From Symbiopectobacterium purcellii (GTDB taxonomy: Bacteria > Pseudomonadota > Gammaproteobacteria > Enterobacterales > Enterobacteriaceae): a DNA stretch of 64,000 nucleotides. The notes beneath the pieces were generated by a model. The model was given only the letters and a program-made list of their open reading frames with translations, was not told the DNA's origin and ran no database searches. Shown one piece after another: positions 1 to 64,000 of the stretch. The DNA lies in NCBI RefSeq assembly GCF_019797845.1, contig NZ_CP081864.1, forward strand, positions 2,046,001 through 2,110,000, in the 5' to 3' direction. The position numbers and the translations under genes were made by a program. How positions within the stretch are numbered: position 1 is the first letter of the stretch; the number at the start of each line of letters is the position of its first letter.

Positions 1-963
1 AATGGCGTTGACCGGACGTGGCGGATTGCCGGTAACAAACGAGAGCACCTCAAGCGCGTTCCATCCCAGCAATTTCTCTGCGGCGCTCAGACCCGGCTCA
101 CCCCAGTGTGGGTCGATGTCTGGGTCGCCTGGATTACCCGCCGGTATCACATCTTGCAGTATCGTGCGCAGCGCAGGCGTCATCGGTGGCGGCAGTAAAT
201 CGTCGATCAGAATCTTGCCGCTGCCGTCAACCAGCGTGGCGATGGCGTTGGCAAGCTGTGTGCCGGGGTTGCTGAGCCGTCCCCCCCAGTTGCCAGAGTG
301 ATAGGCGCGATCGCGCCCGCGCACATGCAGTTTAAAGTTAATGCAGCCGCGGGAGCCTAAAAACAGCGTTGGACGATCGGCATGCAAGCGTGGACCATCG
401 GAGGCGATAAAAATATCCGCTGCCAGCAGCGCTGCGTGTTGGCGACATACTTCGGCCAGCCCCGGAGAACCAATCTCTTCGCCCATTTCAAACAACAGCT
501 TGCAGTTGAACCCCAGCCGCGCACCGCGTGCCAGATAGACCTGTTCCAGCGCCAGTAAATTGATCGTGTGCTGGCCTTTATTATCCGCGCTGCCGCGTCC
601 GTACCAGCGGTCCTGCTCTGCGATCAGTTGCCACGGATCCAAGCCTGCGCGCCAGTTGGCCGCATCACCGAACACCACATCCCCGTGCCCATAAGAAAGG
701 AGAGTGGGGAACGCAGGATCTTCGATGCGCTCTGCCAACATAAAGGGCATCTCCGGTGCGGCCTCTGTGGTAAGAAAATGGCAGATAAAGCCCATGGTTT
801 CCAATGCCGGACGCAGCTCATCGCTCAGATAAGCGCGCAAGGCGGCATGATTATCGGGTTTCTGGCTCTCGGTGGCCAGCGCCAGGCGGCGCGCCAGCGT
901 GTGAGCAAAATCACCACGCGTCACACAGCGGGTGGCGCGGCGAATGACATCGGAACGTGTCAT
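1..963 (-). CDS. M20-family metallopeptidase, C-terminus beyond window edge
   Basis: The reading frame is open from an ATG at 963 down to base 1, giving 321 visible codons with the C-terminus outside the window. An AAGGA ribosome site lies just upstream. Motifs typical of M20 zinc peptidases are visible: YGHGDVV around residue 94 (first metal ligand), GRGSADNKGQ (second), and an EMGEEIGSPG segment with the catalytic Glu pair. The family hydrolyses peptides or acylated amino acids in the cytosol. The exact substrate is not readable. A LysR gene is divergent with 135 bp between the starts, a common arrangement for a catabolic gene and its own regulator. Confidence 0.85.
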   Translation of the reverse strand, partial: MTRSDVIRRATRCVTRGDFAHTLARRLALATESQKPDNHAALRAYLSDELRPALETMGFICHFLTTEAAPEMPFMLAERIEDPAFPTLLSYGHGDVVFGDAANWRAGLDPWQLIAEQDRWYGRGSADNKGQHTINLLALEQVYLARGARLGFNCKLLFEMGEEIGSPGLAEVCRQHAALLAADIFIASDGPRLHADRPTLFLGSRGCINFKLHVRGRDRAYHSGNWGGRLSNPGTQLANAIATLVDGSGKILIDDLLPPPMTPALRTILQDVIPAGNPGDPDIDPHWGEPGLSAAEKLLGWNALEVLSFVTGNPPRPVNAI

Positions 964-1098
964 AGATTCCTTTATGATTGTTTTGGAAAAGCAAAGGCTA
1001 TTTAAGGGAAAAACGGGGTTTGCCACCATAATAAAATTTGCAATCAAGCTTTGCTTTTCATATAAACCTCGAACGGCCTATTGGGAATTTCTTAGATT

Positions 1099-2043
1099 AT
1101 GTTGAGCAGTGAACTCCGTTATTTTCTGGCTGTGGCAACGACGGGCTCACTGAGTGCCGCCAGTCAGCAGCTCTTCGTGGCGGTGTCCGCCATCAGTCGA
1201 CAGGTTCAGCGTTTGGAAGAACGTATGGGCGTGTCTCTGTTTGAGCGCCACGCGCGCGGCATGATTTTGACTGATGCAGGCCGTATTCTGGAAAATCATG
1301 TGCGTAAAAGCATGATGGATTTAGACGCGGCGGTGGCAGAAATTCAGGGACTGAGCGCGCAACATAAAACGCAGATTAGCGTCGGATGCACCGAAGGAAT
1401 GGCTTTCGATGCATTGCCCAATCTGTTTGCCCGGTTTCAGCAATCCCACCCGGAAACCGCGTTCCACTTAAAAGTGGGATCGGCACAACAGGTCTCGCAG
1501 ATGGTTCGTCACGGTGAAGTGGACATCGCGTTGCAATTTGCGTTTGCGCCAGAGCACGGTGTTGAAGTACTGCTTTCGCTACCTGCGCCGTTACTGCTGT
1601 TGATGGCGGAGGATCACCCGCTGGCAGGCAACACCGTTCTGTTAGCCGATCTGGCCACTTACCCGTTGGCATTGCCTGAACCGACCACCACGCTGCGTCA
1701 ACTGTTCGATCTCTCCTGCCGCATGCAGGGCACTTATCTGGAGCCCACGCTCTGTTGCAGCAACTTTACCACCCTCTATCACTATGTACTTTCCACGCCG
1801 CAGGCGGTAACGGCATGTAGCTTTTATTCGGTGATGTATAAGTGCCGACAAGCGCCGCTCCGGCTGGCGAAGTTGGCGATGCGACAACTGGAACAGCGTG
1901 CCTTGCAGGTGCAAATCCAGTCCGGACATACACTCACATATGTGCAGCAGGCGTTTATCGCGATGATGCAAGACGAATTTTACGATGCGGAGCGTTACTG
2001 TGATTCGCTGTTTGAGAGCGATGAGTCGCTGACCGTGAGCTAA
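1099..2043 (+). CDS. LysR-family transcriptional regulator
   Basis: A 314-residue protein with an N-terminal winged helix-turn-helix (residues 1-60: LRYFLAVATTGSLSAASQQL, then VSAISRQVQRLEERMG and LFERHARGMILTDAGR) and a LysR substrate-binding domain from about residue 90. Length and layout are standard for the family. It diverges from the M20 peptidase gene and probably controls it, with an inducer related to that enzyme's substrate (inference). The 964-1098 spacer is AT-rich and should hold both promoters. No strong ribosome site precedes the ATG. Confidence 0.9.
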   Translation: MLSSELRYFLAVATTGSLSAASQQLFVAVSAISRQVQRLEERMGVSLFERHARGMILTDAGRILENHVRKSMMDLDAAVAEIQGLSAQHKTQISVGCTEGMAFDALPNLFARFQQSHPETAFHLKVGSAQQVSQMVRHGEVDIALQFAFAPEHGVEVLLSLPAPLLLLMAEDHPLAGNTVLLADLATYPLALPEPTTTLRQLFDLSCRMQGTYLEPTLCCSNFTTLYHYVLSTPQAVTACSFYSVMYKCRQAPLRLAKLAMRQLEQRALQVQIQSGHTLTYVQQAFIAMMQDEFYDAERYCDSLFESDESLTVS

Positions 2044-2206
2044 AGCCGTTCACTGATGACTTCAGGTAAAAATCGGATTTTGTGTTCAGAACAACCTCGA
2101 TAACATTGCGGTAGCATAGACGATGCATCGGCAAAGCAACTCGCGTTGTTCTAGCCGTCTTGTAGGGTTGACGGTTCTTTGTTGAACAAACACATGGAGA
2201 TTCGTT

Positions 2207-2539
2207 ATGTTACGCAAGCGGCCGATGGCATGTTATGCCAACAGGAAAGACGCTGTTTGTTTTTATGGCCCTGTTATCTACCGATTTGACGCTGTTTACC
2301 CCATAAAAGCGTTTTCACCTAAACAAACCTTTTCAATGGCCCTGCTGCGAGGGGCGTTACGCCGCCAAGGCGGTGAGGGGCGGGGCGTACTGTATTGCCA
2401 TCCACAGCAACAAACCGACGTGGCAGCGTGGTTGAGTCAACACACGCATTTAGGCTGGCGTCTTGAAGCCGACGCAAAATTACTGCCGGGTGAAATGCGG
2501 TTAATGACGGAAGGGGGCGCATTTGCCTTGAGGTGGTAA
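2207..2539 (+). CDS. Small protein; C-terminal half resembles type III secretion stator protein (SctL/HrpE)
   Basis: A 110-residue ORF with a good GGAGA ribosome site six bases before the ATG. Residues 45-110 (MALLRGALRR, GVLYCHPQQQTDVAAWL, then a short linker and LLPGEMRLMTEGGAFALRW) have the pattern of the SctL/FliH stator C-terminus: a 'hP' strand, an amphipathic helix, then 'L.PG.hhL..e.G'. The first 40 residues do not look like that family. If the resemblance holds, this is a leftover end of a much longer protein (about 200 residues), since no other secretion gene is nearby. It could equally be an unrelated hypothetical. Confidence 0.4.
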   Translation: MLRKRPMACYANRKDAVCFYGPVIYRFDAVYPIKAFSPKQTFSMALLRGALRRQGGEGRGVLYCHPQQQTDVAAWLSQHTHLGWRLEADAKLLPGEMRLMTEGGAFALRW

Positions 2540-2878
2540 CGCCTTTATAGCATGATCTCTTATTATGGGAATGACGATTGGCTAAAATAAAGTGTTACAG
2601 GTGGATTTCAGCAGCTTCACGGAATAATAAAGCCCTTTGTTTTTTCCGTAGTGAAATAAAGTCACGCACCAATGTCAATAAAATCCGCCAATGCAACTCT
2701 CTGGCGCTTTATAACGTTTTCCATTTTTCCCTCTATTATCCCAAACAACATTAATCACAGTGCGCGTTGTTAACAGCGCGTATCAGACCCGTAAAACACG
2801 ACCAGATTGCTTTCTTATCTGAAAATAGAGTGGTCGAGGTCTTTGCTGATAGAGTGACGTTAGGAAATGAAACTATCA
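2540..2878. other. Intergenic stretch, no gene seen
   Basis: This 339-bp AT-rich gap lies between the small ORF and the end of kptA. I see no ORF with a ribosome site and no tRNA-like fold. There is an imperfect palindrome, CGCGTTGTTAACAGCGCG, near 2763-2780, without a following T-run, so it is not a convincing terminator. Confidence 0.5.
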
Positions 2879-3421
2879 TTACAAATCAATGAACCCAGTA
2901 GGTACCGTTTTACTCATCCAAACACCATTCGGTGCTTGGTAGAATTTAATGCCCTGTTGGTACATTAATAAGGCATTAATTTTTAATACAGTTGGTTTAC
3001 CGTGTCGTTGTCCAATGGCTATAGCCGTAGTTTCATCACTCGACAAATGTACATATTGGCGTGATCCAGCCAGTAGACCTTGTTCTTTGATAGCCTCCAA
3101 AAAACGTGTTGCAGTGCCATGATACAAGAATTCTGGGGGCATTTTCTCGTTAAAGCAAATATCTACTTGTTGCACTGAATGCCCTTGAACAGCTCGGATG
3201 CAGCGTCCATCCTCTGAAATAGCAAACCGTTTTTTATCACTACTCTCAACAACAGCGTGGATAAGTTGTTGAGTAAGCATGTTTTTAGCCTTGCTAGCAC
3301 AGGCAATCAATGTGTTGATATCCGCCAAACCTTCACTGTCTAAAGTTAAGCCAATTGACTGAGGTTGATGGCGTAAGACGTAACTTAAAAATTGGCTTAC
3401 TTCGGTATGTTTTTTGCTCAT
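2879..3421 (-). CDS. kptA: RNA 2'-phosphotransferase (Tpt1/KptA family)
   Basis: A 180-residue protein, the usual length for bacterial KptA. The start is taken at 3421 because GAGG lies six bases upstream; a longer frame exists but lacks a ribosome site. The N-terminal winged-helix part (SQFLSYVLRHQPQSIGLTLD...G) and the ADP-ribosyltransferase-like part (YHGT..., then YVHLS, then APNGVWM) are both present, including the conserved Arg-His of LRH, the HGT and the HLS segments. The family transfers an RNA 2'-phosphate to NAD. In bacteria, which lack the eukaryotic tRNA splicing route, its physiological role is unclear. It is a single gene with no linked RNA-repair partner here. Confidence 0.93.
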   Translation of the reverse strand: MSKKHTEVSQFLSYVLRHQPQSIGLTLDSEGLADINTLIACASKAKNMLTQQLIHAVVESSDKKRFAISEDGRCIRAVQGHSVQQVDICFNEKMPPEFLYHGTATRFLEAIKEQGLLAGSRQYVHLSSDETTAIAIGQRHGKPTVLKINALLMYQQGIKFYQAPNGVWMSKTVPTGFIDL

Positions 3422-3675
3422 GTTGAACCTCGCCAATAACGTTGGAAGCAATGGGTTTTATTTATAGATCATATGATTGTAGTTAGCTCGCCAACATGAT
3501 AATCAATAGCGCCAGCTCAGCGATCACCGCCATCTTTTACCCGGTGGTACGGAACCAAAGGCAGCGATCTACGCTGGCATGTCGCAAAACAACGGTATAC
3601 TAAAGCCACGTGGAGCAAAATGCGCATTGTTTTTCAGCGCAACAAAAGCGTAAAAAAAACTTACAAGGAGTTTCG

Positions 3676-4488
3676 ATGAATTGGCAGCATGTGTTCTTCT
3701 CGGCGGCCGTTGCGCTTGTCGTGGCAAGCGTTCTCACGTTGATGAGGAAGAAACAATGGATTGGTAAAACTACGTGGGTTGTTATCTTCGTTGCTGTGAT
3801 TATCGGGTGGAATGTGATTGATACGGCGTACCTGATGCCGGATAAAGCACGTTCACTGGAATTGCAATATGCAGAATCATCAATGGTGAAACTGCCAATT
3901 TTTCAAGCCATTAAACAATATGCCCCGGATACCTATCAGGCCCTCAAGGAAAAAGTTGTTGACGCTAAAGCTGAGGGCAAAGATCTTCAGCAGGCGATCG
4001 ATCTGGTGCAGGCTGATTCATCGGCTTTTTTACTGTCCCGTCTTTATCCTGCGCCTGATGACAAGGTTATCTCTACGCTGAAAGTAATGCTGGAACAGGG
4101 TGAGAATATTCAACAGCAGAGCGATGAGGCCTGTTTCAAATTTTTCTTTCCTTTTGTCAGCGGCGGCGTGAATCCGCTAGCGCTGAATTCGGCTGAGCTT
4201 ATTCAGCGTCGAATGAATGCGGATAGTGAATTAGTGGCGGCGTCGTATACCTCCCCACGAGTCGCCGATAAACCGCGAGAAGACGCCGCCGCTGCACACG
4301 CATTACAGCCGGTAATACAGCGGTTATACGGGCAATACGGCGCTGATTTGCAAATGATTGCAGATCCCGCGGCAAAACAGGTTGATCGCAAAAAAGCCTG
4401 TGATATTACATTACAACTGTATCGTCACATTCTGGCACTGCCGCCACAACAAGCCGCAGCCGTGATCCGCACGGTGCTAACCAACTAA
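3676..4488 (+). CDS. Membrane-anchored hypothetical protein
   Basis: A 270-residue protein. The ATG at 3676 is chosen because AAGGAG lies 7-12 bases before it; an upstream in-frame start at 3610 has no such site. Two hydrophobic segments near the N-terminus (about residues 7-23 and 34-51) flank a short KK-rich loop and suggest an inner-membrane anchor. The remaining 210 residues are soluble and largely helical, with two conserved-looking Cys in the middle and near the end (DEACFKFF, KKACDITL). I do not recognise the family. Confidence 0.75.
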   Translation: MNWQHVFFSAAVALVVASVLTLMRKKQWIGKTTWVVIFVAVIIGWNVIDTAYLMPDKARSLELQYAESSMVKLPIFQAIKQYAPDTYQALKEKVVDAKAEGKDLQQAIDLVQADSSAFLLSRLYPAPDDKVISTLKVMLEQGENIQQQSDEACFKFFFPFVSGGVNPLALNSAELIQRRMNADSELVAASYTSPRVADKPREDAAAAHALQPVIQRLYGQYGADLQMIADPAAKQVDRKKACDITLQLYRHILALPPQQAAAVIRTVLTN

Positions 4489-4525
4489 ATGTACTTGCCC
4501 GAGCAAAATCCCGGTGTAAGACGCG

Positions 4526-4687
4526 TCAAATCTCAAATCCCGGCGCGACCTCTTTTACCTGGCAGGCATCGGGTTTGGGGGCGCCAGCGGGTATCGTCGT
4601 GCAATCGGGTTTAAACGGGTTCAGGGCATCGCGATTGAGATAAAGCAGTAACACTATGATGGCGATCAGCAGACATTTTTTGGTCAT
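4526..4687 (-). CDS. Small single-span protein, 53 aa
   Basis: A 54-codon frame from an ATG at 4687 to a TGA at 4526. The predicted protein starts MTKKCLLIAIIVLLLYL, a clear hydrophobic helix after two lysines, and continues into a short Pro/Cys-containing tail with two cysteines about 15 residues apart. This resembles a small exported or membrane protein. No strong ribosome site is visible, so expression is uncertain. It fills the otherwise empty gap between two + strand genes. Confidence 0.4.
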   Translation of the reverse strand: MTKKCLLIAIIVLLLYLNRDALNPFKPDCTTIPAGAPKPDACQVKEVAPGFEI

Positions 4688-4859
4688 AAGCAGACTATTT
4701 CATTGAATAATGCTGTACATGTTACCGTGCTCGGAACGGGCATGGGCTACACGGCGTCTGACCAACATGCTAGTCAGATCACAACGGATGAGGAACGCAC
4801 AGTGTAAAGGTTTTTACGCCCACTGTCTTCCCGCCGTCCCGTAGGATACCGGAGGTCAT

Positions 4860-5888
4860 ATGAGCGTCGAGAAACTGCGTTTTGCCGCAGTGCAGTTAGA
4901 GCACACCCATATCTATGATATGTGCAGCCATCTGATGGGTGCAGGCGCGGAGCTGGTTGCAGTGTACGATCCTGATCCGATGAAGCGTGAACGCTTTGCC
5001 GCGCGTTTTCCAGAGGTGGCGATGGCGAGCAGCGTTGACGCTATTCTGACAAACCCAGCGATCCAACTGGTAGCAAGCGCGGCGGTGCCTGATGAACGTG
5101 CCGATCTGGGGCTGTGTGTCATGGCGGCAGGTAAAGACTATTTTACTGACAAACCGCCGCTGACCACCTTGGCGCAGTTGAATGCGGTAAAAGCCGCAGT
5201 GGCACAGACCGGGCGAAAATATGCCGTTTATTTTAATGAGCATGTGGTGGTGGACAGTGTGTTGTACGCGTGAGAATTGGTGCGGCAAGGTGCGATAGGG
5301 CGGGTTCTCCAGACGATCGGCGTCGGGCCGCATCGTGAGCGCGGTGCACGCCCTGACTGGTTTTACCAGCGCCACCGCTACGGCGGTATTTTATGTGACA
5401 TTGGTATTCATCAAATCGAGCAGTTCCTCTATTTTACCGGCAATACGGCGGCGAGCGTGGTTGCCAGTCAGGTGGCCAATTATCAACACCCACACGCGCC
5501 TGAGTTCGAGGATTTTGGCGATGCCATGCTGCGCGGTGAAAATGGAGCCACAGGCTATTTTCGCTGTGACTGGTTTACGCCGGATGGGCTTAGCGCCTGG
5601 GGCGATGGGCGCCTTACCATTTTGGGCACCGAGGGATATATTGAACTGCGTAAATATGTCGACATCACCCGCGGCGAAAGTAACATCCTCTATCTGGTCA
5701 ACAAGGATGGCGAGCAGCGTATTGCGACAGCGGGCAACGTCGAGCGGCGCTTTTTCCACGAATTTGTGCAGGATTGCCTACACCGCACCGAAAACGCCAT
5801 GACGCAGCAATGGGTGTTCACCGTGACGGAATTGGCGCTGCGCGCTCAACGCATGGCGCAGCAGATTACTCCAACCAGGGGGGAATAA
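4860..5888 (+). pseudogene. Gfo/Idh/MocA oxidoreductase interrupted by an in-frame TGA
   Basis: One reading frame of about 343 codons is split by a single TGA at 5271-5273. The first part (137 aa, from ATG 4860 with GGAGG upstream) has the Rossmann start (AAVQLEHTHIYDMCSHLMGAGAELV compressed here) and the DKPP segment at the cofactor cleft. The second part continues in the same frame (ELVRQGAIGRVLQ, then RYGGILCDIGIHQIEQFL) with the C-terminal fold of the family, including the GIH motif. Total length matches an intact NAD(P)-dependent sugar or cyclitol dehydrogenase. The break removes the catalytic half from the first product, so it is probably inactive unless the TGA is a sequencing error or is read through. 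The substrate is not known. Confidence 0.85.
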
Positions 5889-5902
5889 TCTGCTAAACGG
5901 CA

Positions 5903-7135
5903 TCACGCCGTTGGTGACGTTGCCTTGCTCGTCGCTGCCGTGTGTTGCTCTTGCGCCAGTTGATGCAATGCGGCTTCTGCCAGTGCTGCAAAATAGCGCG
6001 ATGCAGGATAGATAGCCGATTCATCAGGATTGAAACCTGGATGGTGCAGGCCAAACGGGCTGCCAGAACCGATACTGACAAACGTACCGGGGCCACTTTG
6101 CAAATAAAGCGCAAAGTCTTCTCCACCCATCTGCCGTTCAGCGATTTCAACCTGATAACCTTGTTCTGCGGCAACTTGTCTACTGAAGTCAGCCCAAAAC
6201 GGCGTATTGACCACCGAAGGGGGGCCGGGGTGCCACGCCAACTCGGCCTGTGCGCCCAGTGCGGCAGCGGTACCGTGGATAACCTGACGCATCATGTCTG
6301 GCACCTGTTCCCGTACCTGCGTGCTGTAGGTTCGTACCGTTCCTTCCAATTCGACCGTTTGTGGTAACACATTCCAGGTATTGCCGCCTTCGATGCGCGT
6401 CACGCTAACCACCAGCGATTCCAGTGAACTGACCCGGCGACTGGGAAGCGTTTGCAGAGCGATGACAATGTGACTGGCGGCGATAATGCTGTCGATCCCT
6501 TCTTCCGGCTTGGCGGCATGAGCCCCTTTACCGGTGATACGAATAGAGAATCGGTCAACGTTGGCGTAAAAGGCTCCTGAGCGCGTAGCAAATGTGCCGC
6601 TTGGCAACTCCGGCGCGTTGTGTAAGCCAAACACGGCGGAGACGGGCTGTAGCGCGCCGGCGTGAATCAGTTGTCGTGCACCGACAGAAACCTCTTCCGC
6701 GGGTTGAAACAGCAGGCGTACGCGGCCCGGCAACTGCGCTTCTCGGGCTTTCAGCAGTCCCGCTGCACCGAGCATCACCGCAGTATGAAAATCATGTCCG
6801 CATGCGTGCATCACGCCAGAATGTTGTGAGGGGAAGGGGACATCGGTGTCTTCGACGATCGGTAACGCATCAATATCCGCGCGTAGCGCAACCACTGGCC
6901 CCGAAGATGCACCGATATCGGCGACAACGCCGGTTTGCAACGGAATGGGTAAAGGGGCGATCGACAGTTGGTGCAGCCAGCGGGTAATGCGTTGGGTGGT
7001 CTGGTACTCCTGCTCAGACAGTTCAGGAAATTGATGGAGCTCACGACGCCATTCAATAACGCGACGTGCTAACGAATCAATGCTAAGCGGATTGATACTA
7101 CAGGGCGCATCTGGCGCAGGTTTACGGGTTGTCAT
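5903..7135 (-). CDS. M20 amidohydrolase (hippurate/IAA-conjugate hydrolase type)
   Basis: A 410-residue protein. The start is set at 7135 because a GGGGAG site lies just upstream; an ATG five codons earlier lies within that site. The M20D family motifs are present: RRELHQFPELSEQEYQTT, ALRADIDALPI, HACGHDFHTAVMLGAA (metal ligands), QPAEEVSVGARQLI (catalytic Glu pair), and a late MGGEDFALYL segment. Such enzymes cleave N-acyl amino acids or amino-acid conjugates in the cytosol. It converges on the broken oxidoreductase with only 14 bp between. It diverges from the NRPS operon and is probably not part of it. Confidence 0.92.
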   Translation of the reverse strand: MTTRKPAPDAPCSINPLSIDSLARRVIEWRRELHQFPELSEQEYQTTQRITRWLHQLSIAPLPIPLQTGVVADIGASSGPVVALRADIDALPIVEDTDVPFPSQHSGVMHACGHDFHTAVMLGAAGLLKAREAQLPGRVRLLFQPAEEVSVGARQLIHAGALQPVSAVFGLHNAPELPSGTFATRSGAFYANVDRFSIRITGKGAHAAKPEEGIDSIIAASHIVIALQTLPSRRVSSLESLVVSVTRIEGGNTWNVLPQTVELEGTVRTYSTQVREQVPDMMRQVIHGTAAALGAQAELAWHPGPPSVVNTPFWADFSRQVAAEQGYQVEIAERQMGGEDFALYLQSGPGTFVSIGSGSPFGLHHPGFNPDESAIYPASRYFAALAEAALHQLAQEQHTAATSKATSPTA

Positions 7136-7591
7136 CTCACTTCTCCCCATGGATTGCCTGCTATCAACCGTAGCGGATCCCTTGACGCGAAATAAATATC
7201 GTCTGGTTATATTTTATGACTGTAAAGCAGAACGACCGCTGCCGCTCGCGCTTTTCCGCACGGTGAATAAAAGCAGAATAATGCACCTGCTTATATTTTC
7301 CTACGTGCTTATATGCCGCGTATAAATATTTATTTCACAAAGAGAAAAGGCCAACGAAAAAGCAGGGATAGCATATCGCTGGGTTTAAACGTGGCAGATT
7401 TAAACAAGGTATTCCTGTTTTCTGAATGCAGAAATCTCAACGTTGCCGTTATTTTAGCTGAACACATAGGTGAATGTCTTTTGGCATAGCTTATAAAACA
7501 TGATCTTGGCAGCAATAAATAAACATCATAGGTCTCTGTCAGTGAGTCAAGCCGAAGTCGGACTTCGGCAAGCAAAAGGAGAGTGAACCAG
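7136..7591. promoter_or_regulatory. Divergent promoter region ahead of the metallophore operon
   Basis: This 456-bp gap is AT-rich compared with its neighbours and must hold the promoters for the leftward amidohydrolase and the rightward NRPS operon. Visible items are a perfect 12-bp AT palindrome, ATAAATATTTAT (7322-7333), and two copies of TTTAAAC (7384-7390 and 7399-7405) spaced 15 bp start to start, a spacing that could suit an AraC-type activator. I could not find a convincing Fur box by eye here, unlike ahead of the receptor gene. Confidence 0.45.
7551..7569. promoter_or_regulatory. 19-bp perfect palindrome in the NRPS leader
   Basis: GCCGAAGTCGGACTTCGGC is a perfect inverted repeat with 9-bp arms around one G. 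It ends nine bases before the AGGAG ribosome site (from 7577) of the first NRPS gene. It could be a dimeric repressor operator, or a leader-mRNA hairpin next to the ribosome site that tunes translation. No T-run follows, so it is not a classic terminator. Confidence 0.5.
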
Positions 7592-10500
7592 ATGGCCAAA
7601 AAGGATGCGCTGTTGATCCCTTTATTGAGCAGGATACTCGATGTTCCCGAAGCAGCATTACACGACGACAGTAATCTGATGCACTATGGCATGTACTCGA
7701 TGCGCACCATGCGTGCCGCGACCTGGTTACGGCGCGAGGGGATCGCCGTCACTTTCTCAGATTTTATCGATAAACGGACCGTTAAAGAGTGGCGTGAGGT
7801 GATCTCTGCTGCAAAAGCCTATCGCACGGTGGCCGATACGGATGCCCCGCCGTGCGATACGCCAGGGTTCGAACTTGCCACTATGCAGCACGCCTTTTGG
7901 ATTGGGCGTAACGAGCGGCAACAACTTGGAGGTGTAAGCGCTCATTTTTATGCTGAATTGGACGGTAAAGCGCTCGATCCAGAACGGCTGGCGAACGCGC
8001 TGAACCGCCTGATTCAACGCCATGACATGCTACGGTTGCGTATTGATCAGGACGCGCGTTTGCACATTGCGCCAGATAGCCCTTGTCAGCTACAGATCAA
8101 TGATTTGCGCGAGCTGTCTGCGGAGCAGTGTCATGGGAGTCTGGCCGCGTTGCGTCAGCGCTATACCCATCAGCAGTTGGATATTGCCAATGGTGAAACG
8201 CTGATGTTGGCGTTATCGCTGCTGCCAACAGGAGACAGTCGGCTGCATATCGATTTGGATATGATCGCTGGCGATGCCACGAGCCTGCGTCTCTTGCTGC
8301 GTGAGTTGGCGCAAAGCTATCGCCAACCGGATTATGCGTTACCGCCGTTGCGGTCAAGCTATCGTGACTACCAACAGCGCTGGCAAGAGAAGCATGAACA
8401 CCGTCGTGAGCAGGACAGAGCATGGTGGCAAACGCAGTTATCCCGCTTGGCGACATCGCCCGCTTTGCCCCTTCAATCATCAGAAAAAACCGTACCGGTA
8501 ACCGAAAGACGCTATCTGTGGCTCAACCCTACGCAGCAGCAGCAATTGACGACGATGAGTCACCAATTCGGGCTAAGCGTCCCGGTCGTGCTGGCAACGA
8601 TTTTTGGCGAGTGTATTGGTTTATGGAGCGGCGGTGCCCCCTTTCTGTTGAATTTACCAGTGTTTTCCCGCGATGAAGAGATAGAAGACGCCGATCGGTT
8701 GGTGGGCGATTTTTCCAGCTCAGTGCTGATTAACGTTGAGCCGAGCAGTGCTGCGAGCATTATCGAGCAGGCGCGTCAACTGCAAACCCAGCTTCACCGG
8801 GCGCTGGCACATACGGCGTGGAGTGGCGTTGATGTGCTACGCGATCTGTCGCGGCAGCAACAGATCAATGCCAGTCTGGCTCCGGTGGTGTTTACCAGCG
8901 CATTGGCGCTGGGCGATCTCTTTGAACCACCAGTGCGCGCGGTGTTAGGGGAGCCCGTGTGGTCGGTTTCTCAGGGGCCGCAGGTGTTGATTGATGCACA
9001 GGCTACTGAATACCTGAACGGCATCATGCTGAATTGGGATGTGCGTGCTGACAGATTTGCACCCGGTGTGATCGATGCCATGTTCGAGGGATTTCAGCAA
9101 CAGGTGCACGCGTTACTTAACGATATTACGTGCTGGCAGCGCCCACAGCCAGTGCCACCGCCGGTAGCCCCCTGGCCGCCAGAGATTGCCGAACCGGCCA
9201 ATGCGCCGACGCTGCTGCATCGATTCTTCATGCACGCCGAGCGAGATCCCGATGCTATCGCCTTGCAGTGGGGGGAGCACGGCGTACTGCATTACGGTGA
9301 ATTGGCGCAAAATGCCTTGTGCATTGCGCGTTTTCTCCATGAGCAGGGCATCAAAACGGGTGACAGTGTTGCCATCAGTATGGGGAAGGGGCCGGAGCAG
9401 GTGATGGCAGTATTAGGCGTTCTGGCTGCGGGGGCAACCTATGTTCCTTGCGGTATTGATATTCCGCTGGCGCGCCGCGAAGCCGTGTATCGTCTGGCGA
9501 ATGTAGCACTGGTGCTTTGTGACTCCCACAGTGCTTATCAGCCTGAATGGCCGCGGGGTATCCCGGTGCTTCCGCTGGTGCAAGGGCTGCAGGCGTTGCC
9601 GCTTGCGGCATCGGCCGAGGTGGATGAACAGCGGGCGATGTATGTCATCTTTACCTCCGGCACCACCGGGCAACCGAAAGGCGTTGCGGTTTCGCACCGC
9701 GCGGTTGCCAATACGGTGGACGGTGTTGATTCGCATTTCACTGTTACACCCAGCGATTGTACGATCACGCTATCCGCGCTTGATTTCGATCTCTCTGCCT
9801 ACGATATTTTCTCCTGCCTGAGCCGCGGCGCTCGCGTGGCCGTGGTTGACGAACAGCAACGCCGGGATGCCCATGCCTGGCTGGCGCTGATACAGCGCTA
9901 TGGTGTCAGCATCATCAGTTGTGTGCCTGCGCTGTTGGATATGATCCTCACCGCAGCCGGAGACACGCCACTGTCTTCTGCCCGGCTGGTTATGCTGGGG
10001 GGCGATCGTATTCCGGTGGCATTGGCGGAGCGGTGGTGGCGGCGCACGGCAGGAGCACCTTTCGTCGGGTTGGGTGGCATGACGGAGGCTGCAATCCACT
10101 CCACGTTATTCGTGCTGCATGCCGACGATCCACGCTGGACGCTGGTGCCTTTTGGTACGCCTCTACCCAATATGTATTGCCGTATTGTGGATGCTCTGGG
10201 GCGGGATTGCCCACCTTGGGTGGTCGGAGAACTGTGGGTCAGCGGCCCGGGATTGGCGCTGGGGTATCGTAACGATGCGGAGCGCACCGCGGTGAAGTTT
10301 GTGGCATGTGCCGGGCGACGCTGGTATCGCAGTGGTGACCGCGCCCGCTATTGGCCCGATGACACCATTGAGTATCTCGGGCGTAATGACCAGCAGATCA
10401 AGATTCGCGGGCACCGCATCGAGCCGGGTGAGGTGGAAGCGGCCCTGATGCGCCATCCCGCCATTCACAGCGCCTGCGTAACGGTAGTGGCACAGGCGAC

Positions 10501-13500
10501 CCGTCAACTCTGCGCCACGCTGGTGACCGATGAAAATAATAGCGCCAGCGTCTGGCAAGGCTGGTTGCAGCCGCTGCTGCCACGCTATGCCATTCCCGAA
10601 CATTACGTAGTTATACCCGCGATGCCGGTAACGGAAAACGGCAAAACGGACAGGGCGAGCGTAGAATACCTCGCCGCATCGCAGATTAACCTGGCGCGCA
10701 CCCCGCGTAGCACGCCTGAAAACGATATCGAACGGCAGGTTGCCGCGCTGTGGGCCATGCTGTTGAACGTTGACAGCGTGAGCCGTGAGGATAATTTTTT
10801 CGTTCTGGGTGGCGACAGCCTTATTGCCACGCGCTTGATTGCGGCGCTACGCGAACGGCAGTTGAGCGCGCCGTTACATGCTTTATTCACGTCCCCCGAA
10901 CTGCGCGATTTTTGCCATTATGTTCAAGCAGAAGTCGCTGTTTCACTGCCTATGCTGGTCGCCGATGACGCCGCGCGCTATCAACCCTTTCCACTCAGTG
11001 ATATTCAGCGTGCCTTCTGGATTGGTCGTAGTGAACAGATGACGCTGGGCGGCGTCGGCTCGCATTTTTATATCGAATTTGATGGTGAAGGGCTGGATGT
11101 CGCACGCCTTGAAGTCGCCTGGCAACAGTTGATCGCGCGTCACGCCATGCTGCGTGCGGTGGTGACCGACGCCGGGGAGCAGCAGGTGCTACCCGACACG
11201 CGGCTTTATCATATTGAACGCCATACCGCCTGCGATGATGTTGAAGGGGCGTTGCAGACCTGGCGCGATACGCTGTCGCACCGGGTTTACGATGTGCGTG
11301 AGTGGCCGCTGTTTTCCCTTCATGTGGTGGATTACCAACAAGGGGGGGACGCGCGCCAGCGGCTGATGGTCAGCCTCGACAGCATGATGTTCGATGGGCG
11401 TAGCATCATGATCCTGTTCACTGAATGGGATGCTTTATACCGCAATCCGACGGTGGAATTACCCGCGTTGCGCATCCATTATCGGGATTATCAATGTGGG
11501 CTGGCGGATCATAGTGCGGCACTGATGCCGCAGGCGAAGGCCTACTGGCTGGAGCAACTGAAGACGTTGCCCGCAGCGCCCGCCTTACCGTTGGCGGTAA
11601 GACCCGAGACGGTGGTGAAACCCCGCTTCCAGCGCAGGCGCTATGTGTTACCCGCGGAGTCATGGCAGCGTTTTATGTCGCAGGCGCAGCGGCATGGTAT
11701 CACCGTCAGCGTGGCGCTGGCGGCGGCCTACGGTGAAGTGCTGGCGTTCTGGAGCAATCAGTCTGCACTGGCGCTGAACTTCACGCTGTTCGATAGGCAG
11801 CCATTGCATCCCGATATTAACCGCGTGGTGGGGGATTTCGCCTCTATCCTGCTGCTCGGTTATGAAACTGCGCAGGGTAGAGATTTTTGTCAAGCGACCA
11901 TGCAGTTGCAGCAGCAAGTGGGGGAAGGGCTAAGCCATCGGCAGTTTTCTGGGGTGCAGGTTTTGCGTGAACTGGCCCGTTATCACGACCAAAGCATGGC
12001 TACGATGCCCGTCGTGTTCACCAGCGTGCTCGGGCTGGAAAAGGATGCATCGATGGCGCTGTCGGACGCGTTTCCCCGCGTACATTATTCGCTGACGCAA
12101 ACGCCGCAGGTGTGGCTCGATGCCAAAGTCAGCGAATCGCATGGGTGTCTGCTGCTGGAGTGGGACGTGGTGGAAGCCCTGTTTCCACCCGGCGTTATCG
12201 ACAGCCTGTTTGCCGCATACTGCCATCTGGTCGAAAGTCTGGTACAGGCAGACTGGTGCCAGCCAATATCGTTGTCGCTTCCCACAGAACAGCAGCGTCT
12301 AAGGGCACAAATCAACCAAACGGCGATGGATTTCGGTGATAACACCGTGCCTTACCTGCGCGTTTTTGCTCAAGCACAACGTGCCCCGCAAGCGACGGCG
12401 CTGGTATGGGGCGATCATGGCGTAATGCATTACGGTGAGATGACGCGTCAAGCGTTGAGCGTGGCGGCATATCTGGTGCAACAGGGCATGCAGCCAGGTG
12501 ACAAGGTGGCCATCACACACCGCAAGGGAGCGGCGCAGATTGTCGGGGTGCTAGGCGTGTTGGCAGCGGGAGGCTGCTATGTTCCTTGCAGTATCGCGTT
12601 ACCGCTGGCACGCCGCGAGCAGATTTACCAGGCGGCTCGGGTACGCTGTGTTCTGACTGACGATATGAGCCTGACACATCTCGATTGGCCTGCCGCGTTT
12701 CCCGTCGTGGCGCTCAGCACCGCGCTGGCTTGTGCCCCGTTACAAGAACCTGTCATTCAGCCGGGTCATGCGCCGATCTACGTTATTTTTACCTCAGGTA
12801 GCACTGGAGCACCCAAAGGGGTGGTGGTGAGCCATCGTGCGGTTGCCAATACTATTGATGCCGTCACCCGACGCTTTGATCTCAGCGTCAGCGATCGTTC
12901 CATGACGCTTTCTGCACTGGATTTTGATCTGTCGGCTTTTGATATTTTCACCTTCCTCGGCATCGGTGCTTCGCTGGCCGTGGTCGAAGAGCCTCAGTGG
13001 CGTGATGCGGCCGCCTGGGCGGTGTTGATGACTCGCTGGCAGGTTAGCGTGATCAGCGCCGTGCCAGCGCAAGTGGAGATGTTGACCATTGCAGCCCATG
13101 ACGGTGGGTTGCCACAGTCGCTGCGGCTGGTGATGGTGGGCGGCGATCGTATCTTGTACGCCTTGCCGCATCAGCTATGGGCGCTGGCGCCTCAAGCGCG
13201 CTTTGCGGCCCTGGGCGGTATGACGGAGGCGGCAATCCACGCGACTTGCTACATCGTCACCCCCGATGACCTCTGGTGGCCAGCGGCCCCGTATGGCGAG
13301 CCGCTGGCGAACATGCGCTGTCGGGTTGTCGATGGACAGGAACGCGATTGTCCGAATGGGGTGAAAGGTGAACTGTGGATCAGTGGTGCTGGACTTGCCG
13401 ACGGTTATATGGGTGATGCGCAACGCAGCGCGGAGAAGTTTGTTGTGCGCCAGGGTACCACTTGGTACCGCACTGGTGACCGGGCCTATTACCGCGACGA

Positions 13501-16500
13501 CGGCGTTCTGATTTTCTGTGGGCGCACTGATGGGCAAGTCAAAGTGCGAGGATATCGCATCGAACTGGCGGAAATCGAAGGCGCGTTAACCCGACTGCCG
13601 GAAGTGGACGAGGCGGTTGCCGTGCTTCTGGATGCGCCTTCGCCGCAGGTAGCTGCCGCACTGGTGTGTCCTGAGACCACCGAGATGGCGGAGATCAAGT
13701 TAACGCTGCAGGCGTGGTTACCTGAGTATGAAGTGCCTGAACACCTGATACGCATCGCCCGTGTGCCCTTGACGGCCAATGGCAAGATTGACCGAGCAGC
13801 CATTCGTGACGAGATGCAGTCCTATCTGAATGGCCTGCGTGATGAACGGGGAGGGGAACGCCCCGTCGGCCGGGCAGAGCAGGTTCTGGCAACGCTGTGG
13901 GGCGCATTGCTCGATCTGGATACGGTTACGCGTGAGGCGAACTTTTTTTCACTCGGTGGCGACAGCCTGATTGCTACCCGGCTAATCAGCCGCTTGCCCC
14001 AGGAGGGGTTTCACGGCTCGCTGGCGTCACTGTTTCGCCAGCCGGTGTTGCACGCGTTTGCGGCAACGCTGCGGGATGCTACGCCTGAACAACCAATCCG
14101 CTTACACCATGACGCCGCGCAGCGTTATCACCCGTTCCCGCTGAATGACGTGCAAGAGGCCTATTGGCTGGGGCGGCGCGACGGGTTTGTATTGGGAGGT
14201 ATTGCCGCTCAGTGCTACCACGAATACGAACTGCAACACGCCGATCTGATGCGACTTGAGCACGCCTGGAACCAGTTGGTGATGCGGCATGACATGCTGC
14301 GCTGCGTTATCAGTGAGGATGGTCAACAGTCCATCATGGAAGAGGTCCCCTATTTTTACTTCCGTTACCACGACTTACGCCATTTGACCGATGCGTCAGC
14401 ACAGTTGGCATTGCTCAGAAACCGAATGGCGCATCAGATTCTGTCTGCCAGCAGCGGCAGGCTCTACGACATTACGTTGATTGACTATGGTGCTGGGAAA
14501 TCGCGCCTTGCGGTGCTGTTCGATAATTTGATTGTCGATGGTTTAAGCATGTTGACGCTGTTTAGTGAATGGTTCGAATGCTACCAAAATCCGGAGACTG
14601 AACTCCCCCCGCTGGCGATACAGTTCCGTGATTATCAGTGCTGGCGTGCGCAGCAGGGACAGGCGCAAGAGGATATCGTCTACTGGCAGCAGCGCTTTGA
14701 TGCGTTGCCGCCAGCGCCCGCATTGCCGACACGGATGGTGCCTGCTGCCATCATCACGCCGCGTTTTCGTCGACTGGAAGCGCAGCTCGAACCCGCACTG
14801 TGGCGACAGCTCAGCGATCGCGCGCGTCAGGTGCAAATTACCCCCTCAGTGCTGCTCTTGACCTGCTTTGCGGAAACATTGAGTCGGTGGAGTGGGCAAA
14901 AAGCGTTGGTGATCACCTTGACGCAGTTCGACCGCCAACCGCTTCATCCCGACATCAACCGTGTCGTGGGTGATTTTACCTCGCTGACGCTGGCAGAGTA
15001 TCACGCCGATAACGCCGAGAGCTGGCTAAGGCACGCCCAGCGGTTGCAGGAGCAAGTGTGGCGCGATCTTGGCCACGCCTCCGTGTCTGCGATTTCGGTA
15101 CAACGCGCGCTGGCACAGCGAGCAGGCAATGAGATGCAGGCCGCACCCGTGGTGTTCACCAGTATGCTGGGTGTGGCCGATACGCTGGCTAAAGCGGTGC
15201 CCTGGCCGAACTACACCTGTTCGCAAACGCCGCAGGTGTGGCTTGATCATCAGGCCATTGATTTAGCCGATGGTGTGTTGCTCAGTTGGGATTATCTGGA
15301 AGAGCTGTTTTTACCGGACATGATTGAGCAGATGTTTGCCTGGTACTGCCACACGCTGCGCGCGTTGGCAGGCAATGATTGGCTGGCGCCGCCGATGAGG
15401 GATTTGCCCGTTGCGCAGCGCCAGATACGACTCCAGGCCAACACGACCGGCGGCCCGATGCCAAACCATCGGGCGCTGCATGACGCCTTTTTCAGCCAGG
15501 CGCAGCAGTGGCCCGAGCGCCCAGCGCTGTGGGATAGCGTGAACGGCCACCTGAGCTACGGTGCGCTGCGGGAACAGGCGCTGACGGTTGCGGCCGGACT
15601 GCTACACCACGGTATTCACGCGGGAGATTGTGTCGCATTGTGCTTGCCGTCAGGTAGCGAGCGCATGGTGGCGCTGCTTGGCATCCTTGCCGCTGGTGCG
15701 GCCTATTTGCCCCTCAATCAGGCGCACCCCATCGCGCGCCACGCCCTGCTTTGCCGTAAGGGGCGCGCGAAGGCCGTTATTTGCGACAACGAACTATCGT
15801 TCGCCTTACCGACCTACTCGCTGTCCTCATTACGGGCCAACGCGCCGTTAACGGCACCGATTATTCCGCCGGACGATACGCTTGCCTACGTGCTGTTTAC
15901 CTCTGGAACCACCGGGGAGCCCAAAGGCGTGATGGTTGAACACCGTAATGTGCTCAATACGCTGGAGACGGTGTGTCAGCAACTTGATATCTCGGCGCAG
16001 GATGTCTTTCTGGCCGTTTCCGCGCTGGATTTTGACCTGTCGGTGTTTGATCTGTTCGCCGCGCTGAGCGTGGGCGGGCTGGTGGTGTTGGTGGAAGACT
16101 CGCCCCATCATGATGCAGATCGCTGGTTAACGCTGATGTCTACCCACGGTGTCAGCGTATGGAACAGTGTGCCGTCGTTGTTCGATATGCTGCATACCCT
16201 CGCGCGTGCGCGGCAGGTGACACTGCCCGATCTGCGTATTGCCTTGTTATCGGGAGATTGGGTGGAGCCTGATAGCGGAGAACGGCTACGCACGTTCGCG
16301 CCGTCAGCACAGGGGTTTGCGTTGGGCGGGGCTACCGAGGCCGCAATCTGGTCCTCGATATGGCCGCTCTCCTCACCACGACCGGAAGGATGCCACTCGG
16401 TGCCCTACGGCTTCCCTCTGAGAAATCAGCGTTTCCGCGTAGTGGACACATTGGGCAATGACACGCCTGACTGGGTGCCCGGTGAACTGTGGATTGGCGG

Positions 16501-17236
16501 GTTGGGGATAGCACGCGGTTATTGTGCGGATGCGCGCTTGACGGCGCTGCACTTCAACGGTGATTACCCGTGGCGTTGGTATCGTACCGGCGATCGCGCT
16601 CGCTACCGCCCAAACGGTGTGCTGGAGTTTTTGGGACGCATCGATAATCAAATTAAGTTACAGGGTCACAGAATTGAACTGAGTGAAATTGAATCCATCT
16701 TGCAGCGTCACCCACAGGTGCGTCAGGCGGTTGCCGTAGTGCAGGGCGATGGCGCTACGGCAGGATTGCACGCTTATGTCCAGATGGATGTTGCTGAAGA
16801 AGCGTTCAACGCGCTTCTGAGTGCACTGCACCATGAACTGCGTATCACCTTGCCGGGCTATGCGATTCCGGCGGCAATATCGCCTGTTACCACCTGGCCG
16901 CTGACGCCCAACGGAAAAATCGACAGGTGTCAGTTAGCGATACCGTCACCGCACCCAACGTCCCACCAACCCAAGAAGATCAGCGAGTTGCAGCATGTGG
17001 TTGCCGTGTTGTGGCAACAACTCGTGGAAGGGCCGCTGCCATTGGGCACTGACTCCTTCTTCCGCGTGGGCGGTAACTCGTTGCTGGGGACAAAATTAGT
17101 CGCTCAGGTGTGTGAACGATTTTCTATCAATCTGACCATAAAGGAGTTTTTCTATGATGCAACCTTATCTGGTCTGTGTGCCTGTGTTGAACGGCATTTA
17201 GCCGACCGCGCTCGAATGGAGGAGGGAACGCTATGA
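7592..17236 (+). CDS. NRPS 1: ArCP-Cy-A-PCP-Cy-A-PCP-Cy-A-PCP
   Basis: A 3214-residue synthetase started at ATG 7592 (AGGAG ten bases upstream; a GTG at 7583 overlaps that site). The domain order from motifs is: aryl carrier (1-85, modified Ser36 in YGMYSM); Cy1 (about 92-515, D223/D228/S231); A1 (535-1030); PCP1 (Ser1076); Cy2 (1130-1560, D1263/D1268/S1271); A2 (1585-2070); PCP2 (Ser2125); Cy3 (2180-2610, D2311/D2316/S2319); A3 (2627-3120); PCP3 (Ser3163). All three condensing domains carry the DxxxxDxxS cyclization motif, so each module should make an oxazoline or thiazoline ring. A3 reads as Cys (DLFNLSLIW from D2815). A1 (from D733) and A2 (from D1779) read DLYSMGLIH and DLFSMGLIH, not the Cys code. 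No terminal thioesterase; the chain passes to the next protein. Its stop overlaps the next start (ATGA). Confidence 0.95.
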   Translation: MAKKDALLIPLLSRILDVPEAALHDDSNLMHYGMYSMRTMRAATWLRREGIAVTFSDFIDKRTVKEWREVISAAKAYRTVADTDAPPCDTPGFELATMQHAFWIGRNERQQLGGVSAHFYAELDGKALDPERLANALNRLIQRHDMLRLRIDQDARLHIAPDSPCQLQINDLRELSAEQCHGSLAALRQRYTHQQLDIANGETLMLALSLLPTGDSRLHIDLDMIAGDATSLRLLLRELAQSYRQPDYALPPLRSSYRDYQQRWQEKHEHRREQDRAWWQTQLSRLATSPALPLQSSEKTVPVTERRYLWLNPTQQQQLTTMSHQFGLSVPVVLATIFGECIGLWSGGAPFLLNLPVFSRDEEIEDADRLVGDFSSSVLINVEPSSAASIIEQARQLQTQLHRALAHTAWSGVDVLRDLSRQQQINASLAPVVFTSALALGDLFEPPVRAVLGEPVWSVSQGPQVLIDAQATEYLNGIMLNWDVRADRFAPGVIDAMFEGFQQQVHALLNDITCWQRPQPVPPPVAPWPPEIAEPANAPTLLHRFFMHAERDPDAIALQWGEHGVLHYGELAQNALCIARFLHEQGIKTGDSVAISMGKGPEQVMAVLGVLAAGATYVPCGIDIPLARREAVYRLANVALVLCDSHSAYQPEWPRGIPVLPLVQGLQALPLAASAEVDEQRAMYVIFTSGTTGQPKGVAVSHRAVANTVDGVDSHFTVTPSDCTITLSALDFDLSAYDIFSCLSRGARVAVVDEQQRRDAHAWLALIQRYGVSIISCVPALLDMILTAAGDTPLSSARLVMLGGDRIPVALAERWWRRTAGAPFVGLGGMTEAAIHSTLFVLHADDPRWTLVPFGTPLPNMYCRIVDALGRDCPPWVVGELWVSGPGLALGYRNDAERTAVKFVACAGRRWYRSGDRARYWPDDTIEYLGRNDQQIKIRGHRIEPGEVEAALMRHPAIHSACVTVVAQATRQLCATLVTDENNSASVWQGWLQPLLPRYAIPEHYVVIPAMPVTENGKTDRASVEYLAASQINLARTPRSTPENDIERQVAALWAMLLNVDSVSREDNFFVLGGDSLIATRLIAALRERQLSAPLHALFTSPELRDFCHYVQAEVAVSLPMLVADDAARYQPFPLSDIQRAFWIGRSEQMTLGGVGSHFYIEFDGEGLDVARLEVAWQQLIARHAMLRAVVTDAGEQQVLPDTRLYHIERHTACDDVEGALQTWRDTLSHRVYDVREWPLFSLHVVDYQQGGDARQRLMVSLDSMMFDGRSIMILFTEWDALYRNPTVELPALRIHYRDYQCGLADHSAALMPQAKAYWLEQLKTLPAAPALPLAVRPETVVKPRFQRRRYVLPAESWQRFMSQAQRHGITVSVALAAAYGEVLAFWSNQSALALNFTLFDRQPLHPDINRVVGDFASILLLGYETAQGRDFCQATMQLQQQVGEGLSHRQFSGVQVLRELARYHDQSMATMPVVFTSVLGLEKDASMALSDAFPRVHYSLTQTPQVWLDAKVSESHGCLLLEWDVVEALFPPGVIDSLFAAYCHLVESLVQADWCQPISLSLPTEQQRLRAQINQTAMDFGDNTVPYLRVFAQAQRAPQATALVWGDHGVMHYGEMTRQALSVAAYLVQQGMQPGDKVAITHRKGAAQIVGVLGVLAAGGCYVPCSIALPLARREQIYQAARVRCVLTDDMSLTHLDWPAAFPVVALSTALACAPLQEPVIQPGHAPIYVIFTSGSTGAPKGVVVSHRAVANTIDAVTRRFDLSVSDRSMTLSALDFDLSAFDIFTFLGIGASLAVVEEPQWRDAAAWAVLMTRWQVSVISAVPAQVEMLTIAAHDGGLPQSLRLVMVGGDRILYALPHQLWALAPQARFAALGGMTEAAIHATCYIVTPDDLWWPAAPYGEPLANMRCRVVDGQERDCPNGVKGELWISGAGLADGYMGDAQRSAEKFVVRQGTTWYRTGDRAYYRDDGVLIFCGRTDGQVKVRGYRIELAEIEGALTRLPEVDEAVAVLLDAPSPQVAAALVCPETTEMAEIKLTLQAWLPEYEVPEHLIRIARVPLTANGKIDRAAIRDEMQSYLNGLRDERGGERPVGRAEQVLATLWGALLDLDTVTREANFFSLGGDSLIATRLISRLPQEGFHGSLASLFRQPVLHAFAATLRDATPEQPIRLHHDAAQRYHPFPLNDVQEAYWLGRRDGFVLGGIAAQCYHEYELQHADLMRLEHAWNQLVMRHDMLRCVISEDGQQSIMEEVPYFYFRYHDLRHLTDASAQLALLRNRMAHQILSASSGRLYDITLIDYGAGKSRLAVLFDNLIVDGLSMLTLFSEWFECYQNPETELPPLAIQFRDYQCWRAQQGQAQEDIVYWQQRFDALPPAPALPTRMVPAAIITPRFRRLEAQLEPALWRQLSDRARQVQITPSVLLLTCFAETLSRWSGQKALVITLTQFDRQPLHPDINRVVGDFTSLTLAEYHADNAESWLRHAQRLQEQVWRDLGHASVSAISVQRALAQRAGNEMQAAPVVFTSMLGVADTLAKAVPWPNYTCSQTPQVWLDHQAIDLADGVLLSWDYLEELFLPDMIEQMFAWYCHTLRALAGNDWLAPPMRDLPVAQRQIRLQANTTGGPMPNHRALHDAFFSQAQQWPERPALWDSVNGHLSYGALREQALTVAAGLLHHGIHAGDCVALCLPSGSERMVALLGILAAGAAYLPLNQAHPIARHALLCRKGRAKAVICDNELSFALPTYSLSSLRANAPLTAPIIPPDDTLAYVLFTSGTTGEPKGVMVEHRNVLNTLETVCQQLDISAQDVFLAVSALDFDLSVFDLFAALSVGGLVVLVEDSPHHDADRWLTLMSTHGVSVWNSVPSLFDMLHTLARARQVTLPDLRIALLSGDWVEPDSGERLRTFAPSAQGFALGGATEAAIWSSIWPLSSPRPEGCHSVPYGFPLRNQRFRVVDTLGNDTPDWVPGELWIGGLGIARGYCADARLTALHFNGDYPWRWYRTGDRARYRPNGVLEFLGRIDNQIKLQGHRIELSEIESILQRHPQVRQAVAVVQGDGATAGLHAYVQMDVAEEAFNALLSALHHELRITLPGYAIPAAISPVTTWPLTPNGKIDRCQLAIPSPHPTSHQPKKISELQHVVAVLWQQLVEGPLPLGTDSFFRVGGNSLLGTKLVAQVCERFSINLTIKEFFYDATLSGLCACVERHLADRARMEEGTL

Positions 17237-20200
17237 ATATCGCCGATTTTGTTGCCACGCTGGAGTTGCATGGCATCGAGTTGTGGAGCGAAGGGAATCA
17301 TCTGCACTTTCGGGCGCCTGCCGGAACTTTGAATGAAACGGTGAAAGAAGCGTTGCGCGAACACAAGCCTGCGCTATTAGTCTATCTGGCAAGCCGGAAT
17401 GAGAGCGAGGCGATTCACTGCGATCGTCAAAGTCGTTTTACGCCATTCCCCCTGACGGAAACTCAGCAGGCGTGGCTGATCGGGCGTCACAGCGCTTTCG
17501 CTTACGGCGGTCTTGCGTGTCGTGGGTTTCTTGCTGTGAGTTTCCCCGCTGTGCTGGAGCCCGTGCGGCTGGAGCAGGCATTGCAGCAGTTGATTGCTCG
17601 CCACGACATGCTACGGGTGGTGGTGAAAGAGGAAGGCTTTCAGCGCGTTCTGTCAACGGTGCCTGATTATACGCTGCCCACCAGCGATCTACGCCATCTT
17701 GGTACTGAAGCGGCGCAGCGCGCCGTGGAGCGGCTACGCGATACCCTGTTGTCGGCCCCGTCTGATTACGCCACCTGGCCGCTGTTCGCGGCGCATGCGG
17801 TGCGGTTGGCCCGTGAGACACAGTTGCTGTTGGCCGTTGAACTGATCGCATTGGATGCGGCCAGCCTCTATCTGTTGGTCGATGAGCTTGCGCTGCTGTT
17901 GTTCAATCCGGAACAGCTTCTCCCTGCGCCTGACATTACCTTTCGTGACTGCGTGATTGCACGGCGTGCCGCACGTGAAGGAAAACGCTATCGAGACGAT
18001 CGACACTATTGGCTGGCACGCCTTGATGCCCTGCCTGACGCGCCGCAACTGCCGCTGGCGGAAGCCGCGGCCGATGCGCCTTTTCTGCGCCGTTATCGGC
18101 TGCTGTCGGCGAGTCAGGTCAGACAGCTCGGCTCACTGGCTGGCGAACATCAGGTGACTTTGAGTGTATTGTTGCTCGGGGCGTTTGCCCAGGTGCTGGC
18201 GCTGTACAGTCAACAGCGTCATTTCACGCTGAATTTGCCCGTGTCTAGGCGCGATCAACGGCACCCCGATATCCAGCGCGTGGTGGGAGATTTTACTGAC
18301 ACCGTGCTGCTTGAGGTTGATTTACAAGGTGTAGTCCCGTTTGGCGAACAACTGCGTGTGCTCAGTCAGCGCCTGTGTGACGCGATGGATCACGTCAGTT
18401 ACTCCGGGTTAGAAGTGCTCAGAGCGCTTTCTCGCCGTCTCGGGGACGCCCAAATAATGCCCGTGGTGTTTACCAGCACATTGGGGCAACGCGGACACCG
18501 CGAGGGGAAAAAGCCTTGCTATCACCTTGTTCAAGGCATGACGCAGACGCCGCAGGTGCTGATCGATTGTCAGGTAGTGGAGCAACCAGAAGGGATCCTG
18601 GTGGCATGGGATTCGCGCGAGGCGCTGTTTCCTCCGGCCTTGATTGAGCATGCGTTCGAACTGTATAGCAGTTTTATCAATCGGCTGATTGAAGACGGTG
18701 AGGGCTGCATGCTGCAGGTCCGCCCGGTGCCGCTGCCCGCCTCATTGTGCCATGCGCGTCAGTATGCCAACGCGACCTGTAGGGCTCATCCGGCCCAGTT
18801 ACTGCATCAGGGGATTGTGGTGCAGGCTGAACGGCGTCCCGAAGCTATCGCAGTCATTGATGAACACGGTGCGCTGAGCTACCAACAACTGCTGGCGCAG
18901 GCCTGCAGGCTGGCCGCACGGTTGCAGCAGGCGGGGCATCAACCTACACAACGGGTTGCCATTTTCTGTGATAAGGGGCGGGGACAGGCACTATCCGTGC
19001 TTGCAACGCTACTGTGCGGGGGATGCTATGTGCCGTTTTACTTGAAGCAACCGACGGCGCGTCGCGACCTGATGTTGCAAGATGCTGACATTGCGTGGGC
19101 CGTTGCCGACGATCTCACTTTGCTTCCCGCAGGTATCCAGGTGTTTAACTGGCGGTGTGAAACACCAGTGTGCGACTTCACACCGGTATCGGTGGCACCG
19201 GAGCAGCCCGCATACCTGATTTATACCTCAGGTTCTACCGGCACACCAAAAGGGGTGGTGATGTCTCATCAGGCTGCCTGGAATACGCTGGCCGACATCA
19301 ACCACCGCTTTGCCGTGGGGCCGCAGGATGCGGTGCTGGCTTTGGCTAATCTCTCCTTCGATCTCGCCGTTTACGACCTATTTGGCGTGCTGGCCGCCGG
19401 AGGGCGTCTGGTCTATCCCCATGCGGCTCAGCAGGGCGATCCGGCGCACTGGGCGCAGCAGATTCAGCATCATGACATCACCTTGTGGAACAGCGTGCCG
19501 TCACAGTTGCAGATGCTGTGCGATGTCCGGCAACCGTTGGCACCGCTGCGCGTGGTGCTGGTCTCCGGGGATTGGGTGCCGCGTAGCCTGACGGAATCGC
19601 TGTCGGCGTTACAGGCATCCGCTGAGCTGTTTGCCCTGGGGGGGGCCACTGAAGCGGGCATTTGGTCGGTGTGCTGCCCAGTCAATGCGCTGGAGGCCCA
19701 CTGGGTTCATGCCCCTTATGGCGCGCCCCTCGCCAACCAGCGCCTGTACGTTCTGGACGACGCAATGAATGACCGTCCCGATTGGGTAGAGGGAGAAATT
19801 GCCATCGCCGGAGCCAGCCTGGCCGACGGATACTGGCAGGATGCCGAAAAGACGGCGCAACGTTTTGTCACCGCGCGCAATGGTGAGCGTCGCTACCTTA
19901 CTGGCGATCGAGGGCGTTATTGGCCCGACGGTCGTATCGAATTTCGAGGTCGCTATGACCAGCAGGTGAAAATCCACGGTCACCGGGTGGAACTGGGCGA
20001 GATCACCGCGACGCTGCGCCAACATCCGGCGGTTGCGGATGGCATTGCGCTGCTGACGGCAGAGGGGACGTTGCACGGTGTAGTCGAAATGGCTGCCGGA
20101 CAACAGTCCGCCGCCACCTCGGTGACTGATGCTGCCCGATACTGCGCAGATCAACTCGAACGGGGGATGGATGCCCCGGCGTTCACGGCATTGATGGCAG

Positions 20201-22647
20201 CGGCGGACCGGGTAGCCATGCTGGCGATGGCAGCCCGGTTACGGGCCGATGGGTTATTCGGCGCGGAGGCGGTTTACCATTCATTAGACGAGATATATCA
20301 GGCAACGCATGTGGCGCAGACGCATCAGCGCTTGCTGCGTCGTTGGTTGGATGCCTTAGTCGGGGCGCGGGCGTTAACGCGCGATGCACAAGGTCATTAC
20401 CGTGACTTGATACCGAGTGATACAGCGGCGCTTGACGATGCCTGGCAACAGGTTGACCGCCTCGAACAGCGTACTCGCTATGGCAGTCTGACATTGAATT
20501 ACATCCGGGCGTGCAGTGAAGATCTGGCAGGGCTATTACGCGGTGAGCGAGATGTGCGTGGGCTGCTGTTTCCACAAGGCGAACTCTCGACGGCGCAGGC
20601 CGCCTACCGCGATAACGTGGCGAGCCGCAGCATGAATGCCATTGCTATTGCAGCCATTACCGAATTTGCGAAGCAGTGCGATCGGCCATTGCGCTTGCTG
20701 GAAGTGGGAGCCGGGGTGGCGGGGACGGCCAGCGAGTTGGTTCCTGCGCTGGCTGCCTATGGTACTGAATACTGGTTTACTGATTTGTCGACGTTCTTCC
20801 TGACAGAAGCGCGTAAACGCTTTGCTGACTACGACGGTATGCACTACGGCCTGTTTGATATGAACCTACCCGCCGCGGCGCAGGGCATGCAGGCCAACAG
20901 TATGGACGTTATCCTGTGCGCCAACGTGTTGCACAATGCACGACACGCGGGTGAGGTGCTGGCCGGTCTGGCGCAATTGCTGACACCGGGCGGCATTCTG
21001 GTGTTTATTGAACCGGTGCGGCGCCATAACTACCCGCTGTTAGTGTCGATGGAGTTTTTCCCCGAACTGACCGGATTCACCGATCTGCGTGCAGAAACCG
21101 ATCAGACCTTCTTTACCCGTGAACAGTGGCTCGATTTATTGCAGCAGGCGGGCGCGACGCTGCTTGACTGCTCACCTGCTGCGCACAGCGCCTTGGCAAC
21201 GTCGGGGCAGGGCGTCTTTATCGCTCAGTTTAAAACCGACCGTGCCAGTGTGTCTGATGCGCGTCTGCGGACGTACCTGCAAACGCGGCTACCGGTGTAC
21301 ATGATACCGACACAGTTGCATGTCTGGGATGCTTTGCCGCGCACTTCGAGCGGCAAAATAGACAGACCGATGCTGGCGAAAATGCTGGTGAGCCACGGGT
21401 CAATCGCGACATCGCAGGTGCTGGGTGATGCGCTGAGTGACGCACTGGAAAAGGATATTGCTGCCATCTGGAGCGAGGTCCTCGACACGGAGATCGTTAC
21501 ACGGGACGCCGATTTTTATGCCTGTGGCGGCGATTCGCTGTTGCTGTCGCGCATGATTGGCCGACTGCGCGAGCGCGTCCCTGCGGCCAACGCGCTGACC
21601 TGGGGAAGTTTGCTGCGTCATTTGCTGCAAGAACCCACGCTAAAATCCCTTTCTGCAAGGCTGCGTCAGGTCGAAAAACAACAAACGGTGGCATCCCCCA
21701 CACAGGTTCCTCTGGTGGCCTTATGGGAAACGGCGGGCGTGTCATCACACGCCTGTGTGTTGTTACATGCGGGTAGTGGCGATATGCAGCCCTATCGACA
21801 CGTGCTGCCGGAATTGGATAAATCAGGCTATTCCTGCGGGATCGGGATTGAACTGCCTTCACTGACGGCGTTTATGGCGTTACCCCCGTCGCAGGCGCTG
21901 CTCAGACTGGCGGGACAGTATGCTGATGCACTTTGCGAACGGGGAGAGCGCTTCACGCTAATCGGCTACTGTTTGGGGGGATTGCTGGCAGCAGAAATGG
22001 CTCGTCAGCTCAGTGAGCGCGGTGTCAGCGTGCAACAATTGGTGGTAATTAGCGCCTGGCAGCCGCCGCGCGTGGACGATGTGCGTCTGGTTGAGTACGT
22101 GTTTGCCCGTTCACACGGCGCATGCATGGAGGCGTTGCGTTTGCCGTCGGAATCGGCACTGGCAGAGGTTGTTCATTACGTGCTGCGTGAAACACCGTCC
22201 CACATCCCCGCTGGTGCATTCGACCGCCTGCCTGAAGCCTATCAGCCAGTCGGTGACGCACTGAGTCAATGGGCGATGAAACCGCTGAATGAGCGATTGC
22301 GTGTCTTGCAGGCCGGTGGAGATGCGCAGGGAGCATACCTTGCTCCCGCCGGTGAAGTGCAGGCCTTTGCGGAGCGCCATGCGCTGTTCCATCACTGCAT
22401 GGCCGCCGTGGGTGAACACCAGCCTGCGCCCTGGACGGGAAAAACCGTGCTGATACGTAACAGTGCGAGCGATCCACTATTGCCGGGTACGCCGCAGGAT
22501 GTCACCGACTATTGGCGACGTCTAAGCCTTGGCGATCTGACCGTGGTGGACACGCCTGGCGATCATTTCAGTTGCATGACGCAGCAACATGCTGCGTCTC
22601 TGGCTGACTGTATCGCACGGCACACGCGTCCGGAGGCGGTGCTGTGA
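17233..22647 (+). CDS. NRPS 2: TubC docking-Cy-A(MT)-PCP-TE
   Basis: An 1804-residue terminal module. Residues 1-55 match the TubC-type N-terminal docking domain (LELHGIELWSEGNHLHFRAP...LREHKPALLVYLA), which should grip the C-terminus of NRPS 1. The Cy domain (about 67-500) has E203-LIAL-D208-AA-S211, so the first Asp of DxxxxDxxS is Glu. The A domain starts near 520 with code DLYNLSLIW (Cys, from D710). It is split after motif A8 by a methyltransferase (about 960-1330; LLEVGAGVAGTASELV near 1156), the placement seen in PchF and HMWP2. A10 (SSGKIDR) follows near 1370. The PCP has Ser1435. The thioesterase (1509-1804) has GYCLG with Cys1580 where Ser is usual, and a GDH motif with His1778. The module should add and cyclise Cys, methylate it and release the product. 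Confidence 0.95.
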   Translation: MNIADFVATLELHGIELWSEGNHLHFRAPAGTLNETVKEALREHKPALLVYLASRNESEAIHCDRQSRFTPFPLTETQQAWLIGRHSAFAYGGLACRGFLAVSFPAVLEPVRLEQALQQLIARHDMLRVVVKEEGFQRVLSTVPDYTLPTSDLRHLGTEAAQRAVERLRDTLLSAPSDYATWPLFAAHAVRLARETQLLLAVELIALDAASLYLLVDELALLLFNPEQLLPAPDITFRDCVIARRAAREGKRYRDDRHYWLARLDALPDAPQLPLAEAAADAPFLRRYRLLSASQVRQLGSLAGEHQVTLSVLLLGAFAQVLALYSQQRHFTLNLPVSRRDQRHPDIQRVVGDFTDTVLLEVDLQGVVPFGEQLRVLSQRLCDAMDHVSYSGLEVLRALSRRLGDAQIMPVVFTSTLGQRGHREGKKPCYHLVQGMTQTPQVLIDCQVVEQPEGILVAWDSREALFPPALIEHAFELYSSFINRLIEDGEGCMLQVRPVPLPASLCHARQYANATCRAHPAQLLHQGIVVQAERRPEAIAVIDEHGALSYQQLLAQACRLAARLQQAGHQPTQRVAIFCDKGRGQALSVLATLLCGGCYVPFYLKQPTARRDLMLQDADIAWAVADDLTLLPAGIQVFNWRCETPVCDFTPVSVAPEQPAYLIYTSGSTGTPKGVVMSHQAAWNTLADINHRFAVGPQDAVLALANLSFDLAVYDLFGVLAAGGRLVYPHAAQQGDPAHWAQQIQHHDITLWNSVPSQLQMLCDVRQPLAPLRVVLVSGDWVPRSLTESLSALQASAELFALGGATEAGIWSVCCPVNALEAHWVHAPYGAPLANQRLYVLDDAMNDRPDWVEGEIAIAGASLADGYWQDAEKTAQRFVTARNGERRYLTGDRGRYWPDGRIEFRGRYDQQVKIHGHRVELGEITATLRQHPAVADGIALLTAEGTLHGVVEMAAGQQSAATSVTDAARYCADQLERGMDAPAFTALMAAADRVAMLAMAARLRADGLFGAEAVYHSLDEIYQATHVAQTHQRLLRRWLDALVGARALTRDAQGHYRDLIPSDTAALDDAWQQVDRLEQRTRYGSLTLNYIRACSEDLAGLLRGERDVRGLLFPQGELSTAQAAYRDNVASRSMNAIAIAAITEFAKQCDRPLRLLEVGAGVAGTASELVPALAAYGTEYWFTDLSTFFLTEARKRFADYDGMHYGLFDMNLPAAAQGMQANSMDVILCANVLHNARHAGEVLAGLAQLLTPGGILVFIEPVRRHNYPLLVSMEFFPELTGFTDLRAETDQTFFTREQWLDLLQQAGATLLDCSPAAHSALATSGQGVFIAQFKTDRASVSDARLRTYLQTRLPVYMIPTQLHVWDALPRTSSGKIDRPMLAKMLVSHGSIATSQVLGDALSDALEKDIAAIWSEVLDTEIVTRDADFYACGGDSLLLSRMIGRLRERVPAANALTWGSLLRHLLQEPTLKSLSARLRQVEKQQTVASPTQVPLVALWETAGVSSHACVLLHAGSGDMQPYRHVLPELDKSGYSCGIGIELPSLTAFMALPPSQALLRLAGQYADALCERGERFTLIGYCLGGLLAAEMARQLSERGVSVQQLVVISAWQPPRVDDVRLVEYVFARSHGACMEALRLPSESALAEVVHYVLRETPSHIPAGAFDRLPEAYQPVGDALSQWAMKPLNERLRVLQAGGDAQGAYLAPAGEVQAFAERHALFHHCMAAVGEHQPAPWTGKTVLIRNSASDPLLPGTPQDVTDYWRRLSLGDLTVVDTPGDHFSCMTQQHAASLADCIARHTRPEAVL

Positions 22648-23768
22648 AGCGGTTTTGCATCGCGATTCTGGGGGCGACAGGCAGTATCGGACGAGAAGTT
22701 ACCCATTGGCTAGGCGCGGCGGGATACACATTACGCCTTGGCGCCAGGCAGCCCGAGGCGCTGTCCGCGCTGGCACAGCGGGTTAACGCGCAGGCGCAGG
22801 TGGTCGATCTCTACCAGCAAGCGGAATTGGATGCCTTTAGTCAGGGCTGCGCACTGGTGGTGAACTGTGCGGGACCGTCCTATCTGGTGCTTGATCGGGT
22901 TGCGCGCAGTGCCGCTCGGGCCGGTGCACATTATATCGATGTGTCCGGCGATGCGCCGGTATGGCATTTGCTGCAACAAACACCAACCTGCTCACGGGGC
23001 TGGATCGCAGTGCTCTCGGCGGGCATGTTGCCGGGATTGGCCAATTTGATGCCAGATTGGCTGGGCGTGTTGCCTGATGATGCCATTACCGTATACAGCG
23101 GCGGACGCGAAAGTGTACGCGGTGCGGCAGCGGGGGATCTGGTGCTGTCGGTCAACGATCAGTACGGCACGGTAGCGGCCAGTAGCTACTGGTATGGCGA
23201 AGCGAGCTCTTTCTGGGTCAAGGGAGAGCCGCATTTACGCCGGCTACCGACAGAGTTGCGCCATGATTTGGCGCATTTTCCCGGTGAAGTAACGTTGCTT
23301 CCGTTTCTCAGTAGCGATGCTGAGCGCCTGGCATTACGGCATCAATTGCGCGAACTGCGCTGGTATAACGTGTTTAGCGGCGGCTTCTTGCGTGAGACGC
23401 TGACCGGTTTACGCGGTTGGGTCAACAGTGCTGAACGTCTGGCGCAGGCGGTGGCTCAGGTTGAGCAGGCCAGTGAACTCGATCTGCTGGGGCACTCGCC
23501 GTATTACCGGCTGGTGTTCGATCTTATCCCTCACCACACACCGCGCCGCCGCGCGGTGATCTCCACCGACAGCAGCGCGGCGTTAACCGCCGCCGTTACG
23601 GTGAGCACGGTGAATGCGCTATTACGGGGTGACATTGCCCCAGGCGTGCATTTCGCGGATGACGTCCTGATGGCGACACAAACCTTTAACGACGTTATCC
23701 GCCTACATCCGGGTACGCAGATTCGCCAATACCTGCCTGATGAACGCCTCGAAGAGGGAAAACTATGA
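22644..23768 (+). CDS. Saccharopine-dehydrogenase-like NAD(P)-binding reductase
   Basis: A 374-residue protein starting at GTG 22644, overlapping the NRPS 2 stop (GTGA) with GGAGG upstream. The N-terminus is a Rossmann fold with a GATGSIG glycine loop (residues 10-16), and the fold continues as in saccharopine/homospermidine dehydrogenase relatives (LVVNCAGPSY, HYIDVSGDAP). In the operon it lies directly before the thiazolinyl imide reductase, so the pathway has two candidate ring or imine reductases. It may reduce a different azoline, or form a C-N bond; which one cannot be read from sequence. Confidence 0.8.
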   Translation: MKRFCIAILGATGSIGREVTHWLGAAGYTLRLGARQPEALSALAQRVNAQAQVVDLYQQAELDAFSQGCALVVNCAGPSYLVLDRVARSAARAGAHYIDVSGDAPVWHLLQQTPTCSRGWIAVLSAGMLPGLANLMPDWLGVLPDDAITVYSGGRESVRGAAAGDLVLSVNDQYGTVAASSYWYGEASSFWVKGEPHLRRLPTELRHDLAHFPGEVTLLPFLSSDAERLALRHQLRELRWYNVFSGGFLRETLTGLRGWVNSAERLAQAVAQVEQASELDLLGHSPYYRLVFDLIPHHTPRRRAVISTDSSAALTAAVTVSTVNALLRGDIAPGVHFADDVLMATQTFNDVIRLHPGTQIRQYLPDERLEEGKL

Positions 23769-24844
23769 CCCGCAAAATAAAGGCTGTCGTGTGCGGCACC
23801 GCGTTTGGCCGTTTTTATCTTCATGCATTGGCGATACATCCGAACATTGAACTGGTTGGGATCTTGTCGCGTGGCTCTGAGGCCTCCGTACGCTGTGCCT
23901 GCGAGATGGGTATTGCGCATTATCACTCGGTGGATGAATTGCCGGATACGATAACGCTGGCCTGCGTGGTGGTGCGCGCTGGGGTATCCGGCGGCAACGG
24001 TGCAGAGGTCGCGTGTGCGTTGCTGCGCCGTGGGATCCACGTTTTGCAGGAGCACCCACTGCACCCTGATGAACTGGCGCACTGTTTTCGTACTGCGTAT
24101 CAGTATGGTGTGCGCTATGACGTCAATGCATTTTATCCCCATGTGCGCGCAGTGATGCGCTTCTTGCAGGCCGCGGCGTTGCTGCGCAAGCAACAACCGA
24201 TCGCTTATCTGGAGGGGGTATGTGGCGCACAAGTGTTGTATCCCTGGCTGGATATGGCGGCGCGGGCGCTGGGGCGTTTGCAACCTTGTCGACTGGCGTT
24301 GGCGCAGCCGGCGCATACCGGCCCCTATACCATGATTCAGGGCGATATTGGTGGTGTCCCGGTGACTCTGCGCGTACAAAACCAGATCCATCCGGGGGAT
24401 GCCGATAACCATGCGTTTTTGCTGCACCGCATGACGCTGGCGACGGACAGCGGCGTTTTGACATTGGCAGATACGCACGGTCCAGCCCTGTGGCAACCTC
24501 GCTTGCACACCCACCGTGATGCCACGCACCGTTTGGTGTTGGACGGACCGGGCACAGAACGCTTGGCGGCGCTGAGCAGTAGCACCCTGCCGGGCAGTGA
24601 GCCTGACACCTTTCGCGCCGTGTTCGATAGCCAATGGCCGCAGGCGATCAATCGGGCGCTGGATGCTTTTATCATCAGTATCGGAAACCCGGCCTTGGCC
24701 CAGAGCCAATCCGCGTGGACATTGAGCGTTACGCGCAGTTGGCATCAGATTTCAACCCTGCTCGGTCCCCCCGTGTTGATTGAACCCGAGACGCCACCCG
24801 AGGTGTCGCTGTGCCAGCAATTGTGTCAACAGGAGGCCGAATGA
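23765..24844 (+). CDS. Thiazolinyl imide reductase (PchG/Irp3 type)
   Basis: A 359-residue protein with an ATGA overlap to the gene before. It resembles PchG and Irp3/YbtU, which use NADPH to reduce one thiazoline to thiazolidine while the chain is bound to the synthetase. Visible are the N-terminal nucleotide loop (VVCGTAFGRFYLHAL), the GILSRGSEAS segment, EHPLHPDE and FYPHVRAVMRF. Length matches the family. Its presence predicts at least one reduced ring in the product. Confidence 0.9.
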   Translation: MTRKIKAVVCGTAFGRFYLHALAIHPNIELVGILSRGSEASVRCACEMGIAHYHSVDELPDTITLACVVVRAGVSGGNGAEVACALLRRGIHVLQEHPLHPDELAHCFRTAYQYGVRYDVNAFYPHVRAVMRFLQAAALLRKQQPIAYLEGVCGAQVLYPWLDMAARALGRLQPCRLALAQPAHTGPYTMIQGDIGGVPVTLRVQNQIHPGDADNHAFLLHRMTLATDSGVLTLADTHGPALWQPRLHTHRDATHRLVLDGPGTERLAALSSSTLPGSEPDTFRAVFDSQWPQAINRALDAFIISIGNPALAQSQSAWTLSVTRSWHQISTLLGPPVLIEPETPPEVSLCQQLCQQEAE

Positions 24845-25602
24845 CCCGTCATTTCTTGCGTTTTTTTACTCCGCCCTCGGCGTCGCAACCGCTGCTGGTT
24901 TGTCTGCCCTATGCCGGCGGCGGAGCCAGCGCATTTCGCGCCTGGTCAACGCTGTTTGATACGCAGATCGCCGTGGCTGCCGTGCAATATCCAGGGCGAG
25001 AAGATCGTTTTACCGAAGCGACTATCGATGACATGTCACGCTTGCTGACCACGCTGATGACCGAATTGCAACGCGATATCGCGACCCGGCCCTACGCGCT
25101 GCTGGGGCACAGCATGGGCGGTGCGATTGCGCATGAGTTGGCTATCCAGTTGGAAGCACAGGATATGCCGCCGCGACATCTGTTTATTTCTGGCCGGCAA
25201 CCCCCCCGTTATCACCCGCGCGACAGCGCTGTCCATCGCAGCAGTGACAGCGATATTCTGGCTGAGCTGCGCCGTTTGAATCCGCGCAACAATGCGCTGG
25301 TGGAATCGCCGGAATTAGCGGCGCTGCTGGTGCCGATTATCCGCAGTGACTATCGCTTGATCGAAAACTATCGGCCTCATAACACGCCTGTGATTGGGTG
25401 TCCGATTGATGTGCTCGCCGGACGGGACGATCCCGATCTTCCCGCCGAACAAGCCTGCGCCTGGGCCGATTACACCTCCGCATCGTGTCAGGTGCATATT
25501 TTTCCTGGTGACCATTTCTTTATCAATCAGCAACGCGATGCGGTGGTTGACACCGTGCAGCAGGCGTTTCTCTCCTCGCTCACCCCCTGCACAAAAGGAT
25601 AA
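24841..25602 (+). CDS. Type II thioesterase (PchC/YbtT type)
   Basis: A 253-residue alpha/beta hydrolase. The start is at ATG 24841, which overlaps the preceding stop (ATGA) with AGGAG upstream; an earlier GTG lies inside the previous gene. It has LVCLPYAGGGASAFRAW near the N-terminus, the nucleophile elbow GHSMGG and a C-terminal FPGDHFF with the catalytic His. Proteins of this type clear wrongly loaded or stalled acyl groups from NRPS carrier domains. Unlike the terminal domain of NRPS 2, it keeps a Ser nucleophile. Confidence 0.93.
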   Translation: MTRHFLRFFTPPSASQPLLVCLPYAGGGASAFRAWSTLFDTQIAVAAVQYPGREDRFTEATIDDMSRLLTTLMTELQRDIATRPYALLGHSMGGAIAHELAIQLEAQDMPPRHLFISGRQPPRYHPRDSAVHRSSDSDILAELRRLNPRNNALVESPELAALLVPIIRSDYRLIENYRPHNTPVIGCPIDVLAGRDDPDLPAEQACAWADYTSASCQVHIFPGDHFFINQQRDAVVDTVQQAFLSSLTPCTKG

Positions 25603-25605
25603 ACG

Positions 25606-26310
25606 ATGGACGATTTCTACTCACCCGTAGCGGAATATTATGACCTGGTGGCCAGAGCGCATTCAGAAGGCGATACCGTGCTTCGGGAACGCCTGGCGGC
25701 CACTGCGTTAAATGGCGAACCGATCCTGGATCTTGGCGCGGGAACCGGGCGCACGGTCGCGGCCATTGCTGAGAGCGTGCCGCAGTGTGACATTTTGGCG
25801 GTGGAACCGGCACCGGCCATGCGCGCCGTGTTGATGCACCGCGTTGTCAACGATCCGCATCTGCGTCAGCGCGTGACGGTAGTCGCTGAACCTGTGGATA
25901 AATTGCACCTGCCTGACAAACTGGGCGCCGTGGTGGCCTATGGCGTATTGGGGCATCTGTGTCGGGAAAAACGCCAGCAGCTATGGCAGCTACTGTTACC
26001 GCGCCTGTCAGCTGGCGCTCCGATTTTTGTTGAACTGTTGCCGCTGGAAAAACCCATTGTACTGCCCGCCTTTCCGCTCGCTTGTGAAACGGTAGGTAAA
26101 CGGCATTACACCGCATCATTGCAAGGCGAACCGGGGCCAGACGATACTATGCTGCTGACGTCCTGCTGGACGATACGCGGCGGGCCTTGCCCGGCGCAGG
26201 TGATCCGTAATCAGAGCGTCTGGCACACATTTAGTCTGGCGGAACTTGCGCAGGAAACGCGGTTGCGTGCAGAACGTCTCACCGCTCAGGCCGGGGTGCT
26301 TTATGCATAA
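25606..26310 (+). CDS. Class I SAM-dependent methyltransferase
   Basis: A 234-residue stand-alone methyltransferase three bases after the thioesterase gene. Motif I is LDLGAGTGRT (about residues 42-51), followed by an acidic strand end (LAVEPAPAMR) and a post-II region (VVAYGVLGHL). It is separate from the methyltransferase embedded in NRPS 2, so the pathway has two methylation steps. Possible targets are a ring carbon or nitrogen, the salicyl oxygen or a carboxyl group; the sequence does not decide. Its stop overlaps the next start by eight bases. Confidence 0.88.
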   Translation: MDDFYSPVAEYYDLVARAHSEGDTVLRERLAATALNGEPILDLGAGTGRTVAAIAESVPQCDILAVEPAPAMRAVLMHRVVNDPHLRQRVTVVAEPVDKLHLPDKLGAVVAYGVLGHLCREKRQQLWQLLLPRLSAGAPIFVELLPLEKPIVLPAFPLACETVGKRHYTASLQGEPGPDDTMLLTSCWTIRGGPCPAQVIRNQSVWHTFSLAELAQETRLRAERLTAQAGVLYA

Positions 26311-27967
26311 TAACGATGCGCAGGATGCTTATCTGACCGATACCCGTTTGTTCGATACCGATGCGCGGCGATTGCCGCCACCGCTTGCCTGGCCGCCGGA
26401 TGCCGTCCAGCGCTATCAGGATGTGGGCTACTGGCAAGCGGATACGCTATCAACCCATATACTCCGTTGGCAACAGGTTTACAGCGAACACATTGCCTTG
26501 ATCGCCGAGGGCCACGCCTGGCCCTATTGGAAACTGATTGGTCAGGGCAGGCGTTTTGCCACCATGCTCCGTCAACATGGGGTCTCTCCCGGCGATCCGG
26601 TGTTGGTGCAGTTGCCCAATGGCGCTGATTTCGCCGTTGCCCTGTTTGCGGTATTGCTGATTGGCGCTGTACCGGTATTGGTGGTGCCGACACTGTGTCC
26701 CAAAACGGTACTTCAGGTGGCGGTGCAGGCTCGCGCCCGACGTTACCTGGGCAGCGCACGTATCTTCCAGAGTGAAAACGAGGCGTTGACCACGCAACTG
26801 GCTGAATACGGGTGCCGTACACTCTTCAGTGGCAAAACGGATCGCTTTTGTTTTTGCCAGGAGACGATGATCGCTGCACCGCCGCCGGGGGATGAGGCGG
26901 GCAATATTGCGCTGCTGTTACTGTCCGGTGGAACAACGGGCACACCGAAACTGATCCCGCGCACCCATGCAGATTATGTCTATAACTTTCAGCGCTGTGC
27001 TGAACTGTGCGCGTTGAGCGAACGGGATCGCTATTTGGCCGCCTTGCCGATGGCGCACAATTTTTCGTTGGCGTGTCCCGGCGCGTTAGGGGTGTGGTCG
27101 CGCGGCGGTTGTGTGGTGGTTCCTGCCACGCCAGCGCCTGAGGATGCTTTCGCAGCGATTGCCCGTTTTGGTGTCACGCTCACCGCGTTGGTGCCTTCGT
27201 TAAGCCAATGTTGGCTGGAAGCGCTGGACAGTGAGCTTCCTGATTTGCGCTCACTGCGTCTGATTCAGGTGGGCGGAGCCAAACTTGATGCTAATCGGGC
27301 CGGTGCAATGCTGAATCGTTTCGGATGCCAATTGCAGCAAGTCTTTGGTATGGCTGAAGGGTTGATCACCGCGACCCGACTGGACGATACACCACACACC
27401 ATTCTTACCACGCAAGGGCGACCGCTGTGTGAGGATGACGATATTCGCATTGTAGATCCCGCGGGGAACGCGGTCTCCCCCGGTGACTCGGGTGAGCTAT
27501 GGGTGCGCGGACCCTATACGATTCGAGGGTATTTCCGTGTTCGCCCTTCAGATATGCAGCCATTCACGTCCGAGGGATTTTACCGTAGCGGCGATCGGGT
27601 TCGATGTTTGCCGGATGGCAATCTTTGCGTCGAAGGGCGCATCAAGGAAACCATCAACCGCCACGGCGAATCCGTGGCAGCAGGGGATATTGAGGATGCG
27701 TTGCGCCTGCATCCTGCTGTGCGTGACGTGGCCGTTGTGACGGGTCTGGATGAAACGGTGCATGCGGTGGTGGTTGCCAAGCGTTCGCTGTTGTTGGCGG
27801 ATTTATGTGCTTTTTTGGAACAACAGGGCGTGCCCTTATCCCGATGGCCCGACGCGCTGAGCGTGGTAAAAACATTGCCGCTTACCCCAATGGGTAAAAT
27901 TAATAAACAGGCACTAACGGCGCGCCTTCTCGGTCGTGTAAAGGAACAGGTAAAGGAGCAACCATGA
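26303..27967 (+). CDS. Salicyl-AMP ligase (YbtE/PchD type)
   Basis: A 554-residue aryl-acid adenylating enzyme started at ATG 26303, after a GGGG stretch; an upstream in-frame GTG lies well within the methyltransferase gene. Motifs are LLSGGTTGTPKLIPRTH (A3), AHNFSLACPG (A4), GMAEGL (A5), YRSGDRV (A7), GRIKETINRHGE (A8) and a PLTPMGKINK A10 Lys. At the acyl-pocket position where 2,3-dihydroxybenzoate enzymes have Ser (DhbE 240), this one has Cys, as in the salicylate enzymes YbtE and PchD. It should activate salicylate with ATP and load it on the aryl carrier of NRPS 1 (Ser36). Confidence 0.93.
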   Translation: MHNNDAQDAYLTDTRLFDTDARRLPPPLAWPPDAVQRYQDVGYWQADTLSTHILRWQQVYSEHIALIAEGHAWPYWKLIGQGRRFATMLRQHGVSPGDPVLVQLPNGADFAVALFAVLLIGAVPVLVVPTLCPKTVLQVAVQARARRYLGSARIFQSENEALTTQLAEYGCRTLFSGKTDRFCFCQETMIAAPPPGDEAGNIALLLLSGGTTGTPKLIPRTHADYVYNFQRCAELCALSERDRYLAALPMAHNFSLACPGALGVWSRGGCVVVPATPAPEDAFAAIARFGVTLTALVPSLSQCWLEALDSELPDLRSLRLIQVGGAKLDANRAGAMLNRFGCQLQQVFGMAEGLITATRLDDTPHTILTTQGRPLCEDDDIRIVDPAGNAVSPGDSGELWVRGPYTIRGYFRVRPSDMQPFTSEGFYRSGDRVRCLPDGNLCVEGRIKETINRHGESVAAGDIEDALRLHPAVRDVAVVTGLDETVHAVVVAKRSLLLADLCAFLEQQGVPLSRWPDALSVVKTLPLTPMGKINKQALTARLLGRVKEQVKEQP

Positions 27968-29310
27968 TGGGATATCACAGTAGACGGCATCTGATTTTGC
28001 CTGAGGCGCAATCGCTGCCAATCATCGCGGAACTGCTCAACCAGTTGAAAGGGGAAGACCACTATGTCTACGAACGTCAATCCTGCTGGTATCTCGCGTT
28101 AGGGCAACGGGCATCGTTGACCGTCGATGCCGCTGGCGAGCAGGCGACCACCATTACCGATAACGGCATCAATACCACCCGCGTCAAGGGATCGCCAGCG
28201 GAGTATGCCCGTCGCTTTCAAGCGGCACATGGCGGTGACAATCTGCGCATTTATGGCGAAGCGGGATTTCACTATGCGCTTTGTGTTCAGGAGCACGCTT
28301 ACAAACCGGGGCGCTGGCCGGTGCTGAACCTGATCGTGCCGCGTGAAGAGCTGATTTTTTGCGATAACGGCGTCACGGTGTTGGCGGAGAATGCGCTGCG
28401 TTGTCGGCAACTGTCTGATTGGATACTGAGTGCCGCAGCCGTGGCGAAACGTCGCGGTGGGGATGCCAGACTGGCTCACATTGCCGAACTCGCCTGCGAT
28501 CAGGGCGACTACTGCCAGCGTGTATGCCAGGCGATTGAAGAAATTAACGATGCCCACTACAGCAAGGTGATCCTGGCACGCGTCTTGCCCCTTAAACAAT
28601 CGGTGGATATGGCAGCAACGCTGCTGCGTGGACGCCAGGCGAATACGCCGGTACGCACGTTTTTATTGCGACAGGGAGACCGGGAAGCCGTCGGTTTTTG
28701 TCCTGAGTTGGTGATGTCCGTCGAGCAGGATAGGGTGAGCACCGATACGCTGGCGGGCACCTGCGTACAGCATCAGGATACGGCCCGGTCAAATGCATTG
28801 CTGAACCATTCCTTGAGCGACGACAAAGAGATTGTTGAGCATGTGATGTCAGTCAGAGCGGCGGTTGAGGAAATGAAAGGGCTGTGCCAGCCGGAGAGTG
28901 TCGTTATCAATGATTTAATGTCGGTACGTCAGCGCGGCAACGTGCAGCACCTCGGCTCGCGCGTCAGCGGTGAATTGGGCTTCGGGAAAGATGCATGGGA
29001 TGCTTTTGATGCCCTGTTTCCCGCGATAACTGCCACGGGTGTACCGAAGGGCGCCGCGCTGTCGGCAATTGCCCGACTTGAATCGTCACCGCGCGAACTT
29101 TACTCCGGCGCCATACTTTGGCTGGACGGCAAAACGCATTTCGAAGCGGCACTGGTGCTGCGCTCTGCATTTCAGGATAGCCACCAGCGCTGGTTACAGG
29201 CCGGGGCAGGGGTGATTGCGCAGTCATCCCCCATACGGGAACTTACTGAAACGCAAGAAAAATTGGACAGTATTGCTCCTTATCTGGTCTTCCAACAAAA
29301 AACGCGGTAA
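27964..29310 (+). CDS. Salicylate synthase (Irp9/YbtS/MbtI type)
   Basis: A 448-residue protein of the chorismate-utilising MST family, close to the usual 430-450 residues. It overlaps the previous stop. Conserved segments are YSKVILAR with the catalytic-base Lys near residue 201, TDTLAGTC, DDKEIVEHVMSVRAAVEEM, HLGSRVSGEL, FPAITATGVPKGAAL and LYSGAILWLDG. A single protein of this kind turns chorismate into isochorismate and then salicylate and pyruvate. No separate isochorismate-pyruvate lyase is present, which supports a bifunctional enzyme. Confidence 0.92.
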   Translation: MMGYHSRRHLILPEAQSLPIIAELLNQLKGEDHYVYERQSCWYLALGQRASLTVDAAGEQATTITDNGINTTRVKGSPAEYARRFQAAHGGDNLRIYGEAGFHYALCVQEHAYKPGRWPVLNLIVPREELIFCDNGVTVLAENALRCRQLSDWILSAAAVAKRRGGDARLAHIAELACDQGDYCQRVCQAIEEINDAHYSKVILARVLPLKQSVDMAATLLRGRQANTPVRTFLLRQGDREAVGFCPELVMSVEQDRVSTDTLAGTCVQHQDTARSNALLNHSLSDDKEIVEHVMSVRAAVEEMKGLCQPESVVINDLMSVRQRGNVQHLGSRVSGELGFGKDAWDAFDALFPAITATGVPKGAALSAIARLESSPRELYSGAILWLDGKTHFEAALVLRSAFQDSHQRWLQAGAGVIAQSSPIRELTETQEKLDSIAPYLVFQQKTR

Positions 29311-29344
29311 GGAAGCAACATCGAGGGACTGGAGGAAGGGTTAC

Positions 29345-30298
29345 ATGTCATCAGTACAACACCTCTCATCGCTAAAGCAATTAAGCGATTTGGCACGTCA
29401 TTGGGACTATGAATGTGACATGGTCGCGGCAGGCAAAAGCCCGACCCATGAGATCGCGTTAGAGGGCACGCTGCGGGCCGTGACGTTGCCGTATGGGATC
29501 GATCTTTGTCTTAACGACATTACTACCCGTGAGGAAGACTCTCGCAGTGCCACGCTTAAACAGTGTTTGACCATCCTGTTGACCTTGGACGGGGACACGC
29601 CAAATTATTATCTGGATGATGGCAGCATGCTGGTGATGGAGCTTGGTGTGGCCAAAGTGATTGCCACTCGCAGCCCGCTCCGCCTCTGGTGCCGCAATCC
29701 GCGTGGTCATCATAGCCGTAGTTTGGTTATTCAGGCGGCACCACGTCGCATTGTTGATGGCGAATTGGCGCAGCAGATTGAACGCTTGCTACAGCATGAA
29801 GGTATTTACAGTTTTATGGTGCCCTATCACACCCTGACGCTGGCCGAAAACCTGTTTACCCTGTGCGATAGCTGTGTGCCTGGACGTTTACATATTCATA
29901 GCTGCGTGTTGGATCTGTTGGCGCAGGGTCTGCGCGCCGCAGAACAGACACCGTCCTTGATGCCCTACACCACACCCTGTCGGGATACAGTGCGCATTCT
30001 GAAAGTTCGCGACAAGCTGCTCGCACAGTTGGATAACAATCACTGTCTGTTTGATTTGGCTCGTGAAGCCGGGATCAGCATCAGTGCGCTCAAAAGCAAA
30101 TTTACGGCGGTGATGGGGCAATCCGTGTTTTCTTTTTTGCGGGAGCAGCGACTGATGCGTGCGCGAAAAGGGCTGGAATCGGAAGGATGGACGGTGAAAC
30201 AAGCCGCCTATTATGTCGGCTATCAGCATCCCAGTAATTTCTCAACCGCCTACCGCCGCAAGTTTGGTCGCTGTCCCCGTGATGCGCTCAATGCTTGA
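29345..30298 (+). CDS. AraC-family regulator (PchR/YbtA type)
   Basis: A 317-residue protein started at ATG 29345, with GGAGGAAGGG upstream; a longer frame begins inside the salicylate synthase gene without a ribosome site. The C-terminal 100 residues hold two helix-turn-helix motifs (LARE-AGISISALKSKF and VKQAAYYVGYQHPSNFSTAYRRKFG). The N-terminal effector domain fits PchR/YbtA, which switch on siderophore genes when the iron-siderophore is bound. It sits between the biosynthetic genes and the receptor. Its likely targets are the NRPS and receptor promoters (inference). Confidence 0.92.
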   Translation: MSSVQHLSSLKQLSDLARHWDYECDMVAAGKSPTHEIALEGTLRAVTLPYGIDLCLNDITTREEDSRSATLKQCLTILLTLDGDTPNYYLDDGSMLVMELGVAKVIATRSPLRLWCRNPRGHHSRSLVIQAAPRRIVDGELAQQIERLLQHEGIYSFMVPYHTLTLAENLFTLCDSCVPGRLHIHSCVLDLLAQGLRAAEQTPSLMPYTTPCRDTVRILKVRDKLLAQLDNNHCLFDLAREAGISISALKSKFTAVMGQSVFSFLREQRLMRARKGLESEGWTVKQAAYYVGYQHPSNFSTAYRRKFGRCPRDALNA

Positions 30299-30385
30299 TG
30301 CTGGCTCCAATCACAGCTGTTTTAGCTTTTATCATAGTTAAGTTCGCTGGGGTGGCGTCGGGCCTCCCCCTACACTCTCCGCACT

Positions 30386-30404
30386 GAAAATAATTATCAT
30401 TTCT
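30386..30404. promoter_or_regulatory. Fur-like box upstream of the TonB receptor
   Basis: GAAAATAATTATCATTTCT matches the consensus Fur box GATAATGATAATCATTATC at 13 of 19 positions by hand count. It sits 27 bp before the receptor start, where a bound repressor would block the promoter. This supports iron-repressed uptake. A Zur site is not evident here. Confidence 0.65.
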
Positions 30405-30430
30405 TTTTTTCGCTGCGTTGAGGGATGGAC

Positions 30431-32650
30431 ATGCTGAACAACAAATACTTTTGTCACAAGCGAGTAACTTACCCGCTGTGCGTATGCGCCGGGTGTGTGC
30501 TGTGTGGGGCAGTGGCAGCAACGCCAGTTGATACTGCGCAACCCCCTACGGAGCAGGAGGATGACAGCGTTGTGTGGGTTACAGCCCGAAAAATTAAAGA
30601 GGATTCCCTGCGTGTGCCGCTCAGTTTGAGCGTGTTCGACAAACAAATGATTGAAGACCGCCGTATCGATGATATTGCCCGGTTGATCCGCGATGTGCCG
30701 AACATTGGCATGAGTGCGCTGGGCGATGGGCGATCCACGCATCTTTCCATGAGAGGCGTGGGCACGTTGGCACAGCCCCTTGGGCACGATGACACCTCGG
30801 TCGTCACTTATATTGATGGCGTACCGCAGCCGCTGTTTGGTTCTGATTTGCGTTTTCTCGACGTTGAACGTATAGAAGTGCTACGCGGTCCTCAAGGCAC
30901 GGTGTTCGGGCGCAATGCCCAGGCCGGCGCTATCAATATCATCACGCGTCAACCGAGCGATGACGCCCAACACACCCTGCGTGCGGAAGGTGCGCTGGAT
31001 AGACATTCCCAAAATCTTGGGCAGTTAACGTTTTCCGGTCCGCTGCGTGACGATATGTTGAAAGGCAGTTTTTCTGCTGCCTACGCCGATCAGGGCGGTG
31101 ACGTGCGCAATCAGGTCGGAGGATGGATGGGACGCGAGCAGAACGGTGCAATGCGCACTACGCTGTTGGCAACGCCCGATGATATCACCCAACTGGTGCT
31201 GGCGCTAAGCTATGGGCGCGATCGTCTGATGCCGTCCAATTTTGTGCTGCAAGAAGGTACACCGAATTTTCCCAGCGTGGCGCTGGATCCCAAAGGGTGG
31301 GCACACCGGGAAACCGGGGCCCTGTCGCTGACCGCCAATCGCACGCTGCGTACCTTGCAAGTGACCTCGGTGACCGCATTCAATCGCTACGATTTCGACA
31401 ACCTGACGAACAATTCTGAAGCACTCACCTATGGAACCTGGTTTAACCAGCCCAGTGCAGCATTTCTCCCTGCGCTTGACTGGAGTACCTATGACGAAAA
31501 ACAGCGCAGCTTCTATCAGGAACTGCGGATGAGCAGTCTTGACAAGGCCCGGGTGGGGTGGGTTGCCGGCATGAATTACCTGCACGACGACTATCGCCTG
31601 ATGAACGATTACACCACGACCTCGCTGTTGGCACCGAGCAACGTCAGTTCGGTGATCAATGGAAGGCGTAATAACCATTATCAAACGGACAGCTACGCGC
31701 TGTTCGGCGAACTGACCACGGCGCTGACGGATAGCGAAAAATTAAAAGGCACGCTGGGGTTACGTTATACCCACGACAGCAAAGGGTATCAAGCGCATTT
31801 TCAAAATAATGGTCACCCCGGTAACGTTGCCGCCTTCGATCAGCAAGGAAGATTGCAATATGACATGTTGACCGGACGTGCAGCGCTACACTATCAACTG
31901 ACACGCGATGCCATGTTGTATACCAGCGTGGCGCGCGGAGCCAAAAGTGGGGGCTTCCCCAACTTCACCAATAATGCGCCGAGCGGTATGAGAGATGAAC
32001 CCTATCAGGCGTCCTCGTCGTGGAGTTATGAGGTTGGCAGCAAGAACCGTGTCGCTGGCGGACGTGGCGAATGGAATCTGGCGCTGTTTTACAACCAGGT
32101 GCGAAACGAGCACCTGTTTGCCAAAGAACGTAATTTGATGGCCTTTACACCACAATCCATCGATACCGCCAGCTATGGCGCGGAGTTGGAAGGCGGATGG
32201 CAAGTGGCGGAGCACTGGCGGCTTGGCGGTGGTGTCGGGTACACCCATGCCGAGTTGCGCAATGTGCCCAGCAATGTGGCTGATAAAACTGGGGCGCGCG
32301 ATGGTTATCGTGTTCCTGCCGTTCCCCGTTTTACCACCTCGCTGACCATGGCCTATTACGACTCAGCCGACGTGCTGGGCATCCCAGCCGCCAATGTGTT
32401 TGCGCTGGCACAGCATCAGTTTATCGCTCAGCGTGAGGCGAATGTGAATAACAACTTCACATTGCCCGCTTATCGCCAGATCAATCTCAGGGCTGGGTTA
32501 GAGTTTCCGTCACTGGATGTGTACCTGTTTGCGCAAAATGTGACGAATGAGCGGCCCCAGTATACCGGCATTAGCTATATGCCCGGCGTGAACGTAGTCA
32601 CCGTGGGACACGGACGGGTGATCGGTGCCGGAATGAAGGTACACATGTAG
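30431..32650 (+). CDS. TonB-dependent outer-membrane siderophore receptor (FyuA/FptA type)
   Basis: A 739-residue protein. ATG 30431 is chosen because GAGGG ends six bases before it; an in-frame ATG two codons earlier overlaps that site. There is a signal peptide (about residues 1-30, ending AVAA), then a probable TonB box (DSVVWVTA). The plug domain shows IDDIARLIRDVPNI, LSMRGVGT, VTYIDGVPQ, VERIEVLRGPQGTVFGRNA and GAINIITRQPS. The rest is a beta-barrel. It should import the loaded metallophore across the outer membrane using TonB energy. It is flanked by the regulator and an ABC importer and has its own Fur-like box. Confidence 0.93.
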   Translation: MLNNKYFCHKRVTYPLCVCAGCVLCGAVAATPVDTAQPPTEQEDDSVVWVTARKIKEDSLRVPLSLSVFDKQMIEDRRIDDIARLIRDVPNIGMSALGDGRSTHLSMRGVGTLAQPLGHDDTSVVTYIDGVPQPLFGSDLRFLDVERIEVLRGPQGTVFGRNAQAGAINIITRQPSDDAQHTLRAEGALDRHSQNLGQLTFSGPLRDDMLKGSFSAAYADQGGDVRNQVGGWMGREQNGAMRTTLLATPDDITQLVLALSYGRDRLMPSNFVLQEGTPNFPSVALDPKGWAHRETGALSLTANRTLRTLQVTSVTAFNRYDFDNLTNNSEALTYGTWFNQPSAAFLPALDWSTYDEKQRSFYQELRMSSLDKARVGWVAGMNYLHDDYRLMNDYTTTSLLAPSNVSSVINGRRNNHYQTDSYALFGELTTALTDSEKLKGTLGLRYTHDSKGYQAHFQNNGHPGNVAAFDQQGRLQYDMLTGRAALHYQLTRDAMLYTSVARGAKSGGFPNFTNNAPSGMRDEPYQASSSWSYEVGSKNRVAGGRGEWNLALFYNQVRNEHLFAKERNLMAFTPQSIDTASYGAELEGGWQVAEHWRLGGGVGYTHAELRNVPSNVADKTGARDGYRVPAVPRFTTSLTMAYYDSADVLGIPAANVFALAQHQFIAQREANVNNNFTLPAYRQINLRAGLEFPSLDVYLFAQNVTNERPQYTGISYMPGVNVVTVGHGRVIGAGMKVHM

Positions 32651-32704
32651 CCGTTGTGCCGTACTGTGCGGCGCCCGTTGGCATTATCAGGATTCAGGAT
32701 TCGA

Positions 32705-34240
32705 ATGAGAAAACAGAGAAAAACACTGTGGGTTGTTGCACTTCTTGCTCTGCTGGTTGCTGCCGTTGGGTTCTTCTGGAGACATAGCGACATCGCTGAT
32801 ACCTCGCGTGATGACAAAACGCTGCGTGTGGTCATGCTTGGCAGTCAAAATGAGACGCTGGAGTATGGTCAGGCCCAAACCTACTTTCCCTGGGCGGTGA
32901 TGGGAAACGTGTGTGATGTGCTGGTCAGATGGCGCAATGGGCGGCTGGAGTACCAGTTGGCAACGGCCATTGAACCGAATGAAGATGCAACTCGCTGGAC
33001 GATACGTCTGCGTCCCGATGTCTATTTCTCTGATGGTAGCCGATTATCGGCTACCAACGTGTTGACCAGCCTACAGCAGTTGTCGCAGTCCATCGGCTTT
33101 GGCAGTTTTTTTCAGGATGTTGATTTTACGCGGAGTGTTGTAACGGATGCCTTGACGCTGAGGTTACAACTGCACCATCCGCGCGCCGATCTGGTTCCTG
33201 CGGTGCTGGCGGCGGCCAGTATGGTGTGGAAAGCGGGTACGCAGACCGGCGATTTCCCCGTGTGCAGCGGTCCCTGGCAGGTGAGCCTCTTTGACGGCAT
33301 CAACGGTGCCGAACTCACGCGTAACCCGTATGCCTGGCAACCTGTCGTTTACTTTGAACGCATCGTAATCCGTCCCTTGGCCGATGCGGCTGCGCGTGTC
33401 AATGCGTTGCTCAGCGGTGCCGCCGATTATGCGTTTGATATTCCCGTGAGCAGTGCGCGCATGTTGAACGGACAGCCCAAATACCGCGTGCTGCGCAGCG
33501 GTATCGTCGGTGCCAACGCCTTCTATTTTTCAATGAACACGCGTATTCCGCCTTTTAACGACGTTGAAGTGCGTCAGGCATTGAAGGCGCTGGTGAATCG
33601 TCAACAGTTAGTGGATGTGGTGTTGGAAGGGTATGGTTATCCGGGTAACGATTTGTTTGGTCAAGGTCTGCCCGGGGGGAATACGCTGGCCTGGCCGATA
33701 AAACACGATGTTGAGGCCGCTCGTCAGGTGTTTGCGCAAAAAGGCATTACTGCATTAACCCTGCTGACGGCCGACTTGACCCCTGGGCTTAACAACGCCG
33801 CCGAACTGCTGCGCCAGCAACTGGCAGAGATTGACGTCACGCTGACGCTGGTGCGGCTTAACCCGGCAGACTATCTCAGTGACATTCGGCGGCTCCATCA
33901 AGCGCCGTTAATGGCCATGTTTGCCCTCAATCGCCCCTTTGTCGCCGCGCTACCCGTGCTGTTTGGCGACAATAATCCCTATAACTACGGCGGATGGTAT
34001 CCCTCCAGTATGGTAGAGCGAGTGACTCGCCTGCGCGCCACGCCCGAACCGTCGTTACAGCAACCGCTGTTGCAACAATTGCAAAGGCAAGTCATGCATG
34101 ACGGGCCCTATCTGGTGTGGGGTTACCGCGATCAATTGTCAGCGGCAGTTACTGACTTGCAGGGCGTGGAATTAAGCCAGGGGGTACCGCTGTTTGCTTA
34201 TGCAGACTGGATAAAAGGTGCGTCGGCAAATGGCCGTTAA
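32705..34240 (+). CDS. ABC importer substrate-binding protein, Dpp/Nik family (SBP_bac_5)
   Basis: A 511-residue protein started at ATG 32705 (AGGA upstream). The N-terminus (KTLWVVALLALLVAAVGFFW after RKQR) is a signal anchor without a lipobox Cys. The mature part has the peptide/nickel-binding class layout: NVCDVLVRWRNG, ATRWTIRLRPDVYFSDGSRLSATNV, then FNDVEVRQALKALVNRQQLVDVV. It lies 54 bp after the receptor gene and begins a four-gene importer. That class carries peptides, nickel chelates or opine metallophores. Its position suggests it binds the cluster's own metallophore or a precursor in the periplasm (inference). Confidence 0.88.
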   Translation: MRKQRKTLWVVALLALLVAAVGFFWRHSDIADTSRDDKTLRVVMLGSQNETLEYGQAQTYFPWAVMGNVCDVLVRWRNGRLEYQLATAIEPNEDATRWTIRLRPDVYFSDGSRLSATNVLTSLQQLSQSIGFGSFFQDVDFTRSVVTDALTLRLQLHHPRADLVPAVLAAASMVWKAGTQTGDFPVCSGPWQVSLFDGINGAELTRNPYAWQPVVYFERIVIRPLADAAARVNALLSGAADYAFDIPVSSARMLNGQPKYRVLRSGIVGANAFYFSMNTRIPPFNDVEVRQALKALVNRQQLVDVVLEGYGYPGNDLFGQGLPGGNTLAWPIKHDVEAARQVFAQKGITALTLLTADLTPGLNNAAELLRQQLAEIDVTLTLVRLNPADYLSDIRRLHQAPLMAMFALNRPFVAALPVLFGDNNPYNYGGWYPSSMVERVTRLRATPEPSLQQPLLQQLQRQVMHDGPYLVWGYRDQLSAAVTDLQGVELSQGVPLFAYADWIKGASANGR

Positions 34241-35183
34241 TCTCAGGCGATTCTGCCTGCTGCGGGTGCTGACCACGCTGTTTTCTCTGTGGTTGGTGAG
34301 CGTACTGACGTTTTATGCGGTGGCAACGGCCCCCGGTGATGCGGTGAACAGGGCACTGGGCGATCGGGCAACGCCGTCGGCGCTGGCCTACTGGCGTCAT
34401 CAATACGGGCTGGATAAACCGGTAATGGTGCGCTATTTGCACTGGTTTAAGGGCGCGTTAAGTGGTGAATGGGGCCATTCACTGACGAGCCAGCGGCCCG
34501 TGACAGATGTGGTTCTGCCCGCCATGAAGCGCAGTGCCACGCTGGCGACCTGTGCGGCCGTTGTGATGTTGTTGCTGGGGTTCTCTGGCGGGATTATCTC
34601 GGCACTCTGTCACAGGGCATGGCCCGATCGATGGTTATCCGCGCTCGCCCTGGCTGGGCTGAGTATCCCTGAGTTTGTGATTGCCACACTGCTCATTCTG
34701 ATCTTTTCAGTGTGGATGGGTGTGCTGCCAGCGGTATCCCTCTCGGTTGACACTGCCAGTGTTGCCGAGCAGGTGCGTAATCTGGTGCTGCCTGCATTGA
34801 CATTAGGGCTGGTTGCCGGGTGCTACCTGCAGCGGATGGTGCGTATTACGTTGTTACAGCAGGTTCAGGCTCCGTGGTTCATCAGTGCCCGATTAAACGG
34901 TGTAACGACGGGGGCTCTACTGCGCGACTATCTATTGCCGAACGCGGCGGCGTCGTTTATTCCGATTGTTGCTGTTACCCTTCCTTATCTATTGGGTGGA
35001 GCAATTGTGGTTGAGCGCCTGTTTGGCTACCCCGGTCTGGGCAGTATGTGGGTTGACGCATTTAATGCCCGAGACGGCGCTTTACTTCAGGCGATTGTGA
35101 TGCTGCTGGCGCTGAATACCGCTGTGTGCTGGCTGGTCGCGGATAGCCTTTCCACACTGATCGCGCGGCGTAGTACGGTATGA
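34230..35183 (+). CDS. ABC importer permease, DppB/NikB family
   Basis: A 317-residue inner-membrane permease. ATG 34230 overlaps the end of the binding-protein gene; a GTG at 34218 lies directly on the AAAAGG ribosome site. The N-terminus has the family's first membrane helix, then DKPVMVRYLHWFKGALSGEWGHSL. The EAA-loop region (RLNGVTTGALLRDYLLPNA) and VERLFGYPGLGSMWVDA near the end are typical of DppB/NikB. About six membrane spans are evident. Confidence 0.9.
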   Translation: MAVNLRRFCLLRVLTTLFSLWLVSVLTFYAVATAPGDAVNRALGDRATPSALAYWRHQYGLDKPVMVRYLHWFKGALSGEWGHSLTSQRPVTDVVLPAMKRSATLATCAAVVMLLLGFSGGIISALCHRAWPDRWLSALALAGLSIPEFVIATLLILIFSVWMGVLPAVSLSVDTASVAEQVRNLVLPALTLGLVAGCYLQRMVRITLLQQVQAPWFISARLNGVTTGALLRDYLLPNAAASFIPIVAVTLPYLLGGAIVVERLFGYPGLGSMWVDAFNARDGALLQAIVMLLALNTAVCWLVADSLSTLIARRSTV

Positions 35184-35932
35184 AAACGGTGGTATTGGTG
35201 CTGTTGTGCGTTCTGTTCGCGCCGTTTTTAGCGCCGTATGATCCGGCGCGTAGCGTAGGGTTGCCGTGGCAAGTGCCGGATGCGCTGTTTTGGTGTGGAA
35301 CCGACGCGTTGGGGCGTGATGTGCTAAGCCGTACCCTGCACGGTGGCGTTGCCATGTTGCTGTTTTCGCTGATGGCTACATTGGTGGCGTCCATGGTCGG
35401 ACTCGTCACGGGCATGGGGCTGCTGGTGTTACCCGATCGCGGGTATGCAGTGACGGCGCTGTTAGACAGTATCCTGATGTTGCCGCCGCTGTTGATCGTG
35501 ATGATGACCTATTATGCGCTCGGTCCCTCACCCCTAACCCTACTATTCGCCATCATACTGCTGAACGTGCCCTTTACTGCACGGTTCATCCGCGCGCTGG
35601 CAGAGCCGATGCTGGACAGCGATTACGTGATGGTGGCCCGTGCCGCAGGCGATTCTACCGGTCTGTTGCTTCGACGTGAAATCCTGCCGGGGGTGTGTCC
35701 GGCGCTGTTGGGCGATGGTGCAACGCGGCTGGTGGGGGCATTTTATCTGTTTTCTGCGGCCAGCTTTCTGGGCATCAATGCAGTCGGACAGGGGAATGAC
35801 TGGGCGAGCATGGTCCGCGAGAGCCTGGAAGGGATGGCGCTCAATCCCTGTGCCTTGTTCTTGCCTGCGGTCAGCATCGCCAGCGTGATGATATTGATCA
35901 ATCGGGCCGTGGACCGCCGGGGGTTCCGATGA
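35180..35932 (+). CDS. ABC importer permease, DppC/NikC family
   Basis: A 250-residue permease whose ATG overlaps the previous stop (ATGA). GTDALGRDVLSRTLHGG near residue 40 is the DppC/NikC hallmark. The EAA loop reads YVMVARAAGDSTGLLLRREILPG. It is shorter than the usual 280-300 residues because the N-terminal tail is nearly absent, but the membrane core looks complete. It should pair with the DppB-like permease. Confidence 0.9.
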   Translation: MKTVVLVLLCVLFAPFLAPYDPARSVGLPWQVPDALFWCGTDALGRDVLSRTLHGGVAMLLFSLMATLVASMVGLVTGMGLLVLPDRGYAVTALLDSILMLPPLLIVMMTYYALGPSPLTLLFAIILLNVPFTARFIRALAEPMLDSDYVMVARAAGDSTGLLLRREILPGVCPALLGDGATRLVGAFYLFSAASFLGINAVGQGNDWASMVRESLEGMALNPCALFLPAVSIASVMILINRAVDRRGFR

Positions 35933-37449
35933 GGTCGCTGGTGTTGCAGGTGACGAAATTAGGCGTTGAAGACGCTGTAGGTAACCCGGTGCTGGCCGGC
36001 ATCTCTTTCTGTCTTGGTATCGATGACGTGCTGGCCGTTGTCGGGTGCAGCGGGGCGGGGAAGAGTACCCTGCTGCGATCGCTGCTCGGGGAACTTGCAC
36101 CGGGAATGCGTCGGGTGGCAGGGGAGATCTTCTGTTGCGGTTGCGCAGTTCATGATGCCGACGGTGAACGTTTACGAACGTTGCGTGCACAGCAGTGCGC
36201 CTGGCTGGGGCAGGATCCGGCACAGGAACTGGTGCCCACTCAGCGGGTTGAACAACTGTTGCTGGGTTTTGTATCAAAAACACCTGAAACATTAAGTGAC
36301 GCTGTCACGTTACTGCGCGCGATAGGATTACCCACGGATAACACTTTCCTGCGTCGTTATCCGCATCAACTGTCTGGCGGTCAACGGCGGCGTGTGGCGT
36401 TAATTCGCGTGCTGCTCAAGCGGCCTCGCTTACTCCTGTTGGATGAGCCTTTCGCCGGTATTGATGACGCACAGCGGTATAACATGATTGCGGTGCTGAG
36501 GCATTGGCAGCGAGGGCATCGCGGTGCGTTGCTGTTTATCAGCCATGATGCAACCAGTGTGCGTGACTTGGCAACCCATATCCTGGTGTTACAGCACGGG
36601 CAGCAGCAGGCTTACGGCCACGTGGACAGTCTGCTGGCGCAGAAAGATATTCCCTTGTTGAACCCGTGGCAGGTACCGGATAGCGCACCGATCTCGCTAT
36701 CGGTCGCTACGCGCTCGCGCCCTGTGCTTGAACTCGACAGCCTGTTGCTGTCTCTGCCGTACTCAGAAAACCTGCTGCCGCCGTTGTCCTTGCAGCTTTA
36801 TGCCGGAGAAATGGTGGCATTACACGGCGTGTCCGGCGTGGGGAAAAGTACGCTCGCTAAAACCGTGATCGGGCTTCTGGCACCTCGGCAAGGAACGCTG
36901 CGCTTAGCTGGGGAACCGTTGGCGACGGCGGTTCAACAGCGTCAACGTGGTCAACAGCAGGCGGTAGCGTTGGTGCCGCAGGATCCGGCGAGAACCCTCA
37001 ATCCCTTTCGGCGCGTTGGTGCGCAGTTATATCAGGCACTGCGGCGTTACGGCCTCCATCAGGAGTACAGCGTTGAACACTTACTGGCGGCGGTGGCCTT
37101 GCCAGCGGCTTGTGCCCTGCGCTTTCCGGCACAGCTATCCGGTGGGGAATTGCAGCGGGTTGCTTTGGCACGCGCGCTGGCCGCTAAACCTACCGTGTTG
37201 ATTTGTGATGAAGTCACTTCAGCGCTGGATGCGCTCACCGCCAGACAAATTCTTGTGCTTTTACAACGTCTTTGCCATGAACACCACATGGCACTGTTGT
37301 TGATCACGCATCAGGTGGAAAGCGTACGTGCGCTGTGCCATCGGGTGTTACTGCTTAGCCCCGCGTCGGGCATCACCCCTTCATTACCCCAGCAACAAGG
37401 AGAGCCCGTTAATGACGGAGCCGATAACCCCTCTATCATCACCTACTGA
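35929..37449 (+). CDS. ABC importer ATPase, fused DppD-DppF-like double NBD
   Basis: A 506-residue protein holding two nucleotide-binding domains in one chain. NBD1 has Walker A GCSGAGKST, signature LSGGQRRRVAL and Walker B LLLLDEP. NBD2 has GVSGVGKST, LSGGELQRVALARAL and LICDEVTSALDAL. Most Dpp/Nik systems use two separate ATPase genes; here they are fused. The start overlaps the previous stop (ATGA). The C-terminal tail of this gene runs 38 bases past the next start. Confidence 0.92.
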   Translation: MRSLVLQVTKLGVEDAVGNPVLAGISFCLGIDDVLAVVGCSGAGKSTLLRSLLGELAPGMRRVAGEIFCCGCAVHDADGERLRTLRAQQCAWLGQDPAQELVPTQRVEQLLLGFVSKTPETLSDAVTLLRAIGLPTDNTFLRRYPHQLSGGQRRRVALIRVLLKRPRLLLLDEPFAGIDDAQRYNMIAVLRHWQRGHRGALLFISHDATSVRDLATHILVLQHGQQQAYGHVDSLLAQKDIPLLNPWQVPDSAPISLSVATRSRPVLELDSLLLSLPYSENLLPPLSLQLYAGEMVALHGVSGVGKSTLAKTVIGLLAPRQGTLRLAGEPLATAVQQRQRGQQQAVALVPQDPARTLNPFRRVGAQLYQALRRYGLHQEYSVEHLLAAVALPAACALRFPAQLSGGELQRVALARALAAKPTVLICDEVTSALDALTARQILVLLQRLCHEHHMALLLITHQVESVRALCHRVLLLSPASGITPSLPQQQGEPVNDGADNPSIITY

Positions 37450-39199
37450 TTCGCTTGAGAGTATCAATCCGACGTCACTGTTAGCGCCTATTCGTGGTTG
37501 GATCACGTTTGCCGCAGTGCTGCAACTGTTTTCGGCGGGGTTGGTGTTGGTACCGCTGGTTGAATTGTGTGAACTGATCCAGGTGTTGATGAGTACGTCG
37601 CTGACGCGACATAAGGAGGCCTGGCACGTCATTATGCTGGCCTGCGCCTGTCTGGCTTCCGGTTTGGCCCTGCGCGGCCTGGCGGAACTGATTACTCATC
37701 TGGCCGATAATCGTTTGGCCTTATCGCTACGCCGCCAATTAGCGCAACGCCTGTCTCAGGCACCGCTCGGCTGGTTTACTGCCCAGACCAGCGGACGGAT
37801 CAAACAAGGGCTTCAGGATGACGTTACGGCAATTCATCATCTGGTAGCGCATGCCTGGCTCAATATCACCAATGCGAGCGCCACATTGCTGTTTGTCTAC
37901 GGTTATCTGCTGTGGGTTGACTGGCGTATGACGCTGGTGGCGCTGGTGCCGCTGCTGCTGTTTACGGTGTTCTATCGGCAAGTGCAGAAAGGGTGTCAAC
38001 GCAAAATGTCAGAATACGGTACAGCGCTGACACAGGTAAACCAATCGGTGGTGGAGTACGTTCAGGGCATCACCGTGGTCAAGACTTTTGGGCTCAGCGG
38101 TAAAGCCCATCAGGCTTATTGTCAGGCAACAACGGGGTTTCAACGTTTCTTCTTGGATTGGGCGCTGCCGCTGATCAAGCCTGAGTGTTTGTCTGCTGTG
38201 ATGATCGCGCCCATTACTATGCTGATGTTGATGCTGGTCGGCGGCATCGGGTTGATGCATCAGGGGATGCTTGGGATGACACAACTGCTCCCGTTTCTGG
38301 TGATTGCGCTCGGGATCTCTGTGCCCGTGACCACACTGAGCCATAGCGCGCAATCCCTGCGTATGGCGAAAGCCGCGTTAGAGCGGCTTGCCACACTGTT
38401 GACGATCCCGCTGCAACCGGAGCCGACGCTGAGCCGGTTTCCTCAGAATAACGAGGTAGTGTTTGACCAGATTGATTTTGGTTATCAGCCTGGTACCACC
38501 CTGTTACACAACATCTCGCTCACCCTCACGCCAGGCACGGTAACCGCGCTGGTGGGTGCCTCTGGCGCGGGAAAATCAACGCTGGCGCGCTTATTGTTGC
38601 GCTTCGATGTGCCCGACCACGGCCAAATTACCTTGGGTGGCATTGAGTTGAGCCAGATTGACAGCCGACATTTATACCGCCAGATCGGTACTGTGTTTCA
38701 GGACACGCGACTGTTGCGAATGAGTTTGTATGACAACATTGCGCTGGGCGATCCGCAGGCCAGTAAAGAGCAGGTGGTCGCCGCCGCCAAGGCGGCGCAT
38801 ATTCACGAGCGCATTCTGTGTTTACCGCGCGGTTATCAATCGGTATACGGCGATGATGCCACACTGTCAGGCGGTGAGGAACAGCGGGTTAGCATTGCCC
38901 GCGCGCTGTTACTGAAACCTGCCGTGCTGGTGTTGGATGAGCCCACCGCGCAGGCGGATGCGGAATCAGAAGCCGCGATACAGTCAGCGTTCAATGCATT
39001 GATCGCGCACCAACGTCGTCAGGTGGTGCTGGTGATCGCCCACCGGCTGGAGACCATCACGCACGCAGATAACATTGTCGTGCTGTCGCATGGCCGTATT
39101 GACGCGCAAGGGTGTCATGCCGATTTGTTGGCCGGTGGCGGTGAATATGCACGGCTGTGGGCGGTACAACAAGGGCAACAGGAGGCAATATGCTGTTGA
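37412..39199 (+). CDS. ABC transporter with fused membrane and ATPase domains, YbtP-like
   Basis: A 595-residue half-transporter started at ATG 37412 (AAGGAGA upstream) inside the end of the ATPase gene. About six membrane spans occupy the first 320 residues. The ATPase domain has GASGAGKSTLARL, LSGGEEQRVSIARALLLKP and VLVLDEPTAQAD. YbtP and YbtQ have an exporter fold yet carry Fe-yersiniabactin inward across the inner membrane. This gene and the next are the matching pair here, so uptake is the favoured role, though export is possible. Confidence 0.88.
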   Translation: MTEPITPLSSPTDSLESINPTSLLAPIRGWITFAAVLQLFSAGLVLVPLVELCELIQVLMSTSLTRHKEAWHVIMLACACLASGLALRGLAELITHLADNRLALSLRRQLAQRLSQAPLGWFTAQTSGRIKQGLQDDVTAIHHLVAHAWLNITNASATLLFVYGYLLWVDWRMTLVALVPLLLFTVFYRQVQKGCQRKMSEYGTALTQVNQSVVEYVQGITVVKTFGLSGKAHQAYCQATTGFQRFFLDWALPLIKPECLSAVMIAPITMLMLMLVGGIGLMHQGMLGMTQLLPFLVIALGISVPVTTLSHSAQSLRMAKAALERLATLLTIPLQPEPTLSRFPQNNEVVFDQIDFGYQPGTTLLHNISLTLTPGTVTALVGASGAGKSTLARLLLRFDVPDHGQITLGGIELSQIDSRHLYRQIGTVFQDTRLLRMSLYDNIALGDPQASKEQVVAAAKAAHIHERILCLPRGYQSVYGDDATLSGGEEQRVSIARALLLKPAVLVLDEPTAQADAESEAAIQSAFNALIAHQRRQVVLVIAHRLETITHADNIVVLSHGRIDAQGCHADLLAGGGEYARLWAVQQGQQEAICC

Positions 39200-40959
39200 T
39201 GCGCCTGACCAGACTGATGGGGAAATCTCACGCGTTGTTGCTGCGGCATTATTTGCTATGGGTGTTTAGCTATTGTCTGATGCAGGGGCTGACGTTTGTA
39301 CTGGTGGTGCCCATTATCCACGCTCTGCTGGATCTGCGCGTGGACGATGCGTTGATGTGGTTGCTGCCGTTAGGCGTGGGGGTGGTGCTAACCGGGTATT
39401 TGCACTATCGCGCGGCGTACAGTGGATTTCAGGTGGCGGCAACGTTAATGAGCCAATTGCGTCGTCGCATTGGCGATCATGTGGTCACATTACCACTGGG
39501 CTGGTTTGTGCGCGCCAATACCAGCCGATTGGGCCTATTACTCAGTCAGGGCGTGATGGAGATCCTGGGATTGCCTGCCCACCAGTTAACCCCCTTGTTA
39601 CGGGCGGTGATCACGCCAGCGGTGGTGGTGGTGGCAACCAGTTTTTTCGACTGGCGCGTAGCACTGTGCGCGGCGTTTCTGTTTCCCATGCTGGGGCTGG
39701 TGTATTGGTGGGCCGGACGGCTGGGGCGCACCGCTGATCGAGCCGTTCAGACGGCCAATGCACAGGCGTGCGATCGCATGGTGGAGTTTGCGCAAAGTCA
39801 GCCGGTGTTACGCACCTATGGCAAGTCCGCACAGGGATATCAACAGTTTGATCAGGCACTTGTGGCGCAAAGCCGGGCTGGGCGGCGTCAGTTATGGCTG
39901 GTGTTGCCGCCGTTGCTGTTAAACACCTGGTTGGGGCAATTGGCGTTGATGGGGCTGATGGCAGGGATTACCTGGCTGGTGGTGATGGAAGGCGATGCGG
40001 CGCAGCAAACCACGCTGTTTGCCTTACTGGTGCTGGTGAGCAGGGTTATCGATCCCCTCAGTGAGGTGGCCTCTTATGGCTCAGGTATCCGTATGGCGTC
40101 AGCCCAAATGGAAGCGGCTGAAAACGTGTTGTCACAACTGTCGTTACCGGCACCGACAGAGCCCGTGCCTTTACCACAACACTACACCATCGAATTACGT
40201 GATGTGACCTTCAGCTATCAGCCCGGTGTTAGGGCGCTGCAGCGTGTTTCCGCGACGTTGCCAGCTAATAGCGTGACCGCCGTGGTAGGAGCATCCGGTT
40301 CGGGAAAAACCACCTTGACCAAATTGATTGCCCGTTTTTTCGATCCGGATAATGGGGTGATTGCTATTGGCGGCATTAATGTGAAGAGTTTCCCTGTCAT
40401 GCAACACATGAATATGATTTCACAAGTGTTTCAGGACAATTATCTGTTCAGTGGTACTCTGCGGGAAAACCTGATGATGGGAAACCCGGCCGCTGATGAT
40501 GACACCTTGAAAAACGTTCTGAAACTGACGCGTTTGGACGAGGTTGTGCAGCGCTTACCGCTGGGACTCGATAGTCGGGTTGGAGAAGGGGGCGGATTTC
40601 TGTCGGGGGGGGAACGCCAGCGTGCCGCACTGGCACGTGCATTGCTGAAAAATGCGCCAATCCTGCTGCTGGATGAGGCGACCGGTGCGTTGGATCCGGA
40701 AAACCAGGAAGCGATCGCGCAGGGGCTTAACGCGTTGCGTGGTCACTGCACCATGCTGGTCATTGCCCATCAACTGCACACTATCCGCAATGCAGACAAC
40801 ATTTTAGTGCTTGACCACGGGCAAATTGTGGAACAGGGCAATCATCAACAGTTGTTGGCCAAGAATGGACGCTACGCGGCCCTTTGGCAGGCAAAAGTTC
40901 GCGCTGAAGGATGGCGTATTGTTCATCCCCGAGAAGATCAAGGAGGAGATAATGTCTGA
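39190..40959 (+). CDS. ABC transporter with fused membrane and ATPase domains, YbtQ-like
   Basis: A 589-residue half-transporter, partner of the preceding gene. ATG 39190 has AGGAGG upstream and overlaps the previous stop by ten bases. The membrane domain spans about residues 1-310. The ATPase part has GASGSGKTTLTKL, FLSGGERQRAALARALLKN and ILLLDEATGALD. The pair probably forms a heterodimer. Confidence 0.88.
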   Translation: MLLMRLTRLMGKSHALLLRHYLLWVFSYCLMQGLTFVLVVPIIHALLDLRVDDALMWLLPLGVGVVLTGYLHYRAAYSGFQVAATLMSQLRRRIGDHVVTLPLGWFVRANTSRLGLLLSQGVMEILGLPAHQLTPLLRAVITPAVVVVATSFFDWRVALCAAFLFPMLGLVYWWAGRLGRTADRAVQTANAQACDRMVEFAQSQPVLRTYGKSAQGYQQFDQALVAQSRAGRRQLWLVLPPLLLNTWLGQLALMGLMAGITWLVVMEGDAAQQTTLFALLVLVSRVIDPLSEVASYGSGIRMASAQMEAAENVLSQLSLPAPTEPVPLPQHYTIELRDVTFSYQPGVRALQRVSATLPANSVTAVVGASGSGKTTLTKLIARFFDPDNGVIAIGGINVKSFPVMQHMNMISQVFQDNYLFSGTLRENLMMGNPAADDDTLKNVLKLTRLDEVVQRLPLGLDSRVGEGGGFLSGGERQRAALARALLKNAPILLLDEATGALDPENQEAIAQGLNALRGHCTMLVIAHQLHTIRNADNILVLDHGQIVEQGNHQQLLAKNGRYAALWQAKVRAEGWRIVHPREDQGGDNV

Positions 40960-42229
40960 GCATCTTTGTGACAGTGAACGTTGCGCGACGTATTGGCCGT
41001 TGCCTGATGTTGATTTAACGGATTTGACGCTGTTCTCTCAGGGCTTCCCCCATGACGTGTTCACTCAATTACGACAGAATGATGGCGTGCTGTATCATCC
41101 GGCTACGCCGTTAACGCCGGATAATGAAGGTTTTTGGGTGTTCACTCGCTATCAGGATATTGTACCGCTCGCCAGAGATATCGATACCTTCTCCTCACAC
41201 CGTGGTGGCGCTCGTACCGGAGGCGGAACCATGATTGAGGATCTTCCCAGCGCCGCAGGGCCAGGGACCGTCATCAATATGATGGACGATCCGCGTCACA
41301 AAGCGTTGCGGCGTCTGATGGCTCCGGGGATCACCCGTGGGCGCATTGCTGCGCTGGAGCCGGTTCTCACCGTGGCGGCACGTCAGGCCATCGTGAGCGC
41401 ATTAACCAAAGGCGAAGGGGATTTTGTGTCGGATATTGCCGCCGAACTTCCGCTGTTTGCCATTGCGCATTTGGTCGGGATTCCTCCTGAAGATCGGCAC
41501 CCGATCTCGGGGTGGATTAACGCGGTGCTTGATTATGCCGATCGTCAATTAGGGCAGAGCAGTGCCAGCAGTCAGCAAGGCATGCAGCAGTTTATGGCTT
41601 ACGCGCAGCGCTTTGTGGAACAACGCCGTCAGGCTCCCGGTGATGACATTGTTTCGCTGGCAATTGCGGGAGAACTGTCTGCCGAACTGGGCAGCTTAAC
41701 GCCGATGGAGCAAGTGATGGTGTTTAGCGTGGTGATGGTGGCCGGCTTGGAAACCACGCGTAATGCTATTGCGGGGGGAATACTGACGTTTATTCAGCAT
41801 CCGCAGCAGTGGCTGCTGTTGCAACGTGAACCTGTGCGAATGAACCGGGCGCTGGAGGAAATTCTACGCTGGACCTCTCCCACGCCGTACAACCGCCGCA
41901 CCGCGACGCGTGATGTTGACGTCGCGGGTAAGCGCATCAAAGCTGGCGAGAAAGTGACACTGTGGTGGGCTTCTGCCAATCGCGATGAACAGCAGTTTGA
42001 AAACCCCTTTGCTTTTGATATCTGTCGGGAAAAAAATGCCCATTTAGCGTTCGGTAGTGGGGGACACAGCTGTCTGGGGGCGCAGTTGGCGACGCTGGAG
42101 ATGCGGGTTGTCTTTCGGGAATTGCTAAACCACATTGATACCTTCGCCTTAAACGGTCCCGTGGAATGGGTGCGCAGCAACAAGCACACCGGTATTCGGC
42201 GTATGCCGCTGCGCTACAAAGGGTTATAG
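40952..42229 (+). CDS. Cytochrome P450
   Basis: A 425-residue P450, the normal size for a soluble bacterial enzyme. ATG 40952 has AAGGAGGAG upstream and overlaps the transporter stop. The heme-binding loop is FGSGGHSCLG with the ligand Cys374. The I-helix reads AGLETTRNA and the ExxR segment EEILRW. As last gene of the operon it probably oxidises the metallophore, for example thiazoline to thiazole or ring hydroxylation (inference). Yersiniabactin and pyochelin loci have no such gene; the Streptomyces coelibactin locus, as I recall it, does. Confidence 0.93.
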   Translation: MSEHLCDSERCATYWPLPDVDLTDLTLFSQGFPHDVFTQLRQNDGVLYHPATPLTPDNEGFWVFTRYQDIVPLARDIDTFSSHRGGARTGGGTMIEDLPSAAGPGTVINMMDDPRHKALRRLMAPGITRGRIAALEPVLTVAARQAIVSALTKGEGDFVSDIAAELPLFAIAHLVGIPPEDRHPISGWINAVLDYADRQLGQSSASSQQGMQQFMAYAQRFVEQRRQAPGDDIVSLAIAGELSAELGSLTPMEQVMVFSVVMVAGLETTRNAIAGGILTFIQHPQQWLLLQREPVRMNRALEEILRWTSPTPYNRRTATRDVDVAGKRIKAGEKVTLWWASANRDEQQFENPFAFDICREKNAHLAFGSGGHSCLGAQLATLEMRVVFRELLNHIDTFALNGPVEWVRSNKHTGIRRMPLRYKGL

Positions 42230-42272
42230 CGATAGAGTGCGGCAATGCTCTCTTGTGATGAAGAGTAGTAAT

Positions 42273-42301
42273 AGCCGTTAAAAAATAACGGCTTATTTTT
42301 T
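42273..42301 (+). terminator. Rho-independent terminator of the metallophore operon
   Basis: AGCCGTTA and TAACGGCT form an 8-bp stem around an AAAAA loop, followed by TATTTTTT. It lies 44 bp after the P450 stop and marks the end of the operon. Confidence 0.88.
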
Positions 42302-42364
42302 GAATGAATATTCTGTGTTTACGGTGTAAAAATCAGTATCCGTTCAATACGCTAAGTTATTCTC

Positions 42365-43085
42365 ATGTCTACATTGATACCGCATCGATCGTGCTCAACA
42401 CTTATTCCATCATCCCCTTTATATGATTCAGATGCGCATAGCCATCGGCTCGGCATACTTATTTCAGCGGCTATCGAGGGAACGCCTTTGCATTGTGATG
42501 GTGGTGATGGTGCCACGATAAAACAACACCTTGATAGCGTATACCATCGGGCAAAAAATAACTGTTGTGAGAGCATTGAGTTATTACAAAATATCGCTCT
42601 TGGGAAAGGCGAGATTGCAACGCTTACCCAGGATTACCTCTGTCGTATTGTGTGCCAGGATGAAGACGGTGCTGCCAACGTCGCCAAAAAGGCGCGCGCG
42701 CAGTGTCAATCGTTAATCACAGATTTCCCCCAGTGGATCAACAATACGTTTCTACAAGACCGGTTTGCGCTGTTGTTTATTGCCGGCACGCACCTCAAAG
42801 ACGAAGAACCCTGTACGGATAATATACCGGCCCTGGTGAAAGAAAAAATCATGGATCTTGATAGTTTGCCCGTCAAACCGAAGTGGTATACACCGGAGCA
42901 AGGGACGTTTGATGCGGTAGATTACGCCACTTTCAACGACAACAACCGTCAACTGCGCTACATGTTGCCTCAAGACGGTGCTTGCCAGTTTCGTGCGGCC
43001 TTGATGCTACGTGATAGAAATGAAAATTGGTTGGATGTCGATAAATCGGTTATTTTGCAGGAGATAAAAATTGCCTCTCAGATGC
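42365..43085 (+). CDS. Unknown ORF running into a permease remnant
   Basis: An ATG at 42365 opens a frame of 296 codons that continues to a stop at 43255. The first 240 or so residues are soluble and Cys-containing (HCDGGDGATIKQHLDSVYHRAKNN broken here, FPQWINNTFLQDRF, MLPQDGACQFRAALMLRD). I do not recognise them. From about residue 240 the frame reads as the membrane segment of a sugar permease (see next entry). Base composition is more AT-rich than in the NRPS operon. It is likely a gene cut at its 3' end and joined to unrelated DNA. The end given is where the permease-like sequence begins; the exact junction is uncertain. Confidence 0.5.
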
Positions 43086-43889
43086 CGGTTCTCGGCATAT
43101 TAACGCTGGCGATGGCCGTCACCATGCTGTGCGGTGGCATCAACTTGTCGATCATTTCAACGGCAAATGCCTGCTCGTTAGTGATGGCCTGGGTGGCCGT
43201 CAGTTACCCGCCGTCGCTGCCACGCTGGTGGCGGGCGTTGGGGCGGCAGCGCTGATTGGACTGTGTAACGGGGTGTTGATTGCCGGCCTCCGGGTGTCGC
43301 CCATCCTGGCGACGCTTGGCATGATGACGTTGCTCAAGGGGATCAATATTTTGATTACCGGCGGCAGCGCCATTGCCAATTATCCCGAATGGGTACTGTG
43401 GTTAAATCGTGCACAGTGGTTTGGTGTGCCGCTTCCGATGTGGTTGTTTGTGGTGGTTGCCATCGTGCTCTGGCTGGTACTGGAGCGCAGCACGCTGGGC
43501 AGGGCGATTTATTTCATCGGCTCCAATGAACGTGCCACCGGGTATTCCGGCATCAATACGCGTCAGGTGCTGCTGTGGGTGTATGTCATTTCCGCACTGT
43601 TGTGCGCTGTGGCAGCATTTTTAATGATGTCAAAACTCAATTCCGCCAAAGCTTCATACGGGGAGTCTTATTTGCTGACCGCCATTCTGGCAGTGGTGTT
43701 GGGGGGGGGAATCCCGATGGTGGCAGTGGAAAGATTATCGGCATGGCACTGGCTCTGATTCTGCTGCAAACCATTGAAAGCGGGTTTAATATTATGGGCG
43801 TCAGTCCGTATCTGACCCTGGCGCTGTGGGGGGCTCTGCTACTGTGTTTCATCGGTGTGAAAGGGCAATTGGGGCTCAGCAAAGCATAA
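43086..43889 (+). pseudogene. Sugar ABC transporter permease remnant (RbsC/AraH family), frameshifted
   Basis: Permease sequence is spread over three frames. It begins VLGILTLAMAVTMLCGGINLSII, shifts frame near 43195-43215, and continues PAVAATLVAGVGAAALIGLCNG through VLLWVYVISALLCAVAAF. It shifts again at a run of nine G (43701-43709) and ends NPDGGSGKIIGMALALILLQ to a stop at 43889. One extra G in the run would restore the frame through GGGNPDGG. The N-terminal membrane helices are missing. Two frameshifts plus a lost start make it non-functional. No binding protein or ATPase partner is nearby. Confidence 0.85.
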
Positions 43890-43896
43890 CCATGGC

Positions 43897-43928
43897 CCGG
43901 TAGCAGACACTCTGCCGTCTGCTACCGG
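43897..43928. terminator. Hairpin between converging gene ends
   Basis: CCGGTAGCAGAC and GTCTGCTACCGG form a perfect 12-bp stem around an 8-base loop, between the permease remnant and the leftward glucan synthase pseudogene. There is no long T-run on either side, so termination strength is uncertain. Confidence 0.6.
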
Positions 43929-43942
43929 CACGCCAGCGGCGT

Positions 43943-46900
43943 TTATCCAACCGCGTTATTCCCTAAGGCAATCTCCACCTGATGGGATTGCCCGTCGTCG
44001 ATGAGCGGTATCTTGCCTTGTGGCAGTTCGGTACCGTCCAGCGTCAGGCGATATTCGCCGCTGCTGTTGCGCAGGGTGATGTCATAGCGGCTATTACCGT
44101 ACTGATAGCTGAGGCTGGCCGACGGCCAGTCGTGGGGCAGTTCGGTAGCAATGGCGAGCGCATCACCGTGGCGTGTCACCCCCAGTAGCGTTTCGACAAT
44201 CAGGCGATAGGCCCAGCCTGCCGAACCCGTATACCAACTCCAGCCGCCGCGCCCGGTATGGGGTTCGACGCTATAGATATCCGCCGTCATCACATAGGGT
44301 TCGACTTTATAACGCGACGCAGCATGCGGTGTCAGGCTGTGGTTGATCGGATTGATCATCGACCAAAGCTCCCAGGCGCGCGCGCGATTCCCGCTGTGCG
44401 CAAACGCCATGATCGCCCAAATCGCGCCATGGGTGTATTGTCCGCCGTTTTCCCGCACGCCGGGAACGTAGCCTTGGATGTATCCCGGGTTTGGCCCGTT
44501 GCCATTAAACGGCGGTGTCAGTAGTTGAATGAATCCGGCGTCCTGATTGACCAGGTAGGTATCCAATGCCTTCATGGCCTGCGCACAGCGTTGTGGTTTG
44601 CCCGCGCCTGACAGCACCGACCAGCTTTGGGCAATGGCATCGATCTGGCACTCCGTTGACAGGTGCGACCCCAGTGGCTCTCCGTTGTCAAAGTAGCCAC
44701 GACGATACCAGGCACCGTCCCAGGCATGGGTTTCAATATTTTGCTGCAATTGCGCCGCGTGTTCGCGGCAGCGAGCGGCAAGGCTGTGCTCCTGGCGACG
44801 CTCGGCCAGTGCGGCAAAACGCTGCAAAATATCGTAGAGGAAAAAGGCCAGCCAGACGCTTTCGCCTTTGCCTTCCAGCCCGACCAGATTCATGCCATCG
44901 TTCCAGTCCCCGGCTCCTATCAGGGGCAAACCGTGGCGACCGGTGGCAAGCCCGTGCTCGATAGCACGCACACAGTGTTGCCACAGCGTTTCACACTGCG
45001 CGCTGACCACTGGCTGCTCATAGGCCGATTCTTCGCCGGGCAGCAGTTGCCGTCCTTCCAGATAGGGCACCGTCTGTTCCAGAATGGACAGATCGCCCGT
45101 GGTTTCCACGTAGTGACACAGTGCCAGGGGTAGCCACAGATAATCATCCGAGCAGCGGGTGCGCACCCCATTGCCTAAAGGGGGATGCCACCAGTGTTGC
45201 ACATCTCCTTCAATAAACTGGCGTGAGGCACAGAGTAAAAGTTGATCGTGCAGCCGCTCGGGGGCCGCATGGCTGAGTGCCAGCGTGTCCTGAAGCTGAT
45301 CGCGAAAGCCGAAGGCCCCGCCGGATTGGTAATAACCGCTGCGCGCCATGATGCGACACGCCAGCGTCTGGTACAGCAGCCAGCCGTTGGCTAACAGATT
45401 AACGGCGGCATCGGGCGTATTAACGATGACGGTATCAAGCATCTGATGCCAATAACGGTGTACGTCGGCCAACGCACATTGGGCGGCGGTTTCATTAAGG
45501 TAACGCGCGATCAGCGCTTCGGCTTCCTGTGGGGTGCTACCGATGCCGAGCGTGAACACCAGCGTTTGCCGATCGCCGTCGATCAATGAGACAACGGACT
45601 GCACGGCTGCACAGGGATCGAATCCAGCTCCGGTTTTCTCCGACAGCGTCACTTGTGCCATGGCTGCCGGGCGATAGCGCGATCCGTTGCGTCCGAGAAA
45701 CTCTCGCCGATCGGCGGTAAAGGAGCACTGTGTGCCGCTGACGGCAAAAAATGCCGTTTGCTCCGACCCGTTGCTGCCGTAATGGTTAGTGGCCAGAATT
45801 CCGCAGCCTTTGTGCACGTTGGCCGGGCGCGTCGCGACATGCAGCGCGCTGGAAAGACGAGAAACGCCGAGCACCCATTCCACATAGCCGGTTGCAGACA
45901 GTGTGCGCGTGCGACCTGAACGGTTGTGAAGGGTGAGCATCATGAGTTTCACTGGGGCATCCCGCGCGACCAGTACGGTTAATTCGCTGTCAATGCCGGT
46001 TTCGCGATGCGCAAATACGCTATAGCCAAAGCCGTGACGCGACAGGTAAGCCCCCTGACCGCGTAAGGGCAGCGTGGTGGGCGACCACACGGCACCGCTC
46101 TCCTCATCACGCAAGTAAAAGGATTCCCCAGAGCGATCGCTGATCGGATCGTTTTCCCACGGTGTTAACCGGTATTCATGGGCGTTTTCGTACCAGGTGT
46201 AGGCTTGTCCCGCCTCTGACACGACGCTGCCGAACTGGGTATTCGCCAGCACATTCGACCAGGGGGCAGGAGTGGTGTCGCCCTCGTTCAACACGATGTG
46301 ATATTCCCGGCCATCCGCTGAAAATCCTCCGAGCCCATTAAAAAATTGCAAGTTGTGCGTGTCGGGATGCCAGGGATGATAGTGCGTGTTGTCGCCTGCC
46401 GCTCGCGCTACACGCAGGGGCTGAGGAGCAACGGCACCGGACAGTTTTTGGGTCAACTGTGTCGATAGCTCACCGGCACGATCGTCGAGAAAAATATGCG
46501 CCACGCTCATCAACAGCAGGCGATCCTCAGCGGAAAGCTGTTCACCGTTGCGCACGAAGATACCGCCTGGCTTGTCGATTTGATTGCCTTCTGCGCACGC
46601 GGCGATCAGGTTAATAATGCGATGATGCAACTCCTGCTGGTAGCCACCCTGATGGGTGTTGAGGATGACCATATCCACTTTCAGGCCTTTTAGCCGCCAG
46701 TAGTGGTGCGCCTGGATCAATGTGGCGATCAGCGTCATGCTTTCATCGCTGGTGACGGTCAACAGTACAATCGGCACGTCGCCAGATATCCCCCATCCCC
46801 ACAGACCCGATTGCCCGCGACGGTTACGCGTGATGATATTCCCTTCGGCGCGTAATTCCGCCACCGGGAACAGCACGGCGCTGGCAAGGCGGTTGAACAG

Positions 46901-49900
46901 CGCGGCGTCATCCTCATTGGCATTGATTTGCCGCAGCAAAATATGGCTGTGGGAACTCGCCAATTCAAATACCCGGTTGGCAATCGGCCCATCGCGGTAT
47001 TTCTCCATCAGCGCCTGACTGTGTGTGCGGCTTTCCGTCACGCCATAGAACACGTCTATGGTGACCGGAACGCCGGGTGGCAATACCACGCACTGGCGTA
47101 TCGCCAGGATAGGATCGAGTACGGCACCGGCGCTGTTGCTGAGTGGGCCCGGTTGGCGCAGCGCAGTGGCCGTGGCGGGAATACGGCCACGCCCCAGGAA
47201 AGCGGCTCGGTCAGTATCAAATGATACCGTGCTTTCCACTTGTCCGCGCACCACCACCATGTGGAACAGCCACGGGCCGCGTTCTTCCGGGGCGCGTGGG
47301 CGGCGGTGGCACAAAATGGCATCGTGCTCAGGGACCAGTTCGGTTTGCACAAACAGGTTGCTGAATGCCGGATGGGCCAGATCGCTTGCCATGGGCGCCA
47401 GCACCACCTCAGCATAAGTGGTCAGTGCAAGGGTGCGTGGCTGACGACCGCGATGCAGCAGGGTTATCCGGCGCAGTTCGATATCATCTTCCGGCGATAC
47501 CACAATATGGTTTTTTACGCGCAGGCTATCCGCTTTGCGGGTGAATTCGGCGCCGGCATCCGTGAAAATCACCTCGTAGTGGCTGGCCACATCGCCGTCA
47601 GCTTGCCAGGTGCTATTCCACACGTCACCGGTTTGCGGATCGCTGAGGTAGCAATAACTTCCCCAGTTATCGCAGGTCGTATCGCTGCGTCAGCGGGTGA
47701 GAGCGATGTCACGCCATCGGCTGTAGCCACCGCCCGACTGCGTAACCATCAGGTGATAGTCATGATTGGAGAGCAACTGCACTTCAGGAAGCAGCGTATC
47801 AGCGTCCTGAAAACGGCGCGGCTGGTATTGTGCCGGTTTGAGGCGGCCATCGTAGGCATCAAAGTGCCGGCGTGGGCTGTAGAGCTCTATAGCTTCGGGA
47901 ACACGTTCTTGCAGCAGTAAGCGTGCCGATTGAAACGCCGCGCTGGACATAAAACGTTCGATCATCGGCGCACCCAATAACACATAAGAGAGTGCCTGAA
48001 AGGCCATGCCCTGATGGTGTGCCATCCACGAACGCACGATGGCATAGGTCTGTCCGCTGGCTAAACGCGATGGCGTGTAATCCAGTGCCTCATAGAAGCC
48101 ATATTCACCGTGAGCACCGAGTTTTTTCAGCCGCGCGAGATTGTCGCAGGCCTTGTCCGGGGCGTTCATCAGCGCCATTAACGTGGCGTAAGGGGCGATC
48201 ACCGTATCATCGGCCAAGCCGCGACGCAGGCCGAGGCCCGGTACACCGAACGCATGGTACTGGTAATTTTGCGCGGCATCGAAAGCATAATAACCCGATT
48301 CGGAAATACCCCATGGCACGCCGCGCTCTCGTCCCCAGCGTATCTGGCGCTCGACGGCAGATTGACTCATCTTCTCCAGCAAACTGCCGGGATAGGTTGG
48401 CATCACCAGATTGGGCATCAGGTATTCGAACATCGAACCACTCCACGACATCAGCGCCGTTTCATTGTCGATTTTGGTGAACAACCGCCCCAGCGCCGAC
48501 CAACTTTTCACCGGCAACTGGTTGGTGGCGATGGCCACGAAACTGGTCAGACGAATTTCTGAGGGCAACAGATCGTAGTGGCTGCTATCCAGTGCGTTAT
48601 TTTCAACGCTGAACCCCACGCTGAGCCGGTTGGTCGTGACATTGTAGAGAAAAGCAAAATCCATCTGGGCATGTTGGTACAGACGCTGTTCGATCTCTGC
48701 CATCAGGCTGAGCTGTGCGTGTGCAGCGTGCACCGTTGCTGCGTCAGGCGTGTCCGAACCGGCAGAGATGGCCTGAGCCAGCCAGGAGAGCGATGGTAGC
48801 GGGGCATCGCCCCAATCCTCCGGCAGCCAGCCAAGCAGTGTCGACCAGGCGTCGCACAGCGCACTCAACTGTTGATGAAGGCGTTCAACCCAGCGGTGAA
48901 CCAGCTCCTCATCCGCATGACACAGGTTGAGTAAGCGACTGGTGAGATCGCGCATATGCATCAGTTCGCCAAACAGAGCCGCCGGTGCGAGTGTGGCGGC
49001 GCGGATACAGTGGCGCTGCATTTGGCGCAGTGTGGTTGGCGCATTACGGCTCCAGAGCCTGGCCAGAATCCGCAGCGTGTCATCAAGGCCGGCCACAACC
49101 TGCTCGGCATCAAAAACCGGCTGGTGACGCAGTGAACGCATGGCCGCATGCAGCGTGAGCAGGTGACCGGCCATATTTCCACTGTCAACGCTGGAGATGT
49201 AGCGCGGGGCCAGCGGGGCCAGGGTGCGAGTGTCATACCAGTTATACAAATGACCGCGATAATGCTCCAGTTTATCCAGCGTATCCAACGTGGATGCGAT
49301 GCGCGTCAGGGCACCTTCCAGCGGCAGATAGCCGAAATCACGGGCAGTCAGTGTTGCCATCAGTGACAGGCCAATGTTGGTGGGCGAGGTGCGATGAGCA
49401 ATGACCGCGTGCGGTGTTTCCTGATAATTGTCCGGCGGCAGCCAGTTGTCGTCTGGGGTGACAAAGGTATCGAAAAATGCCCAGATTTCTCGACAGTTTT
49501 GTCGTAGCCGTCGCTGTTGCTTGCTCGTCAGCGCTGTTCGCTGGCGTTGCGGTTCGCGGCTCATCCAGCTCAGCAGTAACGGCGTGAGACACCAGAGCGC
49601 CCCAAGAGGCAGTGCCACTACCAGCGACAGGGGGGCATACTGTACGCTAAGCAGCGGGAGTGCCAACCCTGCTGCCACGTTGAGCCACATGGCGCGGTAA
49701 AAACGACCTGCCGTGGTGTCGCGCAGCGCGTTGCTTTGTGCAAAGGGGGTCCATTGATGTAGATTACGTCGGCTGACACCGAGTCGCCACAGGGTGATGG
49801 CAACGGCGTGTAATGAATACCCTGCGCGGTGCGGCAAAGTGAGGATCTCTACGCCCATACGCAGTAAACGTTGGCGTGCGCCGCGAATCACTAACCGCAC

Positions 49901-50975
49901 ATGCTGCTCGAACGGACGTCGGCGAGGTTTACTGATGATGTCTTGAAACGTCGATAACAGCGTCGGGAGCAGCACTGTCAACGTTAACGCTGATAGCCAA
50001 TAGGCTTTGTTAGGCACGATCAACAGGGCGCAGAGCAACAGGGTTAAAAACGCAGGTGGCACCAGGCTGCGGCGCAAATTATCGAACAGTTTCCAACGCG
50101 AAAGCAGACTCAATGGGTTTGTGCAGAGCGATCCATCGGCACGTATCACATGGGTTTTTAACCAGTTAAGCAGTTGCCAATCACCCCTAATCCACCGTGT
50201 GCGCCGCGCCACATCGGTGAGATAATGGTTTGGGTACTGCTCATACAACAGCACGTTGCTGACTAGCCCCGAACGGGCATAACAGCCTTCTAGCAGATCG
50301 TGGCTTAGTACCAAATCTTCCGGGCAAACGTACTGCGTTGCGGCAGTAAAAGTATCCACATCGTAGATGCCTTTGCCGATAAAGGAGCCTTCGCCAAACA
50401 GATCCTGATAAATGTCGGATGACATCATGGTGTAGGGATCGTTGCCTGCCGCACCGCTGAACAGCGTGGCATATCGACCTTGCCCATAACGGGGGATCTC
50501 TTCTGCCATTCCCGGCTGCAAAATGCCATAACCTGCAACCACGCGCTGGCTGGCCGGATCGTACTGCGGATGGTTGAGCGGATGAGCCAGCGTAGCGATC
50601 AGTTTGTGTGCCGTGTCGCGCGGCAGCACGGTATCGCAATCCAGCGTGATGACATATTTTATCGTGTTTACCGGGCCCGTTGCGTTACCGACAATGTGGG
50701 AAAATTGCTCATTCGGATGGCGTAGCCAGTGGTTTAACAGGGCCAGCTTGCCGCGTTTTCGCTCATATCCCATCCATACCCCTTGTTTTGGGTTCCACGC
50801 GGGGGCGCGGTGCAGCAGATAAAAGACCGGATCGCTGTCACGGGCATAGCGGCGGTTGAGCGCGCGGGTCTGTTCTTCTGCCCAGGCCAGGAGATCGTTG
50901 TGCTCCTGAGTTTCAGGGGCTGTACTGTCCATAAAGTCGGTGAGCAGCGCAAAATAGAGGTGCTCACTGCTGCGC
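43943..50975 (-). pseudogene. Cyclic beta-glucan synthase (NdvB type), 5'-truncated with an in-frame TGA
   Basis: A giant glucan synthase gene read leftward. The upstream portion (to about 50975) keeps the glycosyltransferase core (KYVITLDCDTVLPRDTA, QYVCPEDLVLSHDLLEG, RTRWIRGDWQLLNWL), membrane spans and the glycoamylase-like domain (GMAFQALSYVLLGAP). The downstream portion (ORF 43943-47623) is the GH94 phosphorylase-like region (IGAGDWNDGMNLVG, YTHGAIWAIMAFAHS). The two are in one frame, separated by a TGA at 47690-47692 in the context LTR-stop-RSDTTCDNWG, where Trp fits. The N-terminal part of an NdvB (roughly the first several hundred residues) is missing, replaced by CooC-like DNA. The product would normally make periplasmic cyclic glucan. 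It is probably inactive. Confidence 0.88.
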
Positions 50976-50981
50976 CGTTTA

Positions 50982-51383
50982 ATGAGCCACCTGCTGCTCG
51001 AACGGGAAGAGGTGGTGATCATGGATATGGAGGCCGGTATCGAACATTTGGGGCGTTCCACCGCGGAAGCGGTGGATGTGCTGATTGTGGTGGTGGAACC
51101 GGGGCAACGCAGCATTCAGACCGCGCGTCAGATTGGCGGCTTGGCCGCTGAAATTGGCATTCATAACGTGGTGTATGTCGGCAGTAAAATCGCCAAACCC
51201 TCCGACAGGGATTTTTTGGCAGCGGCGCTGGATAGCGCGCCGTTACTGGGTTACCTGTCACTGAATGACACCATTCGTGATGCAGATCTTAGCGGCAGCG
51301 CGCCTTACGATCTTGGCGGCGCGTTTATGACGGAACTGGCCGTGATTGGACAGCGTCTTGCCGCCCTGTATCAAGGAGCCTAG
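50982..51383 (+). pseudogene. CooC-like nickel-insertion ATPase, 5'-truncated
   Basis: A 133-codon frame with the C-terminal half of a CooC/MinD-type P-loop protein (EEVVIMDMEAGIEHLGR, VDVLIVVVEPGQRSIQTARQI, NVVYVGSKI, LLGYLSLNDTIRDADLSG). The N-terminal part with the deviant Walker A motif is absent; an in-frame stop lies at 50955-50957. CooC loads nickel into CO dehydrogenase. Without its nucleotide loop this copy cannot work as an ATPase. It abuts the broken glucan synthase head to head. Confidence 0.85.
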
Positions 51384-51386
51384 CCC

Positions 51387-51608
51387 ATGTGCCAACTGCG
51401 AGTCCGACTGCGGTATGCCGATCGGCGCGAAGCGTTATTGAACGATATCGCAGCGATTCAGGTTGCGCCGGACAGCATTACGCTTTCAGCGCTGTTTGAG
51501 CCGCCGCGCGAGCTGTGCGGTTTTGATATTCAACACATTGATAGTCTGCGCAACGAAGTGTTGCTGGTTCAGCGTAGCGTCGAAAAACAAAACGGAGAAC
51601 ACCCATGA
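51387..51608 (+). CDS. CooT-family small nickel-binding protein
   Basis: A 73-residue protein starting MCQLRVRLRYADRREALLNDIAAIQVAPDSI (compressed). The MCx start and beta-rich short chain match CooT, a dimeric nickel-binding protein in which the N-terminal Cys is the metal ligand. It follows the CooC remnant by three bases and overlaps the next start (ATGA). Confidence 0.75.
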   Translation: MCQLRVRLRYADRREALLNDIAAIQVAPDSITLSALFEPPRELCGFDIQHIDSLRNEVLLVQRSVEKQNGEHP

Positions 51609-51832
51609 TTGCTATTCCCTTAATGAAGAAACTCAATGTGCTGGTGCCGCATTGGATCGAACATAACGATGAGCATATTGCAGACATGGAAAAGTATCTG
51701 CGTGCATTGGAAATGGATGGGCAAAACGAACTGGCGCAACACTGCCGTGATGTTATTGCACAAATGACGGCGGTGAGTGAAAAGCTCACCCTGATGGCGC
51801 AGCAACTCAAGCCTGTCTCACTGCGCGGCTGA
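51605..51832 (+). CDS. Small helical protein between cooT-like and hypB
   Basis: A 75-residue mostly helical protein (VLVPHWIEHNDEHIADMEKY). Several His and Glu residues in the first half could bind metal. It has no His-rich tail like CooJ. Its overlap with the CooT-like gene and 18-bp distance to hypB place it in the nickel-handling operon. Function unknown. Confidence 0.65.
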   Translation: MIAIPLMKKLNVLVPHWIEHNDEHIADMEKYLRALEMDGQNELAQHCRDVIAQMTAVSEKLTLMAQQLKPVSLRG

Positions 51833-51850
51833 CGAGGCGAGGGAGAGACG

Positions 51851-52603
51851 ATGTGTGATAACTGTGGCTGCAATATACCGCATGCCAGCCAGGTGCACTT
51901 GGCTAACGGCACCATCCGGGCGATAAGGCCATTCAACGCAGCTGAACCGCGCACGCTGGCGGTGATGCAGAACCTGTTGCAAGAGAATAACGATCGGGCG
52001 GCGCTTAACCGTCAGCAATTTGATGCCCATGGAACGCGCGTGTTCAACCTGATGTCCTCACCGGGCAGCGGTAAGACCTCACTGCTGGAAGTCACCCTCG
52101 AACAACTCACGGCGCGCGGTGTTAACGTGGCGGTGATAGAAGGGGATTTGGAAACCGAAAATGATGCCTTGCGCCTGCGCCGCAAAGGTGTCCCGGTTGT
52201 GCAAATCACGACGGGAATGGCCTGCCATCTCGATGCGCAAATGGTTAACACGGCCTGGCAAACGCTTTGTTCTGAACCGGTGGACATCTTGTTTATCGAA
52301 AACGTTGGCAATCTGGTGTGTCCGGCCAGTTTCGATCTTGGTCAACACCATAACGTGGTGCTGCTCTCAGTGCCGGAGGGCGATGACAAACCGGAGAAAT
52401 ACCCGGTGATGTTCCGCCAGGCGGAAGCGGTGTTGGTAACCAAGGTGGATTTATTACCCTATTTTACCGAGTTCAGCCTTGAACGCGTGCGAGAGGAGGT
52501 CGCGCTCTTGGCACCAGGAAGTGACATATTACCGCTTTCGACCAAAACCACGCAGAATTGGGCACAATGGGTAGCATGGCTCGGCGATCGGTGCGTGAAC
52601 TGA
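51851..52603 (+). CDS. hypB: HypB-type nickel-insertion GTPase
   Basis: A 250-residue GTPase. The N-terminus MCDNCGCN carries the CxxCGC motif for tight nickel binding. The G domain has NLMSSPGSGKTSLLE (P-loop), EGDLETENDALRLRRKGVPVVQI, FIENVGNLVCPASFDLGQ (broken here as ENVGNLVCPASFDLG) and TKVDLLPYF. HypB delivers nickel to hydrogenase with HypA, or to CODH-like enzymes. No hydrogenase or CODH structural gene is in the window. The deletion to its left probably removed them. Confidence 0.93.
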   Translation: MCDNCGCNIPHASQVHLANGTIRAIRPFNAAEPRTLAVMQNLLQENNDRAALNRQQFDAHGTRVFNLMSSPGSGKTSLLEVTLEQLTARGVNVAVIEGDLETENDALRLRRKGVPVVQITTGMACHLDAQMVNTAWQTLCSEPVDILFIENVGNLVCPASFDLGQHHNVVLLSVPEGDDKPEKYPVMFRQAEAVLVTKVDLLPYFTEFSLERVREEVALLAPGSDILPLSTKTTQNWAQWVAWLGDRCVN

Positions 52604-52609
52604 CACATG

Positions 52610-52644
52610 CATCAGCGAGGGTGGCTTCCCTGTCTTCGCTGATG
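52610..52644. terminator. Hairpin between converging hypB and blc
   Basis: CATCAGCGA and TCGCTGATG form a 9-bp stem around a 17-base loop in the 43-bp gap between two converging genes. No clear T-run; a bidirectional terminator is plausible. Confidence 0.5.
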
Positions 52645-52646
52645 GA

Positions 52647-53195
52647 TCACGGTGAGTTATCTTTCTGCGGCTGCTGATTGACCCAAACCAGATCGTCCAC
52701 CGCAAAACCGAGGTTTTTCGCGATGGACACATAGCGCTGTTTTACCTCAGCCGGCAGCTCTGGTGTGCGCGACAGTAACCATAAATAATCGCGGTTTGGT
52801 CCGCTGACCAATGCGTATTGGTAATCATTATCCAGTGCGATCACGTTATAGCCGCCATAAAAGGGACCAAAAAAGGAGACCTTGAGCGCCGCCGTTGTGG
52901 TTCTACCGGTGAAATAGGCCTTGCCTTCGCTCGATTTCCACTGTTTCTTTAGCGGATCGTAGCCTTGATTCAGCACGGTCAATCCCCCGTCGCGGCGTTT
53001 TCCATAGGTTGCCGTCACCTGTTGCAAACCTCGCTCAAAACGGTTTTCCAAACGCGCTATTTCATACCATTTCCCCAGATAACGCTCGGCATCAAAATCG
53101 GCAACAGGATTTACCCCTTTGGGGGGTGAGGGTGACTTACAGGCAACCAGCGCCAGTGATAACGCGATACCAGTAAGGATTGGCCACATTTTCAT
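52647..53195 (-). CDS. blc: Outer-membrane lipocalin lipoprotein Blc
   Basis: A 182-residue lipocalin. The start at 53195 has AAGGAG upstream. The signal peptide ends in a lipobox (LALVAC), so the protein is lipidated. Lipocalin hallmarks follow: YLGKWYEIARLENRFERGL, then TATYGKRRDGGLTVLNQGY and YLWLLSRTPEL. Blc proteins bind lysophospholipids or fatty acids and are induced by starvation or membrane stress. Confidence 0.95.
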   Translation of the reverse strand: MKMWPILTGIALSLALVACKSPSPPKGVNPVADFDAERYLGKWYEIARLENRFERGLQQVTATYGKRRDGGLTVLNQGYDPLKKQWKSSEGKAYFTGRTTTAALKVSFFGPFYGGYNVIALDNDYQYALVSGPNRDYLWLLSRTPELPAEVKQRYVSIAKNLGFAVDDLVWVNQQPQKDNSP

Positions 53196-53260
53196 GCGTA
53201 CTCCTTGCGTATTTTTTGAGGGAGTGTGCAAGTATAGAGGGGAAATGCTGTTTTTACTGT

Positions 53261-53386
53261 ATACCCGTCATACTTCAAATTGCTGATGCGTTGGCTTCAC
53301 TCATTCACCCGAATCACTTACTTATGAAAGCTCATCGGGATTCTCTCCCTTGCCGCCTTCCTGCAATTCGAATTATTTAGGGTATA
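53261..53386. repeat. ERIC element (intergenic repeat)
   Basis: A 126-bp element whose ends mirror each other (ATACCC at the left, GGGTAT at the right). Inner parts match the ERIC family as I know it: CTTCAAATTGC, ATTCACCCGAATCACTTACTT, AAGCTCATCGGGATTC and CCTGCAATTCGAATTATTTA. Length equals the typical 126-127 bp. ERICs are non-coding miniature elements of Enterobacterales that fold into long hairpins as RNA. It lies between blc and the exported-protein gene. Confidence 0.9.
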
Positions 53387-53666
53387 TACATCGCGTAGCT
53401 ATGCAGGAAAACGTGGAGAATGCAGTGATTTTTTGGCATTAAAATCATTTCCATCGGCGTTTTATTCTGATTTTTTGCGTTTGCAAAACATGAGCGATCA
53501 GCGTTTTTATGGATTTGTTTTAGATATACCTAATATGTCTTTCGTAATTTACGCCATGTGCAGGAATTGATATTTTATCGCAGCAAATTATATCCGTAAA
53601 AAACGATTATCCTCTGGCTGGGAGGATATGGTTTGCTTATGTGAAAAATTAAAAGGAGAAAAGAAC

Positions 53667-54623
53667 GTGAGAAAAGGACCCCTTAATTTATGTGCGGCGA
53701 TCATCTGTGGGATGTTTACACTTATGCATTTATCCGCTATTTCAGCAGAAAAGACCACGGCCACCTACAGCGGTGTGAAATACCCGTATAAAGTGATTAA
53801 CGGTGTATTACACTATCAAAGTGCCGTGAATCTGCCCGCCGTGCCGATGAAAAACGTCAAGCCGGAGAATTTCTCGGTGATCTATTCCGATACGGCTTTT
53901 GGCGTAGGAAAAGCCAATGGCACCTATTATTGCAACGCCGTCGCTTTGCCCAAGGCATTTAATCCGGAAAAAGCCAAAGCGATTGATTCCTATCTGGTTA
54001 GTGATGTTGGAACCTATGCCTATTGCAAAAAAATGACCGTTGACATCGACTGGACGAAATTTGAAGCGCTGGATTTCCCTTTTTTCAGTGATGGCAAACG
54101 TATCTTTATGCGTGACGGTTCGGTGTTAAAAGGCGCTGACGTTGCGACGTTCCAGACTAAAGGAACCAATCAGGCCTTCGATAAAAAACAGTATTACTTC
54201 AGAGAAAGTGATTCAGCCACCATCCCTTATAAAAAGAGCGTCAACATTCATGAAAAGTGCTTTGGTTGGGCGACTATCGATGATGCGCTTTATTTTCGCG
54301 GTGAAAAAAACAGCGAATTTGATGCCAGTACCTTTACCTGCCTCTCGTTTAGTGTGACGGCGGATAAAAAAGGTTTTTATATTTACGGTAAGCCTTTCCC
54401 GATTTTTACACCGGATACCGATGTGAAAAACCTCAAAGCATTATCCGATCATGTTGTCACCGACGGTAAGTCAGTCTGGTTCGTGAAAATTGAGCCAGAG
54501 CGGTTAGCCGGATTGGATGCGAGTAAGGTGAACGTTAATGAGAACGTCATCTCTGATGGGGTGAATGAATGGCACTGCGAAGACTTGAAATCGCCGGGAG
54601 AAGCGATGTGTACTAAAAAATAA
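53667..54623 (+). CDS. Exported protein with DKNYY-type repeats
   Basis: A 318-residue protein. GTG 53667 is chosen because AAGGAG lies eight bases before it; an upstream ATG (53628) has none. The first 27 residues form a signal peptide (ending ISA). The body repeats short Asp-Lys-aromatic units (DKKQYYF, DKKGFYIYG, DGKSVWF) typical of the DKNYY family, whose function is unknown. Four or more Cys suggest periplasmic disulfides. Its upstream region (53387-53666) is AT-rich. Confidence 0.8.
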   Translation: MRKGPLNLCAAIICGMFTLMHLSAISAEKTTATYSGVKYPYKVINGVLHYQSAVNLPAVPMKNVKPENFSVIYSDTAFGVGKANGTYYCNAVALPKAFNPEKAKAIDSYLVSDVGTYAYCKKMTVDIDWTKFEALDFPFFSDGKRIFMRDGSVLKGADVATFQTKGTNQAFDKKQYYFRESDSATIPYKKSVNIHEKCFGWATIDDALYFRGEKNSEFDASTFTCLSFSVTADKKGFYIYGKPFPIFTPDTDVKNLKALSDHVVTDGKSVWFVKIEPERLAGLDASKVNVNENVISDGVNEWHCEDLKSPGEAMCTKK

Positions 54624-54645
54624 ATTGTTGCCGTGTGGAAATGCG

Positions 54646-55878
54646 TCATTCTGGGCGACGCATTTCCAGCGTAAAGCGACAGCCTTTTTCTGAGCTATCG
54701 ACGTGCATGCGCCAGCCCAGATGTTCCACGATGCGCTGCACAATCGATAAGCCAAGTCCTTCGCCTCGTTGCTGCGCACTGTGCAGAAAACGCTGAAATT
54801 GCTGCGGATCGATGCTAGGCGGCAGGCCAGGACCGGTGTAAGAAACGATAAGTGTCGTGCCGTGCAAGGCAATTCGTACTTCACCTTGCTCCGTGTACTG
54901 ACAGGCATTGCGCAGCAGGTTCCAGATAATACTGCGCGCCAGTTCAGCATTGGTGTACGTGTGAGGGGCTTGCGGTGCCTCCAGAACCAGCGTCACCGGT
55001 TTTTTTGCCAGCCAGGGTTGGCAGCGCGTAATACACTCCTCGATCAACGGACGCAGCGGCACGTCGTCGCGCGCCAACGTGTGCGGATCGCGTGACAGCA
55101 ATAGCAGGCAGGTCAGTTGGCGTTGCATTTCCTGCGTGGTGCGTACGATGCGCTCAGCGCTGGCTATCAAGTGGCTGCCGGCAGGCAATTGATGCACGAT
55201 GGTTTCCGCCGCACCGCCGATAATAGCCAGCGGCGTGCGCAACTCATGGCTGGTATCGCTGACAAAGCATCGCTCACGGTGCAGAAACTGCTCCAGTTCA
55301 TCACTGTGCTGAGCAAACGCGCGCGCCAACACGCCGATTTCATCGCTCGCATCCTGAAACGGCAAGGGCTTCTGCTTACGCTGCACCACGTCGGCCAGGT
55401 GCGTAATGGGCGCGGTAACGCGCGCCGACGTCAATCTTCCAATCCAGAACGCGCACAGAATACACACCAGAATCACCAGCGGTGCGAAGCCGTCAATCAG
55501 GTATTCCAAAAATCGGTAGTACTTGCCATCCTGTAACAGGTAGTAACGCTGAGCATCGCGTGTAAATACCAGCAGATACCAATGTTCGGGTTGTTCCAGT
55601 CGGTGGTAACCCGGAGCGTAATCTCGCAGGGCATCGGGTACGGTCTGCACATCGTAAAACTGGCTGCCTGCCGGCAGGGGGGGATCAATGCCTTTGACAA
55701 TAGCATTTTCCAGCCGAGGCACCTCGTCGTGCAGGCTTTTTGCGATGACGTACGATCGAACCTCATCGTAATCAAGCTGCTCCGCGATAACGACAACCCC
55801 CATGACGGCTACCATCAGTAGTACAAATGAAATCGTAATGCGGGTCTTGAGCGTCATTTGCTGGTAAAGGGATTTCAT
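54646..55878 (-). CDS. Sensor histidine kinase
   Basis: A 410-residue two-span kinase, start at 55878 just after the response regulator stop. Membrane helices lie near residues 12-35 and about 135-155 with a periplasmic sensor between. HAMP-like linker, then SDTSHELRTPLAIIGGAAE (phosphorylated His), an N-box (IIWNLLRNACQYT) and a GEGLGLSIVQRIVEHLG ATP loop. The G1 box is degraded (SYTGPGLPPS in place of DxGxG), so catalysis may be altered. The signal sensed is unknown. Confidence 0.92.
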   Translation of the reverse strand: MKSLYQQMTLKTRITISFVLLMVAVMGVVVIAEQLDYDEVRSYVIAKSLHDEVPRLENAIVKGIDPPLPAGSQFYDVQTVPDALRDYAPGYHRLEQPEHWYLLVFTRDAQRYYLLQDGKYYRFLEYLIDGFAPLVILVCILCAFWIGRLTSARVTAPITHLADVVQRKQKPLPFQDASDEIGVLARAFAQHSDELEQFLHRERCFVSDTSHELRTPLAIIGGAAETIVHQLPAGSHLIASAERIVRTTQEMQRQLTCLLLLSRDPHTLARDDVPLRPLIEECITRCQPWLAKKPVTLVLEAPQAPHTYTNAELARSIIWNLLRNACQYTEQGEVRIALHGTTLIVSYTGPGLPPSIDPQQFQRFLHSAQQRGEGLGLSIVQRIVEHLGWRMHVDSSEKGCRFTLEMRRPE

Positions 55879-55888
55879 GATGCTGGGT

Positions 55889-56599
55889 CTACTCGCTGTG
55901 TGATAATTCCGGCGCAACCTCCCCGGGCGTATGGAGACGTAAACCGACGCCATGCACCGTTTCTATCAGAGCCGATGTGAAGTTTTTGTCAATTCGCTGG
56001 CGCAGGTCATGAATGTGTGTGCGCAGCGCACCACTTTCAGGCGGTTCGTCGCCCCACAGCAGGTATTCCATTTGCTGCTTTTTAACCACGTCAGGTGCGG
56101 CGCGGACCAGACACAGCAGCAACTTGTGCGTGGTGGGTGTCAGGTTGATAGTCTGGCCTTGCCGCCATGCCTGCGGTGCGCGGGTGTCCACTAACAGATC
56201 GTCCCAGGCCAGCGTGCCTTGCACCTGCCGGCCTTGGGCACGGCGTACTAGCGCCTTGATGCGGGCATCGAGTTCCTTGAGTGAAAAGGGTTTGACCAGA
56301 TAATCGTCGGCACCCAACGCCAGGCCCCGCACCCGGTCTTCGACGGGATCGCGTGCGGTCAGCATCAGTACCGGCACGGGGTTCTGAAATTCCGCCCGAA
56401 GTTTGCTGCATAGTGTCATGCCGTCCAAACGCGGCAGCATTAAATCCAACAAAATGGCGTCATAATCATGCTGCGTCGCCATACGCAGACCTGTGACACC
56501 GTCACGTGCGTCGTCGAGCACATAACCCAGTGGCTCAAAAAAATCGTACAGATTGGCGACCAACTCTGGGTTGTCTTCAATGATAAGCAGGCGCGTCAT
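55889..56599 (-). CDS. OmpR-family response regulator
   Basis: A 236-residue regulator forming an operon with the kinase (10-bp gap). The receiver has the acidic pair EDN, the phosphorylated Asp in ILLDLMLPRLDG and the Lys of LVKPFS. The C-terminal winged helix shows LTPTTHKLLLCLVRAA and SGALRTHIHDLRQRID. It is divergent from a small membrane-protein gene at 56698, a candidate target. Confidence 0.94.
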   Translation of the reverse strand: MTRLLIIEDNPELVANLYDFFEPLGYVLDDARDGVTGLRMATQHDYDAILLDLMLPRLDGMTLCSKLRAEFQNPVPVLMLTARDPVEDRVRGLALGADDYLVKPFSLKELDARIKALVRRAQGRQVQGTLAWDDLLVDTRAPQAWRQGQTINLTPTTHKLLLCLVRAAPDVVKKQQMEYLLWGDEPPESGALRTHIHDLRQRIDKNFTSALIETVHGVGLRLHTPGEVAPELSHSE

Positions 56600-56697
56600 C
56601 GGTCATCGACATCCTTAAAAGATAAACGACATCTTAACAACTTCCTGACACGCGCTTTTTGATACTGCACAGGCCTTTCATTGATGGGGAATTGTGC

Positions 56698-57033
56698 GTG
56701 TATACCTGTCCGATATCCAAGCGATTCACTCTGTTATCGTTGACCTGGGCAGTCGGGCTGTTCTTTACCGCCATTGGATGCGGTATGCAGTGGCAAACGC
56801 CAGAGCCTAACGCGGAGATCAACAGCCTGCAAACCCAAGAAACAGCGCGGCCTTTAACCCTTATACGCACTATTATCGGCTATGTGAAACACGGCTTGAA
56901 GCGCACCACGTCACAGCTCTTGCGTGCACTGGATAAGGATGCCAAACGTCCGAGAATGCAGCCGCAGGTGTTCAGACGAGAGGGGTATTGCCGATTCGTA
57001 CCGCCGAGCGTGGTGGTGTTTATGAGGCGCTGA
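56698..57033 (+). CDS. Small membrane protein divergent from the two-component operon
   Basis: A 111-residue protein from GTG 56698 with GGGGA eight bases upstream; a TTG at 56659 would extend it but lacks a ribosome site. One hydrophobic segment (LLSLTWAVGLFFTAIGC) precedes a basic cytosolic or periplasmic tail rich in Arg and Lys. I do not recognise it. Its divergence from the response regulator gene suggests control by it. Confidence 0.5.
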   Translation: MYTCPISKRFTLLSLTWAVGLFFTAIGCGMQWQTPEPNAEINSLQTQETARPLTLIRTIIGYVKHGLKRTTSQLLRALDKDAKRPRMQPQVFRREGYCRFVPPSVVVFMRR

Positions 57034-57067
57034 ACACCCAGTTAAACCGGGTGTTCAGTCGCTGCAT

Positions 57068-58081
57068 TTATGCGGGTTCGCGTTGGCTTATCAGCAGTGC
57101 TAAATCGACAAGGCGGTTTGAAAATCCCCATTCGTTGTCGTACCAGGCGAGGATTTTGACCATATTACCGCCGATAACCAGCGTCGAGAGTCCGTCAATA
57201 ATGGACGAACGCGGATCGCCCTGATAATCGCTCGAGACCAACGGTTCGTCGCTATAGCCGAGAATACCTTGCAATGGGCCGGAAGCCGCTGCTTCACGAA
57301 ACGCATTGTTGACGTCCTCTATGCTTACCTCGCGCTCAAGGGTTACCGTGAGATCGACAATTGATACCACAGGAACCGGTACGCGCAGGGAATAGCCGGT
57401 CAATCGCCCCTCCAGTTCAGGGATTACTTTCCCTAGCGCTTTGGCGGCGCCACTGGAGTAGGGCACAATCGATAACGCGGCGGCGCGCGCACCGCGTAGG
57501 TCTTTTTCCGGCTGATCGTGCAATGCCTGGCTGTTGGTGTAGGCGTGAGTGGTATTCATCAGGCCATGTTTAATACCAAAATGCTGGTGCAAAACCTGTG
57601 CCGCCGGAGCCAGTCCGTTGGTGGTGCAACTCCCATTGCTGACGACATAGTGCTTTTGTGGATCGTATAACTCATGGTTCACGCCCATAACCACCGTCAA
57701 ATCGTCATTCTTGCCCGGCGCAGAGATGATGACGCGCTTGGCTCCACCGCTCTCAATATGCACTGCCGCTTTTTCGCGTTCGGTGAAAAAACCCGTCGCT
57801 TCAATCACGATGTCCACCTCAGCATCACGCCAGGGAATACGCGCAGGATCGCGCTCGCTGAACACGGTGATAGGGTTGCCATTCACGCGGAGTTGCCCGT
57901 GGGTTGCCTCAACAGGGGCCGAGAGTGTGCCCAGCAGAGAGTCATATTTCAGCAGGTGGGCCAGCGTTTTGCTGTCCGTCAAATCGTTGATTGCCACAAT
58001 TTGTATGTCGGGGTTGCCCAACGCAGCACGCAGGACGTTGCGACCGATTCTGCCGAAACCATTGATACCGACCTTGACCAT
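57068..58081 (-). CDS. gap: Glyceraldehyde-3-phosphate dehydrogenase (type I)
   Basis: A 337-residue enzyme started at 58081 (GGAG upstream). NAD site VKVGINGFGRIGRN, with Asp in AINDLTD favouring NAD. Active site SNGSCTTNG with Cys152, and NTTHAYTNSQ; the C-terminus has WYDNEWGFSNR. It performs the reversible oxidation of glyceraldehyde-3-phosphate. No other glycolysis gene is adjacent, so it may be a secondary copy. Confidence 0.95.
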   Translation of the reverse strand: MVKVGINGFGRIGRNVLRAALGNPDIQIVAINDLTDSKTLAHLLKYDSLLGTLSAPVEATHGQLRVNGNPITVFSERDPARIPWRDAEVDIVIEATGFFTEREKAAVHIESGGAKRVIISAPGKNDDLTVVMGVNHELYDPQKHYVVSNGSCTTNGLAPAAQVLHQHFGIKHGLMNTTHAYTNSQALHDQPEKDLRGARAAALSIVPYSSGAAKALGKVIPELEGRLTGYSLRVPVPVVSIVDLTVTLEREVSIEDVNNAFREAAASGPLQGILGYSDEPLVSSDYQGDPRSSIIDGLSTLVIGGNMVKILAWYDNEWGFSNRLVDLALLISQREPA

Positions 58082-58159
58082 GATGAACTCCTTAGTGGTT
58101 GTCTCTGGAGTGACTGTAGGCCATGGGGCTGTTGGCGTAAATGACAAAAAAGGATCACA

Positions 58160-59140
58160 TTACGCCATTTTTCGACAGTGGAAGCGCTGGCGATATTCTC
58201 CGGGGGTTAATTGCAGCTGTTTTTCAAAAATACGACGCAGGTTAATGCTGCTGCCAAACCCTGTATTGGCGGCAATGCGCTCCAGCGTATCGGTAGTTTG
58301 TTCCAGATGTTGTCGTGCTGCGGCAAGGCGCGCTTCTGACACATAGCGCGCTGGGGAAACGCCGGTTTCACGGGTAAATACGCGGGTAAAATTACGCGGA
58401 CTCATGGCGACTTTTTCAGCCAACACATCGACGCAGAGATCGGCAGTGATGTTGTCGAGTATCCATGTTTGCAAATCACCGATCGGACCTGCATTGCTGG
58501 TTTGGTGCAAGTTGTAACGGCTAAACTGTAATTGACTGCCCGGACGATGCAGATACATCACCAAATCCTGCGCGACATCACGGGCAAGACTGAAGCCGTA
58601 ATCCTCCTCAACCAGCGCCAGTGTCAGATCAAACCCAGAGCTGACACCGCCAGAGGTCCAGATAGGACCATCCTGTATATACAGGGGGCCGGCTTCGACC
58701 TTTACCTTAGGGAAGGTTGCCTGCATAGCTTCCAGCAGTTTCCAGTGTGTGGTCGCTCGTCTTCCATTGAGCAAGCCGCTCTGAGCGAGCAACATCGCAC
58801 CGCCACAAATAGAAGCAATGCGGTGCGCATGTGGCGCGGCAAGGCGCAGCCAATCCACTACGGCAGTGCCTTCCTGCTCATTTTGACCTCGGCCCGTGAT
58901 CAGTATGGTGTCGAGCGGCTCACGGGGATCTATCTCATGCAAACGGTGATCCGCCAGCAGATTCAGCCCGGATTGACCGTGGATCACCTGATGCGGCTGT
59001 GTGGTGGCAATATTGATGTGATAACGAGGTGTCGCCAACCCGTCAGTATGCAGTTGGTTTGCTTGCATCAGGATGTCGGCAATACCGGCAGACTCAAACA
59101 GCATGCCGCCATCAGGAACGATAATCAGGATCTTCTTCAT
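58160..59140 (-). CDS. GlxA-type transcriptional regulator (DJ-1/PfpI + AraC)
   Basis: A 326-residue protein, start at 59140. The N-terminal DJ-1/PfpI-like domain includes ASICGGAMLLAQSGLLNGRRATTHW, with the nucleophile-elbow Cys retained. The C-terminal AraC domain shows VLAEKVAMSPRNFTRVFTRETG and TLERIAANTGFGSSINLRRIF. It is 79 bp upstream of the GAPDH start on the same strand. The effector is unknown. Confidence 0.92.
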   Translation of the reverse strand: MKKILIIVPDGGMLFESAGIADILMQANQLHTDGLATPRYHINIATTQPHQVIHGQSGLNLLADHRLHEIDPREPLDTILITGRGQNEQEGTAVVDWLRLAAPHAHRIASICGGAMLLAQSGLLNGRRATTHWKLLEAMQATFPKVKVEAGPLYIQDGPIWTSGGVSSGFDLTLALVEEDYGFSLARDVAQDLVMYLHRPGSQLQFSRYNLHQTSNAGPIGDLQTWILDNITADLCVDVLAEKVAMSPRNFTRVFTRETGVSPARYVSEARLAAARQHLEQTTDTLERIAANTGFGSSINLRRIFEKQLQLTPGEYRQRFHCRKMA

Positions 59141-59241
59141 GTCCGAAAAATATACTTTTTGCAAAATAAGTCAACAGCGCAATACCCTTTGCTTCATTCA
59201 GACATGACCCCGAATTGCATGATGCAACGCGTGCGATAACG

Positions 59242-59814
59242 CTAACAGGTCGGCAAGGCCATCATATGATAGTTATTGCCATTGAAACTAAAAAAGCCGA
59301 CATCCTCAAACTGGTTCCTTGAGTGGAATGCATAAGATCGTGGGTTCAGCACATTCACAAAAGTGACTACAACAGGGTAACGTGTAGCAAAAATCTGTTG
59401 TTGATGGGCTAACAGTAATTCACCGATCCCTCGGCCCCGGTACGCTTCGGCAATACAAATCGGGCCGTATTGATAAGAATGTGCCGGATCAAGTTTATGA
59501 TCGTTAAAGGTATACGCATTGAGAATGCTGGCCATATAGTCAAACATTGGCCAGGGTTGGAGGAATGCCCAGGATGCCCCGAGAAGCAACCCCACCACGC
59601 GGTTGTTCCCCTCATCAACAGCAACGGTGACACCGTTTTCAGCGAGGCGCAGCGTGTCGAGTTGCTCAACCGTCATGTCCGTCGTCACGAAGCCATTATC
59701 GCGTTGATCGGCAATGAGATTTTTTGCATGATAGCGTTCAAGCAGCGCTTTCACGTGTTGAATATCAGCCAATCCCGCCGATCTAACGGTGATACTCCCT
59801 TGACGCATCTCCAT
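59242..59814 (-). CDS. GNAT-family N-acetyltransferase
   Basis: A 190-residue protein with the GNAT acetyl-CoA loop (AEAYRGRGIGELLL), a preceding beta strand (YQYGPICI) and a C-terminal FVNVLNPRSYAFHSRNQFEDVG segment. The substrate is unknown. Confidence 0.9.
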   Translation of the reverse strand: MEMRQGSITVRSAGLADIQHVKALLERYHAKNLIADQRDNGFVTTDMTVEQLDTLRLAENGVTVAVDEGNNRVVGLLLGASWAFLQPWPMFDYMASILNAYTFNDHKLDPAHSYQYGPICIAEAYRGRGIGELLLAHQQQIFATRYPVVVTFVNVLNPRSYAFHSRNQFEDVGFFSFNGNNYHMMALPTC

Positions 59815-59954
59815 ATGTGTTTCTCCGAAATAAACGAGCGGTTCTTATTCTACGCCTTCTCGTGCTGAGGATGTGACACGCGCTTTATCCGCGCTGACGT
59901 GTAGCTGCAATAGTGAACAGGTTTACCCCTTGACGCGATGAACCTGCTTGTTCA

Positions 59955-61370
59955 TTAACGTATTACGCTGACATTTTCCAGTTTCACCTGACTTTCAGGC
60001 TTATCACCCAGCTGCTGGGTAACCGGCACAAATACATTGAGATCTTTCAGCCAGGCGGCCTTGCTATTGCTTTTTGGCTGACCTTTGTCGGTTTGCTGAC
60101 ACTCAACTAAAAGATATTTCCCCGTAAACTCAGGCGCAAGGCGACTCGCCTCTCCTTCTACTGTGGCCTCACAACGCAGCGCCCCTGAAATCGGTACTTT
60201 TTTGTCGGAATCAATACTGTTCCATTGCGCCTTATAATGTTGACCCGCTACCAGCGGGAAACGCAAATCAGTCTGCAACTGGTCAAGCAGTGTCGTTTCA
60301 CTGCTGATGGACATGACAAACTTCAGTTGTAGTTGATTCGCCAGCGTTAAGCGTTGCACCTTCCAAATACCATAATCTTCCAGTTTGCGCACATAGCCAT
60401 CGGGTTGCGCCTCTAATTGCACATTGACCTTACCGAGTGCGCTCACCTCTGTATAACGAAGCTGTTTAAAACGCGGCATTGCCCATGACTTAATCAGTGA
60501 CTGCGTTTGCTGTTCAATGGCGGCTGACAGTGGGAACTTCGCCAACCACTGTGGATCGTTATTGCTCAGCTCGGGCAAGGATGGGCCCATTAGCGTTGAT
60601 GCTGGCTTCTGGGTAGCAGGCACAAAATGCCCTTGGGCTTTGAAGGTTTGTCCTGCTGGTAACTGGCACATCTGGTCAAACCGTTCAGACATTTTCTTAT
60701 CGATTTCAAAGTCTTTCTTACGGCGTACAATATCAGCAGTGATAAGTGAGTCGGTAACGCGCCCCTCGCTATCGATATTCATTGCAGCAACCGCGCCACC
60801 CTGATGGGTGATGCAATTATAAAAAAAGTGCTCAATTTTTAATCCATATGGCGCATCGTAAGGCGGTTCCCAGAGGATATCCGCCGAGTCAAATCCCAGA
60901 CGTACCGAGAGGATGTCGTCTGAGCGTTTAATGCTATTGATATCGACAAGGTCAGTAAACATGCCCGAAGCGGTGGTTGATAATTTTTCCCACAGCATGT
61001 CTTTTATCGGGTGCTGACATGTGATGCGGATATCCTCAGCCGTTATCTGCTTATCATCCTGAGCAGGTGCATAGCGCAGGTAGCTGTTACCGTAATAGCG
61101 AGCTCTAGTCAGGCCTTCTTGATTCAATAAATCCTTGTAAAGCAGTTCTGCTTTTCCCTGCTTGCAATCAACCGATCGCCATTGCTGAACGGTTTTACCG
61201 TCACTGAATTTTAATGAAACCATGTAATTCACACGATCGTTAATTTTGACGACAGACAAAGGATTAATGCCGCCACTCTCCACTGTGGGTATATCCGCCG
61301 CCGACGCCAAAGGGATCGGCAACAGAGACAGAAAAAGAAGAGGGCGTATTAACGCGCGAATGCAGTACAT
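59955..61370 (-). CDS. Exported hypothetical protein
   Basis: A 471-residue protein with a signal peptide (about residues 1-24, ending ASA). The rest lacks membrane spans and contains paired Cys (VDCKQGKAEL, ITCQHP, YNCITH, QMCQLP, LRCEA, VECQQ), consistent with a periplasmic, disulfide-bonded protein. I do not recognise the family. Confidence 0.75.
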   Translation of the reverse strand: MYCIRALIRPLLFLSLLPIPLASAADIPTVESGGINPLSVVKINDRVNYMVSLKFSDGKTVQQWRSVDCKQGKAELLYKDLLNQEGLTRARYYGNSYLRYAPAQDDKQITAEDIRITCQHPIKDMLWEKLSTTASGMFTDLVDINSIKRSDDILSVRLGFDSADILWEPPYDAPYGLKIEHFFYNCITHQGGAVAAMNIDSEGRVTDSLITADIVRRKKDFEIDKKMSERFDQMCQLPAGQTFKAQGHFVPATQKPASTLMGPSLPELSNNDPQWLAKFPLSAAIEQQTQSLIKSWAMPRFKQLRYTEVSALGKVNVQLEAQPDGYVRKLEDYGIWKVQRLTLANQLQLKFVMSISSETTLLDQLQTDLRFPLVAGQHYKAQWNSIDSDKKVPISGALRCEATVEGEASRLAPEFTGKYLLVECQQTDKGQPKSNSKAAWLKDLNVFVPVTQQLGDKPESQVKLENVSVIR

Positions 61371-61977
61371 ATAGGTTCCTTCACAGAGTCATTAATGCAC
61401 AAAGGTATCGGCATTATGTCGAAGATTTTTAATTTGATTTTAACGAGATACGCCACCACGTGGCATGTCGCGCGGCTCATTTTTGGCTGCGTAGCGGTGA
61501 GATGACGTGAGATGACATAAAAAAGCCACGCAACGGTGTGTATATTAGGGGGCGACGCTGTGGACGCAGGACAAATTGCGTGCCGATCTCGCGCTTACAC
61601 CGGATAACGTCATGATACGCTACCGTGCCGCTTTCGCATTGGGCGATGGCATGTGGTGGGACAAGGCGAATACCTTTAATGCGCGGCACAATATTGAAAC
61701 GGTCGATGTGGTGACTATCTGCCAGATGTGCTGGCGGGCTGATCCGCTTATTTCCCTTTCTCCAGGCCAGTGCTTACCGTTCGCGGTGTCTGGACCAAAG
61801 GATGAGCGAAGTGGGTGCAATGACCCGTTCTGTTAATCGTGAAGTCGCTAGCCTACCGATCACCATACGGGTCATAGCAATACTCGGCAACCCTCTGTGC
61901 ATGCGCGACAAGCAGGTGGCTTGAGGCGTAATCCAGGCCAGTGCTACGCCAGGCAAATGGGAGCCGCGGAATGTCAG
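61371..61977. other. Long gap with no supported gene
   Basis: 607 bp between two leftward genes. Several short frames exist on both strands. The minus-strand ones (61477-61689, 61774-61956) read like fragments of a decayed gene but are in different frames, and I could not assign a family. I see no intact gene, ribosome site or RNA gene. Confidence 0.4.
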
Positions 61978-62352
61978 TTAGATCCAAACATCATTCTGTG
62001 CCGTCCGTTCTCCCGTTTCGCCTCCTGTGTTGAGCACGCCACGCGGTTCTATCAGCATCAGTTTCACTTCAGACTCGGCATAGGGTTTGTGCTCAACCCC
62101 TCTGGGAACAACAAACAACTCGCCTTGCTGAAGCAGAACGTTGCCATCGCGGAAGTCGATGCGCAATTCGCCATCGAGTACCAGGAAGGCTTCGTCAGTA
62201 TCAGCATGAACGTGCCAGATGAAATCGCCTTTCAGGCGAACGATCTTGAATTGGTAGTCGTTCATTTCTGCTACGACTTTGGGTGTCCACTGCTCACTGA
62301 AAAGGGTGAACTTTTGTGCGACGTTGATGGCGGTATAACGGCCGGTACTCAT
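61978..62352 (-). CDS. Cupin-domain protein
   Basis: A 124-residue single-domain cupin. Motif 1 is WHVHADTDEAFLVLDGEL (His, His, Glu metal ligands) and motif 2 is LFVVPRGVEHKPYAE. It forms a small beta-barrel, often metal-bound. It sits directly after an AraC-type gene on the same strand (94-bp gap), which may control it. Confidence 0.9.
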   Translation of the reverse strand: MSTGRYTAINVAQKFTLFSEQWTPKVVAEMNDYQFKIVRLKGDFIWHVHADTDEAFLVLDGELRIDFRDGNVLLQQGELFVVPRGVEHKPYAESEVKLMLIEPRGVLNTGGETGERTAQNDVWI

Positions 62353-62445
62353 GCTGGAATCCTTATTGAAGATTTGAAGCCAGCATGGTAGAGAAAGCGC
62401 GTTAAGGGGTCTTGTACGATTGTGCAGGTTATGGTTTCGCGCTAT

Positions 62446-63258
62446 TTAGGACGCTTTAATACGTTTCAACCATCGTCCCGGCGAAACGCCATAGGCAGAC
62501 GTGAAGTGGCGTGCCATGTGGCTTTGATCAAAGAAACCTGCCATTACTGCCGTCTCGGCGATGGACTGACCCGATAGCATCAATCGACGGGCGTAATCCA
62601 GGCGGCGCATACTCAGGTAGCGATAGGGGCTGGTACCGTAGAGTGCCCGGAAATCCCGGCATAGCTGCCAATGATCCAATTCGCTGGCCTCGGCGAGCGC
62701 CTCTAGCGTGATGGTCTGCTCCAGCGTTTCATGGATGAAGGCCCGAGCGCGTTCCACTGCCACGAAATCAGGATGGCGTCGAATTCGGCGCTGCCCGGCA
62801 ACCGTTTCCAGCGCATGGGCCAGATCGTACAGCGCATCATCCTCTTCTATCGGGTCAATGCTGCTGTTCATGTCCTGCAATAATGGGGCAATCGCCGCCT
62901 GAATTCGTGGGTCGCTGGACAAACCGCCCTCGATGAAAGGGAGTGGCTTGCCGCCAAGGATCTGTTGGATCAAGGCGGGCTCGATGTACGTCATCCGGTA
63001 ATGAAATCCCGCTTCGGTTCCGGCTTCTCCATCATGGAGTTCATCGGGGTGAAGCACCAAAATGGTCCCGGGTAGGCTATGGCGCTGGGATTTGCGATAA
63101 TGAAAACACTGAACACCCGCCAAGGTGCAGCCGATAGCATACGTGTCGTGTCGGTGTGGGGTATAGCCATGCCCACCGAAATAGGCTTCGATGCGTTCGA
63201 TCTTTCCCGGTTGGGTGGCGTGATGAACCCAATCGTAAGGTGTTGTTGTTTTAACCAT
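62446..63258 (-). CDS. AraC-family regulator with cupin effector domain
   Basis: A 270-residue protein; ATG 63258 is preferred over an upstream TTG. The N-terminal AraC-binding cupin (PHRHDTYAIG, LVLHPDELHDGE) precedes two helix-turn-helix motifs (LEALAEASELDHWQLCRDF and IAETAVMAGFFDQSHMARHF). It probably controls the adjacent cupin gene or a divergent neighbour. Confidence 0.9.
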   Translation of the reverse strand: MVKTTTPYDWVHHATQPGKIERIEAYFGGHGYTPHRHDTYAIGCTLAGVQCFHYRKSQRHSLPGTILVLHPDELHDGEAGTEAGFHYRMTYIEPALIQQILGGKPLPFIEGGLSSDPRIQAAIAPLLQDMNSSIDPIEEDDALYDLAHALETVAGQRRIRRHPDFVAVERARAFIHETLEQTITLEALAEASELDHWQLCRDFRALYGTSPYRYLSMRRLDYARRLMLSGQSIAETAVMAGFFDQSHMARHFTSAYGVSPGRWLKRIKAS

Positions 63259-63414
63259 ATTCACCCGCGTAGAAACGTGACCTGACAATCCCTCGGTTCA
63301 CAAGCTATCCATCCTACTTCTCCATCGATGATGATGGATAGAGAAATTTACACATCACCGGCTGCTCGGCGTGGGAGATTGAGCGGCAACGTGAGCCAGT
63401 TGCTGGTAGCGCTT

Positions 63415-64000
63415 TCACTGCGACTGAATAACCGCCATCAATTGCTTGACCCATGATTTCGCTATCTCTGGTTCGGTGACGTTGGCAAATCCCATCAGCA
63501 GGCCGCCGTGCAGTGTGTTACACACTTGCCAGTGCGTGAGTGCCTGGATGGCGAGGCCGTTGCTTTGGGCCGCTGCCGCCAGAGACGTGTCACTCTGGCG
63601 GCCGGTCAGCTTTGCCAATACATGAATACCACCGGCTTGGGGCTGAATATCAATGCGTGAACCCAGTGTGTCTAACAGCGCATCGACCAGATAACCACGC
63701 CTCACGGCATACAGCGAACGCATCTTGCGCAGGTGGCGTGCGAAGTGACCTTGTTCCATAAAGTCGGCAACCGTTGCTTGGTTTAGCGTCGCGCCAGGGC
63801 CGCAAAGGTGATTCGCCATGTCCCTGAACCGCTCAACGTGCGACGCAGGGACAACCAGATAGGCAAGACGCAAGCCAGGGAACAGCACCTTGCTGAAGGT
63901 GCCGGTGTACAGCACGCGCTCGTCTCGATCCAGGCTTTTAAGCGGTGGCAATGGTCTTCCGTGATAGCGAAACTCGCTATCGTAGTCATCCTCAATGATC
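63415..64000 (-). CDS. MocR-type regulator, aminotransferase-like domain (partial)
   Basis: The open frame enters from the right edge (IIEDDYDSEFRYHGRPLPPLKSLD) and ends at 63415. About 195 codons are visible. The fold-type-I aminotransferase-like domain shows DDYDSEF and VLYTGTFSKVLFPGLRLAYLV with the PLP-binding Lys of TFSK. In MocR/GntR regulators this follows a DNA-binding domain that would lie outside the window. An ordinary aminotransferase cannot be excluded. Confidence 0.85.
   Translation of the reverse strand, partial: IIEDDYDSEFRYHGRPLPPLKSLDRDERVLYTGTFSKVLFPGLRLAYLVVPASHVERFRDMANHLCGPGATLNQATVADFMEQGHFARHLRKMRSLYAVRRGYLVDALLDTLGSRIDIQPQAGGIHVLAKLTGRQSDTSLAAAAQSNGLAIQALTHWQVCNTLHGGLLMGFANVTEPEIAKSWVKQLMAVIQSQ

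Follow-up and report, generated by a model that had tools for sequence, protein, structure and literature searches.

A chromosomal locus of Symbiopectobacterium purcellii for a probable salicylate-capped metallophore of the coelibactin/sorangibactin/transvalencin kind

A stretch of 64,000 nucleotides (the window) was analysed from the chromosome of Symbiopectobacterium purcellii, an insect- and plant-associated bacterium. It contains a gene cluster, all on the forward strand, that begins with two nonribosomal peptide synthetase genes, NRPS1 (7592-17236) and NRPS2 (17233-22647). Pfam searches of the open reading frame (7583/7592-17236) found three Condensation, three AMP-binding and four PP-binding stretches in NRPS1, which together with motif reading give the order ArCP-(Cy-A-PCP)x3; its start at 7592 is an in-frame ATG preceded by an AGGAGA site. 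NRPS2 contains a TubC docking domain, a Condensation domain, an AMP-binding domain with an inserted methyltransferase, a PP-binding domain and a thioesterase (TubC dock-Cy4-A4-MT-PCP-TE). Chromosome-wide, the only Condensation matches (E 0.001) are the four of NRPS1 and NRPS2. These results agree with the sequence-only reading of this DNA, which had proposed one aryl carrier and four Cy-A-PCP modules on two proteins with a terminal thioesterase.

The domains Cy1 (7880-8884, Pfam core and motif), Cy2 (10979-12268), Cy3 (14087-15373) and Cy4 of NRPS2 carry the motifs DMIAGD, DSMMFD, DNLIVD and ELIALD, respectively, and all four are of the Cy type. In Cy4 a Glu replaces the first Asp of DxxxxD, a feature common to 9 of the 16 NRPS2 proteins compared, including those of Pantoea, Enterobacter, Bradyrhizobium, Nocardia and Lentzea. 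All four domains keep two residues further downstream that have a catalytic role in Cy domains, a Thr (PVVFTS) and an Asp (QxPQVxxD). A Cy-domain tree was built without several Cy domains, including Cy4 of the window, and no conclusion was drawn from it. The thioesterase (21700-22644) has Cys at the nucleophile place (GYCLGG), as do 12 of the 16 NRPS2 proteins, including those of Azospirillum and Pseudomonas. At the ArCP core the window has GMYS, where 18/18 other NRPS1 proteins aligned have G[LM]DS; this Asp-to-Tyr change beside the carrier Ser is defect-like, and the window strain is alone in it among the proteins compared.

The adenylation domains A1 (9227-10645), A2 (12368-13813), A3 (15497-16939) and A4 (N-terminal part, 18823-20052) have the codes DLYSMGLIH(K), DLFSMGLIH(K), DLFNLSLIW(K) and DLYNLSLIW(K), respectively, with nine positions read and K assumed. 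A1, which is followed by PCP1 (10736-10924), and A2 are predicted to take Ser or Thr, two substrates inseparable by this code, whereas A3 and A4 have a cysteine code. Code alignment showed that A2 has S, G and H like A1 and is without the Cys-code residues N278, S301 and W331 in 16/16 proteins. In the A-domain tree the A1 and A2 clades are sisters, and A2 stands apart from the Cys A domains; support is only 0.68 for the clade uniting every A domain with G301/H331. By this tree, the oxygen-type A domain of module 2 is a duplicate. Since A1 and A2 have the oxazoline-forming code and A3 and A4 the cysteine code, the predicted ring order is salicylate-O-O-S-S, O and S denoting oxygen and sulphur rings. 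The link from code to substrate consists of two calibrations: for sorangibactin, the code was read from a related strain's protein rather than from SrbC; for uniformide, the published cluster assignment is bioinformatic. The O-O-S code of NRPS1 is kept in 15/15 closest relatives, of which those with names include Serratia symbiotica and Bradyrhizobium, and is also found in Pantoea and Enterobacter loci. No match to the 4 kb at 20235-24233 was found in E. coli genomes.

The remaining genes of the cluster encode tailoring, salicylate supply, control and uptake functions. Two reductases are present: a saccharopine-dehydrogenase-fold enzyme of the SrbE type (22644-23768), proposed here as a second imine (thiazoline) reductase, and an Irp3-like thiazolinyl imine reductase (23765-24844; TIGR01761, 313 bits against a cut-off of 189). 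These are followed by a type II thioesterase (24811-25602), a stand-alone methyltransferase (25606-26310), an aryl (salicyl)-AMP ligase (26246-27967; best model TIGR02275, a DHB ligase model, 489 bits, below its cut-off of 724) and a salicylate synthase (27964-29310; TIGR03494, 503.6 bits against a cut-off of 325). The second methyltransferase is that inserted in A4 (20644-21162). An AraC-family regulator (29216-30298) and a TonB-dependent receptor (30425-32650; Pfam above cut-off, siderophore-receptor model TIGR01783 below its cut-off) precede a Nik/Opp-type ABC importer composed of a solute-binding protein, two permeases and a fused double ATPase (32654-37449; named models below cut-off). 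Two ABC permease-ATPase half transporters (37328-40959) and a cytochrome P450 (40811-42229) complete the cluster. The nearest solved relatives of the P450 are CYP125 and CYP126; its identity is 25-31% to P450s of actinobacterial loci and at most 31% to P450s in other loci outside its own clade. All the biosynthetic enzymes that the sequence-only reading had named (aryl-AMP ligase and salicylate synthase, P450, and two each of reductases and methyltransferases) were recovered, and its statement that the line lacks a polyketide unit holds, as no PKS domain (KS, AT) was found in the 20 open reading frames scanned with Pfam, every cluster gene included. The docking domain, type II thioesterase, AraC regulator, TonB receptor, Nik/Opp-type importer and two ABC permease-ATPases are additional to it.

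The motif [AT]TTKRGCN6CATAG, a candidate AraC operator recognized post hoc, lies upstream of NRPS1 (7452-7469) and of the TonB receptor gene (30320-30337). It was composed by eye from the promoters of the window and Pantoea; the first wording missed Pantoea and was then widened by one letter. Searched genome-wide, the original pattern gave three matches and its backward reading four, so frequency alone is no evidence and only place and conservation count. A weak Fur-like box (30386-30404) matches 14 of 19 letters of a Fur consensus. It is one of three sites in the 64 kb with at least 14/19 (3492, 30386 and 52814) and the only one that precedes a cluster gene. The site recurs in Symbiopectobacterium loci L020/L135, L021 and L023, and no site of 14/19 was found in the corresponding 300 bases of Pantoea and Enterobacter 10-1 (best 13). 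A scan with the Zur consensus gave no match at 16/23 letters.

The cluster is of the coelibactin/sorangibactin/transvalencin kind. Traits of the coelibactin/sorangibactin type in the window include an ArCP with tandem Cy-A-PCP modules ending in Cy-A-MT-PCP-TE, SrbE-like and Irp3-like reductases and a Cys-nucleophile thioesterase. Coelibactin of Streptomyces coelicolor shares the cluster kind, the SrbE-like gene, a P450 and the Cys-thioesterase; its product is known by prediction only, it has fewer modules, and its P450 is CYP105N1. Mupirochelin of Pseudomonas sp. NCIMB 10586 shares the salicylate cap, AraC regulator, TonB receptors, and thiazolinyl and saccharopine-type reductases. A four-residue structure was proposed for it by MS/MS, whereas a three-residue backbone is encoded; Zn binding was suggested by LC-MS, and mupirochelin shares its formula with sorangibactin C. 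Lusichelins have PKS steps between the rings, and kineochelins are described with one oxazoline.

Sorangibactin resembles the window in several respects: a salicylate cap, modules that heterocyclise, a Cys-thioesterase closing an HC-A-MT-CP-TE end, SrbE and Irp3-like reductases, and trans methyltransferases. It has three heterocyclising modules (one Ser, two Cys), whereas the window has four, and sorangibactin-type lines read O-S-S by code. According to a figure legend, sorangibactin A of the myxobacterial strain MSr11367 is anthrochelin D (PMC11934131). Sorangibactin ends in a homocysteine thiolactone, and the Cys of its thioesterase is essential. The GYCLGG thioesterase of the window might likewise add homocysteine or methionine and form a gamma-thiolactone end atop the four rings, an outcome compatible with O-O-S-S that we nevertheless regard as unlikely. 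The argument from the Cys-thioesterase is weakened by its occurrence in those 12 of 16 NRPS2 proteins and in the line of P. protegens 14B2 with two Cys modules, which presumably resembles that of enantio-pyochelin, a free acid. Moreover, sorangibactin requires the VOC protein SrbJ, which is absent in coelibactin; no VOC (SrbJ-like) match was found among the cluster open reading frames scanned with Pfam, and intergenic gaps of at most 126 bases leave no room for SrbJ within the cluster. Oxazole formation by the P450, as in sorangibactin, is similarly weakened by the low identity of this enzyme to the P450s of other loci and by its CYP125/126 relatives.

In transvalencin A and uniformide A, both zinc-bound, an aryl ring leads into a row of four joined heterocycles, each five-membered (PMC11364655). 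The scaffold of four rings, described as unrecognised in the sequence-only reading, already exists in these compounds; that reading had not told oxygen from sulphur rings, and the novelty sits there. Nocardia uniformis NBRC 13702, which produces uniformides (A and B are known), has in its genome a related cluster (L036, L124 and L125) that shares with the window the A1 code and the Cy4 Glu. Its SrbE-like, Irp3-like and methyltransferase genes are 42%, 54% and 51% identical to those of the window, respectively, whereas the P450 near its NRPS1 is only 27% identical. This NRPS1 is split across contigs, so the third module is not readable. N. puris and N. cyriacigeorgica have 3+1 A domains, a four-module count that matches the window. 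Among 51 proteins compared, 17, mostly named Nocardia, likewise are NRPS1 proteins with three A domains and have the same A1 code, bar one letter in one protein. With such four-ring zinc compounds known from the Nocardia group, module 2 of the window could be thought to take Cys despite its code, giving one oxygen and three sulphur rings. This is more doubtful still than the thiolactone end, given the absence of the cysteine code from A2 and its clustering with A1. In the 17 Nocardia-type proteins A2 and A3 read Cys (O-S-S-S), whereas the window reads O-O-S-S. The thioesterase of three Nocardia compared has Ser (GYSVGG) and that of the window Cys, the uniformide aryl ring is chlorinated, and the Nocardia side has no TonB match.

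The Cy4 Glu, together with an ArCP Tyr that only this strain has, suggests that the assembly line may be impaired here, and decaying copies occur in other Symbiopectobacterium genomes. A skipped or lost module, or a silent line, with a product of three rings or none, is nonetheless improbable, the least probable of these alternatives, as the Cy4 Glu is common among the NRPS2 proteins and both NRPS genes are open and stop-free here and in NZEC151. A yersiniabactin-like or pyochelin-like product was ruled out by four modules and no PKS domain: salicylate start, Cy modules and thiazolinyl imine reductase are shared with these systems, but pyochelin has two Cy modules and yersiniabactin a PKS step between its thiazolines.

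The favoured reading is the four-ring O-O-S-S product. Four rings by collinearity are well supported, in line with the earlier proposal of a metallophore locus making salicylate plus four heterocyclised residues. The predicted order of two oxygen rings and then two sulphur rings looks new; neither it nor a product name for the cluster was found in the literature searched, among the matches listed. The window also departs from the known systems in its distinct P450, its importer of the Nik/Opp type and the promoter motif common to both operons. In the proposed pathway, chorismate would be converted to salicylate, which would be activated and loaded onto the NRPS1 ArCP. Two oxazolines would then be formed by modules 1 and 2 from Ser or Thr, and two thiazolines by modules 3 and 4 from Cys. 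The Irp3-like and SrbE-like imine reductases would reduce the two thiazolines to thiazolidines, which the inserted and stand-alone methyltransferases would N-methylate. The P450 may oxidise a single ring or carbon; the chain would be freed by the Cys-thioesterase, most likely as an acid. For the acid with two reductions and two methyl groups, the calculated [M+H]+ is 479.1417 with Ser,Ser (477.1261 if one ring is an azole) and 507.1730 with Thr,Thr, and a homocysteine thiolactone of the Ser,Ser form would give 578.1560. Loaded with Fe, Zn or Ni, the metallophore would re-enter via the TonB receptor and the inner-membrane ABC importer, and the AraC regulator would switch on both operons. This reading as a whole, a metallophore locus on the chromosome that belongs to the coelibactin/sorangibactin/transvalencin kind, has four modules that heterocyclise and makes an O-O-S-S product tailored and re-imported as proposed, is probably correct.

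A broader proposal is offered tentatively. A salicyl-bis-oxazol(in)e-bis-thiazolidine (O-O-S-S) metallophore may be made in Bradyrhizobium and in three or more genera of Enterobacterales. The duplicated Ser/Thr A domain would supply its additional oxygen ring, a CYP125/126-like P450 recruited independently would tune the rings, and the Nik/Opp-type importer of Enterobacterales would take up the intact divalent-metal (Ni or Zn) complex rather than iron alone. An orphan, conserved and partly plasmid-borne cluster family of Enterobacterales and Bradyrhizobium is now tied to a known chemical kind. The reading offers a testable role for the SrbE protein as second imine reductase and a testable origin of the extra oxygen ring by A-domain duplication. 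Both the type of importer and the promoter motif are relevant to the question of which metals, iron or divalent ones, these molecules serve.

The two rightward gene runs of the metallophore locus have members that overlap or almost abut, and are separated by 126 bases. The first extends from the NRPS1 gene to the AraC gene (7592-30298) and the second from the TonB receptor gene to the P450 gene (30425-42229). NRPS1 contains an aryl carrier (ArCP) followed by three Cy-A-PCP modules, and NRPS2 contains a TubC docking domain, Cy, an A domain with an inserted methyltransferase, PCP and a thioesterase (TE). The locus is real and complete, as the sequence-only reading had claimed: ArCP, four Cy-A-PCP modules and TE are all present on the two proteins. 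In a profile search of the whole genome (4.94 Mb, single contig), all four Condensation matches fell inside the locus, both phosphopantetheinyl-transferase-family matches fell outside it, and no IucA/IucC was found.

GC content is 0.53-0.59 over 8 to 44 kb of the window, compared with 0.50-0.53 in the outer window; the 44-52 kb stretch is likewise high. The region 43943-51115 carries two large minus-strand genes. One encodes a GH94 phosphorylase of 1226 aa, and the other a 1141-aa glucoamylase/glycosyltransferase protein with a partial GH94 domain at its end. The two may be pieces of a single cyclic-glucan-synthase-like gene. On the other side, a divergent M20 peptidase gene (5903-7150) adjoins NRPS1; it is 93% identical in Symbiopectobacterium sp. 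NZEC151 and has no match within the Pantoea locus.

Nine of the ten specificity-code positions were read via anchored motifs, the tenth, Lys, being assumed. The codes are DLYSMGLIH (A1), DLFSMGLIH (A2), DLFNLSLIW (A3) and DLYNLSLIW (A4); the Cys enzyme PchE, its code taken by eye from an alignment, has DLFNLSLIW. The survey covered 51 of the 120 relatives listed (the top 45 by rank and six hand-picked). All 15 top-ranked relatives (P0001-P0015; 52-91% identity, 99-100% coverage) show two oxazoline-type (Ser/Thr) codes followed by a Cys code: A1 is DLYSMGLIH in 14 and DLYQMGLIH in P0003, and A2 is DL[YF]SMGLIH and A3 DLFNLS[LM]IW in all 15. Another 17 proteins, mostly named Nocardia, combine a window-like A1 (one with V for I) with Cys codes in A2 and A3. 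G301 and H331 occurred together in two A domains in none of the remaining 19 surveyed proteins, in which the motif search may miss domains. Two members of this remainder, P0101 (Pendulispora brunnea) and P0028 (Pseudomonas synxantha), are two-module relatives that pair a G301/H331 A1 with a Cys A2.

Two lines calibrate this code. In the sorangibactin line of strain MSr11367, feeding gave one Ser and two Cys, contrary to the antiSMASH prediction of Cys for all A domains (PMC10127202). In N. uniformis NBRC 13702, which makes the uniformides, the codes are DLYSMGLIH (A1), DLFNLSLIW (A2) and DLWNLSLIW (terminal A); any third NRPS1 module would fall in a contig gap. Uniformide A, given as C23H26O6N4S3Cl2Zn (PMC11364655), has four nitrogens and three sulphurs, and thus one oxygen ring among four. 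In each calibration, then, an oxygen ring accompanies the G301/H331 code, which occurs twice in the window (A1 and A2); Ser and Thr are not separable there. The product likely has four rings, as first proposed. The scaffold was then considered unrecognised, but PMC11364655 already describes the four-ring Nocardia uniformide A; the cluster kind is known, and the predicted ring order and some parts look new.

A FastTree phylogeny of 45 A domains included 5 of the 16 window-type proteins. Window-type A1 and A2 domains each form one clade (support 0.88 and 1.00). These clades are sisters (0.99), and Nocardia A1 together with a single Phytoactinopolyspora A1 falls in with them (1.00), so the A domain of module 2, and with it the extra ring, most probably arose by copying of an oxygen-type A domain. 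The wider clade with every G301/H331 A domain has support 0.68, and window-type A3 clusters with Nocardia A2 and A3 (0.97). In the same tree, A2 and A3 are near-identical within each of the Nocardia-type proteins P0021 and P0026, as are all three A domains of P0023 (Aquaspirillum), a pattern that hints at a recent duplication or gene conversion event.

Each of the four Cy domains retains the downstream Thr and Asp. The Cy4 motif of the window is ELIALD, with Glu at the first Asp position. Among 16 aligned NRPS2 proteins, Glu is found in nine (window, NZEC151, Pantoea, Enterobacter 10-1, Bradyrhizobium cajani, three Nocardia and Lentzea) and Asp in seven (Pseudomonas, Streptomyces, Actinomadura, Azospirillum). 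The window TE motif is GYCLGG. In this alignment Cys occupies the nucleophile place in 12 proteins (Enterobacterales, Bradyrhizobium, Pseudomonas, Azospirillum, Lentzea, Actinomadura and one Streptomyces), Ser in three Nocardia (GYSVGG), and neither in one Streptomyces. Chain release by hydrolysis is favoured over a thiolactone, since two-Cys-module Pseudomonas lines also have the TE Cys and SrbJ, a VOC protein of the sorangibactin cluster, is missing from the window's locus.

The substrate-binding protein, two permeases and fused double ATPase matched nickel/oligopeptide importer models at scores under curated cut-offs. These importer genes are present in the Pantoea and Enterobacter 10-1 loci; the B. 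cajani stretches examined gave no importer or TonB match and a salicylate synthase match of just 26%. A different NRPS cluster with a TonB receptor, on Klebsiella pneumoniae plasmid pINF237_01-VP (L019), has Irp3-like and Nik/Opp-like matches (31-38% identity). The motif [AT]TTKRGCN6CATAG, defined post hoc, precedes both the NRPS1 and TonB genes in the window, NZEC151, Pantoea and Enterobacter 10-1. Its first wording matched twice in the window and its widened wording twice in the Pantoea locus (0.03 expected in each case). Among 136 loci scanned it occurred in ten, nine of them from these four sources or S. endolongispinus, where it precedes the TonB gene; the tenth, L013, is an unrelated locus, and B. 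cajani lacks it. Genome-wide, one further match lies outside the locus, and a reversed control pattern gave four. The motif is a candidate AraC operator because the AraC gene sits in the same operon.

NRPS2 is 91% identical in NZEC151, which originates from potato (PMC10019282). The Pantoea sp. At-9b plasmid, typed conjugative in PLSDB, has an NRPS1-to-P450 gene order identical to that of the window. By record name, relatives also include Enterobacter sp. 10-1, Serratia symbiotica, Bradyrhizobium, one putative Salmonella record and Klebsiella michiganensis, in which SrbE was the only gene observed. The cluster is rare and patchy, since SrbE (22644..23768 in the window) was found at E <= 1e-30 in 4 of 392 genomes of the family sample, all Symbiopectobacterium including the window's own, and in 1 of 369 of the class sample, the window's own. 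In the Symbiopectobacterium relative G002 the locus is decaying, with fragmented NRPS genes; in another, G001, NRPS2 is reduced to an 87-residue tail and stops lie within the SrbE and AMP-ligase genes. NRPS frames are broken in L023 as well, and the decaying Symbiopectobacterium loci comprise L021, L023, L139 and L140. In the window's ArCP core (7688-7702), Tyr precedes the carrier Ser, a position held by Asp in all 18 other NRPS1 proteins compared; this change is a possible natural loss of function in the window strain.

Mass arithmetic recovers the published values for sorangibactin A (507.1189) and C22H28N4O4S3 (509.1345), the latter being the published formula of mupirochelin, which sorangibactin C shares. 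Should mupirochelin be the homocysteine thiolactone, there would be no need for the module iteration that has been put forward for it.
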